Source: Nannobrachium achirus
Taxonomy: Eukaryota; Chordata; Actinopteri; Myctophiformes; Myctophidae
Reading direction: 5' to 3'
DNA length: 64,000 bases
Assembly (NCBI GenBank): GCA_963921795.1
Contig: OY997651.1
Location: forward strand, 53,330,018-53,394,017
Each line of letters starts with the position of its first letter. The first letter of the stretch is position 1. Below the pieces are notes generated by a model, which saw only the letters and a program-made list of their open reading frames with translations, was not told where the DNA came from and did no database searches. Below are positions 1-64,000 of this stretch, piece by piece. The translations under genes and the position numbers were made by a program.

Positions 1-1130
1 CTTTTCTTTCCGATCCGCTTTCCGATTGCGATGTAATTCGCAAAAAACAACGCCCAAAAACTCCATTGACTTTGAATGGGGGACTCCGAAAAAAAACCAG
101 AAACTTTGGCGCCACATAACTCTGCCATACTTTTGCCTAGCAACGTCATTTAAAATGTAAAATGCTCACACAACTTTGGTCTTTTTCCGACCAATAGGGA
201 TGAGCTGTAATTGATTAAGCCTCGCCCCCTCTTTAACAGGAAGTGCCCTTCACCAAACAGGAAGTGCCTCTATAACTCATGAACCGTTTGTCGTACAGAC
301 TTGCGGCTGGTGTCATACCTTTTCTTTTTTTCTCAAAAAATTTTTTTTCTCAATTTTTTTTTTTCTCAAAATTTTTTTTTCTCAAAATTTTTTTTTCTCA
401 AAAATTTTTTTTCTCAAATTTTTTTTTCTCAAAAATTTTTTTTCTCAATTTTTTTTTTCTCAATTTTTTTTTTTCTTAATTTTTTTTTTCTCAAAAAAAT
501 TTTTTTCTCAAAAATTTTTTTTCTCAATTTTTTTTTTCTCAAATTTTTTTTCTCACATTTTTTTTTCTCAAAAAAATTTCTTTTTCTCAATATTTTTTCT
601 CAAATTTTTTTTCTCAATTTTTTTTTTCTCAAAAATTTTTTTTTCTCAATTTTTTTTTTCTAAAACATTTTTTTTTTCTCAAATTTTTTTTTCCGCAATT
701 TTTTTTTTTCAATTTTTTTTTCTCAAAAGACGTTTTTTTTCTCACAACTTTTTTTCTCACAAAACAATTTTTTCTCAAAAAACTGTCGTTAAAGTGCGAC
801 CCGCTATAACGGCCAAAAATGCGACAAAAATTTCGGCACGTAATAACTGCCGCACAATTTACGCCACCGCCGCAATATATACATCAAAACGTGCGGCTCG
901 GCCGGGAATGGGGTGCTATTACTTTTCTTCCCGATCCGCGTTACCATGGCAACGTAATTCGTAAAAAACTACGGGCTAAAACCCCCATTGACTTTGAATG
1001 GGGGACTCGGAAAAAAAACAGAAACTTTGACGCCACATAACTCTGCATACTTTTGCCTAGCAACGTCATTTAAACTTTAAAATGCACACACAACTTTGGT
1101 CTTTTTCCAGCCAATAGGGATGGGCTGTAA
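1..1130. repeat. Duplicated ~0.92-kb unit
   Basis: The segment beginning at 1 recurs from about 921. Both copies share a stretch with CCATTGACTTTGAATGG, then the phrase around ACTTTTGCCTAGCAACGTC, then a CCAATAGGGAT/GCCCCGCCCCCT block. The copies differ by scattered substitutions, so this is an old duplication. The 3' half is also related to 32,780-33,000. No gene is seen here. Confidence 0.75.
318..785. repeat. T-rich minisatellite (T8-10 + CTCAA unit)
   Basis: About 27 imperfect units of 15-18 bases, each a run of 8-10 T followed by CTCA and 1-6 A. It occupies the middle of the first 0.92-kb unit and appears absent from the second. The long Phe/Ser-rich reading frames across it are translations of the repeat and are not genes. 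Confidence 0.9.
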
Positions 1131-1745
1131 TTGATTAAGCCCCGCCCCCTCTGTATTCCTATTGGCTGGGTTTTAAACAGCCACTACTCGAGTTCACAGC
1201 ATTGTACCGTCTTGAAACTTGTTGTCTGGACTAACGGCCAATAGGGACTTATTACTTAAGCCCCGCCCCTATCTTCCTATTGGCTTAGCTTTAAACAGCT
1301 ATATCTCCAGTTCACAGCATGGTACCGTCTTGAAACTTGGTGTCTGGACTAACGGCCAATAGGGACTTATTACTTAAGCCCCGCCCCCTCTAAAGCCCCG
1401 CCCCTATCTTCCTATTGGCTTAGCTTTAAACAGCTATATCTCCAGTTCACAGCATTGTACCGTCTTGAAACTTGGTGTCTGGACTTAAACGGCCAAATAG
1501 GGACTTATTACGTAAGCCCCGCCCCCTCTTAGGCCCCGCCCCTATCTTCCTATTGGCTTAGCTTTAAACAGCTATATCTCCAGTTTGCAGCATGGTACCG
1601 TCTCGAAACTCGCTGTGTGTACTTACATGGCAAATAGGAATTATCTGTAATTGCTTAAGCCCCGCCCCCTCTGCATTCCTATTGGCTGGGCTTTAAACAG
1701 CCATGTCTCCACTTCCCAAAACGTTACTGGTCTCAAACTCGGTGG
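1100..1745. repeat. GC-box/CCAAT-box tandem repeat, ~5 units of 118-138 bp
   Basis: The block CCTATTGGCT (an inverted CCAAT box) recurs at about 1159, 1277, 1412, 1550 and 1679. Each copy is followed by TTTAAACAGC, a CAGCATGGTACCGTCT-like stretch, GGCCAATAGGGA (a direct CCAAT box) and AAGCCCCGCCCC (a GC box). The spacing varies because the GC-box part is itself duplicated in some units. The same array in fewer copies precedes the second ATGCTA minisatellite at 33,000-33,430. Confidence 0.85.
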
Positions 1746-1764
1746 GTGGTCCCACAGTCCCAAC

Positions 1765-2875
1765 GGCTAACCGCTAATGCTAACAAATGCTAATGCTAAC
1801 AAATGCTAATGATAAAAATGCTAATGCTAACAAATGCTAATGCTAACAAATGCTAATGCTAACAAATGCTAATGCTAACACATGCTAATGCTAACAAATG
1901 CTAATGCTAATGCTAAAACATGCAAAATGCTAATGACAATGCCAACAAATGTTAATGCTATCACATGCTAATGCTAACAAATGCTAATGCTAACAAATGC
2001 TAATTCTAACACATGCTAATGCTAACAAATGCTAATGCTAAAACATGCTAATGCTAACACATGCTAATGCTAACAAATGCTAATGCTAAAAATGCTATTG
2101 CTAATGCTAACACATGCTAATGCAAAAAATGCTAATGCTAACAAATGCTACTGTTAACACATGCTAATGTTAACAAATGCCATGCTAACACATGCTAATG
2201 TTAACAAATGCTAATGCTAACACATGCTAATGCTAACAAATGCTAATCCTATGCTAATACATGCTAATGTTAACACATGCTAATGCTAACAAATGATAAT
2301 GCTAAAAATGCCAATCTTATGCTAATAGATGCTAATGTTAACAAATGATAATGCTAACACATGCTAACAAATGCTAATGCTAACAATTGTTAATGCCAAA
2401 AAGTGCTAATGCTAACACATGCTATTGCTAACAGTTACTAATGCTTATGCTAACACATGCTAATGTTAACACATGCTAGTGTTAACACATGCTTATGCTA
2501 ATGCTAACACATGCGAATACTAAAGTGCTATTGCTAACAGTTACTAATGCTAACACATGCGAATACCATAGACCATGTCCATTTGGTTTCAGGGCGCCCC
2601 CAGGGTTCTGGGGGCTTGGCGAATACTAACAAATGCAAATGCTAATGTTAACAAATACTAATGCTAACAATTGCAATGCTAATGCCCAAATGCTAATGTT
2701 AACAAATGCAATGCTAATGCTATCAAATGCTAATGCTAACACGTGCTAATATTAACAAATGCAATGCTAATGCTAACATATGCTAATGCTACAAAGACAT
2801 ACTAACAAATACTAATGGTAATGCTAACAAATGCAATGCTAATGCTAACAAATTCTAACAAATGCTAATGCTAAA
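1765..2875. repeat. ATGCTA minisatellite, copy 1
   Basis: About 1.1 kb of a 14-16-base unit of the form ATGCTAATGCTAACA, with ACAAATGC and ACACATGC variants. It is interrupted near 2575-2625 by unrelated sequence containing GGTTCTGGGGGCTTGG, a phrase that also occurs near 47,072-47,088. No coding capacity. Confidence 0.95.
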
Positions 2876-2918
2876 AATTGAGGCATTAGCATTTACATAT
2901 AACATTAGCATTTTGATG

Positions 2919-3192
2919 TTTAGCATTAAACTTCAGCTTGAAGATCACAAGTCTCCAGCTGGAACCAGAATATGGACTCATCATAATGCAGTTGCAAGAC
3001 CTTCCCTTTCGAGAGTTGACCTTGAATATCAAAAAGAAGACAAACAATTTAGATTTTTAGCATTAAATTTCAGCTTGAAGGTTACAAGTCTCCAGCTGGA
3101 ACCAGAATATAGAGTCATCATAATGCTGTTGCAAGACCTTCCCTTTCGAGAGTTGACCTTGAATATCAAAAAGAAAACAAACAAAGATGAAA
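2919..3192. repeat. 137-bp direct repeat, two copies
   Basis: The segment starting TAGCATTAAA at 2921 recurs at 3058 with an offset of 137 bases and few differences. It continues the ATGCTA minisatellite at its 3' edge. The overlapping 142-residue frame on the plus strand is two translations of this repeat, so I do not call a gene. Confidence 0.8.
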
Positions 3193-3676
3193 ATGCAATT
3201 CCATCTACTATATTGCTGGTTAAAGGCCTGGCTTGGTTTAAAGCCCACTCACCAACGACAAGGTGCAGGCCACGAGTGGGGGACACATGAGGGAGGGGAG
3301 GGACAGGACAGTAACAGGAGGGGTGGGGCAGTCCTGCAATGGGCTGTGTGCACTCGTTTGATGGGTGAAAACATGCAGGAAATTGTATTATTATAAGTTT
3401 GTGGGGACGGGGAAGGGCAGTATGGGACTAAACGCAGCAGGGTGACGTTTTAGTGTGGAAAAGTGAGCGGACTGTTTCCGCCCAAATGACGCACCTCACA
3501 GTAGCGCACACAGTGAGACCAGGATGCACACAAAAAGTAACACAAATTTATGGTTAATATGAATATAATAATTGTGTTGCGTGTAGACTAACTAGGCCAT
3601 AATGATTTTGAGCAAATATCTAATTGTGATTTCTTTTTTAGGTATTATAATTTTTGTTAAAAGATTAAAACACTAT
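3193..3676. other. Noncoding, nothing recognised
   Basis: Low-complexity purine-rich sequence followed by AT-rich sequence. I see no gene, structural RNA or element ends. Confidence 0.5.
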
Positions 3677-4768
3677 TTTAGGAATATTATTATTATTATT
3701 TTAACCAAAGAAAATCACTTATCCTACCTTAAGTTTAACTTTAGCTGAATATGTATTGTGCAAATGTATAAAGCTATGGGTTATGACTAACTAAGCAAAT
3801 TGGCCATCTTGTACTTTTACTTTTGGTACTTGAATTATAATTTGACGGCATGCGGGGAGATCAAGTGTGTGCCATTTGGAAGCACACAGGTCTGTAGGAG
3901 ACCCGTCTGTAGGCATGTAATCATTTTCAGATAGCGGGGAGGGCAACGGTTTCGTTTGACGGGCAAGGCGGGTCAGGTTTTAGGGATGTTTGTGTGTATT
4001 CGGTTGTCCGACTAAACGGTTTGTAAACAACTATTCGTTTTGAAAATACAATTCGATTATTCTATTAAATATATGTTTCATTATTGAAATATCAACTTTA
4101 TTAAACATTTAATTAGTGCCCATATTACTGTCTTGTCTTAATAAAATGGTTCTTTTTAACAAGCAAATTAAGCATTCCCTTGGTTGATTTCTGTGTCACA
4201 GTCACTGTTGCGCGCTGTGGTCTATTCTAGGAATATTATTATTATTATTTTAACCAAAGAAAAACACTTATCCTACCTTAAGTTTAACTTCAGCTGAATA
4301 TGTATTGTGCAAATGTATAAAGCTATGGGTTATGACTAACTAAGCAAATTGGCCATCTTGTACTTTTACTTTTGGTACTTGAATTATAATTTGACGGCAT
4401 GCGGGGCAGATCAAGTGTGTGCCATTTGGAAGCACACAGGTCTGTAGGAGACCTTTCTGTAGGCATGTAATACTTTTCAGATAGCGGGGACGGCAACGGT
4501 TTCGTTTGACGGGCAAGGCGGATCAGGTTTTAGGGATGTGCGTGTGTATTCGGTTATCCAACTAAACGGTTTGTAAACAACTATTCGTTTTGAAAATACA
4601 ATTCGATTATTCTATTAAATATATTTTTAATTATTGAAATATCAACTTTATTAAACATTTAAATTCTGTGCCCATATTACTGTCTTAATAAAATGGTTCT
4701 TTTTAACAAGCAAATTAAGCATTCCCTTGGTTGATTTCTGTGTCACAGTCACTGTTGCGCGCTGTGGT
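3677..4768. repeat. Tandem duplication of ~549 bp
   Basis: The block starting GGAATATTATTATT at 3681 recurs at 4230 with nearly the same sequence through a TGTTGCGCGCTGTGGTC end. The duplication includes a hAT-type terminus (TAGGGATGTT at 3981, TAGGGATGTG at 4531) together with the preceding TCAGGTTT. It therefore happened after that element inserted. Confidence 0.85.
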
Positions 4769-5424
4769 CAGTGGTCGCGCTGACCTGCTGTGAGTGTGCA
4801 TGGCACTGCACACAGCCACACACCAGGCAGGCTGTCTGCTGCCTGCACACCATCATTCATAACTCTGAAAATAAAGTAAATTAATGGCAAAGCGAAGTGT
4901 ATCTTAAAGATACTGGATGTGAATCACTCGTTACCTTGAGTAGGATACCCTGCACGCTGCATCTGTGATCCGGTCCATGAATTAATCCATATTTTGAGGT
5001 GAGAACAAGCCAAGGAGAATGCTTAATCATACATTGGCTGAGAATGGAATATCATTATGTAGTTAACTTTGTAGAGAACAGAGCTGTTGCTCAGTTAGTA
5101 TAGCGACTCCAGTCAGACGTCAGCTGTTGTAGCAAGCAGCTGGGACTGATGCACTAATTATTGATCTGACCTAGATTTGCGCAATGATTTAATTGATTAA
5201 TTTGAACAATATGTCAATATTATATAACATTTTAAAAGGCTTCTATATACTCTTGATACTTTTTTCAAATGAGGTTTGCCTTAATAGATCGAAGGGTGCT
5301 CAGTTTTGGCTATTTTCTGGGTGAAATTACAATTAAAAAAATAATGATTTTCGAAATAGTCGAATATTCGGTTTCAAAATTGTTGTGTACACGTCACTGA
5401 AATTAGTCGATAGGAACATCCCTA
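3981..5424. mobile_element. Nonautonomous hAT-like element with duplicated ends
   Basis: The left end begins TAGGGATGTT at 3981 (second copy 4531) and the right end finishes AACATCCCTA at 5424 (second copy ending 5468). The 8-bp sequence TCAGGTTT stands before both left ends (3973-3980, 4523-4530) and after both right ends (5425-5432, 5469-5476). An 8-bp target duplication with short inverted ends is the hAT hallmark. The original element was probably about 0.9 kb (4531-5424), later lengthened by local duplications. No transposase frame is present. A related reverse copy lies at 44,421-45,305. Confidence 0.8.
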
Positions 5425-5599
5425 TCAGGTTTAGATTATAGTGAAATTAGTCGCTAGGAACATCCCTATCAGGTTTACATTATAGTCACAGGTGGGTCTG
5501 CGTTTCAGATTTTTAAGGGTTGTCAAAATTAGACGCCTGCAGGACTGTAGACAGGACAAACACACCAGGGGTGGGGGGGGGGTAGGCAGGACAGACATT

Positions 5600-5850
5600 A
5601 GGGGTGGCTTACATTTTATGCATTTAGCAAGCGCTCTTGATCCAGAGCGACAATAAGCAAGGTAATACATTAATACAATAAGCAAGGTAATACATCAATA
5701 CATCAGTAAATCAAATGCAGGAACTGACGGACCACTCCGCCAGTACCTGTTTAAACTACTGCCACCGATGTAGCCGCGGCCGGGAGACGAACCCAGGACC
5801 CCGATAACTCAGACTTGTTAGCTAACCAGTCAACCAACGAGCCAGGCATG
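5600..5850 (-). mobile_element. tRNA-derived SINE
   Basis: Read on the minus strand from about 5850, the head has an A-box-like TGGCTCGTTGGTTGACTGG and a B-box-like GGTTCGTCTCC about 40 bases on, as in a tRNA-derived Pol III promoter. The tail, near 5640-5610, reads GCTCTGGATCAAGAGCGCTTGCTAAATG, split here as GCTCTGGATC and GCTTGCTAAATG. It matches the style of the LINE end at 27,290-27,330. It lies just beyond the 3' end of the Helentron-like gene. Confidence 0.75.
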
Positions 5851-5998
5851 TTGGTGGGAGCCAACGCACACACCCTGTGGTGTGTGCTCCGATGCTGTAC
5901 CCAAGTTAAAATGTCTCTTTTATAATGTCAGCGTCCAACACATGAAAACAATTCAATCGACCACTGCGTCCACCGCTCCTCTTCTGCATTGTTGCACA

Positions 5999-8900
5999 TC
6001 ACTCCCTACTTGGTGTTGCCGAAGTCAACACACAGTATACTGCATCATGGTAACTGTAGTAGGTGTGCAGTACACCTGACTGAAGACAATACCCCGGTTG
6101 TGATATGTAGATGTGATCAATCAGGGTCTGCTCTTGGGTTGTTGCGGTGGAGATAAGCTGGCTGTAGCCTTTGGACTCAAACAGCTCCTTAACATGTTTC
6201 CGTCCCATCTTGAGGAGGTCCTCATTAAAGTCTCCACAGACGACAATGGGTTGGCAATCCATCAAGGCCAAAGACTCCAAGAGGCGTCCAAGGTTGAGAC
6301 AAAAGTCGCTGTCTTTGTATTTTGGGGGTCTGTAGACAGTGGCTATGAGCGCTTTGACTGGGGCCTCAACTCTGACGACTGCAAACTCGAGATCGCTGAC
6401 ATTGTCAACAAACCTTGGGGGGTCTGCTTGAAGACTACTCTTGTAGTATGCCGCAACCCCGCCTCCCTTTTTTGTAGCAATGTGCTGCGTCTTGGCGCTT
6501 GTGTAAGACACATGTCTGTTGCATGTAACCAGGTAGTATCCCTCCAGCTCAACTTCTGTGGGAACGGAGGTTCCAGACAAATTGGTTTCTGTCATCAACA
6601 AGACATCAGCGTGTCTGAACTCGTGGTGAGCCCTCACGTCCTGAATGTGTGACATCAGTCCTTGCGTGTTGTGATGGACGATGGTTAACGTCGGACCCCC
6701 AGACCACTGTTGCACAAAGTGCATGAGTGGTCTCGTCAGTTGGAAGGAAGCGCGATTCATGCTCTGCATTGCCATTTTGATTTCTGGGTTGGCGTAAATC
6801 TTCTTTTCGTTAAAGTTTGTGATCCTGAGCCCTTGAAGGGAGGTTGTTCGGCTCAGTGCGACATATGCCATTCCAGCATTAAATGTCTTTTCCAAAGACA
6901 CCACTGCTGAACTGACGGTCATGCCTTGAACTTTGTGGGTTGTACACCCAAAGGCCAGTTTAACGGGGAACTGCCGTCGCACAAGTGATGTGTTGGTCAG
7001 GCCCTCCTCAGACCTTTCGATGTACACCAGGTCATCGGTTGGCCCCTGAATCTTCCTGCGGAAATTCTGACCTGCCGTGGGACAATCCAATCTGAGCCCA
7101 AGCAAATCCACGACCATGCGTCCACCTGCAGTGGTTGAAACAATGTTGGCTATTGTTCCAAAAGTCCCGTTTACGATCCCGTCTTCGACATCCAGATTCC
7201 TAATGACCATGACCCGTGCTCCTTGGGCAACTTCGATGCTTCTTTCCAAGTCCCTTCGGTTACTGTGCTTGTAGGGCTCGTACAGCAGCTTCATCTGGCC
7301 TGAGCATCTGTCCTTTGAGTAATCTTGTGCCAGAATCGTGGAAATCGGTGTGCCGAGACTTTTTATAGCCAACTTGTTGTGGGCTTTGACCTCGTCGTTT
7401 CGGGAAAAGATATGAAGGACATCATACGGGCCGTCTCTTCTTTCAGTGCAGGCCTGTGTGAGCAGAGCCCTGTCATCGGCACTGAGAGGATCGGCCTTCC
7501 TCTTTACTCTTAGCCTGTTCAAGAGTTCGGCGAAAATGCGATCGTCTCTCTGACGCATGATCTCCGTAAGGTCAACAAGCTGAAAATCTGCCCAGAGACC
7601 GGACACAGCCTCGTCGGCAATGCAGAGCGGTTTGCCACTACCAACTGGTGGCAGCTGGTAGAAGTCTCCGACCACAAGGACAGACATCCCACCGAAAGGT
7701 TTCCTGTTGCCTTTGATCTGCTGGAGTCTCAGGTTGACGTAGTCAAAGACATCCTTGGAGACCATGGATATCTCGTCGATGACCAAGATCTCCGCGGTCC
7801 AAAGTGCTCCCCTCATCTCATCCAGTGAATTTCCAAGCGATTTATAGTGGCCCTTCAGACTTCTCGGTAGCTTCAGCAGCGAGTGCAGGGTTCTCCCAGA
7901 TATGTTGAAAGCTGCAGTGCCAGTAAACGCCGCCAGCAGAACTGCCGGCTGGGTCATATCTGCTTCGTTGAGAAAGCAGGGAAGTTGGCGCAGGATCTTG
8001 GTAGCCTCGTGATATATGCACTTGATGACATGAGACTTGCCACAGCCGGCACCCCCAGAGATGAAATAGTAGAAGGGATCAGGATCCTGACGCCAGACGC
8101 GTCTCCAACACCATTGACGCACAGCGTAGAAAATGGACGCTTGCGTTTCGTTGAGGCTCCGATACATGCTCCTGACATAGTCCGGGCTCAATTCAGGAGC
8201 ATCGATCCCTGGCATCGCCCTACTGCTGTTAGGTTGGACTTGGTATTCCGGAACCTCGTCTCGCTCCTGTAGCTCGTCGGGATCGCTAACTTTTTGCTGC
8301 CTGAAGCGATCGACCTCCGCATCTGGATCAAAATTGTTCCACGCATCAAGGATAGCTGGTTGTCCTGCTTGCAGCATTTCCAGAGCCTGATCCATTTTTC
8401 TCCCCCGCCCTTCATATTTGTCTTTGTTCTTATCGACAATGATCTTCACAGGCCAGCGGGTGCTCTTTGTTTCGCCAAGAAGCACATGAGCATTTTTGTA
8501 GAAGTGCTCATATGTCGGATAGTTCTCGCTTTTCAGTTGGCTGTCTTCTCTGTGTGGCAAGTACAGTTTCAGCAGCCGCCTGTAAAATTTTTCCGGGGTT
8601 TTCTTCTCAGAGAACGGGGGGTAACGTATGATGGCGACTCTATCGAGATTAGTTCGTTTCTGAACGAACCCCATGTCGTTCAGCAGGGCCGATGCTTTCG
8701 ACTTGTCGCTTTGTTGGCTGTACACCACCCTGTATTCCGACGCAAACTCAGCCATACACAGGTCTTCGAATTCTGTCTCCTGAGGCCTGTTCAGGTACTT
8801 CTCAGGTATCCCTGACATCCACACTTCTTGTGCGTCTGGGTCCATCTCCTTCAGTTTGCTCATGGGCTGACTCATTCTCAGACCATCCTCGTCTGTCTGT

Positions 8901-11900
8901 AAGAAAATTACTTGACGGGTGCACTTTTTAAGTGGGAGACTGCATACCCGGGCCACAGATTCCTGTGCACTGACCTCTCTGCGCTGGACGTACGCGTGCA
9001 TGATATGTTTCATTTCATCCATTTCCTTGGTGTTGGGTTTAGATTTGCGCACTTCTTTCACCACTTCGGTAAGGAGCTCGGACATCTCATGTTCCGGTTT
9101 TGCCACATACCCCAACATGTACTGGGCACAACTGTAATCATCCAGTATATATTGGATGTCCATGTTGGCATCCCACACTCGCAGCAGATGGGGATTGTAC
9201 GGATTTACCCAGCATTCATCAGGATCGCGCTTCAGGTGAATGGTGGGTACAGTGGTAAGGTTGTCTACGTAGTCCCGATATTGCTCCGCAGTCAGGTTGC
9301 ATTTCTCCAGCAGATCCGGCAAATCCTTGAATGAGGCTTTGGGGTCATTGAGCATGTCCCTCAGGGGTGCCAGCTTTTCTTTGGCCTCCATTTGTTCCTT
9401 GGTCTCTTGCTTCCAGCCTTTTCGCTTTCGCCCTTTACCCTTCTGGCCACCAGCGTTTTCATCTTTTTTGGCCTCGTCGTCGCCTTTGTCGTCATCCAAA
9501 GGCAAAAGTGGTGGGGCAATCTGACCACCACCACTTTCATCTTTTTTCGCCTCGTCGTCGTCGTCTTTGACCTCATCCAAAGGCGGAAGTGGTGGTTCGG
9601 TGATGATTGTCTGGTCCATGGGTAGTTTGGGGAACCCAAATCGACAAGTGACGTTTCCTTTCTTGCACGATCTGGAGTGGCTTCGGCTGTGAACTTGAAC
9701 TTCAGACACAATTTTGTGGAGCTCGGGGTCTGCGTACTGGTCAGGCATCTTGCAACTGACGTAGGTGTCTATGAACTTGATGAGGCGTGGGTCATCGGCC
9801 GTCGGTGCGTCTTTAATCCAAACCATCATATGGATGTGGGGACTTCCCCTAGCCTGAAATTCCACACGATAGAAATAGTCCACAACCTGACCGATTGGCC
9901 TTGCAGGCGACTGGAGAAAATCCATGGCCCTGTCAAATCTCTTTGAAAACATGCGCATGAGTGTGACAGGGTTGGTCCGGATGATTTCACATTTCGCAAG
10001 CCAGTCGAGCTGTGAATAGTCTCCTTGTTCACCTTGTTGCGCTTTTATGGCCTTGATGACTTCCGGCCACCTCATCTCCGCGGCACTTAGCGTGACAAAC
10101 CAATTGGGCCTGCCGATCTGTCTACACATAGCGAGAAGGTCCCTAAGTGCTTTCTCCCAAAACGCCGGAGTTCCTCTAAGGGGCATCATGAAGCGTGTCG
10201 CGTCCTTGTTCCGTACAAGTCTTTCTACCTCTTCTTTATCCTGCAGCATTTTGTTTGACAGAACGCGTCCGTCCCTGGTATATTTTTTCCCCTTCCGTAC
10301 CTGGATGGACATGCTGTTAGTAGCCATGTGCGTTTCTGTCACCATTTGCGCATAGAAGAGGTAAGTTTGGTCGGTGGCAAAGCGGGTATCGACCGAAAAG
10401 AGCCTGGCGTTGAAGTACCTACTTGGGGACAATTTTTTCTCTCTGACCTCATCCAATGTGTTTCGACCGTCTGGGAAATGCCCAGGAAAGGCCATGCTCT
10501 CCAACTTGGGGACGGTGAAAATACCCACAGGCCTGTTTCCTTGGGCTGGTGCAATGCTGAATATTCCCTCGCCGAATGATAAGATTTCCTGTGCTATGTC
10601 CGGAGGCTGCATGCACGTGTCAAAGGTCAGACCGGGTCTAAGCTCCTCCTGCTGCTCATCTGTGGTGGTGGCAGTGGATGGACCGGGTGCGAGTTCCTCA
10701 TGCGGTTGTGGCTCATCTTTGGTGGTGCGTGCAAGTTCCTCCTGCTGCTCACCTGTGGTGGCGGCAGGGGTTTCCTCTTCTGCATCTTCTTCATCGCCCG
10801 ACTGCTCGTCTTGGAGACGGTCAAACGTAGCGCTTTCGTTTATGACAATGTCATAGTATTCTGGATGCATCTTTTTGAGTTCCCTCAGCGCCGCCAACAC
10901 ATTCGTCATGTTTACCGTGTAGAAGAACTGATGGCCCTTGTACTTGATGTGTCGCTTCAGCTTGACCTGCAACAGCTGGTCTTCATTGCTGGACCTCGGA
11001 AGAGCATTTACAACGGCTTCCACTTCCGATGGTACACACACAACTGCACCATGAACAGCCTTTTGCCGTCCTTTAGGCAAAGAAATTATTTTAGCAAAGG
11101 GTAAGAACTTTGCGATCATCTGCCTTTCCAGCATATTCAACAGTTGAAGCTCTGGGGGAACGGGTGCTGGTTCCAGCTTATTAGCAGCTGCTATGGATGG
11201 CATCGACCCCTGTTTCAAGTTGTCGTGACAGCAGGTGCAGATGTACTCCTGTCTCCTCTCTTGTGCAACGTCGCATGGGTCTGAGCATTCACTGCCACAT
11301 GCGTGCACATACTTGCCTGTCAAGCAAGCGGTTACCACGGAAGGGTTTAACTTGTAGTTGTCCCTGTTACACCAATGGACCTGATTGTAGAACAACGCTC
11401 TGTGGCACACCGTACAGACATATGTGGGACCATGTCGAATGCTTTCCCGGAATGCCGATATGGCTTCTTCCATTGCAGCTTCCATTGTAATTTGCAGGTG
11501 ACGGTTTACAATGTGTACAGACCTTCTCTTTAGTCTCATGGCACACTGCAACTTGTGACGGATACGGAGTATGACATCTGCATCGAGTCTCTGCTTTTTG
11601 ATCTCGGTGCATCGTTGTATATGCCGTCGCCTGAATTCTGGGTTGCTGTGAAGCCTTTCACGCTGGTTCTTGGCCTTTTGTTGCATACGCCGCTGCCTGA
11701 ATTCAGGGTCATTGTGAAGCCTTTCACGCTGGTTCTTTGCAGTGTGTTGTAAATGCCGCCGCCTAAATTCAGGGTCATTGTGAAACCTTTCACGTTGGTT
11801 CTTGGCCTTTTGTTGCATACGCCGCTGCCTGAATTCAGGGTCATTGTGAAGCCTTTCACGCTGGTTCTTTGCAGTGTGTTGTAAATGCCGCCGCCTAAAT

Positions 11901-14245
11901 TCAGGGTCATTGTGAAGCCTTTCACGCTGGTTCTTTGCAGTGTGTTGTAAATGCCGCCGCCTAAATTCAGGGTCATTGTGAAACCTTTCACGTTGGTTCT
12001 TGGACATTTGTTGCATACGCCGCCGCCTGAATTCAGGGTCATTGTGAAACCTTTCACGCGTTCTTTCTCGAAAAGCAGCATCAGTTTCCCATCTGTTTTT
12101 TTTCGCCTTAAGTTTATTCAGCCGGACTTCTGGAATTCTATATCTCATTTTATAATATTGGGCAGGATCGGAGGTTCTCAGGCCCTTGTTTGCACGTGGT
12201 ACATTCTGTTCAATGCACTCATGTTGTTGCCGCAAGACTTTGCACTTGTTCCTTCTTCGCCTTGCTTTATTTAGTTTGGAAAGCGTGGGTACTGCTAATG
12301 CGAGTGTTGGCATTGCTGGTGTTGTAATTGCAGAACAGTTAAGTTCAAAGGCAACAGGCATGAGCTCATACGAAACACCAGGACGACGGCCTTTGAGGAT
12401 CTGGCGCAAGTGGCAGACCAGACCACTCAGGTCAAGGAAAGTCAACATAATGGCCTTGCCTCCAAGATCAGGCAAACCGTCTGCCGATCTTGAGTGGGAG
12501 TCAAACAATCCATAACGCCCTGATCTGTCGCGGAAGACTGCAAAACATTCAGGGGTTACCATCAACAAAGCATGCGTGACCCCCTCCTGTGACAGGCACT
12601 TTTGCAGTTGATCAGCAAGGGACAAGTTGTTCCGTTTAGTTTTGTCCAGGGGACCGATTTTAAGGTTTGACATGTTCAGTTGTACACTGTAAACATTGCG
12701 GTTGGTGGAAACCTGCCTTGCATGGAGGAGTTGCTCCATGGTCAAGAGATATGACTGTTTCTGTAACAGTTGGTCACAATGCAGCTGCTGGATTAAGTCT
12801 TTGTAGAGTGCATCTCCCTGGTAAAGCACTTTGTCAAGGGAGGCCGTGTCGAAACCTACTCCATCATTATGGTAGGCAAGAAACGTGAGTGCCATGCAGG
12901 TGCACTGTTTGTTCGGGTGCTGTCCTACAATGTCCCCTTGACAAATGGTGGCCCTCACTGCTTGAAAATGTTGCTTTTCTTGCCTTCTACCCCTCTTCAG
13001 AAATGGTTCGAAAACAGCCGGTTTTGGCAATGGTGCTGTGGCTGGTGTGAATGTCACATTTGTTGACGGTCTAGGGGTCTGACTGGAGCCACGTTCGATT
13101 GCTGCTGTAGCGGTTATGTCTGTTGACTGCACAGCGGTGTCACTGGAGCCACAATCGATGGCTGCTGTGGTTGTCACGTTCGTTGACGGGCCAGGGATAT
13201 CACTGAGGCCATGGTCGGTTGCTGCTCTAGCTTCTGAGATGGACATAGCTGTTGACGGTCCAGGGGTCTCACTGTAGCCATCAATCAGAAATGAAACGGG
13301 CAAAAGCTCATACGTCGCAAGAGGACGACGACCTCTAAGAATCTTGTGCAAGTGGCCGACCAAACCACCCAGATCATCGAACATCTTCAGTATTGCTTTT
13401 CCTTGATATGCTGGCAAACCCGTGGCAGATCTCGAGTGAGAGTCAAACACTCCATAGCATCCTGACGTGTCACGGAACAATGCAAAGCATTCAGGAGCCA
13501 CAATCAAGATGGCATGGGTTACATCTCCTGACAAGCACTGCACACTCTCCTCAAGAAGTGGCAAACGTTGACTACTCCTTTCACTTGGCTTTTTTGGTGA
13601 ATCTGATTTTTTCACAAAACCAGCCCTCAGATCCGAGTTGAACACAATGTAAGCATTTCTTTCAGTGAAAACCTGTTTTGGTAACTCCTCAATGGTCAAG
13701 TGTGGTAGTACATGCCTGTTGTCGTAGTGATGCTGCGCGATAACGCCTTTGTAGAGAGTATCTCCACGTGCAAGCACCTTATCAAGGGAGGGTGTGTCAA
13801 AACACATTCCCTCATTGTGGTCAGCCAGAAAGGTCAGCGCTATGCAGGTGCACTGACTATTTGACCTTTCGGACATCGGGTCAAGTGGGTTGTCCAATAG
13901 GTCAGCTTGACAGCGAGATGCCCTTACTGACTGCGGAAAGGTAATTGTATTACTTACCTTACTGCCTGGGCCCTCAGCATAGGTGGGAGGTAGAGTTGTA
14001 TGACTTACCTCGCTACTGTCCTTGCCACTTACCTTGCTGCCACTTACCTTGCTGCCTTTGACGTCCTCATAGGTGGGAAGATTCACGTCCTTGCTGCCCG
14101 GGCCCTCAGCATAGGTGAGAGGTACAGTTGTATTACCTACCTTACTTACCTTGCTGCCTTTGCCATGGGTTAGGGTTAGGGTGGGAAGGGGTGGGGTGGG
14201 AAGATGCACATCTGAGACCTCATGGACGAAACACTCCGTCTCCAT
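5999..14245 (-). CDS. Helentron-type (Helitron) replicase, terminal exon, 2,748 aa
   Basis: An uninterrupted 2,748-residue frame. In order: Gly/Ser/Lys/Val repeats (1-105); C76/OTU-like protease domain 1 (about 108-300, QCTC and FDSHSR); domain 2 (about 430-625, same motifs); a basic 22-residue repeat (about 728-882); a CxxC-rich module (about 935-1020); the Helitron N-terminal/Rep domain with the HUH motif SPHIHMMVW (about 1470) and the tyrosine motif YMLGY (about 1707). Next comes a PIF1-type helicase: Walker A GGAGCGKS (about 2065), Walker B VIDEIS (about 2152), [13 protein letters not shown] and [11 protein letters not shown]. Last is an APE-like endonuclease from about 2520 with TETNLS, VYRPP, GDFNED and SYHDAVY. 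In the family, Rep nicks DNA for rolling-circle transposition and the helicase unwinds it. All key motifs look intact. The endonuclease marks the Helentron/Helitron2 branch rather than canonical Helitrons. Confidence 0.93.
11600..12062 (-). repeat. 66-bp coding repeat (7 x 22 aa)
   Basis: Seven units with the pattern RERxHNDPEFRxR followed by a variable HLQHTAKNQ or RMQQKAKNQ end. They are in frame inside the replicase exon between the second protease domain and the Cys-rich module. The units fall into two alternating classes at the 3' half, indicating recent unequal exchange. They are strongly basic, which would suit nucleic-acid binding. Confidence 0.9.
12370..12960 (-). other. C76/OTU-like cysteine protease domain 2 (coding sub-region)
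   Basis: Residues about 430-625. It repeats domain 1: [46 protein letters not shown] and [14 protein letters not shown]. The two are clear paralogues by internal duplication, diverged mainly between the Cys block and the DxH block. Both keep the Cys, Asp and His, so neither is obviously dead. Confidence 0.6.
13345..13925 (-). other. C76/OTU-like cysteine protease domain 1 (coding sub-region)
   Basis: Residues about 108-300 of the replicase exon. It holds a glutamine-cysteine block ([16 protein letters not shown]), a conserved middle part ([15 protein letters not shown]) and the Asp-x-His block [14 protein letters not shown]. This Cys then DxH layout resembles the large-tegument-type deubiquitinase fold (peptidase C76) and OTU-like proteases that accompany some fish mobile elements. 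The catalytic assignment is by motif position only. Confidence 0.6.
13950..14165 (-). repeat. Coding repeat carrying splice-donor-like sites
   Basis: The first ~100 codons of the terminal exon repeat the block AAGGTAAGT, usually as GGCAGCAAGGTAAGT, at least five times on the minus strand. Between them stand two copies of a segment encoding [10 protein letters not shown] or [10 protein letters not shown]. Each AAG/GTAAGT is a near-ideal vertebrate 5' splice site, yet all are in frame. The small exon 24027-24161 ends with the same GGCAGCAAG in front of its donor. Confidence 0.7.
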
Positions 14246-14249
14246 CTGT

Positions 14250-15030
14250 TGAGAAAAAGAAAGAATGACAAAATGTCAAACCAAACACATTAATATTAGT
14301 AATATTGTTTTGGTTGTGTGTACACTGTACACATGTCCAAAACAGCTACTTTTGAGTAGAACCTGTGTTCCGGCGGATCCAATGTAGTCTTAATTTTACA
14401 AGCTATTGTTAATACATTGCATTGTTTAGTTCAAGGTTCACGTTTGTCACATACGTATATCCATACAAACGCAAAGAAATGCTTGTGCCAAGGGCACACT
14501 TTGCCTTAATACACAGAGACATGGTCACAGTGACTGACAACAGTGTACACCCACATACCATGCAGCCCAAACAAAGACAAATCCCAACATACACAACATA
14601 CAGTGTAACAGTGTACAGCTTAAAAGTGTGTGCAGAGCCTATGTTACAACCCTTCGTTGAGCAACCTGACTGCCTGGGGATACGAACTATTACTGAAACG
14701 GGTGGAGTGTGATTTGATGCCCCGGTAACATTTTTTTGGATAGGAGGAGAGAGAACAGGGTATGGGCGGGATGGCTGCTATCTTTAATGATTTTTCTTTT
14801 CAAATCTTTTTTTATTAAAGTACAGTCAGTGTCATAATGAGGCAGGTACATACATATATTGATGACACCCCAAGTCCCATTCCCATCACAGTAATCATTC
14901 AATCAAATTAGCACGAGATCTGAGGCCATCACGGTACGTACAAATTCAGCATGTGGTAATATAGATTGTATGGAGCTGTGGCAGTGTCGCGGTGTTACAT
15001 TTTTAACACCGTTAAAACCGTCCATTAATG
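14250..15030. other. Intron, no feature recognised
   Basis: Just upstream (minus sense) of the replicase exon. The acceptor tract TTCTTTCTTTTTCTCAACAG is at 14246-14265; the rest is unique-looking AT-rich sequence without open frames of interest. Confidence 0.45.
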
Positions 15031-15527
15031 CAGGGGTTTTCAAACTTTTGTGTCTCAGGGCACCCACTAAATATTTGTTTTAATCCAAGGCACCCCTACA
15101 TTATAATTTTCACTTTCAGCACCTTATATTTATAGCATATCGTCGTTGTCGGGTGGAAACCTTGTATGTCCAAAAACATTTAGTATTTATCATCTATAAA
15201 ATGTACTAAACTAGTGAAAACAGCAGATCTATAAGCACACAACGCTTCGCATTGCGAGGCGTTGTGTGCTTGTAGATTGGCTGTTTTCACTAGTTTTGTG
15301 TGGCGGTCTTGTATGATGAAGCAGGGCAAAAGACGTACACATTTGAAACTTGGAGATACGGCTCATGACAGAAAGTGATTATGTTGCGAGGAAAACGTTG
15401 AGATAATAGCCATTTTGTTTAGAACTGACTGAAAATAACTTTGTACTTCAAGTTTAAAATTATACTAAATAATAATTTTGGTCCAAATAAATTCCAAATA
15501 TTCTCAAACGATCTCACGGCACCCCTG
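15031..15527. mobile_element. hAT-like nonautonomous element (CAGGGGTTTTCAAAC start)
   Basis: Begins CAGGGGTTTTCAAACTT at 15031 and ends near GGCACCCCTG at 15527, with GGCACCC motifs near both ends, as in Charlie-like hAT relics. I find no matching target duplication, so borders are approximate. It contains the most perfect hairpin of the recurring motif at 15210-15294. Confidence 0.5.
15210..15294. repeat. Near-perfect hairpin of the recurring motif
   Basis: The outer 15 bases ACTAGTGAAAACAGC pair perfectly with GCTGTTTTCACTAGT. The inner arms, carrying AGATCTATAAGCACACAACG and its partner, differ at three bases. The loop itself contains TCGCATTGCGA. This shows the complete two-armed form of the motif found across the window. 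Confidence 0.9.
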
Positions 15528-15569
15528 GACTGCCATCGCAGCACCCCAGGGTGCCCCGTCACCCACTTT

Positions 15570-16260
15570 GCCCACTAGGTGTCCTGCTTGAAATATCTGG
15601 CAAATAGCGAGATTTCCCCAGTAAAAACGGCATGTAGGCATGGAAAAATATAGACAAGGCAGCAGAGCAGAGTGCAGACCTCATAATGAAGCAATAAGCC
15701 ACAAGAGGCGAGTGGTTACCGGGTATTTTAAGGCTGAGAGGCGTTGGGAAACACGAGGCGGAGCCGAGTGATTCCAACCCTCTCAGCCGGTTACAATATG
15801 GCAACATAAATCATTCTAAAAATCCCAATATTGAAGAAAAAGTACACTTCTCCGCCACCAGGAAGAGACATTTCCTTGTTTACCAGCCACATTCCAGGAA
15901 CGGAAGCCATTGCGTGTCAGTGTAAGATCAGTCTCATGTTAAGAACCATAGTCGATGCATACACATGTTTATTTTCATCCAAATTTAGCTGCTATGTGGG
16001 TGAACATCACATCAAAACCACTAGCATAGCAACCTAAACTAAACAGCCGAGTAGTGCCTGGAGAATAGAGGGCGCTTGTTGCCTTTACAAGCCCCGCCCG
16101 GAGACATTCAGTCACTGTCCTAAGCATGCGGGCGGTGCTTAGAAGCACCCGCACGGCAGGATTTGAGAGGAAATCAAACGCTTGCTTCTCTAGTTCAGCC
16201 TCACCGCACTGTGAAAATAAATGATACACCTGGCTTTGATATAAACTGATTCAAGGTGGG
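15570..16260. other. Repeat-like, unresolved
   Basis: Contains the phrase AACACGAGGCGGAGCCGAG and a GAGAGGCGTT/CTCTCAGCC pair typical of nonautonomous DNA elements, but I cannot set ends. An 84-residue minus frame at 15975-16229 has no recognisable domain. Confidence 0.35.
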
Positions 16261-16269
16261 GGTTATAGT

Positions 16270-16860
16270 TTCAGATACCACGGCAGATGGGACGGATCCA
16301 TGTTGATGACATGACTTTAGAGATACTGTCTACCACTTTGTGTGATTTTAGGCAAAGTATGAAGGAGCAGTGAACTGTGTGTGAAATGTGTTTGAAAAAA
16401 ATCGGCCTGATGGTGGTGCTAGATGGGTCAGATCCATATTGATGACTCTATACATACTGTACCGCTTTGTGTGCTTTTAGGGCAAAATCTGTAGGAGCAG
16501 TGTCCTAAAAAGTGTTTGGCAAAACTTGGCCTGATGGTGGCGCTAAATGGGACAGATCCATGTTGATGACATTATTATAGACACTATGTACCACTTTGTG
16601 TGATTTTATGGCAAAGCGTGTAGGAGCAGTGTCCAAAAAATTGTTTTACAAGAATCTGCCTGGTGGCACTAGTAGAGGGGCATGTGAGAAATGAGTGGAG
16701 GTTGTGGTTTGGTAGCCAAGGATTGTGTGTGCAAAGTTTGGCATGGATCGGGGAAACAGTGGCGGACATATGAGTAGAGCAAAAGTGTGACGTGACGGAC
16801 AGACAGAGACACACCAGTGGGGCTTTTCATAGTAACTTACGACCATGGTCTACAGGACAG
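16270..16860. repeat. ~130-bp repeats with TGTTGATGAC core
   Basis: The phrase GGGACGGATCCATGTTGATG or a variant occurs near 16287, 16425 and 16545, each followed by ACTTTGTGTG.TTTTA and AGGAGCAGTG. These are three to four diverged tandem units of about 130 bp. Confidence 0.65.
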
Positions 16861-17005
16861 GTTGTTGTGAATTAACATACCTCCCAAGTAAGTGGAGGAA
16901 TTTTTTCACAACCAAATCTGAAGAAACAGCAGATTATGCACCGGCATTGTGTTGACTTACTCATTCTATCTCTGTGCTGTGGTTTGTGTGTGAGACCAGT
17001 GTTAG

Positions 17006-17115
<110 letters not shown>

Positions 17116-18003
17116 TGTGTGGCTGTGCGCTTAGCCATTCACTATGCAGTGCAGCAGCTTGCATGTTATGTTTCCTGCCTCATCAAGGGGCAGCCCTAGT
17201 ACTCAGTGGTACACCGGTACACAGAGTATCATGACAAGAGTCGAATGAGGTGCCTTTGTAACCATCAACAAGCCAAATAGGTTCAGCGGAACAATCGACC
17301 ATGACAGTGATTAACCTCTGATTATAATAGCCTCCAGCTCCTTGTTTTATTGCGGCATGCAACATACATACAAACAAAATATACTAGCAAGAGGGGTCAT
17401 GCTCAAGCTCCCTCAGCCCTATGTTCCCTCACTGAGGTTAAGGTTAGGGTTAGGGTTAGGTATACCAAAAACAACCCCAACATATTTCTGAATTAGCCTA
17501 CTGAAACTATTGCCTGAAATAACTATCACAGGTAGCTTAAACAAATTGGCAACACAAACAAATAATGGTACATTTGGTTACCATCTCTCCATCATTTAGC
17601 TAGGGACCACCAGGATCCCCCTCAAGGACCACAGTTCAACAGTGGTTGAGAACCACTGCCCTACTCAGCGACACACAAAAGCATCAAAAGTAGAAAATCT
17701 ACAAGCTCAAAATCAGCTTGTAGATCTGCTAGTTTTCTTCCATATAATGTACTAAAAAAAGCTAGTGAGGTGCACCCTTGCAAGACATATACTTCATTGT
17801 GCAACGGTACTGCACGTCGAGAGTAGCCATACAAGCTCACAAGGCGTGCACATGATTGGAGTTGACCATTAAGGCATCTATAGACTTTATACATTCATAT
17901 TTAAAGTAATAATATTCAACAAAACGTCCTCTAACATCACTACAAACTTCTTACAGTTTACAACGTTATTTATCACCATATTACAGCTCAATGTAGAAAT
18001 TAG

Positions 18004-18070
<67 letters not shown>

Positions 18071-19037
18071 GTGTGTGGCTGTGTGCTTAGCCGTTCACTG
18101 TGCTGTGCAGCAGCATGCATGTTATGTTTCCTGCCTCAGCAAGGGGCAGCCCTAGTACTCAGTGGTACACCGGTACACAGTATCATGACAAGAGTTGAAT
18201 GAGGTGCCTTTGTAACCAGTAACAAGCCAAATAGGTTCAGTGGAACAATCGACCATGACAGTGATTAACCTCTGATTATAATAGCCTCCAGCTCCTTGTT
18301 TTATTGCTGCATGCAACATACATACTAACAACATATACTAACAACAGGGGTCATGCTCAAGCTCCATAGCAACACATACAGTATACCAAAAAACAACCCC
18401 AACATATTTCTGAATTAGTCTACTGCACTATTGCCTGAAATAACTATCACAGGTAGCTTAAACAAATTGGCAACACAAACAAATAATGGTACATTTGGTT
18501 ACCATCTCTCCATCATTTAGCTAGGGACCACCAGGATCCCCCTCAAGGACCACTGTTAACAGTGGTTGAGAACCTCTGCCCTACTCAGCAACACACAAAA
18601 GCATCAAAAGTAGAAGATCTACAAGCTCAAAATCAGCTTGTAGATCTGCTAGTTTTCTTGCACCCTTGCTAGACATATATACTTCATTGTACAACGGTAC
18701 TGCACGTCGAGAGTAGCCGATATACAAACTCACATGGTGTGCACATGATTGGAGTTGACCATTAAGGCATCTAGACTTTATAAATTCATATTTAAAGTAA
18801 TACTATTCAACAATAAGTCATCGAACATCACTACAAACTTCTTACAGTTTACAATGTTATGTATCCCCATATTACAGCTCAATGTAGAAATTAGGCAACA
18901 TGTAGGCTTTGCAGCCACCTTGTGGTAACAATGGACAACAGCAGAACGCATAAACCTGTCCAGCCATTAGATGAGTGATTTGCTCTCACAGTGAGTGACA
19001 TTTTCCCCCAAAATAATAGCGTGTCAAATGTCCTTAC

Positions 19038-19127
19038 CGCGGCACCAGGGGAGAGGGGTACGTCCACGCCACGGCTCACAGCATATCCTCGGGAGAACGG
19101 TGGTGCTGTGACGATCGGAGGACTCGC
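19038..19127 (-). CDS. Exon 16: amplified Pro/Ser exon, copy 4
   Basis: Encodes 30 residues, ASPPIVTAPPFSRGYAVSRG then VDVPLSPGAA. Donor GCG/GTAAGG. Phase 0, which would join the ATG of the replicase exon in frame 4.8 kb downstream. I saw no further exon between them, but one could be missed. Confidence 0.55.
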
Positions 19128-20174
19128 CTGTGCACAGAAAAGGACAATGTTTACACCATGACAATTCAATTCTGTGTATGGCTGCAAGATGTACAAAGAT
19201 GTTTTAACACTAGCAGAGATGCTCAACCATTTTGATTTCAAGGACCCCCAGTTTGACTGCTAGGCTTGACCACAGAAGACTGTGCTTGTACTGGTCAGCT
19301 CCCAGTGACTTAACGGTAGAAGACTGTGGTTGTACTGGTCAGATTGCAATGACTAACAATCTATCACTGTTTTACTGGGAGCTAACCAAGTCTTCTACTG
19401 TGGTTGTACTGTATATTACACTGCAATTTACAAACGACACGTTGTGAGCTTGTAGATCTGAACATTTTGGTGCTGACCTGCGTGTGCATACTGCTTCCTA
19501 TCAGTGTGGCGTGGACCATTGAGGCAGCTACATACATTATAAACATATCATGATTTGCAAAGGCATGGATGGGGCAGTGTTGCAGAAAATGAAGGCTACC
19601 CTAGTGTGACGCACCATGTTTGTTATGCAAGAGGACAAGTGGTCATATGCAGTGCTGAACTTGGCCAACATTACTTGGGAAAGAAACGGTTACTTCGAGA
19701 TCAAAGATCCACATTTGTCTGGGGACCCCATCTGTAAATATCGTGTGCTAGTAGCTCCCATAAAAGATGTGTCTTGTTAAATCCTGATCCAGGTTTTATA
19801 ATAATTGATAATTGCTCACTGCGTGTCAAATAACTAAAAACATATCCCTGTCACACCGCGTGCACATGAGTGCAGTGGACGATTAAGGCATCTATAGACA
19901 TTATAAATTAAATTATATAATTAAATAAAGTAATACTATTCAACAAAACGTCATCTAACATCACTACAAACTTCTTATAGTTTACAACGTTATTTATCCC
20001 CATATTACAGCTCAGTGTAGAAATTAGGTAAAATGTAGGATTTCCAGCCACCTTGTGGTAACAATAGACAACAGCAGAATGCATAAACCTGTCCAGACAT
20101 TAGATGAGTGATTTGCTCTCACAGTGAGTGATTTTTCCCCCCAAAATAAATACTAGCGTGTCAAATGTCCTTAC

Positions 20175-20264
20175 CGCGGCACCAGGGGAGAGGGGTACGT
20201 CCACGCCACGGCTCACAGCATGTCCTCGGGAGAACGGTGGTGTTGTGACGTTCGGAGGACTCGC
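20175..20264 (-). CDS. Exon 15: amplified Pro/Ser exon, copy 3
   Basis: Encodes 30 residues, ASPPNVTTPPFSRGHAVSRG then VDVPLSPGAA. Acceptor TCTGTGCACAG, donor GCG/GTAAGG. Phase 0. Nearly identical to exon 16, with 1,137 bp between equivalent positions. Confidence 0.6.
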
Positions 20265-20413
20265 CTGTGCACAGAAAAGGACAATGTTTACACCATGACA
20301 ATTCAATTCTGTGTGTAGGCAGCAAGATGTACGAAGATGTTTTAACACTCTAGCAGAGATGCTCAACCATTTTAACCCATTTAGGCCTAGAAATGATTGA
20401 ATGCTTTAACCAG

Positions 20414-20475
20414 TGAAAAATAGCAGATACACAAGCTCAGTAGATCTGTAGATCTGCTTGTAGATCTGCTATTTT
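20414..20475. repeat. Hairpin motif copy
   Basis: Left arm GAAAAATAGCAGATACACAA and right arm CTTGTAGATCTGCTATTTTT around a short loop with an extra TAGATCTG repeat. It is followed by sequence shared with the copy at 47,681 (TGGTGGTCCCTGG then GAACCACTG), so these two belong to one element family. Confidence 0.85.
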
Positions 20476-20830
20476 TGAAAAAGTCGTGACAATTTGTGCA
20501 AATCTTTGAATATTATGTATTTTCAAAGCAAACGTTTGTAACTCAAATTTTGCTTCTGGGTGGTCCCTGGAACTAGATATTTTGAGATGCGGGTACGTGG
20601 CCAAATAAATATAATTTTGGGGCTCCTTCACATGAAAAGGTTTGAGAACCACTGACAAAGTAGTCTCTCAAGAACAGACTAACTGAGCTCCAGTTAAGAG
20701 AAAAGGAGCTTTTCTTTGACAATGGCTGGCCAGATTGCTGACATAGAAACATAGGGTTTTTCAAAAAATCTTGGAAGGATTCAAAAGACACTTATAGAAT
20801 CGGGTCAAAATTCTAATTTTCGCGACTTTT

Positions 20831-20880
20831 CAAAAATAGCAGATCTACAAGCTCGCAGCACTGTGAGCTTGTATATCTTT
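20831..20880. repeat. Hairpin motif copy
   Basis: CAAAAATAGCAGATCTACAA, then GCTCGCAGCACTGTGAGC and TTGTATATCTTT. Arms are complementary with a few mismatches. Confidence 0.8.
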
Positions 20881-21584
20881 TATTACATAAAAGTGGAAAC
20901 CCTTTGTGTAGGCAACAAGATGTTGAAGATGAAGATGTTTTAACACTCTAGCAGAGATTCTCAACCATTTTAATTTCAAGGACCCCCAGTTTGACTCTCA
21001 GTCCCAAGAGCAGAAGACGGTGGTTGTACTGTTCAGGTTCCAATGACGTAGAAGACTGTGGTTGTACTGGTCAGATCCCAGTGACTAACAATAGAAGACT
21101 GTGGTTGATTAGCTTCCAGTACAACAGTAGTAGACTGTGGTTATACAGTGCATTGGACTGCAATTTAGTAACGACACTTTGAGACTCTAGATCTATACAT
21201 TTTGGAGTGGACCTGCACATGCATACACGCAGTCAGTTCAGTTGTGTCTACAACCGTACTGTAGTGAATGGTATAGTAAAATATTCTGCTTCATCTCTTC
21301 CCTCGCTTTGCTGTTGTGTCCAGTGCTGTCCAGTGCCATATCAAACAATCTGTAACGACTGTGGTTACCAGGCTCTAGCCATGTTTTTCATGTCAAATTA
21401 AAATGTATTTGTCTAGGGACCCCATCTGTAAATATGTTGTGCTTGTAGCTCCCATAAAAGATTTGTCTTGTTAAATCCTGATCCACATTTTCCTCCAAGA
21501 AGAAATAATTGATAATTGCTCACTGCGTGTCAAATTACTAAAAAGATATCCCTTGTCACACAGTTACAAGTTACATCTCCTTAC

Positions 21585-21686
21585 CGTGGCACATGGGACG
21601 TCACAGCTCACAGCCGTTCTTCGAGAGAGAGGCGTTGTTGTGACTGGTTTGCGCAGAGACTTGCCAGGCGATTTCGGTGGACTCGC
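21585..21686 (-). CDS. Exon 14: amplified Pro/Ser exon, copy 2
   Basis: Encodes 34 residues, ASPPKSPGKSLRKPVTTTPL then SRRTAVSCDVPCAT. Same splice sites as exon 13. Phase 0 at both ends. Confidence 0.6.
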
Positions 21687-22176
21687 CTGCACACAGAAAC
21701 GGACAATGTGTCACATCACATTAACTCCAAACCTTTTTTCAGTGGAAACCATGACAATTCTTAACAGTGGAAACCCTGTGTGTAGGCAACAAGATGTTGA
21801 AGATGAAGATGTTTTAACCATTTGAATTTCAAGGACCCCCAGTTTGACTCCCAGTACAACAGTAGAAGACTGTGGTTTTAATGGTCAGCTCCCAATGACT
21901 TAGAGTAGAAAACTGTGGTTTCACTTAATTGGCTAGGCTTGAAGACAATGGTTGTACTGGTCAGCTCCCAGTGACTTAATGGTAGAAGACTGTGGTTGTA
22001 CTGGTCAGATCCAAATGACTAACAGTAGAAGACTGTGGTTGGTGACCTCTAGTACAACAGTAGTAGACTGTGGTTGTACTGTGCATTGCACTGCAATTTA
22101 GAAACGATGCGTCAAACTTGTAGATCTGAACATTTTGGTGCTGACCTGCACGCATACTGGTCCCTATCCATTAAGG

Positions 22177-22646
22177 CAGGGGTCTCAAGCTGGTGGCCCG
22201 GGGGCCATTTGCGGCCCGCGAGACGATATTTTGTGGCCCTCACCTTAATATGAAAGTTTAATGTTAGTGTGGCCCGCAAGTTTTATATGAACCTCAAAAC
22301 AGTTAATAATACAGTACAGTGAACAGTACAGTACATGTTCCATAAGTTAAACACAACTTGTTTACACCAGGGTCCTTGTTCATCTTATTTTGTGTTAAAA
22401 AATAAAAAAGGCATTTGAGAAGATTGGATTTTTCTTTGATGGGGAGATAGATACAGTAGTTGTTAGACTGGTATGAAACTACAGTATGATAAAACAAATT
22501 AGTGCATATGCACTCATTTGTTTTATTAGTGCATGTCGCGCACATACACGCGCTGCGCACGCGTGCATGTGCGCTGAGGCTGCAGCCCAGCCTCAGACAG
22601 ATTCTGCCTCCAGCAGCCCCAAGGTAAATTGAGTTTGAGACCCCTG
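22177..22646. mobile_element. hAT (Charlie-like) nonautonomous element with intact TSD
   Basis: Starts CAGGGGTCTCAAGC and ends GTTTGAGACCCCTG, with GTGGCCC/GCGGCCC motifs inside. The 8-bp CATTAAGG flanks it on both sides (22169-22176 and 22647-22654). It is 470 bp, has no transposase, and lies in the intron between exons 13 and 14. The perfect duplication suggests a fairly young insertion. Confidence 0.9.
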
Positions 22647-23788
22647 CATTAAGGCATCTACAAACATTATACATTCATACCATAATTTGCAAAGGTATGG
22701 GGGCAGTGCTGCAGAGAATAAAGGATAACCTAGTGTGACCCGCCATCTTTGTTATGGAAGAGGACAAGTGGTCATATGCAATGCTGAACTTGGCCAACAT
22801 TACTTGGGAAAGAAATGGTTACTTCTAGATCAAAGATCAACTGACAGCTATAGTCAGCATTACAATAAACATAATAGTACATATCTCCAGCTAAGGTCTC
22901 CAAATAAATATATTTATTTAGTCCCAGAATAAATATAGTCCAATGGGGATGTAAGTTTGAAGGTATGGCTAAACACACAGTAACACTAGTAACATGTTTG
23001 CTGTGAATAATATCACTGTTGTTAAAGTGAGAGAGAGACTCTGTTATTACAGTCTTTTGTCAACAGATGGCTCCTTTGTTTCCCCAATTCACATTCTATT
23101 AAAATTGTCAACATTAACCTTAAATTTACACCAGCGATTCTCCAAAGTTGTCATGTCGAGGACCCCCAAATTGCCACCATTAGTCCGCAGATCCCCATTT
23201 GAAAAGATAAGCCAGGATGGCGGGACAACAATGCTGTTTTTTTTTAGAGAGACAGAACACTAGATGGAAAGCTGATGCTGTTTTGCATCAAACTTTGCTG
23301 TACTGTTCTATACATTCTGTTTCATTGCTTGCACATTGCACTTGATAGATAACTTGATTGATATATGTGCTTAGCTCTAGGTTCAGCCTAGATATACAGA
23401 CAGGTAGCTGATTGCAGGGCCATGTGTGATCATTTTGGGTGGGGGTTGCTAATTAGTCAGTTCAAGTTCTGTCTACAACTGTACTGTAATGAATGCTATA
23501 GTCAAATATTCTGCTTTATCTCTTCCTATCTTTGCTGTTGTGTCCAGTGCCATATCAAACAATCTGTAACAACTGTGGCTACTAAGCTTTAGCCACGTTT
23601 ATAGTGTAATTTGTCTGGAGAGCCCCATCTGTAAATATGTTGTGCTAGTATCTTCCATAAAAGATTTGTCTTGTTAAAATCCAGAACCACAATTTCCTAC
23701 AAGAAGAAATAATTGATAATTTCTCAGAGTGTGTCAAATAAAAAAATAACTAGAAACATATCCCTGTCACACAGTTACATCTTCTTAC

Positions 23789-23896
23789 CGTGGCACAAGG
23801 CACGTCACAGCTCACAGCCACTCTTCGGGAGAGAGGTGGTGTTGAGAGGTGGTGTTGTTTGCGCAGAGACTTGCGAGGCGATTTCGGAGGACTCGC
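23789..23896 (-). CDS. Exon 13: amplified Pro/Ser exon, copy 1
   Basis: Encodes 36 residues starting ASPPKSPRKSLRK and ending CDVPCAT. Acceptor TCTGTGTGCAG, donor ACG/GTAAGA. Phase 0 at both ends. The region around GGTGGTGTTGAGA is a small internal duplication. Confidence 0.6.
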
Positions 23897-24026
23897 CTGC
23901 ACACAGAAACGGACAAAAGGTTTTTCAGGCATGACAGTGGAAACCCTGTAGCTTTTTGTATAATGTTGACATTTTGTATCTGTCTAAATTAAATAAGGCC
24001 TGAACTACAGATACACTTCAATTTAC

Positions 24027-24161
24027 CTTGCTGCCCTTTGGAAAACCTGGGCACTCCACAGGGCTGTTCAGGTTTGATGGCAGGAATGCTTCCATAGCGT
24101 TCAAGACCTTAGGGCTAAACCACACAGGATTGCGAGGGATTGAACTCTCTGGCGAGTCGTC
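24027..24161 (-). CDS. Exon 12: NPVWFSPKVL motif
   Basis: Encodes 45 residues with PRNPVWFSPKVLNAMEAF in the middle, then SNLNSPVECPGFPKGSK. The hydrophobic, non-repetitive centre looks like a conserved functional motif. The end GGCAGCAAG/GTAAAT equals the block repeated at the start of the replicase exon. Phase 0 at both ends. Just upstream lies a CAGA microsatellite. Confidence 0.65.
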
Positions 24162-24173
24162 CTTTTGTAGAAA

Positions 24174-24176
24174 GAA

Positions 24177-24211
<35 letters not shown>
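24174..24211. repeat. (CAGA)n microsatellite
   Basis: About nine CAGA units on the plus strand, 13 bases upstream of exon 12 in the direction of transcription, next to its pyrimidine tract. Confidence 0.95.
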
Positions 24212-24831
24212 ATTGAGAAGGATTATGATTATTAGATTAGGGATAATTATAAATCTTCCCCTGATTGGTCCGGTGATTTTCTGATTTCTCATGCCATCTG
24301 CCTACAAGCCAAACTCCAGACTGATTATTATATCGTGGAGTATCGTGTGAGTGAATCCACATCATCAGGCTGGCACTGCCAGGCCTTATAAAACCGACAG
24401 ACACACAGAGTTCACACATCGTGTGAGCCTGTAGATCAGATATTTATTTGATAGTGTCATTAAAGTGTCATTAAATGCTTTTGAATTGGCTACATCAAGG
24501 AGAGGAGACAGTATCATACTATTGTATATATGACAGGATGTTGTCTTCTACTGTATGTGTGATGCAGCATGCTGTCTATTAATGAATGCTTAGCCACACC
24601 AAGACTACTCCCCCACTCATTCGGCCAACATTTTCAGAAAATAGCAGATCTACAAGCTCACAGCATGTCACGCTAAATGGACTGCATCTTTGTAGAACAG
24701 AGCACCCGTTTGTTTCACTAGTCAAAGGAATGTCGGAAGTTGATTGGGAACGCTGTTCTCAACCGCTAACTAGTACAAAGCGAGTAGAGCACGCACTGGG
24801 TCCCAACAATAGGTATTAAGAGGGTTTTAAC

Positions 24832-24909
24832 CTGTTGCTGCTGCTGCCGCTGCTGCTGCTGCGATAGCCAAGTTGACGACTGCCTGGGAGGTACGGGAGG
24901 CGGGCTGGT
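24832..24909 (-). CDS. Exon 11: polyglutamine
   Basis: Encodes TSPPPVPPRQSSTWLS and ten residues that are all Gln except one Arg. Acceptor TCATTTCAG, donor CAG/GTTAAAAC. Phase 0 at both ends. The CAG/CTG run is a likely length-variable site. Confidence 0.6.
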
Positions 24910-25000
24910 CTGAAATGACAAATGCAGATTGATGAGTAAAATGTTAATACCCTAACAGAGTATCCCTTTTCACAAAGCACTGACAGGATTCAACACTTAC

Positions 25001-25120
25001 CCTCACACCAGGTGAACGTGGTACACGCACTTCACGACTCACAATCACTCTCGGAGACACAGTGCGGACTGGAGGTGGTGGCACCACAGCTGGCTTGGAG
25101 GGTGACTTCTTGGGAGTCAG
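25001..25120 (-). CDS. Exon 10: Pro/Arg-rich, founder-like copy of the amplified exon
   Basis: Encodes 40 residues: LTPKKSPSKPAVVPPPPVRT followed by VSPRVIVSREVRVPRSPGVR. It aligns with exons 13-16 by its xxPKSP start and the SRRVxVSxxV part. Acceptor TGCATAG, donor AGG/GTAAGT. Phase 0 at both ends. Likely disordered linker. Confidence 0.65.
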
Positions 25121-25215
25121 CTATGCATACAAAGAGAAAAATGTTTACAGCCTCGGAAATAAGAACCCTGTCAACTTAGCTTGTATTTATTTAGAATTAA
25201 GATGTCCGGACGAAC

Positions 25216-25311
25216 CTGTGCTGTCTGGACTGTTCGCTGCAGCTCGCTTTCAACTGCCATTACAATCGAAAAAGCCAACACCGACATCCCATACGAATCA
25301 GAAAGATGCAC
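25216..25311 (-). CDS. Exon 9: starts at the catalytic His
   Basis: Encodes VHLSDSYGMSVLAFAIVMAV and ESELQRTVQTAQ, the end of the SGNH domain. Acceptor TCTCTCAG, donor CAG/GTTCG (weak). Phase 0 at both ends. With exons 6-8 the catalytic set Ser, Gly, Asn, Asp and His is complete. Confidence 0.7.
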
Positions 25312-25450
25312 CTGAGAGACATAATACAACATTTTCAGAATCCAATAGACATTTTAATATTCCGTTAGTTGATATGTAATGTTGTATTCATATGATCTAC
25401 AAATAATGCATAATCTCCACATGACTTTTGAAAACAAAGATTGCACTTAC

Positions 25451-25518
25451 ATTGTCGCGACACCAGAGTTCAGACTGTGTCAGCGGAAACAGATCTGTCG
25501 TGCCGGTGTATGTGACAC
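25451..25518 (-). CDS. Exon 8: ends at the catalytic Asp
   Basis: Two bases complete a Gly codon, then VTYTGTTDLFPLTQSELWC and RDN. The final Asp-Asn joins Val-His of exon 9 to give DNVH, the block V DxxH catalytic pair. Acceptor TATTTAAG, donor AAT/GTAAGT, exit phase 0. Confidence 0.75.
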
Positions 25519-25594
25519 CTTAAATAAAGAAAGAACATAAACATTTTAAACATGCCTAAAACATTATTATCAATATTACATTTATATGTTGTAG

Positions 25595-26410
25595 CACAAT
25601 CTGTCTCTCTGCATTCTATGATCCTATAGTTTGCTGAGACACTACGCTCTCTCTCTGCATTCTATGATCCTGTAGTTTACTCAGACGCTACGCTGTCTCT
25701 CTGCATTCTATGATCCTATAATTTACTGAGACGCTACGCTGCCTCTCTACTTTCTATTATCCTATAGTTTACTGAGACGCTACGCTGTCTCTATGCATTC
25801 TATGATCCTATAGTTTACTGAGACGCTACGCTGTCTCTCTGCATTCTATGATCCTATAGTTTACTGAGACGCTACGCTGCCTCTCTACTTTCTATGATCC
25901 TATAGTTTACTGAGACGCTACGCTGTCTCTCTGCATTCTATGATCCTATAGTTTACTGAGACGCTACGCTGTCTCTCTGCGTTCTATGATCCTATAGTTT
26001 ACTGAGACGCTACGCTGCCTCTCTGCATTCTATGATCCTATAGTTTACTGAGACGCTACACTGTCTCTCTGCATTCTGCATTATATGATCCTATAGTTTA
26101 CTGAGACGCTACACTCTCTCTTTATTCTATGATCCTATAGTTTACTGAGACACTACACTGTCTCTCTTCATTATATGATACTATAGTTTACTGAGATGTT
26201 ACGCTGTCTCTCTTTGCATTCTATGATCCTATAGTTTACTGAGACACTACACTGTCTCTCTGCATTCTATGATCCTATAGTTTACTGAGACACTACGCTG
26301 TCTCTCTGTATTCTATGATCCTATAGTTACTGAGACACTACGCTGTCTCTCTGCATTCTATGATACTATAGTTTACTGAGACACTACGCTGTGTCTCTGC
26401 ATTCGTATAG
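25595..26410. repeat. 46-bp minisatellite, ~17 copies
   Basis: The unit runs TTTACTGAGACGCTACGCTG then TCTCTCTGCATTC and TATGATCCTATAG. Copies vary at a few positions, for example CACTACACTG for CGCTACGCTG. It fills most of the 1-kb intron between SGNH exons 7 and 8, splitting the catalytic domain at gene level but not at protein level. No unique spacers, so not a CRISPR array. Confidence 0.95.
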
Positions 26411-26562
26411 TTCAAAAGGTCCTGCAACTACTTGAACCCTAGCATCCCTATTTGTGGGGAATATTTTCAAAAAAATAGCCAGTGTACAAGCTCACAACGA
26501 GTCACATTGTGAGATCAGCCTAACCAGACATTATCTGTTGTGTATGCATTTCTTTTACTTAC

Positions 26563-26656
26563 CACAGAAGTTAGCCGCACGTTTGAAAGCCTCGCGAAGA
26601 TCGTTCTGGCGGCTGATGTCAACATTCAGGCGAGGTGGAAAGTCAAGGACGAAAAC
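26563..26656 (-). CDS. Exon 7: SGNH middle strand and helix
   Basis: Encodes VFVLDFPPRLNVDISRQ to KRAANFC plus one base. Hydrophobic VFVLDFPPR fits the strand after block III. Acceptor TTTATAG, donor TGTG/GTAAGT; exits in phase 1, matched by the next exon. Confidence 0.75.
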
Positions 26657-26760
26657 CTATAAAAAACAAATTGTTCATCGTGAAAAACAACATCTTCTCA
26701 AACATTTGGAGGCATTTAAATAACCACGATAGAATAAAGTATTTGTAAGTATCAACTTAC

Positions 26761-27030
26761 ATGGTTCCAGCGTCGTAGAGCCGTATCGAGGAGCCTGCGG
26801 AAGTCGAGTCCTGCTTGGCTTACACTTTGACCTCCCAGGTCGTTGCTCGTTGCCATAATGCAGACGATGTCCGGGACATGTGGAACAACGGCGACTCTCA
26901 CTTCCCGTTCAACGTCTGCTGCTTTGGCACCGGGGAAGGACATCAGACCAAAGCTCAGGTCAGAGTTTGGCATGGTCACATATCCATCAACGATAGCGCG
27001 TAGATGAGATTCCCCGATGACCAGTGCGAA
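26761..27030 (-). CDS. Exon 6: SGNH-hydrolase core
   Basis: Encodes 90 residues beginning FALVIGESHLRAIVDGY. GESHL is the block I nucleophile-Ser motif, FGLMSFPGAKAAD supplies the block II Gly, and IMATSNDLGG is the block III Asn motif. Acceptor TTGAAACAG, donor CAT/GTAAGT; phase 0. SGNH enzymes are esterases/lipases of small-molecule or acyl substrates. Esterase domains are known companions of some fish and vertebrate retroelements. Its substrate here is unknown. Confidence 0.8.
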
Positions 27031-27137
27031 CTGTTTCAAGAGAAGAAAAACAACAACAACAACAAAAAATCAATGCTTTATTGTGTTAACAGTCACATTT
27101 ACTCCTCAAGACTTAATACACAAGCAAATAAAGATAC

Positions 27138-27248
27138 CTTCTTGGTTGACAAGTCAGCTGGAATGAGGGACTTGTGCTGCTTTCCTGTCAGGCGTGAACT
27201 CGGCCACTGCCTGACAGAGTGCCGTCTCCCTGTACCAAAGGCTGGTAG
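27138..27248 (-). CDS. Exon 5, upstream of SGNH domain
   Basis: Encodes 37 residues, including RRHSVRQWPSSRLTG and HKSLIPADLSTKK, which leads straight into the SGNH domain of exon 6. Acceptor CTGTTTTAG, donor AAG/GTATC. Phase 0 at both ends. Confidence 0.7.
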
Positions 27249-27284
27249 CTAAAACAGATACAGATAAAGATGAGGTGTTGACAC

Positions 27285-27775
27285 TACAGTTTAGGCATTT
27301 AGCAGACACTTTTAATCTAAATTGACTTAAAATAAGCAGGTAATATATCAATATAATAAGCAAGATAATGTCAGTGCATAACAATAATATAACAATGCAT
27401 AGGGATATCAATCTACAAAAACAATAACATAAGTAGACCATGCACCTAATCAGTAAACATGTTTCTAAAACCTAAAAATGCTCTAATTTCATTTATGGTC
27501 ATTGAGGGAAGGGTATTGCTATGGGTTTAGGTGGAGTCTGCAGAGGTAAGTCTTCAGTCCACGGCGGAAGCTAGGAAGTGAGTCTGTAGTTCTATGTGCG
27601 ACAGGGATTTTATTCCACAGTTTGGGGGCCAGGAGGGAGAAGAGTCTAGGACAAGTCGATTTTTGTCCTGGGGTTTTTAGCGAGGGTTCTGTCAGCATCC
27701 CTATGTTGGCTGATCTGAGTGAACGTTGGGGTTGTAGGGGTTGATCAGGTGTTGGAGGTGGTCTACTAAGGTGGA
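27285..27775 (-). mobile_element. LINE 3' fragment (L2/CR1 or RSg-like)
   Basis: On the minus strand a frame reads QRSLRSANIGMLTEPSLK to LLAPKLWNKIPVAHRT and SFRRGLKTYLCRLHL, the usual C-terminus of such reverse transcriptases. A short 3' region follows, ending AAAAGTGTCTGCTAAATGC. It is 5'-truncated and lies in the intron after tentative exon 4. Confidence 0.8.
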
Positions 27776-27779
27776 CCAC

Positions 27780-27875
27780 CTGTCCCTGGTGCTTAAATAA
27801 AACTTTGGGGCAGGCATAGTTTGCTTTCAGGTTGGCCGACTGGGCAAGTGCTCGTTTGAGAGGGAACACAGCCAT
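27780..27875 (-). CDS. Exon 4 (tentative 3' border)
   Basis: Starts directly after GTGTTTTTAG with ATGGCTGTG and encodes MAVFPLKRALAQSANLKANY onward to KHQGQ. The donor CAG/GTGGTCC is weak and lies about where the LINE fragment begins, so its 3' border is uncertain. If used, the phase is 0. Confidence 0.4.
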
Positions 27876-28033
27876 CTAAAAACACAACATCAGATATCTG
27901 TCTAAACACCTGAACGTGGCCAGAGCGCTCTGTCCTCTATTCTGTGGACTGTAAAATAGGAGCACTGGGTAAGCTACAGTATAAAGTGTTGTTTTCACTG
28001 GCACTAAAATAAAAAATATATAAAATAGCATAC

Positions 28034-28090
28034 CTGTTTAGCCATGGTACTCTGGCTGGTAGCTGGTGGGGAGTTGCAGAATCGAGCCAC
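28034..28090 (-). CDS. Exon 3
   Basis: Encodes 19 residues (VARFCNSPPAT to TMAKQ) between acceptor CAAACAG and donor CAG/GTATGC. Phase 0 at both ends. No domain recognised. Confidence 0.55.
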
Positions 28091-28249
28091 CTGTTTGATT
28101 GAAAAAAATTATTAGAAGGTTGCATAGGAAACAGTACAGTTTTACAGTAATTTTCTCACTGAAAAGGTTTGTCTCCAAGCAAATCCATTTGTCAGCAGAA
28201 GATTCACATTACAGTATTATCTGACCACAAATAGGTCAGTGCATTATAC

Positions 28250-28330
28250 CTTTTGCGCGGGTGAGGAGCAAGGTGTAGACGCTGTCGGTTTCACATCCAC
28301 CTGGACCAACGGTTGCGCAAGGTTTTCCGT
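28250..28330 (-). CDS. Exon 2
   Basis: Encodes 27 residues (TENLAQPLVQVDVK to SSPAQK). The acceptor TTGTTTTTTAG is strong and the donor is AAG/GTATAATG. Phase 0 at both ends. No domain recognised; Pro/Ser/Thr-rich. Confidence 0.6.
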
Positions 28331-28462
28331 CTAAAAAACAAAGCAAAAAAAAATAAGACAAATATAACTCTGGTATAAAGTGACAATATAGAGAACTGAC
28401 ATAAGATAATCATTTAATTGATAATCCCACTGTGAAGATTCAGGTGCACACATTTCTTTTAC

Positions 28463-28576
28463 CTCGCCAGGCGGTGCTACTGAGCGGTTTCTCGCGGCTG
28501 CGGCAGCAGCGGCGGCGGCGGCGGCTGCGGCGTGGCGTTGGGCGGCTGCTCTGGAACGCTTGTTTCCTCTGGCCAT
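28463..28576 (-). CDS. Exon 1: start codon and poly-Ala segment
   Basis: Encodes 38 residues starting MARGNKRSRAAAQ, with a run of 13 alanines and ending SVAPPGE. The start ATG (28574-28576) is preceded by a possible 3' splice site (GTCTACAG), so a 5' untranslated exon may lie upstream. Donor GAG/GTAAAAG, phase 0. The Arg/Lys-rich start could be a nuclear localisation signal. Confidence 0.6.
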
Positions 28577-28633
28577 TGTTCTGGTGGTACCTGTAGACTT
28601 ACAAAGAGAAAACTCAAACAACAAGTGTTAGTA

Positions 28634-28985
28634 ACACAATACAATCAATAAACTGGGTCAAACTAGATATAATACTAATCACAGACAGAGACGAGATACA
28701 CAGACACAATACAATCAATAAACTGGGTCAAACTAGATATAATACTACTCACAGACAGAGACGAGATACACAGACACAATACAATCAATAAACTGGGTCA
28801 AACTAGATATAATACTAATCACAGACAGAGACGAGATACACAGACACAATACAATCAATAAACTGGGTCAAACTAGATATAATACTAATCACAGACAGAG
28901 ACGAGATACACAGACACAATACAATCAATAAACTGGGTCAAACAAAATATAATACTAATCACAGACAGAGATGAGATACAGAGAC
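28634..28985. repeat. 70-bp satellite, 5 copies
   Basis: The block ACAATCAATAAACTGGGTCA recurs at 28641, 28711, 28781, 28851 and 28921, an exact 70-base period with almost no change. It begins 58 bases upstream of the predicted start codon, where a promoter would be expected. Confidence 0.95.
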
Positions 28986-29026
<41 letters not shown>

Positions 29027-29029
29027 GAG

Positions 29030-29074
<45 letters not shown>

Positions 29075-29349
29075 AAGAGAGAGAGAGACACTGCTAACTG
29101 CGGGCAAAGGTCGGTGGGAGTGGTAGACAGACAGACAGACAGACAATTCAATTCAATTGAGAGACGGGGAGAGGGAGAGGGAGTGGGAGAGAGAGAGGGA
29201 GAGGGTGAGAGTGTAAGTGAGTGTGAGTGGAAGTGTGAGTGGAAGTGTGTCTATGTGTGTGTATTGTATGTTTTAGTATAGTATGTGTTGTTTGTGATAC
29301 GTAGACAAAGTATTGCAGGCAGCTGTTGGCAAAGGTCGATGGGAGTGTG

Positions 29350-29411
<62 letters not shown>

Positions 29412-29640
29412 TTGAATTGAGAGGGGGGAGAGGGAGAGAGGGAGAGAGGAAGTGGGAGAGGTGGAGAGTGTGAGTGTGAGTGTGAGTGTGAGTGAGTGTG
29501 TGAGTGTCTATGTGTGTGTATTATATGTAAGTATAGTATGTGCTGTGTAATACGTAGACCAGGTTTTGCAGGCAAAAGTCGCTAGGAGCAAGGCGCTAGG
29601 AGCAAGGTACGTCTGTAACTGCAGGCAACGTCTCTAGGAG
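28985..29640. repeat. CAGA, GAAA and GTGAGT microsatellite cluster
   Basis: (CAGA)n at 28987-29024, (GAAA)n to about 29090, (CAGA)n at 29126-29144 and 29350-29410, and GA/GTGAGT-rich tracts between. The block from GACAGACA through CAATTGAATTGAGA and TATGTGTGTGTATT is duplicated (29126-29300 and 29350-29560). No gene. Confidence 0.9.
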
Positions 29641-29929
29641 TCACTGGGGGTAAAAAAAAAGAAAAAAAGAATAATAGAATGATATACACAGAACTTGCAC
29701 TGGATTTAAACAATACATTTCATTTATACATTAAATGTAACTAGGCTACTGTCTTCCTGTACAAATTAACCATGGCCAGAGCCGCTCTTTTCAAGGCGAC
29801 ATAAATACATCCATTTTAAAATTGTCAAGTTACACAACATGCAAACGCATGTGGCTTCCGGGGCTCTTCAAAATAAAGCATAAGTGAATGGTGGCACTCT
29901 GTAAAATAACCCATAGTCAATGGGTTAAA

Positions 29930-30001
29930 AGAAACCAGATCCTCCTTTTATTTTTTGATTGAGAAAATAGCCGATCTACAAGCTTGTGCCGCCTTGTGAT
30001 G

Positions 30002-30068
<67 letters not shown>

Positions 30069-30652
30069 CATAAACACCTCCCTGTGGGTTTCATTAACAC
30101 CAATGACCAACATGCTCGGCTTCACAGTAGATTGCTTATAAAGCATGATGGAGGACCTGAAGATGGAAGAGATATCTTTTGATATCAAATCCACTATTCT
30201 GTCATGCCTACATATGTAGAGTCCCCTGCATACATGGCAACCATTTAATATATGGGACATGGTTTCAGCTATTTGTTCATGACCATGATGTAAACAATAA
30301 GGAGCATGATTGCCTGGCAACCAGATGGAGAGATTCAGTTTAGTTTGTAAAACCTGCAACCTCGCTTTCAGGGTAAAGACAACAATACATTCGTCTATGG
30401 CAACATTTTTGAACACAGAGTGAGAGACAGAATGGTCTGCAGCAGGGAGACATGCAGTCTTCCCCTGCAGTCTCAGCTCAGTTCAATGCTGCCACTGCCT
30501 TTGCTGTTGTGCCCATAGGAGGCGACCTCGGGCATTAGTCAGTGTCAGTGATGGACCCATAGTCAATGGGTTAAAATAAACCAGACCCTCCTTTTATTTT
30601 TTAATTGAGAAAATAGCCGATCTACAAACTTGTGCTTGTAGATCGGCTACAT
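29930..30652. repeat. Two related repeats carrying the hairpin motif, and (TG)n
   Basis: CCATAGTCAATGGGTTAAAA followed by CCTCCTTTTATTTTTT and GAGAAAATAGCCGATCTACA occurs at 29911-29982 and again at 30549-30628. The first is interrupted by (TG)n at 30005-30058; the second shows the complete small hairpin at 30609-30650, with perfectly complementary arms GATCTACAA/TTGTAGATC. Confidence 0.85.
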
Positions 30653-30875
30653 CCAAATGACACAGCTATGCTTCCATTTAAAATCAAATACAACAATGTC
30701 AACCATGGTGTGAGGCCATCAAATAATTTCAGACATGTTAAAGGCATGTTAAAATGTGCCAATTATGAATGCTATATCTAACACAATGTTATCATCAAAT
30801 AATCTGTAACTTAAAGTAAATTTGTGTTGTGAAAATAGCAGATCTACAAGCTCAGAGCATGTCACATTGTGATGC

Positions 30876-30928
<53 letters not shown>
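30876..30928. repeat. (TG)n microsatellite in a hairpin-motif loop
   Basis: About 26 TG units directly following GAAAATAGCAGATCTACAAG and GTCACATTGTGATGCAT, i.e. where the second arm of the hairpin motif would be. Confidence 0.95.
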
Positions 30929-30930
<2 letters not shown>

Positions 30931-31182
30931 GCCTCTGCCTATTTCTCATATGGCCTGGTTGCTTATTACTCTCCCAATATCTGGCAACACTGCCACTGTA
31001 TTTTGGAAATGGGCTTATTCTGTGTAAAATGACATATTTAGCCACTTGTACGCATGACCCCAACCACTGAAATAAGAATCTCTAAAACGATAGAAAGAAG
31101 TAAATAAAATCAATTTAACACTCATCTTTTATATTCTTTAATTACAATCTAAAATATGAACCCTTGTTGTAAAAAAACTGCT

Positions 31183-31255
31183 GAAAATAGCCGATCTACA
31201 AGCTCACAACGACTAGCAGAGCGAGACGTTATGAATTTGTAGATCTGCTATTTTT
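31183..31255. repeat. Hairpin motif copy with long loop
   Basis: GAAAATAGCCGATCTACAAG CTCACAACG on the left; CGTTATGAATTTGTAGATCT and GCTATTTTT on the right. The two arms are complementary with few mismatches around a 15-base loop. Confidence 0.9.
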
Positions 31256-31794
31256 GGCTAAAGTTCTCAGTTCTCAGTTAGGGTTCAATTGGCTAATATA
31301 AAAAAGGAGAAAGGTTTGTATCAAACAAAGATTTGAAGGACCCCCTGTAGTAACTCTGTGGACCCCCTAGAGGTCCCGGACCCTCTGTTGAACACCCCTG
31401 AGCTAAAGTGTTCAAATAATCGTTGTGGAGTAAAAGAACAATATTTGCTTCTAAGAGGTGGAGTAGTTAACACTTAAGTTGCAATGATTTTCTCTTCAAT
31501 GTCCCATGATGCCATGGTCTCCATAGACCTCCATGTAATTTATAGTGCACGGATTGTGCACGCCCATGCCTAGATGATGCACCACGTGTGTAGATGCTGT
31601 TCACAGCTTTCAAACAAAAAAATCCGCTTGGAAATCCGTTCAGGCATTCATGATTTATGAGCCATTATGTTTTCTTCAGATGTAAACAAACATGGCTGCT
31701 ATGTTTGAAATAATTGGTTGGTATGGGGGTTAAACATGCAATTTCGCGATCGCGATCATGCCTAATACATTTCTGGAGGTCCAAAACATTTTTT

Positions 31795-32225
<431 letters not shown>

Positions 32226-32779
32226 GTACATAGCTAGCTTACAGCTAGCAGCTTTTAGTAGACCACATGCTATATTGCTAACACAACATGTGCTGTTAGC
32301 AGAAGTCATGTCAAGACATGTTTTGCCAATAAACTCCAAATAACTCCTAAATGATACACATCTTCTAACAAATACCCTCAACAACACAACATATATGTCC
32401 AATATACAGTAATTATCAATCATACAAGATGGATGCCTAATATTATCACTTTTAAAGAATGGATTATCAGAGAGGCTGAAAGACAGTGTGTACTCACCAA
32501 GCTGTTAATCCAGAGTGAAGGGAAAATGGCTGCTCCCATTGAATGTCACCTCTGCTGCAAGCTACAGACACAGTGGAGAATATACAGTGCCCCCTACAGG
32601 ATGGAGGATAAAATTTAGCTCTCACAAAATATCACATCTTTAACAGTTACTCTTTGGAGTTTTGAGTATTGTTACTCAAGTATGTTTTTACTTCATAATG
32701 AGTACTTTTTCAATTCACAATGAGTACTTTTACTTTTGATACTTCAAAGTACTTTTACTCTATTTTACTGAAACTTTAA

Positions 32780-33430
32780 TGTCACATTACTCTGGCATAC
32801 TTTTGCCTAGCAATGTGATTTCAACTTTAAAATGCTCACATGACTTTGGACTGTTTCTGGCCAATAGGGACAAACTGTAAATGTTGAAGCCCCGCCCCCT
32901 CTGTAAGAGGAAGTGCCCTTCACCAAACAGGAAGTGCCTCTATTTATCATGAGCCGTTTGTCGTAGAGACGTGTGGATGGCGTCATATGACTTGATTAAG
33001 AGTCCGCATACACAACTTTGGTATTTTTCCAGCCAATAGGATGGGCTGTTATTGATTAAGCCCCGCCCCCTCTGTATTCCTTTTGGCTGGGTTTCAAACA
33101 GACACTACTCCAGTTCACAGCATGGTACTGTCTTGAAACTTGGTGTCTGGACTTAAACGGCCAATAGGGACGTATTACTTAAGCCCCGCCCCCTCTAAAG
33201 CCCCGCCCCTATCTTCCTATTGGCTTAGCTTTAAACAGCTTTATCTCCAGTTTGCAGCATGGTACCGTCTCAAAACTCGCTGTGTGTACTTACATGGCAA
33301 ATAGGAACTATCTGTAAATGCTTAAGCCCCGCCCCCTCTGCATTCCTATTGGCTGGGCTTTAAACAGCCATGTCTCCACTTCCCAACACGTAACTGGTCA
33401 CAAACTCGGTGGGTGGTCCCACAGTCCCAA
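32780..33430. repeat. Second copy of the GC-box/CCAAT composite repeat
   Basis: Repeats, in the same order, the sequences at 121-300 and 1040-1740: ACTTTTGCCTAGCAA, CCAATAGGGA, GCCCCGCCCCCTCT, AGGAAGTGCCCTTCACC, then two units of the 118-138-bp repeat. The T-rich minisatellite is missing. Confidence 0.9.
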
Positions 33431-33435
33431 CGGCT

Positions 33436-33960
33436 AACCGCTAATGCTAATGCTAATGCTAACAAATGCTAACAAATGCTAATGCTAACACATGCTAATG
33501 CTAACAAATGCTAATGCTAAAAATGCTAATGATAATGCTAACACATGCTAATGCTAACAAATGCTAATGCTAACACATGCTAATGCTAACTAATGCTAAT
33601 GCTAATAAATGCTGATGCTAACACATGCTAATGCTAACACATGCTAATGCTAACAAATGCTAATGCTAACACATGCTAATGCTAACACATGTTAATGCTA
33701 ATGCCAACACTTGCTAATGCTAAAAATGCTAATGCTAATGCTAACAAATGCTAATGCTAACACATTATAATGCTAATGCTAACAAATGCTAATGCTAACA
33801 CATGCTAATGCTAATGCTAACAAATGCTAATGCTAACAAATATGCTAATGCTATGCTAACACATGCAAATGTTAACAATTGCTAACAAATGCTAAAAATG
33901 CTAATGCTAACAAATGCGAATGTTAACAAATGCCTAATTTTTAAAGGAAAAAAATCAATG
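33436..33960. repeat. ATGCTA minisatellite, copy 2
   Basis: About 0.5 kb of the ATGCTAATGCTAACA unit, directly following CCCAACGGCTAACCGC exactly as at copy 1 (1757-1773). The shared boundary shows that the minisatellite and its upstream block moved or were copied together. Confidence 0.95.
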
Positions 33961-34610
33961 ATAATGTTAGTGCTAAGAAAATGCTAACACCAACTGCTAT
34001 ACAAGGTTGCATACACTTAGCGAGCTGCAGGCACACTTAAAATGTCTTAGACATTTTCTTTTCTAGTCTGACTCTGTGAGTAACTCCTCACAAAATAAAC
34101 TATGCGCGATCGAGGAAATGAAATCATTTACTGATGGGACGGCCATGGGCCGTAGGCTAATGGTCAGAAATCAATAATGGGACCGGACGGTCGGGAGGGG
34201 GATTTAACATAACTATATTTTATATAATATGAATTTAACCCGCACATGGCTCTATAATCTACCACAATGTTGCATTGCCTGTATTCTCTACTGCAGCGCT
34301 GTATTTTCTAATTGAATTAAATGAAACAAGAAAACAAAATCATAAGTAACAATGCAATTAAGACTAGAAAACATTGTTTTTGTATCCCCACAATTAGATC
34401 TGCTCACAGACATTCTTTTCAAATAGTCTCTATAGCCGTGTGTGCGCGTGCACATGACATCAATAAATCACCGTCCGCCCTGAAACGAAAATACCAAAGC
34501 GCCACTGTATCTATCACAGCAAATAATCAAGATAAATAAATCAAAACTCAAAATACAAATTATAGACTATTGGTTTCCTGGGACCGTTACATTAATACCC
34601 CATCACTAAC

Positions 34611-34741
34611 CTGCAAGGCCAACCTCCTGGACTTTGTGCCACAGGCTCTGGCAAAGATGGAAATAGCAGCCTGTGATGCGGATTGCTGGCAGCTCTGCTC
34701 TAAAGGCATTCATGAGCCCCATTCCAAAGTCGGTGAGGACT
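34611..34741 (-). pseudogene. MULE transposase fragment (downstream part)
   Basis: Minus strand encodes VLTDFGMGLMNAFRAELPAI then RITGCYFHLCQSLWHKVQEV, the post-DDE-Asp segment of MULE transposases (TDF with the GCxFHxCQ motif). An acceptor GGGCCCTTACCAG and a donor CAG/GTTAGT bound it, so it may have been an exon. No further downstream part was found before the ATGCTA repeat. Confidence 0.75.
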
Positions 34742-34869
34742 CTGGTAAGGGCCCATCTACATGTGAATGGAGGACGCACAGAGGACCGGACAGACAGATG
34801 GATGATAGATGAGAGAAAGAAAAGATTATTCTAGTTTCCACACAATATTTATATTACAGGTGCAGTTAG

Positions 34870-35080
34870 ATACAATGACACACACACACACACACATAAC
34901 GGTTGCCCTGTGAGGTGCGTAACCCTCCTTCATGTGGCGGAGGATAGCTGAGTACATGTCAGTGGTCTTCCCACTCATCAACACCATCACAAATGGTACC
35001 ACCCTGCCCAAGTAGTAGCTGTGTACCGTGGCGAATTGGTAGAAAGTCCTTGGGCAGGTCTTAAATGTACCGTCCATATA
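34870..35080 (-). pseudogene. MULE transposase fragment (first catalytic Asp)
   Basis: Minus strand encodes LIYMDGTFKTCPRTFYQFAT then VHSYYLGRVVPFVMVLMSGK and DMYSAILRHMKE, the start of the MULE DDE domain with the DGTF Asp. It ends in a short (CA)n. Confidence 0.8.
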
Positions 35081-35249
35081 GATCAAAAACAATAAAATAA
35101 CATTTTTTTTTACTGATATAAATTAGACATTTAGGCATCATATAATTGCAGAAATACTCGCTAGCCTTTGCTTGAACTGATCATATTTAATTTTAAATGA
35201 ATTAATAGGCTACATTTCAATTTAACTGATAGGAAGTGTTATGAGAGAG

Positions 35250-36634
35250 TAGGGGTGGGCGATACTGGAAAAAAACATTATCACGATACTCTTCATGCTG
35301 TATCACGATACACGATATTATCACGATATTGTTTTATGCGAGTTTTTAGGTTTATTATGATTATTAGACCCACACAGATATTCTATTGATAATCCATTAA
35401 TTTTTATGCTGCAGATAGAAAGATAGATAGCCTAATCTATGTTTTTTTTAATGATAACATACTTTGATTTTTGATTAAACAATTAACATTTTTTACCTCA
35501 AAATATTCACTAGTTGGTGTGATGATGGTTCAGGTCATTCATATGGGTCCCAGAAATGTTTTATGGGTTCCCTTAAAATGTTTTTTGAGTGTTGTGAGCT
35601 TGTAGATCGGCTTTTTTCAAAACAATTTGGCTAAATCATTTCGGGACCTCTCTGGGGGTCTCGACCCACAGGTTGACAACAACCCATGCCTTACCATTGA
35701 AACTTGGGGGAAAACAAATTACCCTACGACCAACCAAAGTCAGGAAGTTTGTTATCATACAAGCTTTGTTTTTACAGAATTACTCCGTATTTTACAATAC
35801 GGTTATCTAGCTTTTAGCTTTTCTACTAACAATAATGGCATGGTTTTATAACTAAGCCAATTATGAAATAGACGCGAAATAGACGCGACGATTTCACCGC
35901 GAGACACACGCATATCAACGGTGAAAGCATAACACAAAGCACTTTACAAATAGCGGCAAATAGCTACTTGTTTGTAGTTAATAAAAACAGAAGCATGGAT
36001 TGACAAGGTGATCTAAATCACCTCATCAATACTGCCAGAACACACAGCTGTTGAGTGGAGACTCCAGCACACATAACGCAGTGAGATGGCTGATAGCGAT
36101 AGCAGGACGGATAAAGTAGTTTGCGTCCTGTTAGTTTAATCCATCCATTATTAAAAATATGCTTCAAAGAATGCAGGGCAAGCTGCATCACTGCTTCAAA
36201 AAGTTCCGGACTCCTGTGAAAGTGAAACTAAATGGACCAGTGTGCCGTGCCTGCTCTGTGCTCCGGCCAGTCACTGTAGAGTGTTGGTGTAGACACCATA
36301 GAGTAGGTAGACACTCGTAGCCTGTCAGCCCTGTCTGCGTGCTGCCCGGGGGCGGGGCCGTGAAAGCAAAGGGACAGATCCTCAAACTATATGACACGTT
36401 GAGCCGCGACACGTTGTTAGCTTGTAGATCTGTTCTTTTTGGTGAATTACACCACCGTACTATAGAAGTATAAATTAAGCAATAGAGCTGCGACTCATAG
36501 AACATGCACTTGCTGTATCCAGAGCCTTTTCTGTATGACTGTTTGTATCACGAGAGAAACGATATTCTGAAATGGCATATCGTGGCAAAGCTGTATCGTC
36601 GAGACGATAATTATCGCCATATCGCCCACCCCTA
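35250..36634. mobile_element. hAT-like element, 1,385 bp, with intact 8-bp TSD
   Basis: Inverted ends TAGGGGTGGGCGATA and TATCGCCCACCCCTA match perfectly. TGAGAGAG flanks both sides (35242-35249 and 36635-36642). Subterminal CACGATA/ATCGTG-type repeats are present at both ends. No transposase frame. It splits the MULE relic and contains hairpin-motif arms at 35590 and 36400. Confidence 0.92.
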
Positions 36635-36659
36635 TGAGAGAGGGGTTGGTTCTAACCTG

Positions 36660-37275
36660 GTCACACTGGCTCAGTTTCCTGTAATTTTCATCTGTACCAA
36701 ACACCACAAAGCCGTGTTGGCGGTGGTGTTTGGCCAGGAACTGCAGGCCAGTCCAAGTCAGGGCCCATTCGCCCTCCCATTCACCTCATTGACGGTTGGT
36801 GGGATGGGGGGCATGAGGCTAGCCCAACGCCTCTCCAGCCGCGACTTGATGGCGTTAAAAGGCGGCATGTAGCGCACCTCGCCAGCTGCAGCTTGGGCCA
36901 CTACCTCGTCATAAATTCGTTTTACTGGGAGGGTAGGGTCGGCTGCCACACTCTCGAGCATCCGCTCAATGTGAGCGGTGCAACGGACCACTTCATCCTC
37001 CGGAGCATGTGGATGGTCCCCCGGAGGCCTCAGCACCATGATGGCTGCTGGTGGGTCCCCGTCTACGTCCAGCCACCGGATGTGGACATAGACTTTGCAC
37101 CGGGTGCATCTCCAATACATTTTTCCACCACAATCTCCTTATTGCGGAGGTATCTAAAGTTGTCCATTATGAGGGCTCTCCCGCATCTGCTGTTTGCAAT
37201 TTGCAGATATGTCATTTTGCTGAAAGTGACACTCTCCTGAAACTCTCCTTCCGTAAATGTGCTTGCCTCAAACAA
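36660..37275 (-). pseudogene. FLYWCH zinc finger and N-terminal part of a MULE transposase
   Basis: Three minus frames are needed: FSKMTYLQIANSRCGRALIM to RYLRNKEIVVEK; then MYWRCTRCKVYVHIRW with a GDHPHAPE part and a helical tail to MPPIPPTVNE; then GEWALTWTGLQFLAKHH to GTDENYRKLSQCDQ. This is the FLYWCH finger (YWRC..C...HPH) plus linker typical of fish FLYWCH-MULE proteins. One frameshift lies in a five-A run near 37,123; a second lies near 36,780. It continues into the fragments at 35,080 and 34,741. Confidence 0.8.
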
Positions 37276-37567
37276 ATTTGATTGATTGACTCCTTTTATA
37301 CTATTTTTTCATTGGCCTTTCAATTAATTGATTGAGTTTGTTCCTGACCTATAGAGGTGAAGTTCATGATCGAGTACTTTGAACCCCCCGATGTACAGAG
37401 TAGTTAGGCTACAGGTGACACTATGAAAATTGATGTAAACACAGCAATGCTTTGGTCAGTTATTTTAGTAGGCTAGACTTGCGTCTGAACTGTACTGTAG
37501 CCTACTGTCCTGTGTCAACAAGTTTATTTAAATGACAAACAACTCACAATATACAAACCGCAGATGC

Positions 37568-37570
<3 letters not shown>

Positions 37571-37640
<70 letters not shown>
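37571..37640. repeat. (CA)n microsatellite
   Basis: About 35 CA units. Flanking sequence to 38,330 shows no gene that I can support. Confidence 0.97.
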
Positions 37641-37642
<2 letters not shown>

Positions 37643-38339
37643 CATCTGTGAAGTCTGTGCCCTGCCGTGCGCTGCCGCGCTATGGAGATGAATCTGCAGA
37701 TAGGCTTTTCACTTCAGGATACACAGGCTTTTCACTTCAGGATACACAGACGAAAAAAACATTAAACATACAGACCAGATGATTGTTCATTGTGGCTGTG
37801 ATCAGTCAGTTATCACATCTTTCTGTCAAAACCTAATTATATAAGGTGCACAACAGAGTAAGCCTTTGATTGATCGATAGATTGAAGAATTCATTGCATA
37901 TGAAAAAGTAGGCCTACAGTTTCATGACGGCATAAATCACTGATACAGGGTCTACTAAAAGGAGATCCTAGTAAGATTGTCAGCTAATTTACACAGGTAC
38001 CACTTTATGTATCTCATATAACAACTTTGACAGGCGGATAAAACACAGTACTTATCAATGTATGTACGATGTATCAATAACAAAAATGAAAATAAATTCA
38101 AGAAATAGAAGATATTTTCAAAGGACTGGGAGGTAAAATGTGTTTGGTCTTTTAAAAGTTTCGAGTTGCAGCCAACTGAAGGTGGCTTTTCAGACCAATT
38201 TTGAAGGAGGCCTAGGGAGTTCCACATTTTCGTGGTAGCAGGAGAACGAATTGGAGACTTTTTAGTGTCAAATCGGTTGTACGTGATTAGTGGAGTGCCC
38301 TCTTGTAATTGTGGACATCCTGGAAACTTGACAACCTAA

Positions 38340-38795
38340 AAACCTAAAACTCGACAACTGAGCTGCTGGGATTGCTACTAAAAGTCGACTACTCAGCTGC
38401 AGACCAAGAGTGTGACTCCGGACCGGGCCTCCATGAAGCACGCCTGTGGACCTGCCTGGATCTCTCTGTGTCTATCTCTTGCTCTCTCTTTGTTCCTTAC
38501 TGTCCCCCCGACTCGGTCGAGGCAGCACGGCTGTTCACCCCAGAGTCAGGATCTGCCTGACGTTTCCTCCTCCTTAAGAGGGGGTTTTTCGTTACCATTG
38601 TCGCAAATTGCTTGCTCAGGGTGGGGGCCTCAGACCTGTGAGGTATCCGCTCGAGTTCTCTCGAGGGGGTACCTCACGGGTACAGGTTCTGCTCGGGTTC
38701 TCTCTCTCCTCCCCCCCACCCCCCCTTCCCTTACCTCCCCCCTTTCCCTCCCCCCACCCCTCCCCTTCCCCTCCCCCCTACACACGCATGCAGCG

Positions 38796-38846
<51 letters not shown>

Positions 38847-39088
38847 GCATTTGTTCGTTCGTTGCTTCATTCGTTCGTTGCTTCGTTCATTCTTGCACAT
38901 ACGCATGCAGGACCTGTGTATGTGTGTGCGTGTGCCCCTTGTCTCTCCCTCCCTCCCCCCTTACCCATGTCTCTCCCTTGTCTCTCCCTCTCTCCTCTCT
39001 CTCTCCCATGGCTCTTTAGCCTTTGTAAAGTGTCTTGAGATAACTTGTTATGATTTGACACTTTAATAAAATTGAATTGAATTGAGTT
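38340..39088 (+). mobile_element. LINE/SINE 3' region (L2-type tail)
   Basis: Contains the fish L2-style phrases CTGCCTGACGTTTCCTCC, GGGGGTTTTTCGTTACCATT and TGCTTGCTCAGGG, and ends GTCTTGAGATAACTTGTTAT to AATAAAATTGAATTGAATTG. A C/T-rich tract and (TG)n at 38800-38848 have expanded in the middle. No reverse-transcriptase coding remains. Confidence 0.75.
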
Positions 39089-39795
39089 TAGGAAGTAGTT
39101 ATAGTATGCCTAGTTGTCATGAAGTTCAGCGCAGTTCCCTTTTTCAGCTGTGAGACTAGTCTAATTAGCCGATGTCATCTCTGGTCAACTCATACCTACA
39201 AACCTCCTGACACCGAAACCCTCGATCACCACCAATTGCCTTTGCTTTGATGAATTGGTGGACCATATTTGTTTGATGTCACAGCAGGAGCTAATGACCG
39301 GCGCAATTCACACATCTATTATTTGTTTTTCCTTGAAAGCAAATAATGGCCGGCGCTAATTGATTCATTAACTGGAGTAATTCACATCTTTGTTTGTTTT
39401 TCCTTGAAAGCAGTGCATTAGCCCATTGATAGAGGCTAAACGTAGCTCGATGTCCTGCATCCTCCTTTTGAAGTCAGAGAATAGGTTAAAACTGAACCTC
39501 TCTAAATGTGTTATTAGACATAAGCAGTGCCGAAGAAACGGGCAAGACAGATTTTCCTTTTAGGATTAGCCTTAGCAATGTAATTGTCACCCTTTATCTC
39601 AGGGAAAAAGAGAGAAAAAAATCACCAGCTAGGGGTCATCTGGCTTGTGCATTGCTGTAACTGGGAGCTAGTATCAGTGGTTCTCAACCTGTGTTTGGGA
39701 ACCAAATTATTTCAGGGGGTCCCCAGATGATTAACTTAATATTCACCATTTTTCTCACTCAACAGTAAACAAACCAACATAAAGTCTACGTCTAT

Positions 39796-40542
39796 TAGTC
39801 CCCCCAGGAATCCGCGATTCCGCGATCACAGAATTTTTCGCGGAACTCGTGACCACCCGCGGATTTCACGGCCATTCGCGGACTTTTCTGACGGCCGTGG
39901 AATAACAGTCGCGAGTGGCAGCAGAGCGGCGGGAGTAGTTATTACTACTATTATAAAACGATGTGTACATGGTTTGATCAGTGGCCACCTCATACAGAGC
40001 CTGGGGAATAGCTTAGCTTCCCTCCTGCTTGCACTGACGCTGTATTGGTCCGGTCCCACATTCGTTCCTGACAGAAACTGTGTCCTGAACTATAGTTCCT
40101 CTCTATGCCTCTATGGTCCTGGCAATAACAATGCTAATGCAGAAGAGAATAAATAAATATTACACCCATACTAGGTAGTAGGTAGGCTATCCTCTAAAAT
40201 GTGGTTACTATGGGCATGGTTTGGATGACAATATAGTCTTTGCAACAGAAAGTAATTATTAAAAACAATAGCAATTAAAAAACAATAGATTTAATATTAG
40301 ATTTTTATTCTCAAAAAATATTATTTGATTATTCTAACCACTAATTACAATCAATTGTAGCTATTTCATGAAGGGGTTTACTTTATTGTTAGAACTATAT
40401 AATTTTTTGCTTGATAACTGGTCATTTCAGGTTGTTTTTTAATGTCCACGGAAACAAGAAATGTTCTCCGCAGAATTCCGCAGAATCAGGATTGTTCTCC
40501 GCGGAATAAAGACTTTTTCTCCGCGGATTCCTGGGGGGACTA
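39796..40542. mobile_element. Nonautonomous DNA element, 22-bp TIR, 6-bp TSD
   Basis: Left end TAGTCCCCCCAGGAATCCGC(GA) and right end the exact complement GCGGATTCCTGGGGGGACTA. GTCTAT flanks both sides (39790-39795 and 40543-40548). Inside, short CCGCGGA/TTCGCGGA phrases repeat near both ends. It is 747 bp and has no transposase. A 6-bp duplication is unusual; hAT variants with 5-6 bp or Dada-like elements are possible sources. Confidence 0.9.
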
Positions 40543-41546
40543 GTCTATATAGAGCAGTATCTGCACATTTCTAAAGTGACAAATTAAACATTGGCCAAAT
40601 TGTCAAATATTAGAGGCCTATTTCTGTCTCATAAGTGCAACCACTTTTAACACGCTGTCTATCTGTATGATGAGGAGCTGCCTGCGGTGCTGAACTGACT
40701 GATTTGATGTTCTCTATGCGTGTGCAATGGGAAAATGAAATCAATCAATCAATCTGTCTGTCTAATCTGTGTTAGGCAGTTTTAGAGCTATTGGAATCAG
40801 GTGCAGCGGTGCGCTCTCCTCTGCTCTCTGCCAAATTCTCTGTCTGTCTGTATATATATACCAGTCTGTCTGTCTGCCCACAGCGTGGCAGCCTGGCCAG
40901 TATGCATGCCTCCATCCATCCGATCCATCTATGATATGACACTGTATTCTTTCAAATAATCAGGCTGCACACCGATCACACCACTAAAAAATCTCCGCTA
41001 CGGAGGGCAGCGCAGTAAAGATGAGACGTTCGCGAACGATTGGCTCTCTTGAACGGCTCTTTTAAATGAACGATGGGATCCGATTCCCAGTCGCCGGACA
41101 CAGAGCACTGACTCAGTAGTGAGTCAGTATCGAGAACATTATTCAGAATCAACTGATCATCAACTTGGGGAGGCACAGCTCACAGCTCATGCACGATCTA
41201 GCAGTGTGGACATGACAAACACAGCGCACAAACAGCATATTTGGGGGGGGGGGGGGGGGGGTAGGTTCGGAAAGGGGGGTTTTCGGAATGGAGACCCGTC
41301 CCCATTTTTTAAATATATAAAGACAAGGCGTTTCCCGATCTTTTTCTCCCGATTCCGATCTTTTGAAATCGGCCCCGATCGCCCAGATTTCTGATCTCCT
41401 GATCCCGATCCGACATCCCTACTATAAAATCAATCTCCTGGTTCATATGTTAAGAGAGTTGTTTACCTTTAGAAAACATTAGGCCTACTGTTATTCTCCA
41501 CTAGGTCTCCAGTTGCTAAAGTCCTTATTCAATTCCTTCATTTCAG

Positions 41547-41675
41547 AGCAGTCTGTGTCCAGACTGCAGGAGAAGATGAACTCTCCAGACTCAGCCAGGG
41601 ACATTTCTATTAAACAGGAGGAACCTGAAGACATTTCTATAAAAAAGGAGGAACCTGAAGACCACCCACATCTCA
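41547..41675 (+). CDS. Acidic N-terminal exon of a fish C2H2 zinc-finger gene, copy 1
   Basis: 129 bases between TTCATTTCAG and CTCA/GTAAGT. It encodes MNSPDSARDISIKQEEPEDI then SIKKEEPEDHPHL; the ATG at 41576 could be the start codon. It enters and leaves in phase 1. The repeated IKQEEPED/IKKEEPED is the sumoylation-type psi-K-x-E followed by acidic residues, as in the N-termini of many fish zinc-finger proteins. Its phase fits the acceptor of the finger exon at 55634. Which copy (or both) is used cannot be told. Confidence 0.65.
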
Positions 41676-43030
41676 GTAAGTTTCACATGCTCTCCTTTCC
41701 ATCTGCCTGTCACAATATTTCTCTCAATACAATAACCATGTAACAAGCCAAACATGACATGTCAATATGGCATGGCTCTGTAGTAGAAGAGACTTAGATT
41801 TAGAATAATAATAATGGATTGCATTTGTATAGCTTTTTTCTAAGCAAGTTGTGAACTAAGCGCTTTACAATGGTCCATACATTCATACACTTCATTCATA
41901 CATTGGGAAGTGAAGCGGCGAACAACAGTAAACGCCAGTGTCCTCACTTCCCACATTCACACACCAATGGTGGCAACGCGGGGTTCAGTGTCTTGCCCAA
42001 GGACACTTTGGCGTGTTGACTGGAGGAGCCGGGATTTGAACTGTGACCCACAGATCAATGGCCAATTTGGTGTAGAGGGAGAAATAAATACAGCATCAAA
42101 CCCAGTCAACTACGTATTAGTTCACTGGCCAATTTGGTGTAGAGGGAGAAATAAATACAGCATCAAACCCAGTCAACTACGTATTAGTTCACTAAGAGGG
42201 TTGGTGTACTACTAACCTAGCCCACAAGGCTTTCTCTGAGGGAAAGCCTGGTGATTATTAACAACGGGCGGTTTGATCCGATCTAGGCGGAAACCACAAG
42301 CCGAAGAAGCGGCGTTGCTCCAATGGTCGCTTTGTTTTGGTTCCCTCCGTTTGTTTCCCCAATCCCTATTAAAATGCTCGAGTAGCTTAGTGTAGTCTTG
42401 CCAGTCGCTACGAGGTGGAATAAAAGATGCATATCCCAAACAATTTTTTCAAAAGCAAAACTACGTCGCATCAGGAGTTTATAAGGTAGGCCCTAAAAGT
42501 ATGTCCTTGAGCGCAGGGGAATTATTTTGGGTTAAAACTGAATCCGGTTTGATAGTTCCGGCAAATTGTAGTCCTTTGAGTACTACAACATGATGTAAAG
42601 TGGTTTCCTCTCCCGACAGGATCAAACCTCGAAAAGTGAAGTGATCCTAGACTAGTGTACTACTATGTATTAGGGCTGCTTTCGACTCAGGATTTTTGGA
42701 GTTGATTCGGGTCGCGGGGGTTAATGCGATTAATAATTCTATTGGTAGGTTCGGAAAGGGGGGTTTTCGGAATGGAGACCCGTCCCCATTTTTTAAATAT
42801 ATAAAGACAAGGCGTTTCCCGATCTTTTTCTCCCGATTCCGATCTTTTGAAATCGGCCCCGATCGCCCAGATTTCTGATCTCCTGATCCCGATCCGACAT
42901 CCCTACTATAAAATCAATCTCCTGGTTCATATGTTAAGAGAGTTGTTTACCTTTAGAAAACATTAGGCCTACTGTTATTCTCCACTAGGTCTCCAGTTGC
43001 TAAAGTCCTTATTCAATTCCTTCATTTCAG

Positions 43031-43159
43031 AGCAGTCTGTGTCCAGACTGCAGGAGAAGATGAACTCTCCAGACTCAGCCAGGGACATTTCTATTAAACA
43101 GGAGGAACCTGAAGACATTTCTATAAAAAAGGAGGAACCTGAAGACCACCCACATCTCA
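43031..43159 (+). CDS. Acidic N-terminal exon of a fish C2H2 zinc-finger gene, copy 2
   Basis: Identical to the exon at 41547-41675, created by the 1,484-bp duplication. As the copy nearer the finger exon it is the more likely splice partner; the intron to 55634 would be 12.5 kb and contains the LINE and hAT elements. Confidence 0.6.
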
Positions 43160-44420
43160 GTAAGTTTCACATGCTCTCCTTTCCATCTGCCTGTCACAAT
43201 ATTTCTCTCAATACAATAACCATGTAACAAGCCAAACATGACATGTCAATATGGCATGGCTCTGTAGTAGAAGAGACTTAGATTTAGAATAATAATAATG
43301 GATTGCATTTGTATAGCTTTTTTCTAAGCAAGTTGTGAACTAAGCGCTTTACAATGGTCCATACATTCATACACTTCATTCATACATTGGGAAGTGAAGC
43401 GGCGAACAACAGTAAACGCCAGTGTCCTCACTTCCCACATTCACACACCAATGGTGGCAACGCGGGGTTCAGTGTCTTGCCCAAGGACACTTTGGCGTGT
43501 TGACTGGAGGAGCCGGGATTTGAACTGTGACCCACAGATCAATGGCCAATTTGGTGTAGAGGGAGAAATAAATACAGCATCAAACCCAGTCAACTACGTA
43601 TTAGTTCACTGGCCAATTTGGTGTAGAGGGAGAAATAAATACAGCATCAAACCCAGTCAACTACGTATTAGTTCACTAAGAGGGTTGGTGTACTACTAAC
43701 CTAGCCCACAAGGCTTTCTCTGAGGGAAAGCCTGGTGATTATTAACAACGGGCGGTTTGATCCGATCTAGGCGGAAACCACAAGCCGAAGAAGCGGCGTT
43801 GCTCCAATGGTCGCTTTGTTTTGGTTCCCTCCGTTTGTTTCCCCAATCCCTATTAAAATGCTCGAGTAGCTTAGTGTAGTCTTGCCAGTCGCTACGAGGT
43901 GGAATAAAAGATGCATATCCCAAACAATTTTTTCAAAAGCAAAACTACGTCGCATCAGGAGTTTATAAGGTAGGCCCTAAAAGTATGTCCTTGAGCGCAG
44001 GGGAATTATTTTGGGTTAAAACTGAATCCGGTTTGATAGTTCCGGCAAATTGTAGTCCTTTGAGTACTACAACATGATGTAAAGTGGTTTCCTCTCCCGA
44101 CAGGATCAAACCTCGAAAAGTGAAGTGATCCTAGACTAGTGTACTACTATGTATTAGGGCTGCTTTCGACTCAGGATTTTTGGAGTTGATTCGGGTCGCG
44201 GGGGTTAATGCAATTCGTCGACAAATCGTTTTATACTGTATGTTTAAAAAAAAGTTGCTTTAAACCTCGTCAACATAATACAATAAAACATTAAGATGAA
44301 CATTGTTTTAAGCCTTGAAATAGATCCACGAACTACCGTGCATATGACATAATGAGACATGGCAGCGGACGGTGGACATTAATGACTATAAGATTGCGTC
44401 CAGCCGTGTGTAATTTTGAA

Positions 44421-45305
44421 TAGGGATGTTCCTAGCGACTAATTTCACTGACGTGTACACGACAATTTTGAAACCAAATATTCGGATATCCGAAAATTAA
44501 TTGATGAATTTATTTATTGACATTAACACGCAGAAAATAGCCAAAATTTAGCACATTTCAATCTATTAGGCTAAACCTCATTTGAAAAAGATATCAAGAG
44601 TATATGAAAGCCTTTTAATAATGTTTATACTATTGGAATCTGCTCCAAAATAATTGATTACATCACCAGTGAAAGACGTAAAACTAGGTCAAATACCAAT
44701 TAAGTCCCAAGCGCGCAGCGCAGCTGGAGCTGGACCTCTCATCTCGCTCATCTCTCATCAATGTTAAGCCTACTTTAAACCATTGTTTATGGCATTCACA
44801 GCCAACTTATGACTGAGACTACTTTCTCCATGTTCTCATCTCAAAATGGATTATTCTTCAGATGAGCGGATCACACTGATGCAGCAGGCTCGAGCCGAGG
44901 TAACGAGTGATTCACATCCAGTCGCCTTTATTGGATTTAATTTCTCCATCAAAGGCAAAGCACTCAGACAAACTTTGCATCGTAGCAAGTTTTAAGATTA
45001 ATGAATGATGAATGATGCTGCTAAATCACTCAATGTAGGCCTACTCATGTTGAAGCAGCAGAAAGACAGACAGCGTGCACCCACTGCGGGTCATCGTGAC
45101 CAGTGACCACTTAACAGTGTGACAGTCAGGCCCCGCAAATCACCCATGGTAATTCTTAAGTTGCTTATTTTACTTGTTATAGCAACCTTTTATTATAAAG
45201 AAATGACTTTAATACATAATAATTAAAAATATATTTAATAGAGTAATTTTATTTACACACCGAATAGTGGGATCAGCCCTGTTTAGTCGGATAACCGGAT
45301 AACTT
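44421..45305. mobile_element. Second copy of the hAT-like family at 3981-5424, reversed
   Basis: Starts TAGGGATGTTCCTAGCGACT, matching the inverse of the right end at 5424, and ends near GTTTAGTCGGATAACCGG, matching the inverse of the left end. The outermost bases of the far end are missing, so no target duplication can be read. Confidence 0.65.
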
Positions 45306-45319
45306 GTAAGTAAGTCTAC

Positions 45320-46560
45320 TTACAAGTAGTAGAAAGTATGGACTCAATTGGAAGTACATGACACCAGTCCAGCGCTATACCGCACCGCAGTATTAACTCA
45401 TACAGTGCCTATCCCGAACAAGTTCGGCTTTATTTCAATCCAATACAATTTTTTTTTTATTAATTTACTTACCCTGAGCTGCTTGTAGAGTCGTGGGTGG
45501 TCCTGGCTCGTCCTACGCTAGCCAGCGAGCCATTTTACATGGTCCGACGATATATTCCATTAAAAATGGTTTAAAATACATTTTTGAGCCCCCCAATGTT
45601 CACCGAATGTTCAGCGCCGCTTCCGGAACGACGTCCAGTGTGCCTATCCCGAACATGTTCGGCTTTTTTAACTCTTTGAGTGCCTATCCCGAACTAGTTC
45701 GGGATATTTGGGATCAAAAACAATTTTTTATTTGCTATTTTACTTACCCCGAGCTGCTTGGAGCAACGTGGGTGGTCCCGGCTCGCTAGCCGCTAGCCAG
45801 CTAGCCATTCTACTCTGTCCGACGATATATTCCATTGAAAATGGTTTAAAATAAAGTTTAGACCCCCCCAATGTTCACCCAATGTTCATTGTAGGCGGCG
45901 CGACGTATTCCAGGGTGCCTATCCCGAACTAGTCCGGGATATTTAATGAAATGGAATAAAATGATAAGAGGCCTTCTGAAGCCTGGCCTGATTTTTCTAG
46001 CTACTAGCCGAAAGCTAGCAACGTCCCGGCCGGACGTTATTTGCGAACGAAATCGCCAATCGCCGCCTAATCCAATGAAAGACCACATCTTTGAAGGCTT
46101 ATATCTCTGGATTGTGTCTTTAGGGAAGCGGCGCGAGGTTTATTTACGGCGAAATCGCCCAAAAATGATCTTTTAGATGACAAAATGGGATTAGCCATTC
46201 TGTTAGCATTATCATCCGGGACATTTCCATGACGTGCATGAACGTGAGCACGTGAGGTCCTGGAAGGTTAGGTCCTGGAAGCTAAAGCGCTCGCCTATGA
46301 GAGATACCCTGGCATTCTTTGGCCCCTAGAGGGCACTGGCACCAAATGAGTTAATGAAATGAATAAAATGATCCGAGGCCTTCTGAAGCCTGGGCCTAAA
46401 TTTTCAATCCAGTGACCGAAATCAGGCCGAAAATAATATATTTTCGACACCTCGACAATTGGCGCCGATTCCGGGGGCTTAGAAGACAGACCTACTATGC
46501 ATAGAGGGTTTAAATGGATAAAAATGTCAAACATGTATATTTTCAGATTTCAGTGCATGA
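45320..46560. repeat. Tandem repeat with palindromic CCCGAAC..GTTCGGG cores
   Basis: TGCCTATCCCGAAC occurs at about 45407, 45641, 45681 and 45915. At 45685-45706 it is a perfect 22-base palindrome (half TATCCCGAACT). Around it repeat CGAGCTGCTTG, GTGGGTGGTCC, CCGACGATATATTCCATT and CCCCCCAATGTTCACC. Two further blocks (45950 and 46360) share GAGGCCTTCTGAAGCCTGG. No gene. Confidence 0.8.
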
Positions 46561-48350
46561 CACAGTATAATTATCTGCATTTTAATAATCTGGAGGGAAA
46601 AAATTACCATGAATTGTGGTACATTCTATCAAATATGGGGAGGGGGAAAAACATCAGAAAAATACTTCCTTTATCTACTGACACTGACACTGATCCGTAC
46701 AATGTTTTGTGAGGTTAACCCTGGACACACAGACAGGCTTCACAGACCCATTTCTAGACATCTGGCCTCCTACAGGGCCACGCCATAGATTTATATTAAG
46801 TATAGAAAGGACACCGGATATCCCCACCCGTCCACTTGCATTGAGTTGCTTACCCAGCACATGAAGCGTACTTCCGCGTTAAAAACGCATCTGAAACGTG
46901 ACGTAGCGGGGCCTAGGTGACGCATTTTGCGTCATGGTTTGTGGTCATGGACACGCTGGGGCTCCAATTCATGAACGCGCAGTCAATACAAAGAAGACTA
47001 GATGCTTCAGGCCCCAACCGCAAGTACCTCTAAACGGCCACCATGTCCATGGCGCTTCAGAGCTCCCACAAGGTTCTGGGGGCTTGGGCCACGCTGTAAA
47101 AATCAGGGCGTCCTTTAAAAAGAGCTTGCTCTCAATGGGCTCCCCTGAATAAATAAAGGAAAAAGAAAAGATTGGCCAGTAAAGTCACTGTGATTCAGCC
47201 TTGCATAGCCAGACAAAATCACTGCTTAGTAGAGGATGACACAGGAGTGGATTTTCACTCCCGTCACATCCCACTCCCACAGAAAAACATCCTGTCCCGT
47301 CCCAATCCTGTGCTATGACTCCTGGTCCCATCCCGCTCCTGGTCAAAATCGCTTCCGCTCACCTCCCGCTCCCGGAAAGAAGAGAAAAAAGAAATTGATC
47401 CATATTATATTTGATATCATCCCGATCACGGCATTAACCCATTAAACCTGATGCTACCTAGACATTCTTTTACTTTTAAGGTTGGGAAGCTCTCTGGGTC
47501 ACATTAATATATGCTATTCACGTTATTCCTGGCCCTCTCTATGGAGGCTGCCAGGGAAAAACATCTTTTCACTTCCTCCCAACTAAGGAAGTGACAGGGA
47601 ATTGTCTGTTGCCAGATTTTTCCAAAGAAATAAGCCCAACAGAAGCAACTAGGCTATACTACTTTACATTTACATTTGAAGATCAGCAAGCTCACAATGT
47701 GTCACATTGCGACATATTGTGAGCTTGTATATTTGCTATGCTAACTATTTAGGGAAAAAATATATTTTGAATATTTTTGAAACATAAATCTGTGTGGTGG
47801 TCCCTGGCACCACATATTTTCAGATGGGGGTCTGCGACTGTGGATAAATATGTTAATCTGGGATTCTTGATATGAAAAGATTTGGGAACCACTGGTTAAA
47901 AAAATATTTGAAAGTAAGCCCAATAAGCAACTATAGGTCTACTATTTTTTTAAAGACATTAATGGCTTATTATATGCAGACATGGCAACCCAGGTACATA
48001 CAGAGCCCAGAACGCCTACTACTGACACTTTAATGCAAGGACAACAGGAAACCAAATGGTGTTTTTCAGGCCAGCTTTTTCAGCCTCCACCTCTTTCAGG
48101 ATATGAATAGGAAGCCGGGGGCGGGGCCAGGAATAACGTGAATACACAGGGCTCCAGACTAACTTTTTCACAGGTAGCACTGGTGCCACCTACATTTTCA
48201 TTAGAAAGCACCACCAGAAATTAGGTAGCACCATCTTTTTATTTTTATAGTGTCGTATTAATACATAGCCTTAATACCTTGGACTTACGATGTAAAAGGA
48301 CTTATTTGGGATACAGTATTGATACAGTATCAATAGAAAACGTTCACTTG
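46561..48350. other. Noncoding; one hairpin-motif element, otherwise unresolved
   Basis: 47681-47740 holds a two-armed hairpin-motif copy followed to 47,900 by GTGGTGGTCCCTGG and GGGAACCACTGG, an element related to 20,414-20,660. The phrase GGTTCTGGGGGCTTGG at 47,072 is shared with 2,605. I see no gene. Confidence 0.5.
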
Positions 48351-48351
48351 G

Positions 48352-48353
<2 letters not shown>

Positions 48354-48403
<50 letters not shown>

Positions 48404-48432
48404 GCGCTACACACACACACACACACACACAT
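48354..48432. repeat. (CA)n microsatellite
   Basis: CA run with one CGCGCGCTACA interruption. Downstream to 49,080 is GA-rich sequence (48,830-48,960) without a supportable gene. Confidence 0.95.
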
Positions 48433-49085
48433 AACACACGCTACACTAAAGACAAAAGAGTTTACAGGTGCCGTTCATTTCAGCTAATTGTCTATGAAGT
48501 GAAAATGTGCATTTTGGGCACTGAGGAATTTAACGAGCCACAGCTGTTTTCAACCCCAATGTGCACGTAACAGTAGGTTTAATGTAACAGTAGGTTGAAA
48601 ACAATCACGAGCGCTAATCTAATAGCAAACAACCCACAGCCTCATGGATAATAAATTATCCAGTTCGAGATGACAACAGAAAAAGCAAGGTTTTACAAAG
48701 AAAGGTATGTGATAATGAGATCTATCCTCGGTGAGCAAGAGAATCTGTCTGTCTGTGTGACTCCACGTGATGAGCCCACCGGCGCTAGCTTGAGTGTGTG
48801 TCTGTATGGGGTGCATCTCCCTGTCTGTGAGTGGGAGAGGGAGAGAGAAGGGAGGGGAGGGGGAGGAGCAAGTGGGCTCTTTGGAGGCAGGGACTGGAGC
48901 AGGGAGAGAGAGAGGTAGGGAGCGGGAGGGGGAGAGAGGTAGGGAGTGAGAGAGAGGATTTTTAATTTTTCACTCATCCCCCTTCCAAGTCAGCGACCTG
49001 TTTACATTTTAACTCGCATTTTACGAAATTAGGTCGCATATGCGACCTAATAGGTCGCACCCTGGAGCACTGGCCATACATATAG

Positions 49086-49088
<3 letters not shown>

Positions 49089-49155
<67 letters not shown>
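49089..49155. repeat. (TA)n microsatellite, left half
   Basis: About 33 TA units directly before the TAGGGATGCGA end of the element at 49156. The run continues on the other side at 51360-51403, so the element probably inserted into one TA tract. Confidence 0.95.
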
Positions 49156-49158
<3 letters not shown>

Positions 49159-51356
49159 GGATGCGACGATATACCGATACGGATCGTAATCGCGATACAA
49201 ACGTCCGCGATACGGTTGAATTGGTTCATTCAGTTTGTACCGGTACAATAGACGGCTGAAATCGTGATGGATCGTACCGTGAGTGTCTGGATCGGTAAAT
49301 TCCGCGGTTGTATCGGTTCTTCCATATAGTATTTCATTCTATCCTGTGTTTCCGAGGTGCCATGAATGCACCATCATCAGCCATTCAGCCCCCTCCCCAA
49401 AAGCCAGTCTTTAACGCGAGCTGCGATTCCGACAGACAGACAACATCTGCACTCTGCATGCATGCAGCCAGGGAGACAGACAGTGCAGCGAAATGCGAGT
49501 GAATCAACACAGACAAATTAGCAGCCCCACGGGTTAAAAAGATGCAAGATTAGTAGTACAGTACTTAGCTTTATAACATCCAAGTCAGCTGCGCTGATTG
49601 TTGTCTCAGAGTAGCACAGGCTGATATGTAATCAACAGCCGTTTCTTAGCGAATCTCCGACGGACAATTGATTGAGATCATCTTCTGCGCTATATTAACT
49701 GCACACACACAACAACAATGTTGCGTGTTGTTGGGTGTTGTAGGACTACTGCTTGCGTTTAAAACAAAGTATTTGTCACTTTTCTACAACTTTCCTGTTG
49801 ATGCAAGCAACTCTCTCACTTTCTCTGCTGCTAGTTCTGCTCTGGGAAAGCCTAATTTATACATCGCAGTACAAGGGTGTCGCACCTAAAATAGCAGACC
49901 TACAAGCTCACAATGCGTCGTGGATGCTTGTAGGTCTGTTTTAAAACATTTTGGCTATAAAAATTGCATAATCCTGGATTAAATATAATATAATATAATA
50001 TAATATAATATAATATAATCTATCTATAAATGCGAGAAGTCTCTGCGTGTGTGTCTGTCTGTCTGTAATCCGCGTATCTCGAGAACCGTTCGTCCCACCG
50101 GCTTCAGATTCGGCACGCACGTTCCCCGCCGCGGCACGGAGTGCAGTGCCGGGCCTCGACCCGACCCGACGCGCGGTTTTCCGAAACCTGCCCGAAACGT
50201 TCGGAATATCCTTATGCGGAGCTGATTGTTGACATCAGGCTGTTCCGGAGGAAATCGGCGCAAGCGCTGACTCATTGTGACATCACTCATAAAAGGCTCT
50301 GACATCACGTACGTCACATGAGTCAACAAAAAATCTCTGAATATCTCCATATATAGCATATGGGCATAAAATGGACGCAGAATCACAAAGATCTCCATAT
50401 ACGGGCATAAAGGGACACAGACAGACGGATACAGAGATCTCCATAAATGGGCATAAAATGGACGCAAATGGCATATATGGGCATAAAATTTACGCAGAAT
50501 CACAAAGATCTCCATATACGGGCATAAAGGGACACAGACAGACAGGCGTGAAATGGACGCAAATAGACAGATAGGCATAAAATGGACCCAGAACTATATC
50601 TGCAGTGATCTCCATATATGGACATAAAATGGACGCTGACAGACAGACAGATAACAGATATCTCCATATATGGGCATAAATGGACACAGGCAAACAGATG
50701 GTCAAAACGGGTCCTATGACAACAGGTATAATGGGGTTTGCATTAAAGGGCGGGGCATTCATTCCCTATTTACATCGTTCCCGAGTTGGCCAGGTCGCCG
50801 ACTAGACGCTGGGCCGCCCGACTTCTAGTACAATATAATAATACAAACCAGGGAGGGACTTTATTGTTTTTCAGGTCAAGGACCCCTTAGCTCAGACAGA
50901 GATCAAGCAGGGACTCTCGCTGTAGGCTAGGCATTATAGCCTACTGTATCACACAAATATTTGGCAGGCCCCCTGTAATAACCCTGGATTGGGGTCCCTG
51001 ACCCCCAGTTGAAGACATATAGGCCTACTAATAATGACATAGGCCTTCTATATGATTAGTTATCAAACAATTCTACAATAGCCAGCAGCTTTGTGTTCTC
51101 CCAGAATACTATATGTTGGGTTGTTAGACAGAGCCTAGTACTACAGTGAAACAATAAAAAGCCTACATTTTTAGTCGCTATGTTTTGTAAATTTTGGGAT
51201 TTGGGCTTGAATCGTGGTGAATCGTATCGCATCGTATCGGGAACAGGGGTGGATCGTGATGTATCGGCAGGATTTCAATGTATCGCAATTATATTGTATC
51301 GCTGGCAGTGTATCGAGGTGCGTATCTTATCGCCTCAGTGGTCGAGATTCGCATCC

Positions 51357-51359
<3 letters not shown>
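49156..51359. mobile_element. hAT-like element inserted in a TA tract
   Basis: Ends TAGGGATGCGA and TCGCATCCCTA (with one extra T before it) are inverted. Both subterminal regions are dense in ATCG-containing phrases such as GATACGGATCG and GTGTATCGAGG. The interior has grown to 2.2 kb by other insertions: a hairpin-motif copy (49886-49950), (TAATA)n, a GAAGTCTCTGCGTGTGTGTC repeat and a minisatellite. TA-rich flanks prevent a clear reading of the target duplication. Confidence 0.75.
50335..50715. repeat. Minisatellite with ATCTCCATATA.GGGCATAAA
   Basis: At least six units of 40-75 bases with ATCTCCATATATGGGCATAA, AATGGACGCAGAA and GGGACACAGACAGAC. Similar single units occur at 62,970 (GATCTCCATATATGTGCAT). 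The palindrome CCATATATGG recurs in the units. Frames of 60-180 aa over it are repeat translations. Confidence 0.8.
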
Positions 51360-51409
<50 letters not shown>

Positions 51410-51425
51410 TTTTTTTTTTTTTTTA
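51360..51425. repeat. (TA)n and T tract
   Basis: The right continuation of the TA microsatellite, followed by about 20 T. Confidence 0.9.
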
Positions 51426-52192
51426 TATATACAAATTTGAAGGTTCTCAGAAACCGTAGGTTAGGTTTTAGGAGACGTTTTTAGAATCGGCATTCGGCCT
51501 TAGGTCTAAATGGGTTAATAAAATACATTTGGGATCAATACATGTAATAAAATGAGCCTGAGTCGGGGCAAGTTACAGGTCAAGTACAGGTCAAGTTGTT
51601 CTTGCCCTCAGGTCATGGCCACTTGCCCTCATAATTACTTGCAGTAATGTGGCAAGGTTTTCAATGTAATGGGTCCCGTGACCCACAGGTGGTCATTCAA
51701 ATGGTTCACAGAAAAATGTTATGGGTCTCCAATAAAATGTTTATTGAGAGTTGTGAGCTTGTAGATCGGCTATTTTCAAAATGTGCCTCTTTCTTAAATT
51801 ATTTTACAATTTGGCTAATGTTTGTTTTTATTGTATAGTTTGTTGATTACTGTTGATGCAGTAATGGTATTTTTGGTTTATTTATTTATTAAAAAGGTCT
51901 TAAAGGGGTCAGAAACCCCGCCTCTTTATTTGTTTTATCAGACTTGAGAATAAAGAAAATTAAAATGTAGGCTTGGTTATCTGCTTTTGTGCTTTTTTTT
52001 CGGAACCAAATTTTAAAACCAGCCATTGGAGGTGTAAAAAGTAAAGATTTGGCAACTCCATGTTCTATAACCAGTTAAAATGTGCAAGTATTTTACAAAC
52101 AAGCTGCCTGAGCTTTTATCCATGGCTGTTTACCGGAGCAGAATGGACGCTAGGCGCTATACTAGCGCTGTTGGCTATATTTCCTGACTAGT

Positions 52193-54112
52193 GTGTGTGT
52201 GTGTGTGACAAGTGTTTGTGTGTGGTGCGCGCACACACTACACATTATTGATTATAATGAATATAGAGAATTGCTAAAAAAATACAACAACAAAATGAAA
52301 ACATCTAGACAGCAATACTTTTCTCAACTTATTAATGATAACCTTCATAACTCCAAGTTTCTCTTCAACACCATTGGCAAATTAATTAATCCTCCACGAT
52401 CAATACCATCTGAAATGCAGTCCAGGGAGAAGTGCAATGACTTTGCCTCCTATTTTAACAGCAAAATTCTTAATATCAGGAATCACATCAGGTCGCCCTC
52501 TACTGGTGGGCATGATGTTGCATCCACCCAACACCTTACTGTCACCACTTTCTCCAACTTTGTACCCATTACACAGTGTGAGCTTCAGGAAACGGTGCAA
52601 CAGTTGAGCTCTGCAACATGCGCCCTTGACACATTGCCCACAAAGTTTTTTAAAAATGTTTTTAGCTGTCTGGTCAATGATGTTCTGGCCATTGTTAATG
52701 CCTCACTACTCTCTGGAATTTTCCCCACTGACCTCAAACACGCCATTATATCACCACTACTTAAAAAGCCTAATCTTGATCCACTTCTCTTTGAGAGTTA
52801 CAGACCAATTTCTAATCTCCCATTTCTAGGGAAAATTCTTGAAAAAGTGGTCTACAAACAATTGTATAATTACCTATCACTCCATAATCTGTTTGATGCC
52901 TGCCAGTCCGGTTTTAGGATCAATCATAGCACAGAAACTGCCTTGGTCAAAGTTGTTAATGATCTCAGAATAGCTACTGACAATCATAAAGCCTCTGTTC
53001 TGGTCCTTCTTGATCTTAGTGCTGCGTTTGATACAGTAGATCATTCCATTCTTCTCCAGCGACTAGAACAATGCTTAGGCCTTCAAGGCATAGTCCTAGA
53101 CTGGCTGTCATCTTACCTCACTGGAAGATCCTTTTTTGTTTCGATCGGCAGCTATGAATCCGATGGAGTTAAAACTCCATTTGGAGTCCCTCAAGGGTCA
53201 ATTCTTGGTCCACTCCTATTTAATTTATATATGCTTCCACTCAGATCCATCATCCAACAATATAATATATCTTATCAGTCCTATGCTGATGACACTCAAT
53301 TATACATTTCTGTCTCAGCTAATAGTCTTAACCCAGTAAATGACCTTGTGCGATGTATCTCGGACATAAAAGATTGGATGACCAACAATTTCCTTAAACT
53401 AAATGAAGAGAAAACAGAGATTTTATTAGTAGGTCCGAAGGACTTAAGGCTCCAGATTAGTTCCCTGTTATCTCCCCTGTCAGTTAAACCCAGTGACCAC
53501 TTAAAAAACTTGGGTGTGATTTTAGACACAGATCTCAACTTTCAGAAGCACATCTCTTCCGTCTCAAAAACTGCCTTTTATCACCTAAGGAACATATCGA
53601 AAGTTAGATGCTTCCTATCGCAACCAGACGCTGAAAAACTGGTTCACGCTTTTATTTCCAGTAGATTAGACTACTGTAATGTCCTCTTCACTGGACTAAC
53701 AAAACAGGTCCTACATAAACTCCAACTTGTTCAAAATGCTGCTGCTAGAGTTTTAACTAGAACCAAGAGATTTGAACATATTACTCCTGTTTTATCTTCT
53801 CTTCACTGGCTCCCAGTAAAGCAAAGAATTGATTTTAAAGTGCTTCTTATTGTTTTTAAATCTCTTAATGGTTTAGCTCCCTCCTATGTTTCTGACATGC
53901 TTGAACCATATGTACCTACCAGAACCCTTAGATCTTCTGACAAAGGTCTCCTCACTGAATACAGGATCAATTCTAAATCAGGTTATGGTGCTTTCAGTCA
54001 CTATGGTCCTGCTCTGTGGAATTCGATACCAGCTGATCTAAGGTCTGTTACAACTGTGTCTTCTTTTAAAAGCAAACTGAAGACCTACCTATTCTCAAAA
54101 GCTTTTACCTAG
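52193..54112 (+). CDS. LINE reverse transcriptase (L2/CR1 group), 5'-truncated
   Basis: 639 codons as an open frame; the element sequence starts around 52,240 (EYRELLKKYNNKMKTSRQQY), before which is a TG microsatellite. It has LLDLSAAFDTVDH (about residue 272), GVPQGSILGPLLF and YADDTQLY (about 363), i.e. all three catalytic Asp, plus the usual C-terminus PALWNSIPADLR then FKSKLKTYLF. The upstream endonuclease domain and ORF1 are missing, so it cannot move alone. The lack of stops suggests a young copy. Confidence 0.92.
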   Translation: MCVCVTSVCVWCAHTLHIIDYNEYRELLKKYNNKMKTSRQQYFSQLINDNLHNSKFLFNTIGKLINPPRSIPSEMQSREKCNDFASYFNSKILNIRNHIRSPSTGGHDVASTQHLTVTTFSNFVPITQCELQETVQQLSSATCALDTLPTKFFKNVFSCLVNDVLAIVNASLLSGIFPTDLKHAIISPLLKKPNLDPLLFESYRPISNLPFLGKILEKVVYKQLYNYLSLHNLFDACQSGFRINHSTETALVKVVNDLRIATDNHKASVLVLLDLSAAFDTVDHSILLQRLEQCLGLQGIVLDWLSSYLTGRSFFVSIGSYESDGVKTPFGVPQGSILGPLLFNLYMLPLRSIIQQYNISYQSYADDTQLYISVSANSLNPVNDLVRCISDIKDWMTNNFLKLNEEKTEILLVGPKDLRLQISSLLSPLSVKPSDHLKNLGVILDTDLNFQKHISSVSKTAFYHLRNISKVRCFLSQPDAEKLVHAFISSRLDYCNVLFTGLTKQVLHKLQLVQNAAARVLTRTKRFEHITPVLSSLHWLPVKQRIDFKVLLIVFKSLNGLAPSYVSDMLEPYVPTRTLRSSDKGLLTEYRINSKSGYGAFSHYGPALWNSIPADLRSVTTVSSFKSKLKTYLFSKAFT

Positions 54113-54330
54113 GGTTAGAATGTATTGTTTAAACTGTTTTCCTTTTTATCATATGTATGTTCACTTTGTGTCAATATGTATGTTTTTATTGTTTTTTAAT
54201 TTTGGGCTTTATTTTATATTACATTTTTGTTTTTTATTGTCATTTTCATTGAAGCACATTGAGCTTGCGCTTGTCGTATGAAATGTGCTATACAAATAAA
54301 TGTGACTTGACTTGACTTGACACACAACGT
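52236..54330 (+). mobile_element. L2/CR1-type LINE, 5'-truncated
   Basis: Includes the reverse-transcriptase frame and a 220-bp 3' region that ends AAATGTGCTATACAAATAAA and a short TGACT repeat (TGACTTGACTTGACTTGAC), the style of tail seen in this group instead of poly-A. A hairpin-motif copy starts right after it at 54,337. Confidence 0.85.
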
Positions 54331-55633
54331 CCATGCACGAAAAATAGCCGTGACGCTTTTGTGACATGTTGTGAGCTTGTAGTTGTAGGTTGTTTATTTT
54401 TTACATTTACGAGTACATTTTGAATCCTGGACGTTTACTTGTAACAGAGTGTTTCTACATCACAGTATTAATATACTTCCAACATGTAACAAGTGTTACT
54501 TTCCACCACTGAGTCGAACAGCAACAGCCCTGCCCCACAGTTGAGACAGCAGCCACAGGCACAACATTGTAACTGTGAGCGGTCTGTTGACGGAGTCCCT
54601 GGCTCTGCTCTCTGGCTGCAAGCAGTCTACAGTGAAACCACGCCCCCCTTGATACGACTCTATATAAAACAAACGTTAATATTAATTAGATATGCCTACG
54701 TCATGTCACAGAAATAAAACAGAAGCTAATATGTAATGGCGTCAAAGATTTCTTTTCTACTGTACATAGAAACTGGAAGTTCACAGAAATAGCTACAGAG
54801 ACGGCAGAAAGCTCTGAAACCACAAGCATATGGGCCAATTGAAACATATCATCGCTCCCTATCACAAGTGACTCATTGATATAATATATATTTATAGAAA
54901 AAGTGATTTTGTGTTTCATGGCCCTTTAAAGGAGGATTCCAGTATATAGTTTTTTATATACAAAATAACTTTGACATTTATTTATTTTTATTTGCAAGCA
55001 ATGTAGGCTACAACATCAACACAAAATAATCGTATTTTCCTCAAGACATTCTGAAATAATGTATAATGCCTCACCAGCATAAACTTACTAAAATTACCTT
55101 ACGATCAACGGAAGTTAGTTATAGGCTTTCTGCTTATTTTTCTTCTCATTCATATTACTAGATTCTAGCGATCAACAGACTAACTAGACTAGATTATATT
55201 CTTCTGCTTTCTTGTTCTTAGGATGCTTTGTTGTGTATTTAGCTTTGCTGCATGGTTCGCTGCTTTTCCTGTATAGTAAAGTTAATAGGACACAAACCTT
55301 CACACGCCTTTCATGAAGTTTTCCCCGGGAGTTGAATTTCAACCGTTTAGTACATTATTAATACACACCTTTAGAAACACATTGGTGAAGAAATGTCTTG
55401 GTAACGATTTAGTTAACAGATTTTCTTATCAGTTTCCCTGATTACTCCCTTAATTGCGCGAATGATACCCACTGATTTATATATATATCTAGTTGCAGCT
55501 AGCTGGGTGCTCATCGTGTCTTCATCATAATGTGAGCTTGTAGATGAGCTCATCTTGTACATGGAACATGGTAGAAATAAAAGTAATACATTTTAGGAAT
55601 CGTGTGTTGACCATGTTATTTTTCTGCTCTTAG

Positions 55634-57141
55634 ACTTCCTGCACATGGTTGTGTGTAAAGAGGAGGATTCTATTAAACAGGAGAGGAGCTCCAGTCTGCT
55701 CCAGGAGGAACCAGGGCCTCCACACATTAAAGAGGAACAGGAGGAACCAGAGCCTCCACACATTAAAGCACAGGAGGAGATACTTCAAAGACCAGAGGAG
55801 CCTGATGGATCTATGTTGACATTACTAGCAGTTAAAAGTGAAGTTGATGCAGACATCTTTTCACACTGCTCTGAGGTTAAACTTGACTCTGACCCTGAAG
55901 TCAGTGAAGACAGTGATTGGGGGGAGATGTTTTCAAGTAGAGGTGTCAACAGAGAAAAACCTTTCCAGTGTAGATTGTGTAACACAAGTTTCAGTGAGTC
56001 AGGTACTCTGAAGACACATGAGCTTATCCACACAAGAGAAAAACCTTTGCACTGTAAACATTGTGACAAGAGTTTCAATCATTTAGGTAATCTAAAGACA
56101 CATGAGCGTATCCATACAGGAGAAAGACCTTTCCACTGTAAACATTGTGACAAGAGTTTCATTCATTTAAGTCATCTAAAGACACATGAGCGTTTGCACA
56201 CAGGAGAAAGACCTTTCCACTGTAAACATTGTGACAAGAGTTTCAATTATTTTAGTAATCTAAAGACACATGAGCGTATCCACACAGGAGAAAAACCTTT
56301 CCACTGTAAACATTGTGACAAGAGTTTCAATGTTATAGGTAATCTAAATTCACATGAGCGTTTCCACACAGGAGAAAAACTTTTCCACTGTAAACATTGT
56401 GACAAGAATTTCAATCAGTTATGTAATCTAAAGACACATGAGCGTATCCATACAGGAGAAAGACCTTTCCACTGTAAACATTGTGACAAGAGTTTCAGTC
56501 ATTTAGGTAATCTAAAGACACATGAGCGTATCCATACAGGAGAAAGACCTTTCCACTGTAAACATTGTGACAAGAGTTTCAAATATTTTAGTAATCTAAA
56601 GACACATGAGCGTATCCACACAGGAGAAAAACCTTTCCACTGTAAACATTGTGACAAGAGTTTCAATCTTATAGGTACTCTAAAGTCACATGAGCGTATC
56701 CACACAGGAGAAAAACCTTTCCACTGTAAACATTGTGACAAGAGTTTCAATCAGTTAGGGACTCTAAAGACACATGAGCGTATCCACACAGGAGAAAAAC
56801 CTTTCCACTGTAAACATTGTGACAAGAGTTTCAATCAGTTAGGTCATCTAAAGACACATGAGCGTTGTTTCCACACAGGAGAAAAACCTTTCCACTGTAA
56901 ACATTGCGACAAGAGTTTCAATCGGTTAGGTAATCTAAAGACTCATGAGCGTATCCATACAGGAGAAAGACCTTTCCACTGTAAACATTGTGACAAGAGT
57001 TACATTCATTTAAGTAGTCTAAAGAAACATGAGCGTATCCACAAAAGAAAAACAGGTTTGCAGTGTCAAAGCTGTAACAAGAGTTTCAGCATTTCATCTA
57101 AGCTGAAGACACACCAGCATATCCACACTGGAACATTGTGA
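55634..57141 (+). CDS. C2H2 zinc-finger protein, terminal exon (14 fingers)
   Basis: Acceptor CTGCTCTTAG at 55624-55633; the frame enters in phase 1, matching the donors at 41675 and 43159, so ATG 55645 is probably internal. Residues 1-105 (from that ATG) are acidic with SIKQE, HIKEEQEEPE and AVKSE sumoylation-type sites. Fingers 1-14 follow at about 108-495 with TGEKPFHC or TGERPFHC linkers. Finger 11 has an unusual HERCFH (one extra residue between the zinc-binding histidines). Fingers differ mainly at the DNA-contact positions around FNxLGxLKTH. Likely a nuclear DNA-binding regulator; no KRAB, SCAN or BTB domain is seen. Confidence 0.93.
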
Positions 57142-57202
57142 AAAGAGGTTCATTGATTCAGGTGCCCTGAAATGTCACCAGCGTGTCCACAATAGTTCAT
57201 AA
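57134..57202 (+). pseudogene. Relic of a 15th zinc finger
   Basis: One frame over from the finger frame, just where it stops (TGA 57139-57141), the sequence encodes HCEKRFIDSGALKCHQRVHN and two serines, then TAA. It lacks the first Cys and its linker. A small deletion in the linker therefore removed part of the finger and shifted the frame, shortening the protein. Confidence 0.85.
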
Positions 57203-59125
57203 AAATGATGTTCCTTACCATGGGGTGAAACTTCTCACTATAAATGAGCTGACTGACAGTATCAATTCAAACACCTGCATGTAAGCTGAATAAGGACGGT
57301 CTCTCAAACTAATGATTATGAAAGTTCATTACAAAAAAAAACACCGCAAGAACTAGGGTGGAAAAAACTGAAAAAAGTACAAATATTACAAATAATGGCT
57401 GCTGACATGTATCTGACAAAACTATACTTTAACAAATCTTAATGCTCTATAATGATTCCAGAAAATACAGAAGAATCAATAGCAGTTGACAATGTGTCTG
57501 CGAGTTACACTTACTCAACATGAATTGTTTTTTTAAACCAAAATGACTATCTCCTATCTTAATCACAATGAAATTATTATGTTAACTTCTTAACAACAAT
57601 AATAAAAGGTAAGTTGCTCTCTTTATCAACTCTTTTTGTATCAAACATGAAGTGTAGGTATTTGAATTATGCATGTAAACATGGCATACATTTTACTCCA
57701 AGAATTATGAACTGTTATAAGTTACATAGGCTTTTCAATAAATTCTAAAAAATATATTAACAGAAAGATGTTCACAATGACTATAAACTTGGTAACTGGA
57801 TCCACAAAGGACACCATAAGTAAGCAAACAAAAGCATACAATAAAAACAAAAAGTATTTGGTGGGAACACAGACGTTGTTTTTATTAATCTGATCCCCCT
57901 TGTGGCAAAGTTGCATTAAAGTATACATACTGATCTATATCCTGTCCCTGACTTCTTTCTTCATTTCAAAATAAACATTGCAAAAAACAGAGAGGGTAAT
58001 AAAAAAATAAATTAAAAAAATGCAACGTGTTAAGCAAAATGAGGTAGACGTGTCAGTTGAGTCATTAACAATAAAACATCAGCGATATCACCAGAGTAAA
58101 CAAAGAACCCAAACAAGGTGACAAACGTATTTTCCTACATATATTGATCCAAAAAGACTGTCTGTGAGGTCTTTTAGGAAGAAATGCCCCTGTTTCCAGT
58201 TTCCCCAGCAGCTCATAGCATAGAGACTATAAGCCTATCGCTTATACACTATTTGTTATGGTCAAAAGTGATTTTCTTTTCATGAATGTGTTAGTAGTTG
58301 TCATTACAAACACATCCATGCCATCATTGTCCCACACAATTCTGCTAAACAGATGTTATGCTTTTATGTTTTTGGAAAAGATGCCCTGTGATTGGCCAGT
58401 GCAGTCACTTTGATTGGCACTTGTGCCGAATGCTCACCCCAATAAATCTTTGCGATTGTGGTAGCTTGTGTGGGACAACCAAGGCATGGGTGTGTTTGTA
58501 ATGACAACTAGTTATTAATTAAAGGACAATGCACGATTATTAGGCTCGTCTTTCACTGCTCTAGGTTTAGTGCAAGTGTATAGGAGCTTCATAGGTTGAT
58601 GAAATGCACTTAACCATCCTTCAAAGTGACTGCCACAACGACATTATATGAAACATGTCTTAAAACAACTGTTACACACAAGACAACCTTTGATTTTCAT
58701 TGACAGCGTTTTTGATTGAATTGCCTCGCGTGTGCATTCTTTTAATTTAATTTGATCAGTTTGATCACATGCACATACAAACAAACTATAGTATGTTGCA
58801 CACAAAACATAAATCTACAAACCAACATGCAAGTGGATGTGATGGACTGTTTGCTTGTGGAGACCTGCAAGGACTCAGAAGACTCAGAAATACTTGGGAA
58901 CGTAGAAAATAAACCTTAATGTCAGACCCTGCAGTCATATGTCTGGCAAATTATGTTGGTGTTATTCACTCATACTATGAATTACCCTACAGATCATACA
59001 TGGTACAATTTGTGTTTCTAGAATTTTACATATCTGCTGTTCTGTAATCTTGCTTTGCGCCATTAGACACCCAGTGGAGCACCATAGGACCACAATGGAA
59101 ACAAGAACCCAGGGCTTGTAGTGTT
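57203..59125. other. 3' flank of the zinc-finger gene, no second gene seen
   Basis: AT-rich sequence. AATAAAAGG near 57600 could be a polyadenylation signal. I found no exon, structural RNA or element ends that I can support. Confidence 0.5.
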
Positions 59126-60012
59126 AGGGTCGATTCACACCGTAATAAGGAGCCCAACTAATTTCGGTTCAGCACTGTCCTAACCCAAATATGGGTCGTC
59201 GTCCCCGGTTTGGGGGGGCGTCAACCGACTAAACTCGGCTCCCCGGTGCTGGCGAAATGTTGTGACCTCCCGACTTAATTTCGGTACTAAGCGGTGTCTT
59301 TTCATTCATTCAGCCCGGCTTCAAGTTAATTTCCTCGGCTATGAAGCCAATGAAACAGCGGCAATATGGGAGGGAGACACGCCGACTTCCAAATGCTTGT
59401 GGACGCCGTGATTAGAGTGTCGCATAGCGGATACATTGTCAGCTGGTTCTCACTCACTCTGGCTGGAGAGTGGAGGCGCGCGCGGCGCCGGCACACACAC
59501 ACACACACGCGGCTTTGCTGCGTCTCGCAGCTCGCTAGTCCCTGACCGTTTTCAGAGGAAAGAAGAGCTTAAGTAAACACAATTTTGCTAGTGTTCCGTG
59601 TTGGTTTATAGCCGACCTGCAAGCTCCGCGAAGAATTGTGACTGTGATGCATGCAGAAAGAGAGGCGGCACGTCTATAATGTGAGCTTGTAGATTGGATG
59701 TTTTCGACGGAGCTCGCGCGTGTGTGAGAGGAGAGAGACAGAGAGACCCCGCTGCGCTGCTGCTCACTGCCAGTCACTGGACCTCCAGCGTGCAGCCGCG
59801 AGGGCCGGTCAGATATGTATCCGCCCTGCAACGCTCATTTCTCGGCCACAAACGTTTTCATGCCACAGACCTCCAATATTTACATGCGACTTCGGCACTA
59901 GCCGTTAAGAAAGTATGGATGAACTCCCCCCGAACCAAAATAATTTCGGGTCGGGGAGCCCTCCCGAACCGAAATTAGTTAGGCTCTTTATTAGAGTGTG
60001 AAACGACCCTTA
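59126..60012. mobile_element. Nonautonomous DNA element with long imperfect TIR
   Basis: Left: TTAGGGTCGATTCACACCGT followed by AATAAGGAGCCCAACTAATTTCGG. Right, inverted: TAAGGGTCGTTTCACACTCT followed by AATAAAGAGCCTAACTAATTTCGG (each shown in parts). The inverted ends extend about 50 bases with few mismatches. Flanks do not show a clear duplication. A hairpin-motif copy lies at 59604-59702. Confidence 0.75.
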
Positions 60013-60251
60013 TCCTTTTAGCATTTGCTCTCTAAAATGAAATTCTGATCATTATTGTATAAGGGTGCACCGTGCCAATGTACTTTTATTTTTTCCCAAA
60101 CTGTTAAAGTATTCAATAAATCCATTTCAATGGTGTTAATTATTATAGTACATACAATGAATAACTGAAAGGGGATACATATTTTTTGTAATAATATATT
60201 ATAACTAAGTATTACACCCTATAGCGCACAAATACTATAGCGCACAAATAT

Positions 60252-60261
<10 letters not shown>

Positions 60262-60323
<62 letters not shown>
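60262..60323. repeat. (CA)n microsatellite
   Basis: About 30 CA units preceded by CTCTCT. Confidence 0.97.
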
Positions 60324-60326
<3 letters not shown>

Positions 60327-60729
60327 CAAGATGTTTTATTACTATGCATTAGCTTAATTATTCTATCAGGAAGGTGCAACATAAGCTATAATGTCTTAAC
60401 GTTACTACATGTGGGATGTGTGAAAGAATTCAGACTGCAGACACAATTGGGGAAGACTAAAGTGTCACATAACATGATTATACAAGCTCACAACATCTGG
60501 AGTTGAGATTGAAATAGAATATAGAAACAAGAGGACTGAATTAATTTGCGAGTGTGAATCAAAAAATCGCACCCGTGCGAAGTGAGCAGTGCAACAATAT
60601 TTAGGGAGTATGATAAATTGTGGACTTAGATTTTCAAGCCTTTTCTTTAAATAATCATAAATGCTTTTCCCTTTTAAATTGAAGATACTAAATAATATCT
60701 TTATTATTACACACATTACATATAAATAT

Positions 60730-60821
<92 letters not shown>
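60730..60821. repeat. (TG)n microsatellite
   Basis: About 46 uninterrupted TG units. Confidence 0.97.
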
Positions 60822-60822
<1 letters not shown>

Positions 60823-61778
60823 CCATGATCAATCAATAGCTAGCTGTTCTAACAATAAATTAGCCAATTTCAACACTAGCAGTTTAGTACTATTCACAAT
60901 CACCAAGTCAGCATTTATCAGTATCGACAAGTTAGCATTCACAATCACTAGGTTAACATTCACAATATACATCATCAATATAAACCAATTCTATTCAATC
61001 ATGCACATGATGTCATGTCTACATCACAATAGATGGTATTTACTACTTTGACTGACAGCGTTCTTTTAGTTTTTCAAGGAAGTCCGGACTAGAACTTTTG
61101 CACATCGCTCCAATTAACTGTAGAGGGAACGAGGCATCTAGCTCTTTATATCTGTGGTAGTTACTGGGAGAGGAAACCAAAGGACAAGGTGACCATGGTG
61201 GAGCCTTGGAGCAGAGGGGAAGCGTGTGGATACTTATCTTTTCCAAAGTAAGTAGAGCTACAGAGAGTCGATCTCCAGAGAGGCGAGAAGAGGCCGGAAG
61301 ATGAATATTTTAGTTAATTTGTTGTTCATTTGTATTTTAAACTTGTATTAGCTGCCTGTCATTTATAACCTGTGAAATTATCCACAGTCCGTCTAAAAGT
61401 GTGGTAATTTTATTGCTTATCAGTGATATTCATCTAATACAATTTTGAAATTCAAATTCAATGGCCTAAAGGGTGAACCAATCGGGCGCCTCCGTGTCTA
61501 TGACATCGTTTTTTTTACGACGTATTTTCTCCGGCCTAAACGCGTTCTAAATCAGGGTGAACCAATCGGGTGCCTCTGTGCCTATGACATCATGGACAAA
61601 TCAACAGAATCAAAGTGTTTCATTGGTCTAGCTAACTCATGTCATCATCATTAGTGACATCATAATTTTGGTAAAAAAGCAGTCCATAGGAGCGTTTTGC
61701 ACCGCTCAACAATTGCGGGTTGTTGTTTAGGTTGGAAAACATATTTTTTCCCAAATATGGATATGACTGACTTCTGAC

Positions 61779-62860
61779 ATGATTATAATTACATCTAACG
61801 ATGCTTCTCCTCCATTCACGTTTGGTGAATGTAGCCTTGGCCAGGAAAATTTGATGTCTTCAGGTGGTAACCATCGATCATAAGGTGTTTCAAACCGCAA
61901 ACCACAACACCCTCCTGATGGCCGGTTCGGCAGTGGTGGCCAAATCACTGCCCATCTCCTCCTCCTGACCAAGGCTAAACTCCCCTCTCCTGCTCTATTT
62001 GTTTTTTTCCAACAAGAGGCTTCTCTGGGGAGGTATTGGGTGGGTCCCTCCTGAGGTCTTGAGGTGATACAGGTGCGTAGAGTTCTCCAGTACTGTGGGG
62101 TTATTCCTGCCTGGAGTTCTCCTTCATCTCACCAACTCACCAACCAAGTTGTGCACTGCACCTGTGACCCCTCTTCTCCACACTTGGTCCTGGCTTGATG
62201 TATTTTTACCTTTTGTGTTCCTGCAGATGTTCTCGCAGTGACACTTTACTTCCAATTTCTCCCCAGCTGATGTTGTTTAGGTGAGCCATCTCGTTAGCTG
62301 TGATTAGTTAAGGGCTGTTACCGTTATGTTTGTATTGTTGAGTCTCACATACTCCCCCCCTCTCGGGAGACTCTGAGGGTATCTGAATAAATGTCTGTAG
62401 CTTGTGTTGGTGCCCTCTCGCGAGTGCTGTGCATGAGGTTGCTAACCTCATACACCCACGCCAGGCTCTTCCTGGTGGTCATCTGTCTCTCCAGCGTCAC
62501 CAATCTTCCTCGGTTTCCATCCAGACTTTCCTGGAAGTCACTGGTTGCCCAGAGTTCTATGATTATAATTACATCTAACGATGCTTCTCCTCCATTCACG
62601 TTTGGTGAATGTAGCCTTGGCCAGGAAAATTTGATGTCTTCAGGTGGTAACCATCGATCATAAGGTGTTTCAAACCGCAAACCACAACACCCTCCTGATG
62701 GCCGGTTCGGCAGTGGTGGCCAAATCACTGCCCATCTCCTCCTCCTGACCAAGGCTAAACTCCCCTCTCCTGCTCTATTTGTTTTTTCCAACAAGAGGCT
62801 TCTCTGGGGAGGTATTGGGTGGGTCCCTCCTGAGGTCTTGAGGTGATACAGGTGCGTAGA
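61779..62860. repeat. 780-bp period duplication (1.4 copies)
   Basis: 61779-62081 recurs at 62559-62860 with an offset of 780 bases (779 after a one-base difference in a T run) and almost no other change. The repeat reads from ATGATTATAATTACATC to CAGGTGCGTAGA. The 480 bases between have no frame. The ends do not start TG and end CA, so I do not call it an LTR. Confidence 0.85.
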
Positions 62861-63147
62861 TCATCATAGATGTCTTAGATGTCATAGATGTCTTACATGA
62901 GACTCACAAAATATGTCCATATATGTGCATTCCAAGCTAAGTTCTTGATATTGATGAATTCATCATCATGATCTCCATATATGTGCATAAGGACGGAATG
63001 TGATGTCACAACAATGTTATGTCATAGGTCAGCTATAGACATTGAGGCGTTACCCTCTGACAGGCGTTACTGACAAGATGTGGCGGTTTTCATGACGACG
63101 TCAGGTTGTCAGCCCTATATGTTGCAAAACAGTGTTCTTTAAGACTT

Positions 63148-63205
63148 GTGAAAAATTGCTGATCTACAAGCTCAAACCGCATCGCACTGTGACAAGCTGT
63201 GAGCA
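63148..63205. repeat. Hairpin motif copy
   Basis: GAAAAATTGCTGATCTACAA GCTCAAACCGCATCGC on the left and GTGACAAGCTGTGAGC on the right. The second arm is shortened. The rest of the window to 64,000 shows no supportable gene. Confidence 0.75.
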
Positions 63206-64000
63206 TGATGTCACTGGTAGACATATTTCTGAACTTACTACAGACCTCCATGAGACACACAAATTGTGCTATTTCTTCATGAACATTAGTGCGGACCAAT
63301 TGTATGAAGATGGTTGAAAAGTGGTGGAGTCATCCTTTAAATCTATAATGAGCCATATAGGACCTGAGCTAGGATCACAAATATGGGGTCATCGGTATCA
63401 TTTGGGGGGATTAATTCTCATAGTGATTTTTGGGTAGGTAGCCTATGAAAGTATCAATACTGCAAAGTAGATGTACTCTATTACAAGTAGAATTCTGGTA
63501 TTCAAAATGACGCTGATTAAGATGTCTTAATGGGTTAACACTGAAGAGATTATTTTCAAAGCACAATGAATGCACCAGTTTGTGAAGTTCCTCTACTCTA
63601 AAATTGCTCCTTCATAATTTGTTTAAATGTCAAATAATCTTGTATAAACACCTTTTCCACGTCTTATACCAAACTTTGGTTTTGCAGTAAAACAAAAGTG
63701 TCCCAGACCCCCTGTTGAAGACCCCTGTATATTATCCTTTTATTTTGAAGTATGGACTTGGTGTTTCCTGTTCCGCTTGTAGCAGTTGTCTGTCTTGTCA
63801 CAACCACCCTGTGTGATGATGGATATCATCTTCACCTGTGTGACCTAAAACACTTCTAATCTGCCAATCATGTGTGTCCTGTTAGACTCAGCCAATCACG
63901 TGTTGATTGTCCATGCCGTTCACCTTTGTTCTGTTAGTCCCTGGCTCTATACCTATATATACTCTAGTGTTTCACTTGTCATGGTTTGCCAGGCATGGAG

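Follow-up and report, generated by a model that had tools for sequence, protein, structure and literature searches.

The window, a stretch of 64,000 nucleotides from Nannobrachium achirus (contig OY997651.1), carries on its minus strand a Helentron of family F1, 34,421 bp long, that begins at position 34066 and extends 355 bp beyond the left edge of the window. It contains two coding regions, an intron-rich SGNH hydrolase gene, texim, and downstream of it a single long replicase exon:

1..34066 (34,421 bp whole), minus strand: Helentron family F1; boundaries from copies on C1, C11 and C12
34066, minus strand: 5' end of the Helentron (CTAG...)
34027..34066, minus strand: 5' terminus, with CTAG, inverted repeat AAAATGTCTAAGACATTTT, then AAGTGTGCCTGC
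28463..28576, minus strand: texim exon 1, ATG, alanine-rich; homologous in F2 and F3
28250..28330, minus strand: texim exon 2; compared with F2 and F3
28034..28090, minus strand: texim exon 3; compared with relatives, borders tested
27138..27248, minus strand: texim exon 4; compared with relatives, borders tested
26761..27030, minus strand: texim exon 5, SGNH blocks I-III (GESHL, SND); residues compared across families
26563..26656, minus strand: texim exon 6 (SGNH); borders tested in relatives
25451..25518, minus strand: texim exon 7 (SGNH, ends RDN); borders tested in relatives
25216..25311, minus strand: texim exon 8, SGNH block IV with the catalytic His, DN|VH spanning the junction; residues and borders compared
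25001..25120, minus strand: texim exon 9; borders tested in relatives
24832..24909, minus strand: texim exon 10, Gln-rich; F2 and F3 have no convincing counterpart
24027..24161, minus strand: texim exon 11 (RNPVWFSPKVL); 80-89% identity in F2/F3
23789..23896, minus strand: texim exon 12 (ASPPKSP repeat exon)
21585..21686, minus strand: texim exon 13, similar to exon 12
20175..20264, minus strand: texim exon 14
19038..19127, minus strand: texim exon 15, similar to exon 14, the last found; donor gtaagg
5999..14245, minus strand: replicase exon, 2,748 codons and stop; ATG right after acceptor ctcaacag
13289..13858, minus strand: VTD deubiquitinase 1 (QCTC, FDSH); phmmer to 8ADD_A, E 1.7e-25
12347..12910, minus strand: VTD deubiquitinase 2 (QCTC, FDSH); phmmer to 8ADD_A, E 3e-26
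10832..11209, minus strand: DUF6570; Pfam E 1.4e-19
9821..10417, minus strand: Helitron_like_N (Rep), with GSPHIHM; Pfam E 1.5e-34
7538..8155, minus strand: PIF1 helicase, Walker motif; Pfam E 4.4e-24
6068..6673, minus strand: Exo_endo_phos endonuclease, C-terminal; Pfam E 3.1e-12
355 bp before position 1, minus strand: 3' end of the Helentron (...GCAGGCACACTT), located in L029 and common to C1 and C12

Similarity of the C1, C11 and C12 copies to the window ends at 34067-34070, beyond which the flanks differ. The motif AAGTGTGCCTGC near the 5' end recurs as an inverted copy that closes the 3' terminus, forming an asymmetric terminal inverted repeat; as expected of a Helentron, the element has inverted repeats near both ends, a hairpin, and an insertion site next to T. 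This T stands after CTAG in all four copies and before the other end in three, the exception being the C11 copy, whose final 3' bases are missing and which adjoins another element there. The C1 and C12 copies are 97.7-99.95% identical to the window (longest match per 10-kb stretch), and pieces of the C11 copy mostly 94.6-99.8%, falling to ~91% over a portion of the 3' region. The original prediction of a Helentron-like gene at 5999..28576 is upheld as to identity (Rep, PIF1 helicase and endonuclease by Pfam, together with the intron-rich SGNH gene), and this coding span does lie inside a Helentron, but the element is wider than had been claimed. Family membership suggests that it would transpose by the rolling-circle route. 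Outside the element, Pfam matches to six window frames comprise only one RVT_1 frame and zinc fingers.

The replicase frame measures 2,758 codons from stop to stop and 2,748 from the ATG at 14245, and its acceptor is, as predicted, in the phase left open by the last small exon. Rep and a PIF1-type helicase share one protein with a C-terminally fused, AP-type endonuclease, the domain set of Helentrons. Two proteases had also been proposed; two are present, but they are VTD (viral-tegument-like) deubiquitinases, not OTU-like ones. Both match 8ADD and carry the Asp-x-His motif as FDSH, whereas neither has any Pfam match, OTU or other, up to E 10 (a search in which HMMER filters hide most weak matches).

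Upstream lie 15 small texim exons (28576-28463 to 19127-19038) rather than the 16 predicted for this interval; the expected GT/AG borders, compatible phases and absence of in-frame stops do hold. Joined, they encode 538 residues, with AG preceding exons 2-15 and GT following all 15. Both borders are present in all 26 exons tested in F1, F2 and F3 (e02-e09 and e11, a set outside which fall e02 of F2 and e01, e10 and e12-e15), as well as in three further F2 exons outside that test. Exons e12/e13 and e14/e15 of F1 look like copies, and F2 has two e12-type exons, which bears out the suggested growth by exon duplication; one such exon was found in F3. At 16208-15978 a stop and an AATAAA had suggested a texim terminal exon, but this candidate was discarded, being unmatched in the F2 and F3 pieces and part of a dispersed repeat (755 candidates).

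The SGNH catalytic set is indeed completed by exon joins, as had been proposed: Ser8, Asn63, Asp143 and His146 are invariant in five families, with the block II Gly shifted in F5. Pfam Lipase_GDSL_2 matches the window protein at E 2.1e-6, yet below its cut-off (28.8 vs 32.9 bits), and the best PDB relative of the SGNH part has a non-significant E of 0.16. The esterase is texim by architecture, exon number and position, rather than by sequence comparison with platyfish texim. A viral origin was considered, and none of 34 pattern matches in viral_contigs was confirmed.

Within this genome the two genes are repeatedly adjacent, in line with the pairing originally predicted and contrary to the outcome named as its refutation, in which they would never adjoin. 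Among 70 SGNH loci, 62 lie upstream of a listed replicase, on the same strand and within 20 kb (one of these replicases is broken), and none is listed for the other eight; no pair within 20 kb is on opposite strands or has texim downstream, and one opposite-strand pair is separated by 21 kb. The pairing list comprises 88 of the 150 replicase matches from one search and, from another, a single broken replicase along with matches of at least 97%. The remaining 62 matches of the first search, and seven of a 57% family in the second, have no SGNH locus within 40 kb. Families G6, G7 and G8 are texim-free.

For texim and replicase as independent genes with their own promoters, merely sharing an element as passengers, there is evidence on both sides. 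Texim-free G6 combines a long, uninterrupted replicase frame with an identical acceptor|ATG, and this acceptor is therefore no specific mark of a fusion. The joining donor of F3 is degraded and the F3 gap contains polyadenylation hexamers; in F2, reading through the last donor meets a stop after six codons, so texim may end there; and F5 is a solo SGNH gene with no F1- or F4-like replicase in ~8.6 kb downstream. Neither F1 nor F2, however, yielded a conserved, stop-containing last texim exon ahead of the replicase, and the replicase exon of F4, a distant relative, has no Met before its OTU-like domain and therefore needs upstream exons. Independence is conceivable but doubtful.

The opposite extreme, an obligate polyprotein of ~3,300 residues, made by splicing texim to the replicase every time and then processed by the proteases, appears unlikely. 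The phase-0 join is open in F1 and F2, the F2 gap from the last texim exon to the replicase is only 599 bp and lacks AATAAA/ATTAAA, and ten F4 exons with nine GT-AG junctions (phases 0, 1 and 2) join in frame into a replicase exon whose first Met follows the N-terminal OTU-like stretch. For F4, though, a start exon located in the interval between the two genes could also suffice. Against an obligate fusion also stand the ATG that directly abuts the acceptor in F1, F2, F3 and G6, the degraded F3 donor, the own stop codons of platyfish texim gene models (with EST, RT-PCR and RACE support; PMC4021074), and the published VTD activity, which is on ubiquitin and NEDD8 (PMC9741609).

Purifying selection acts on texim. 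Over SGNH exons e05-e08, dN/dS is 0.18 (F1/F2), 0.19 (F1/F3) and 0.30 (F2/F3), values that rest on three families and these exons, the all-exon F1c11 comparisons having been dropped for a misplaced exon 2 match; for the F1/F2 replicase, dN is 0.114 and dS 0.402. A texim picked up passively from the host and now decaying, as gene capture by Helitrons (PMC6431247) and its absence from some families might suggest, is highly improbable given that all 71 exon 5 matches are free of stops, dN/dS between families is 0.15-0.30 and splice sites are conserved.

Between F2 and F3, replicase identity is 34% and replicase dS is saturated, whereas texim dS is 0.26; the texim introns and exons of these two families agree at 85-89% over the main stretches and 70-81% in the 3' part, with no match in the replicase. 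F2-type texim accompanies an F2 replicase at 12 loci and an F3 replicase at eight. In the one hybrid of eight that was read, within C2:46342000-46357999, a 2.2-kb tract over e03-e08 is 96-100% F2 per comparison window and is flanked directly on both sides by F3 sequence at 99-100%, although e07 does not discriminate between F2 and F3 and e09 hardly does. From texim amino acids alone (223 columns) the replicase topology is not significantly rejected (AU p 0.052), and hence the DNA-level evidence carries the case for exchange. On this evidence texim appears to move between Helentron families by recombination within the gene, which appears to be new here. G6 was considered as an F3 without texim: its 5' region mostly shares 75-91% of bases with F3 and its N-terminus 66-84% of residues per comparison window, but RepN is only 45-46% identical. 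Replicases are therefore mosaics too, and G6 and F3 form no clean before-and-after pair; dS values (0.28 vs 0.26) are too close to tell gain in F3 from loss in G6, and 8 of the 12 inner branches of the RepN tree are open, leaving it mostly unresolved.

Texim thus lies inside the element ends, is linked to the replicase, has low dN/dS and is mosaic in sequence. Very probably, judging from sequence, the locus is a giant Helentron, apparently autonomous and recently active, whose 3' half is the replicase and whose 5' half, texim, is a module that is retained yet can be exchanged. Both genes would form one transcription unit, from which alternative splicing would yield texim and replicase as separate products and, in at least some families, also an in-frame fusion. 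The deubiquitinases may protect the replicase, as proposed for Helitron VTDs (PMC9741609), and the putative hydrolase may by some means aid germ-line transmission; its absence from G6, G7, G8 and, as reported, zebrafish (PMC4021074) indicates that transposition does not need it. More tentatively, fish Helentrons may share a recombining pool of texim genes, some families splicing texim in frame into the replicase to unite esterase, deubiquitinase, replication and endonuclease functions in one protein, with alternative splicing choosing the parts. Capture by Helitrons was proposed for texim in 2014 with the benefit to the element left open: the gene might be of use to the transposon, or it might be a fertility gene that the transposon spreads (PMC4021074). 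Here a single genome has families that carry texim, that lack it and that have a recombined version; many of them have long open replicases, and texim is under selection, which makes that question testable. The findings also suggest that recombination lets DNA transposons swap functional modules in the way phages do.

Described Helentrons resemble F1 in the fusion of Rep/helicase with an endonuclease, in inverted repeats close to each end and in a T-rich target (Thomas 2014, PMC4067079); F1 differs in its 34.4 kb and its spliced SGNH gene, although size alone is not new, as maize Helitrons reach 39 kb (PMC6431247). VTD deubiquitinases in Helentrons are of a kind already described: zebrafish DrT1, of which 8ADD is VTD2, likewise has two VTDs without OTU, Rep/helicase and a C-terminal endonuclease, but its description notes no SGNH gene (Erven 2022, PMC9741609). 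Several deubiquitinase-like domains, three in number, also occur in Helinoto, the icefish Helitron2 (reference in PMC7599744). In guppy LG12, Helitrons adjoin SGNH/texim genes as in the window; those repeats are sex-linked, males having the higher copy number in five of the six populations, and their description notes neither element ends nor exchange (PMC7643365). The texim-Helitron association itself was published for platyfish, medaka, pufferfish and sea bass (Tomaszkiewicz 2014, PMC4021074). Texim there likewise encodes an SGNH protein in many exons (15 for teximYa/b), and the Helitron coding region follows on its 3' side or, for teximY/1, occupies its last intron (PMC4021074). Compared with that association, the present genome shows element ends that enclose both genes, several texim-replicase pairings, an exchange tract between families and the in-frame join of F4.

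The genes found in the window are these:
14275-5999, minus strand: replicase open frame of 2,758 codons, with DUF6570, Helitron_like_N, PIF1 and Exo_endo_phos
28576 to 19038, minus strand: 15 exons of texim, a spliced SGNH-hydrolase gene, upstream of the replicase and joining in frame to 538 residues
52166-54112, plus strand: reverse-transcriptase frame (RVT_1, E 4.3e-36)
55597-57141, plus strand: C2H2 zinc-finger array frame

The original prediction had 16 small exons; the in-frame series stands, with 15 recovered. The joined texim protein contains the SGNH residues, which are invariant across five families, and its match to Lipase_GDSL_2 (E 2.1e-6) is below threshold. The two N-terminal protease domains of the window replicase, judged from sequence, are viral-tegument-like deubiquitinases (VTDs), each with FDSH. 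Both match 8ADD_A, and 8ADD is DrT1-VTD2 from a zebrafish Helentron, according to its description (PMC9741609). A charged tandem repeat with a 22 aa unit (11614-12066, minus strand) is located in the replicase, after VTD2 and before DUF6570; among the texim-bearing Helentron families (F1, that of the window, to F4), the F4 replicase has another charged repeat, unlike that of F1, ahead of DUF6570.

The genome searched comprised 1.66 Gb, in which the window occupies C14:53330018-53394017. Copies on contigs C1, C11 and C12 lose their match to the window at 34067-34070, past which the four flanks differ. The second Helentron end falls outside the window, 355 bp to its left, and is the same in the C1 and C12 copies; the C11 copy is missing its final bases and adjoins the CTAG end of another element. 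The F1 element measures 34,421 bp, with AAGTGTGCCTGC near its 5' end and an inverted copy at its 3' end. By the longest match per 10-kb stretch, the C1 and C12 copies are 97.7-99.95% identical to the window, which fits recent activity; the C11 copy is lower. Helentrons also occur end to end, the CTAG end of one touching another's end (genome pieces L013 near 1500 and L023 near 7834). A dispersed repeat at 15978-16208 (minus strand) has a frame of ~91 aa with no Pfam match; of 755 candidates 150 copies were scored, five with a stop, and identity outside F1 copies is 84-93%. Repeat arrays at 41600-42208 and 43084-43692 probably represent a tandem duplication of ~1.48 kb, since they recur at 1,484 bp spacing.

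A genome search with exon 5 gave 71 matches, none with a stop, or 70 SGNH loci once two pieces on C10 are counted as one. At 62 of the 70, SGNH is followed within 20 kb by a listed replicase of the same orientation (one replicase broken), and at eight no listed replicase lies within 20 kb; one pair is on opposite strands, 21 kb apart. No pair within 20 kb has SGNH reversed or downstream relative to a listed replicase. Among the replicases listed, texim accompanies 17/22 of F1 type, 12/12 of F2 type, 31/35 of F3 type and 1/1 of F4 type, and 0/47 of other types. Another 69 replicases in the lists, many belonging to other Helitron kinds, likewise lack a listed SGNH locus within 40 kb; in both sets divergent SGNH could escape the search. 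An SGNH profile search of ~7.8-9.6 kb upstream of the replicase in three texim-free families (G6, G7, G8) gave no match. A further replicase family (C1:71191155 and six similar places; Helitron_like_N identity to F3 56-57%, frames near 3,000-3,100 codons) has no listed SGNH locus within 40 kb at any of the seven. Past its SGNH domain, a solo SGNH gene (C9:34575500-34585499, exon 34584677-34584946; 59% to F4) meets a stop; the ~8.6 kb downstream contained no replicase resembling that of F1 or F4, and the gene is possibly a domesticated texim.

The family references compared are F1, the window; F2, C1:14680000; F3, C7:45022000; and F4, C20:29646000. Replicase identity to F1 is 81% for F2, 35% for F3 and 30% for F4 (2,111 gap-free columns), whereas texim identity to F1 over e04-e08 is 74%, 76% and 45%, and F2 and F3 texim share 84%; F2 and F3 are therefore close in texim and distant in replicase. 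Synonymous distances agree (texim: F2/F3 0.26, F1/F2 0.88; replicase: F1/F2 0.40, F2/F3 saturated). The F2/F3 DNA match includes the introns, beginning shortly ahead of exon 1 and continuing to the repeat exons; identity is 85-89% in the first part and 70-81% nearer the 3' side, and the match stops short of the replicase. With replicase data, the topology of texim is rejected (AU p 5e-6). The texim protein is short and favours its own topology, without significantly rejecting that of the replicase (AU p 0.052). Between families, dN/dS of the SGNH exons is 0.15-0.30, similar to that of the replicase (0.114/0.402), which argues against decaying cargo. Helentron replicases are mosaics too, as G6 (L031, L033) and F3 (L024-L026) have a common 5' region and N-terminus but a Helitron_like_N identity of 45-46%.

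F2-type texim, typed by exon 5, accompanies an F2 replicase at 12 loci, an F3 replicase at eight and none at one. The hybrid sequence was examined at one of the eight (C2:46342000-46357999). From ~5.5 to 7.7 kb, identity in 200-bp windows is 96-100% with F2 and 89-93% with F3, and the flanks, from 4.3 and to 8.5 kb, match F3 at 99-100%. Identity falls to 86-92% in two windows at 8.5-8.9 kb with few bases aligned, and F3 resumes beyond. The F2 tract covers e03-e08 and part of e09, with e07 equidistant from F2 and F3. The simplest reading of these sequences is that recombination or gene conversion within texim, then amplification, would have produced the hybrid; it may instead be an assembly error, against which stands the same pairing at eight loci.

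We favour texim and replicase exons giving alternative products. An obligate polyprotein, the single ~3,300-residue chain of the original prediction, is unlikely, even though in F1 and F2 the last texim exon ends in the replicase start phase with a stop-free join, the 599-bp F2 gap contains neither of two polyadenylation hexamers sought, and in F4 ten exons with nine GT-AG junctions (phases 0, 1 and 2) run into the replicase exon. Four of these ten match F1 texim (e04, e05, e06, e08), the remaining small exons being placed by splice signals and by eye, and the F4 SGNH type occurs at one locus only. An OTU-like stretch (residues 110-222) also precedes the first Met of the F4 replicase exon; its Pfam OTU match (E 2.8e-4, 21.8 bits) is just below the 23.3 cut-off, a stronger OTU lies at 958-1067, and the start of the exon resembles small exon p1 by eye. 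Against an obligate fusion, the last F3 texim donor is degraded (gtgtca) and read-through there hits a stop after 27 codons, read-through in F2 meets a stop 6 codons past the last donor, and the replicase ATG lies directly at the acceptor in F1, F2, F3 and texim-free G6. Platyfish texim gene models have their own stop, and in teximY/1 the Helitron is situated in the last intron (PMC4021074); this latter arrangement would suit a single transcription unit in which splicing skips the replicase exon.

The association of texim with Helitrons, the VTD domains and the ends of Helentrons are already in the literature. A search of open-licence literature, outside which most subscription journals lie, gave no earlier account of texim exchange between families or of the in-frame texim-replicase join.
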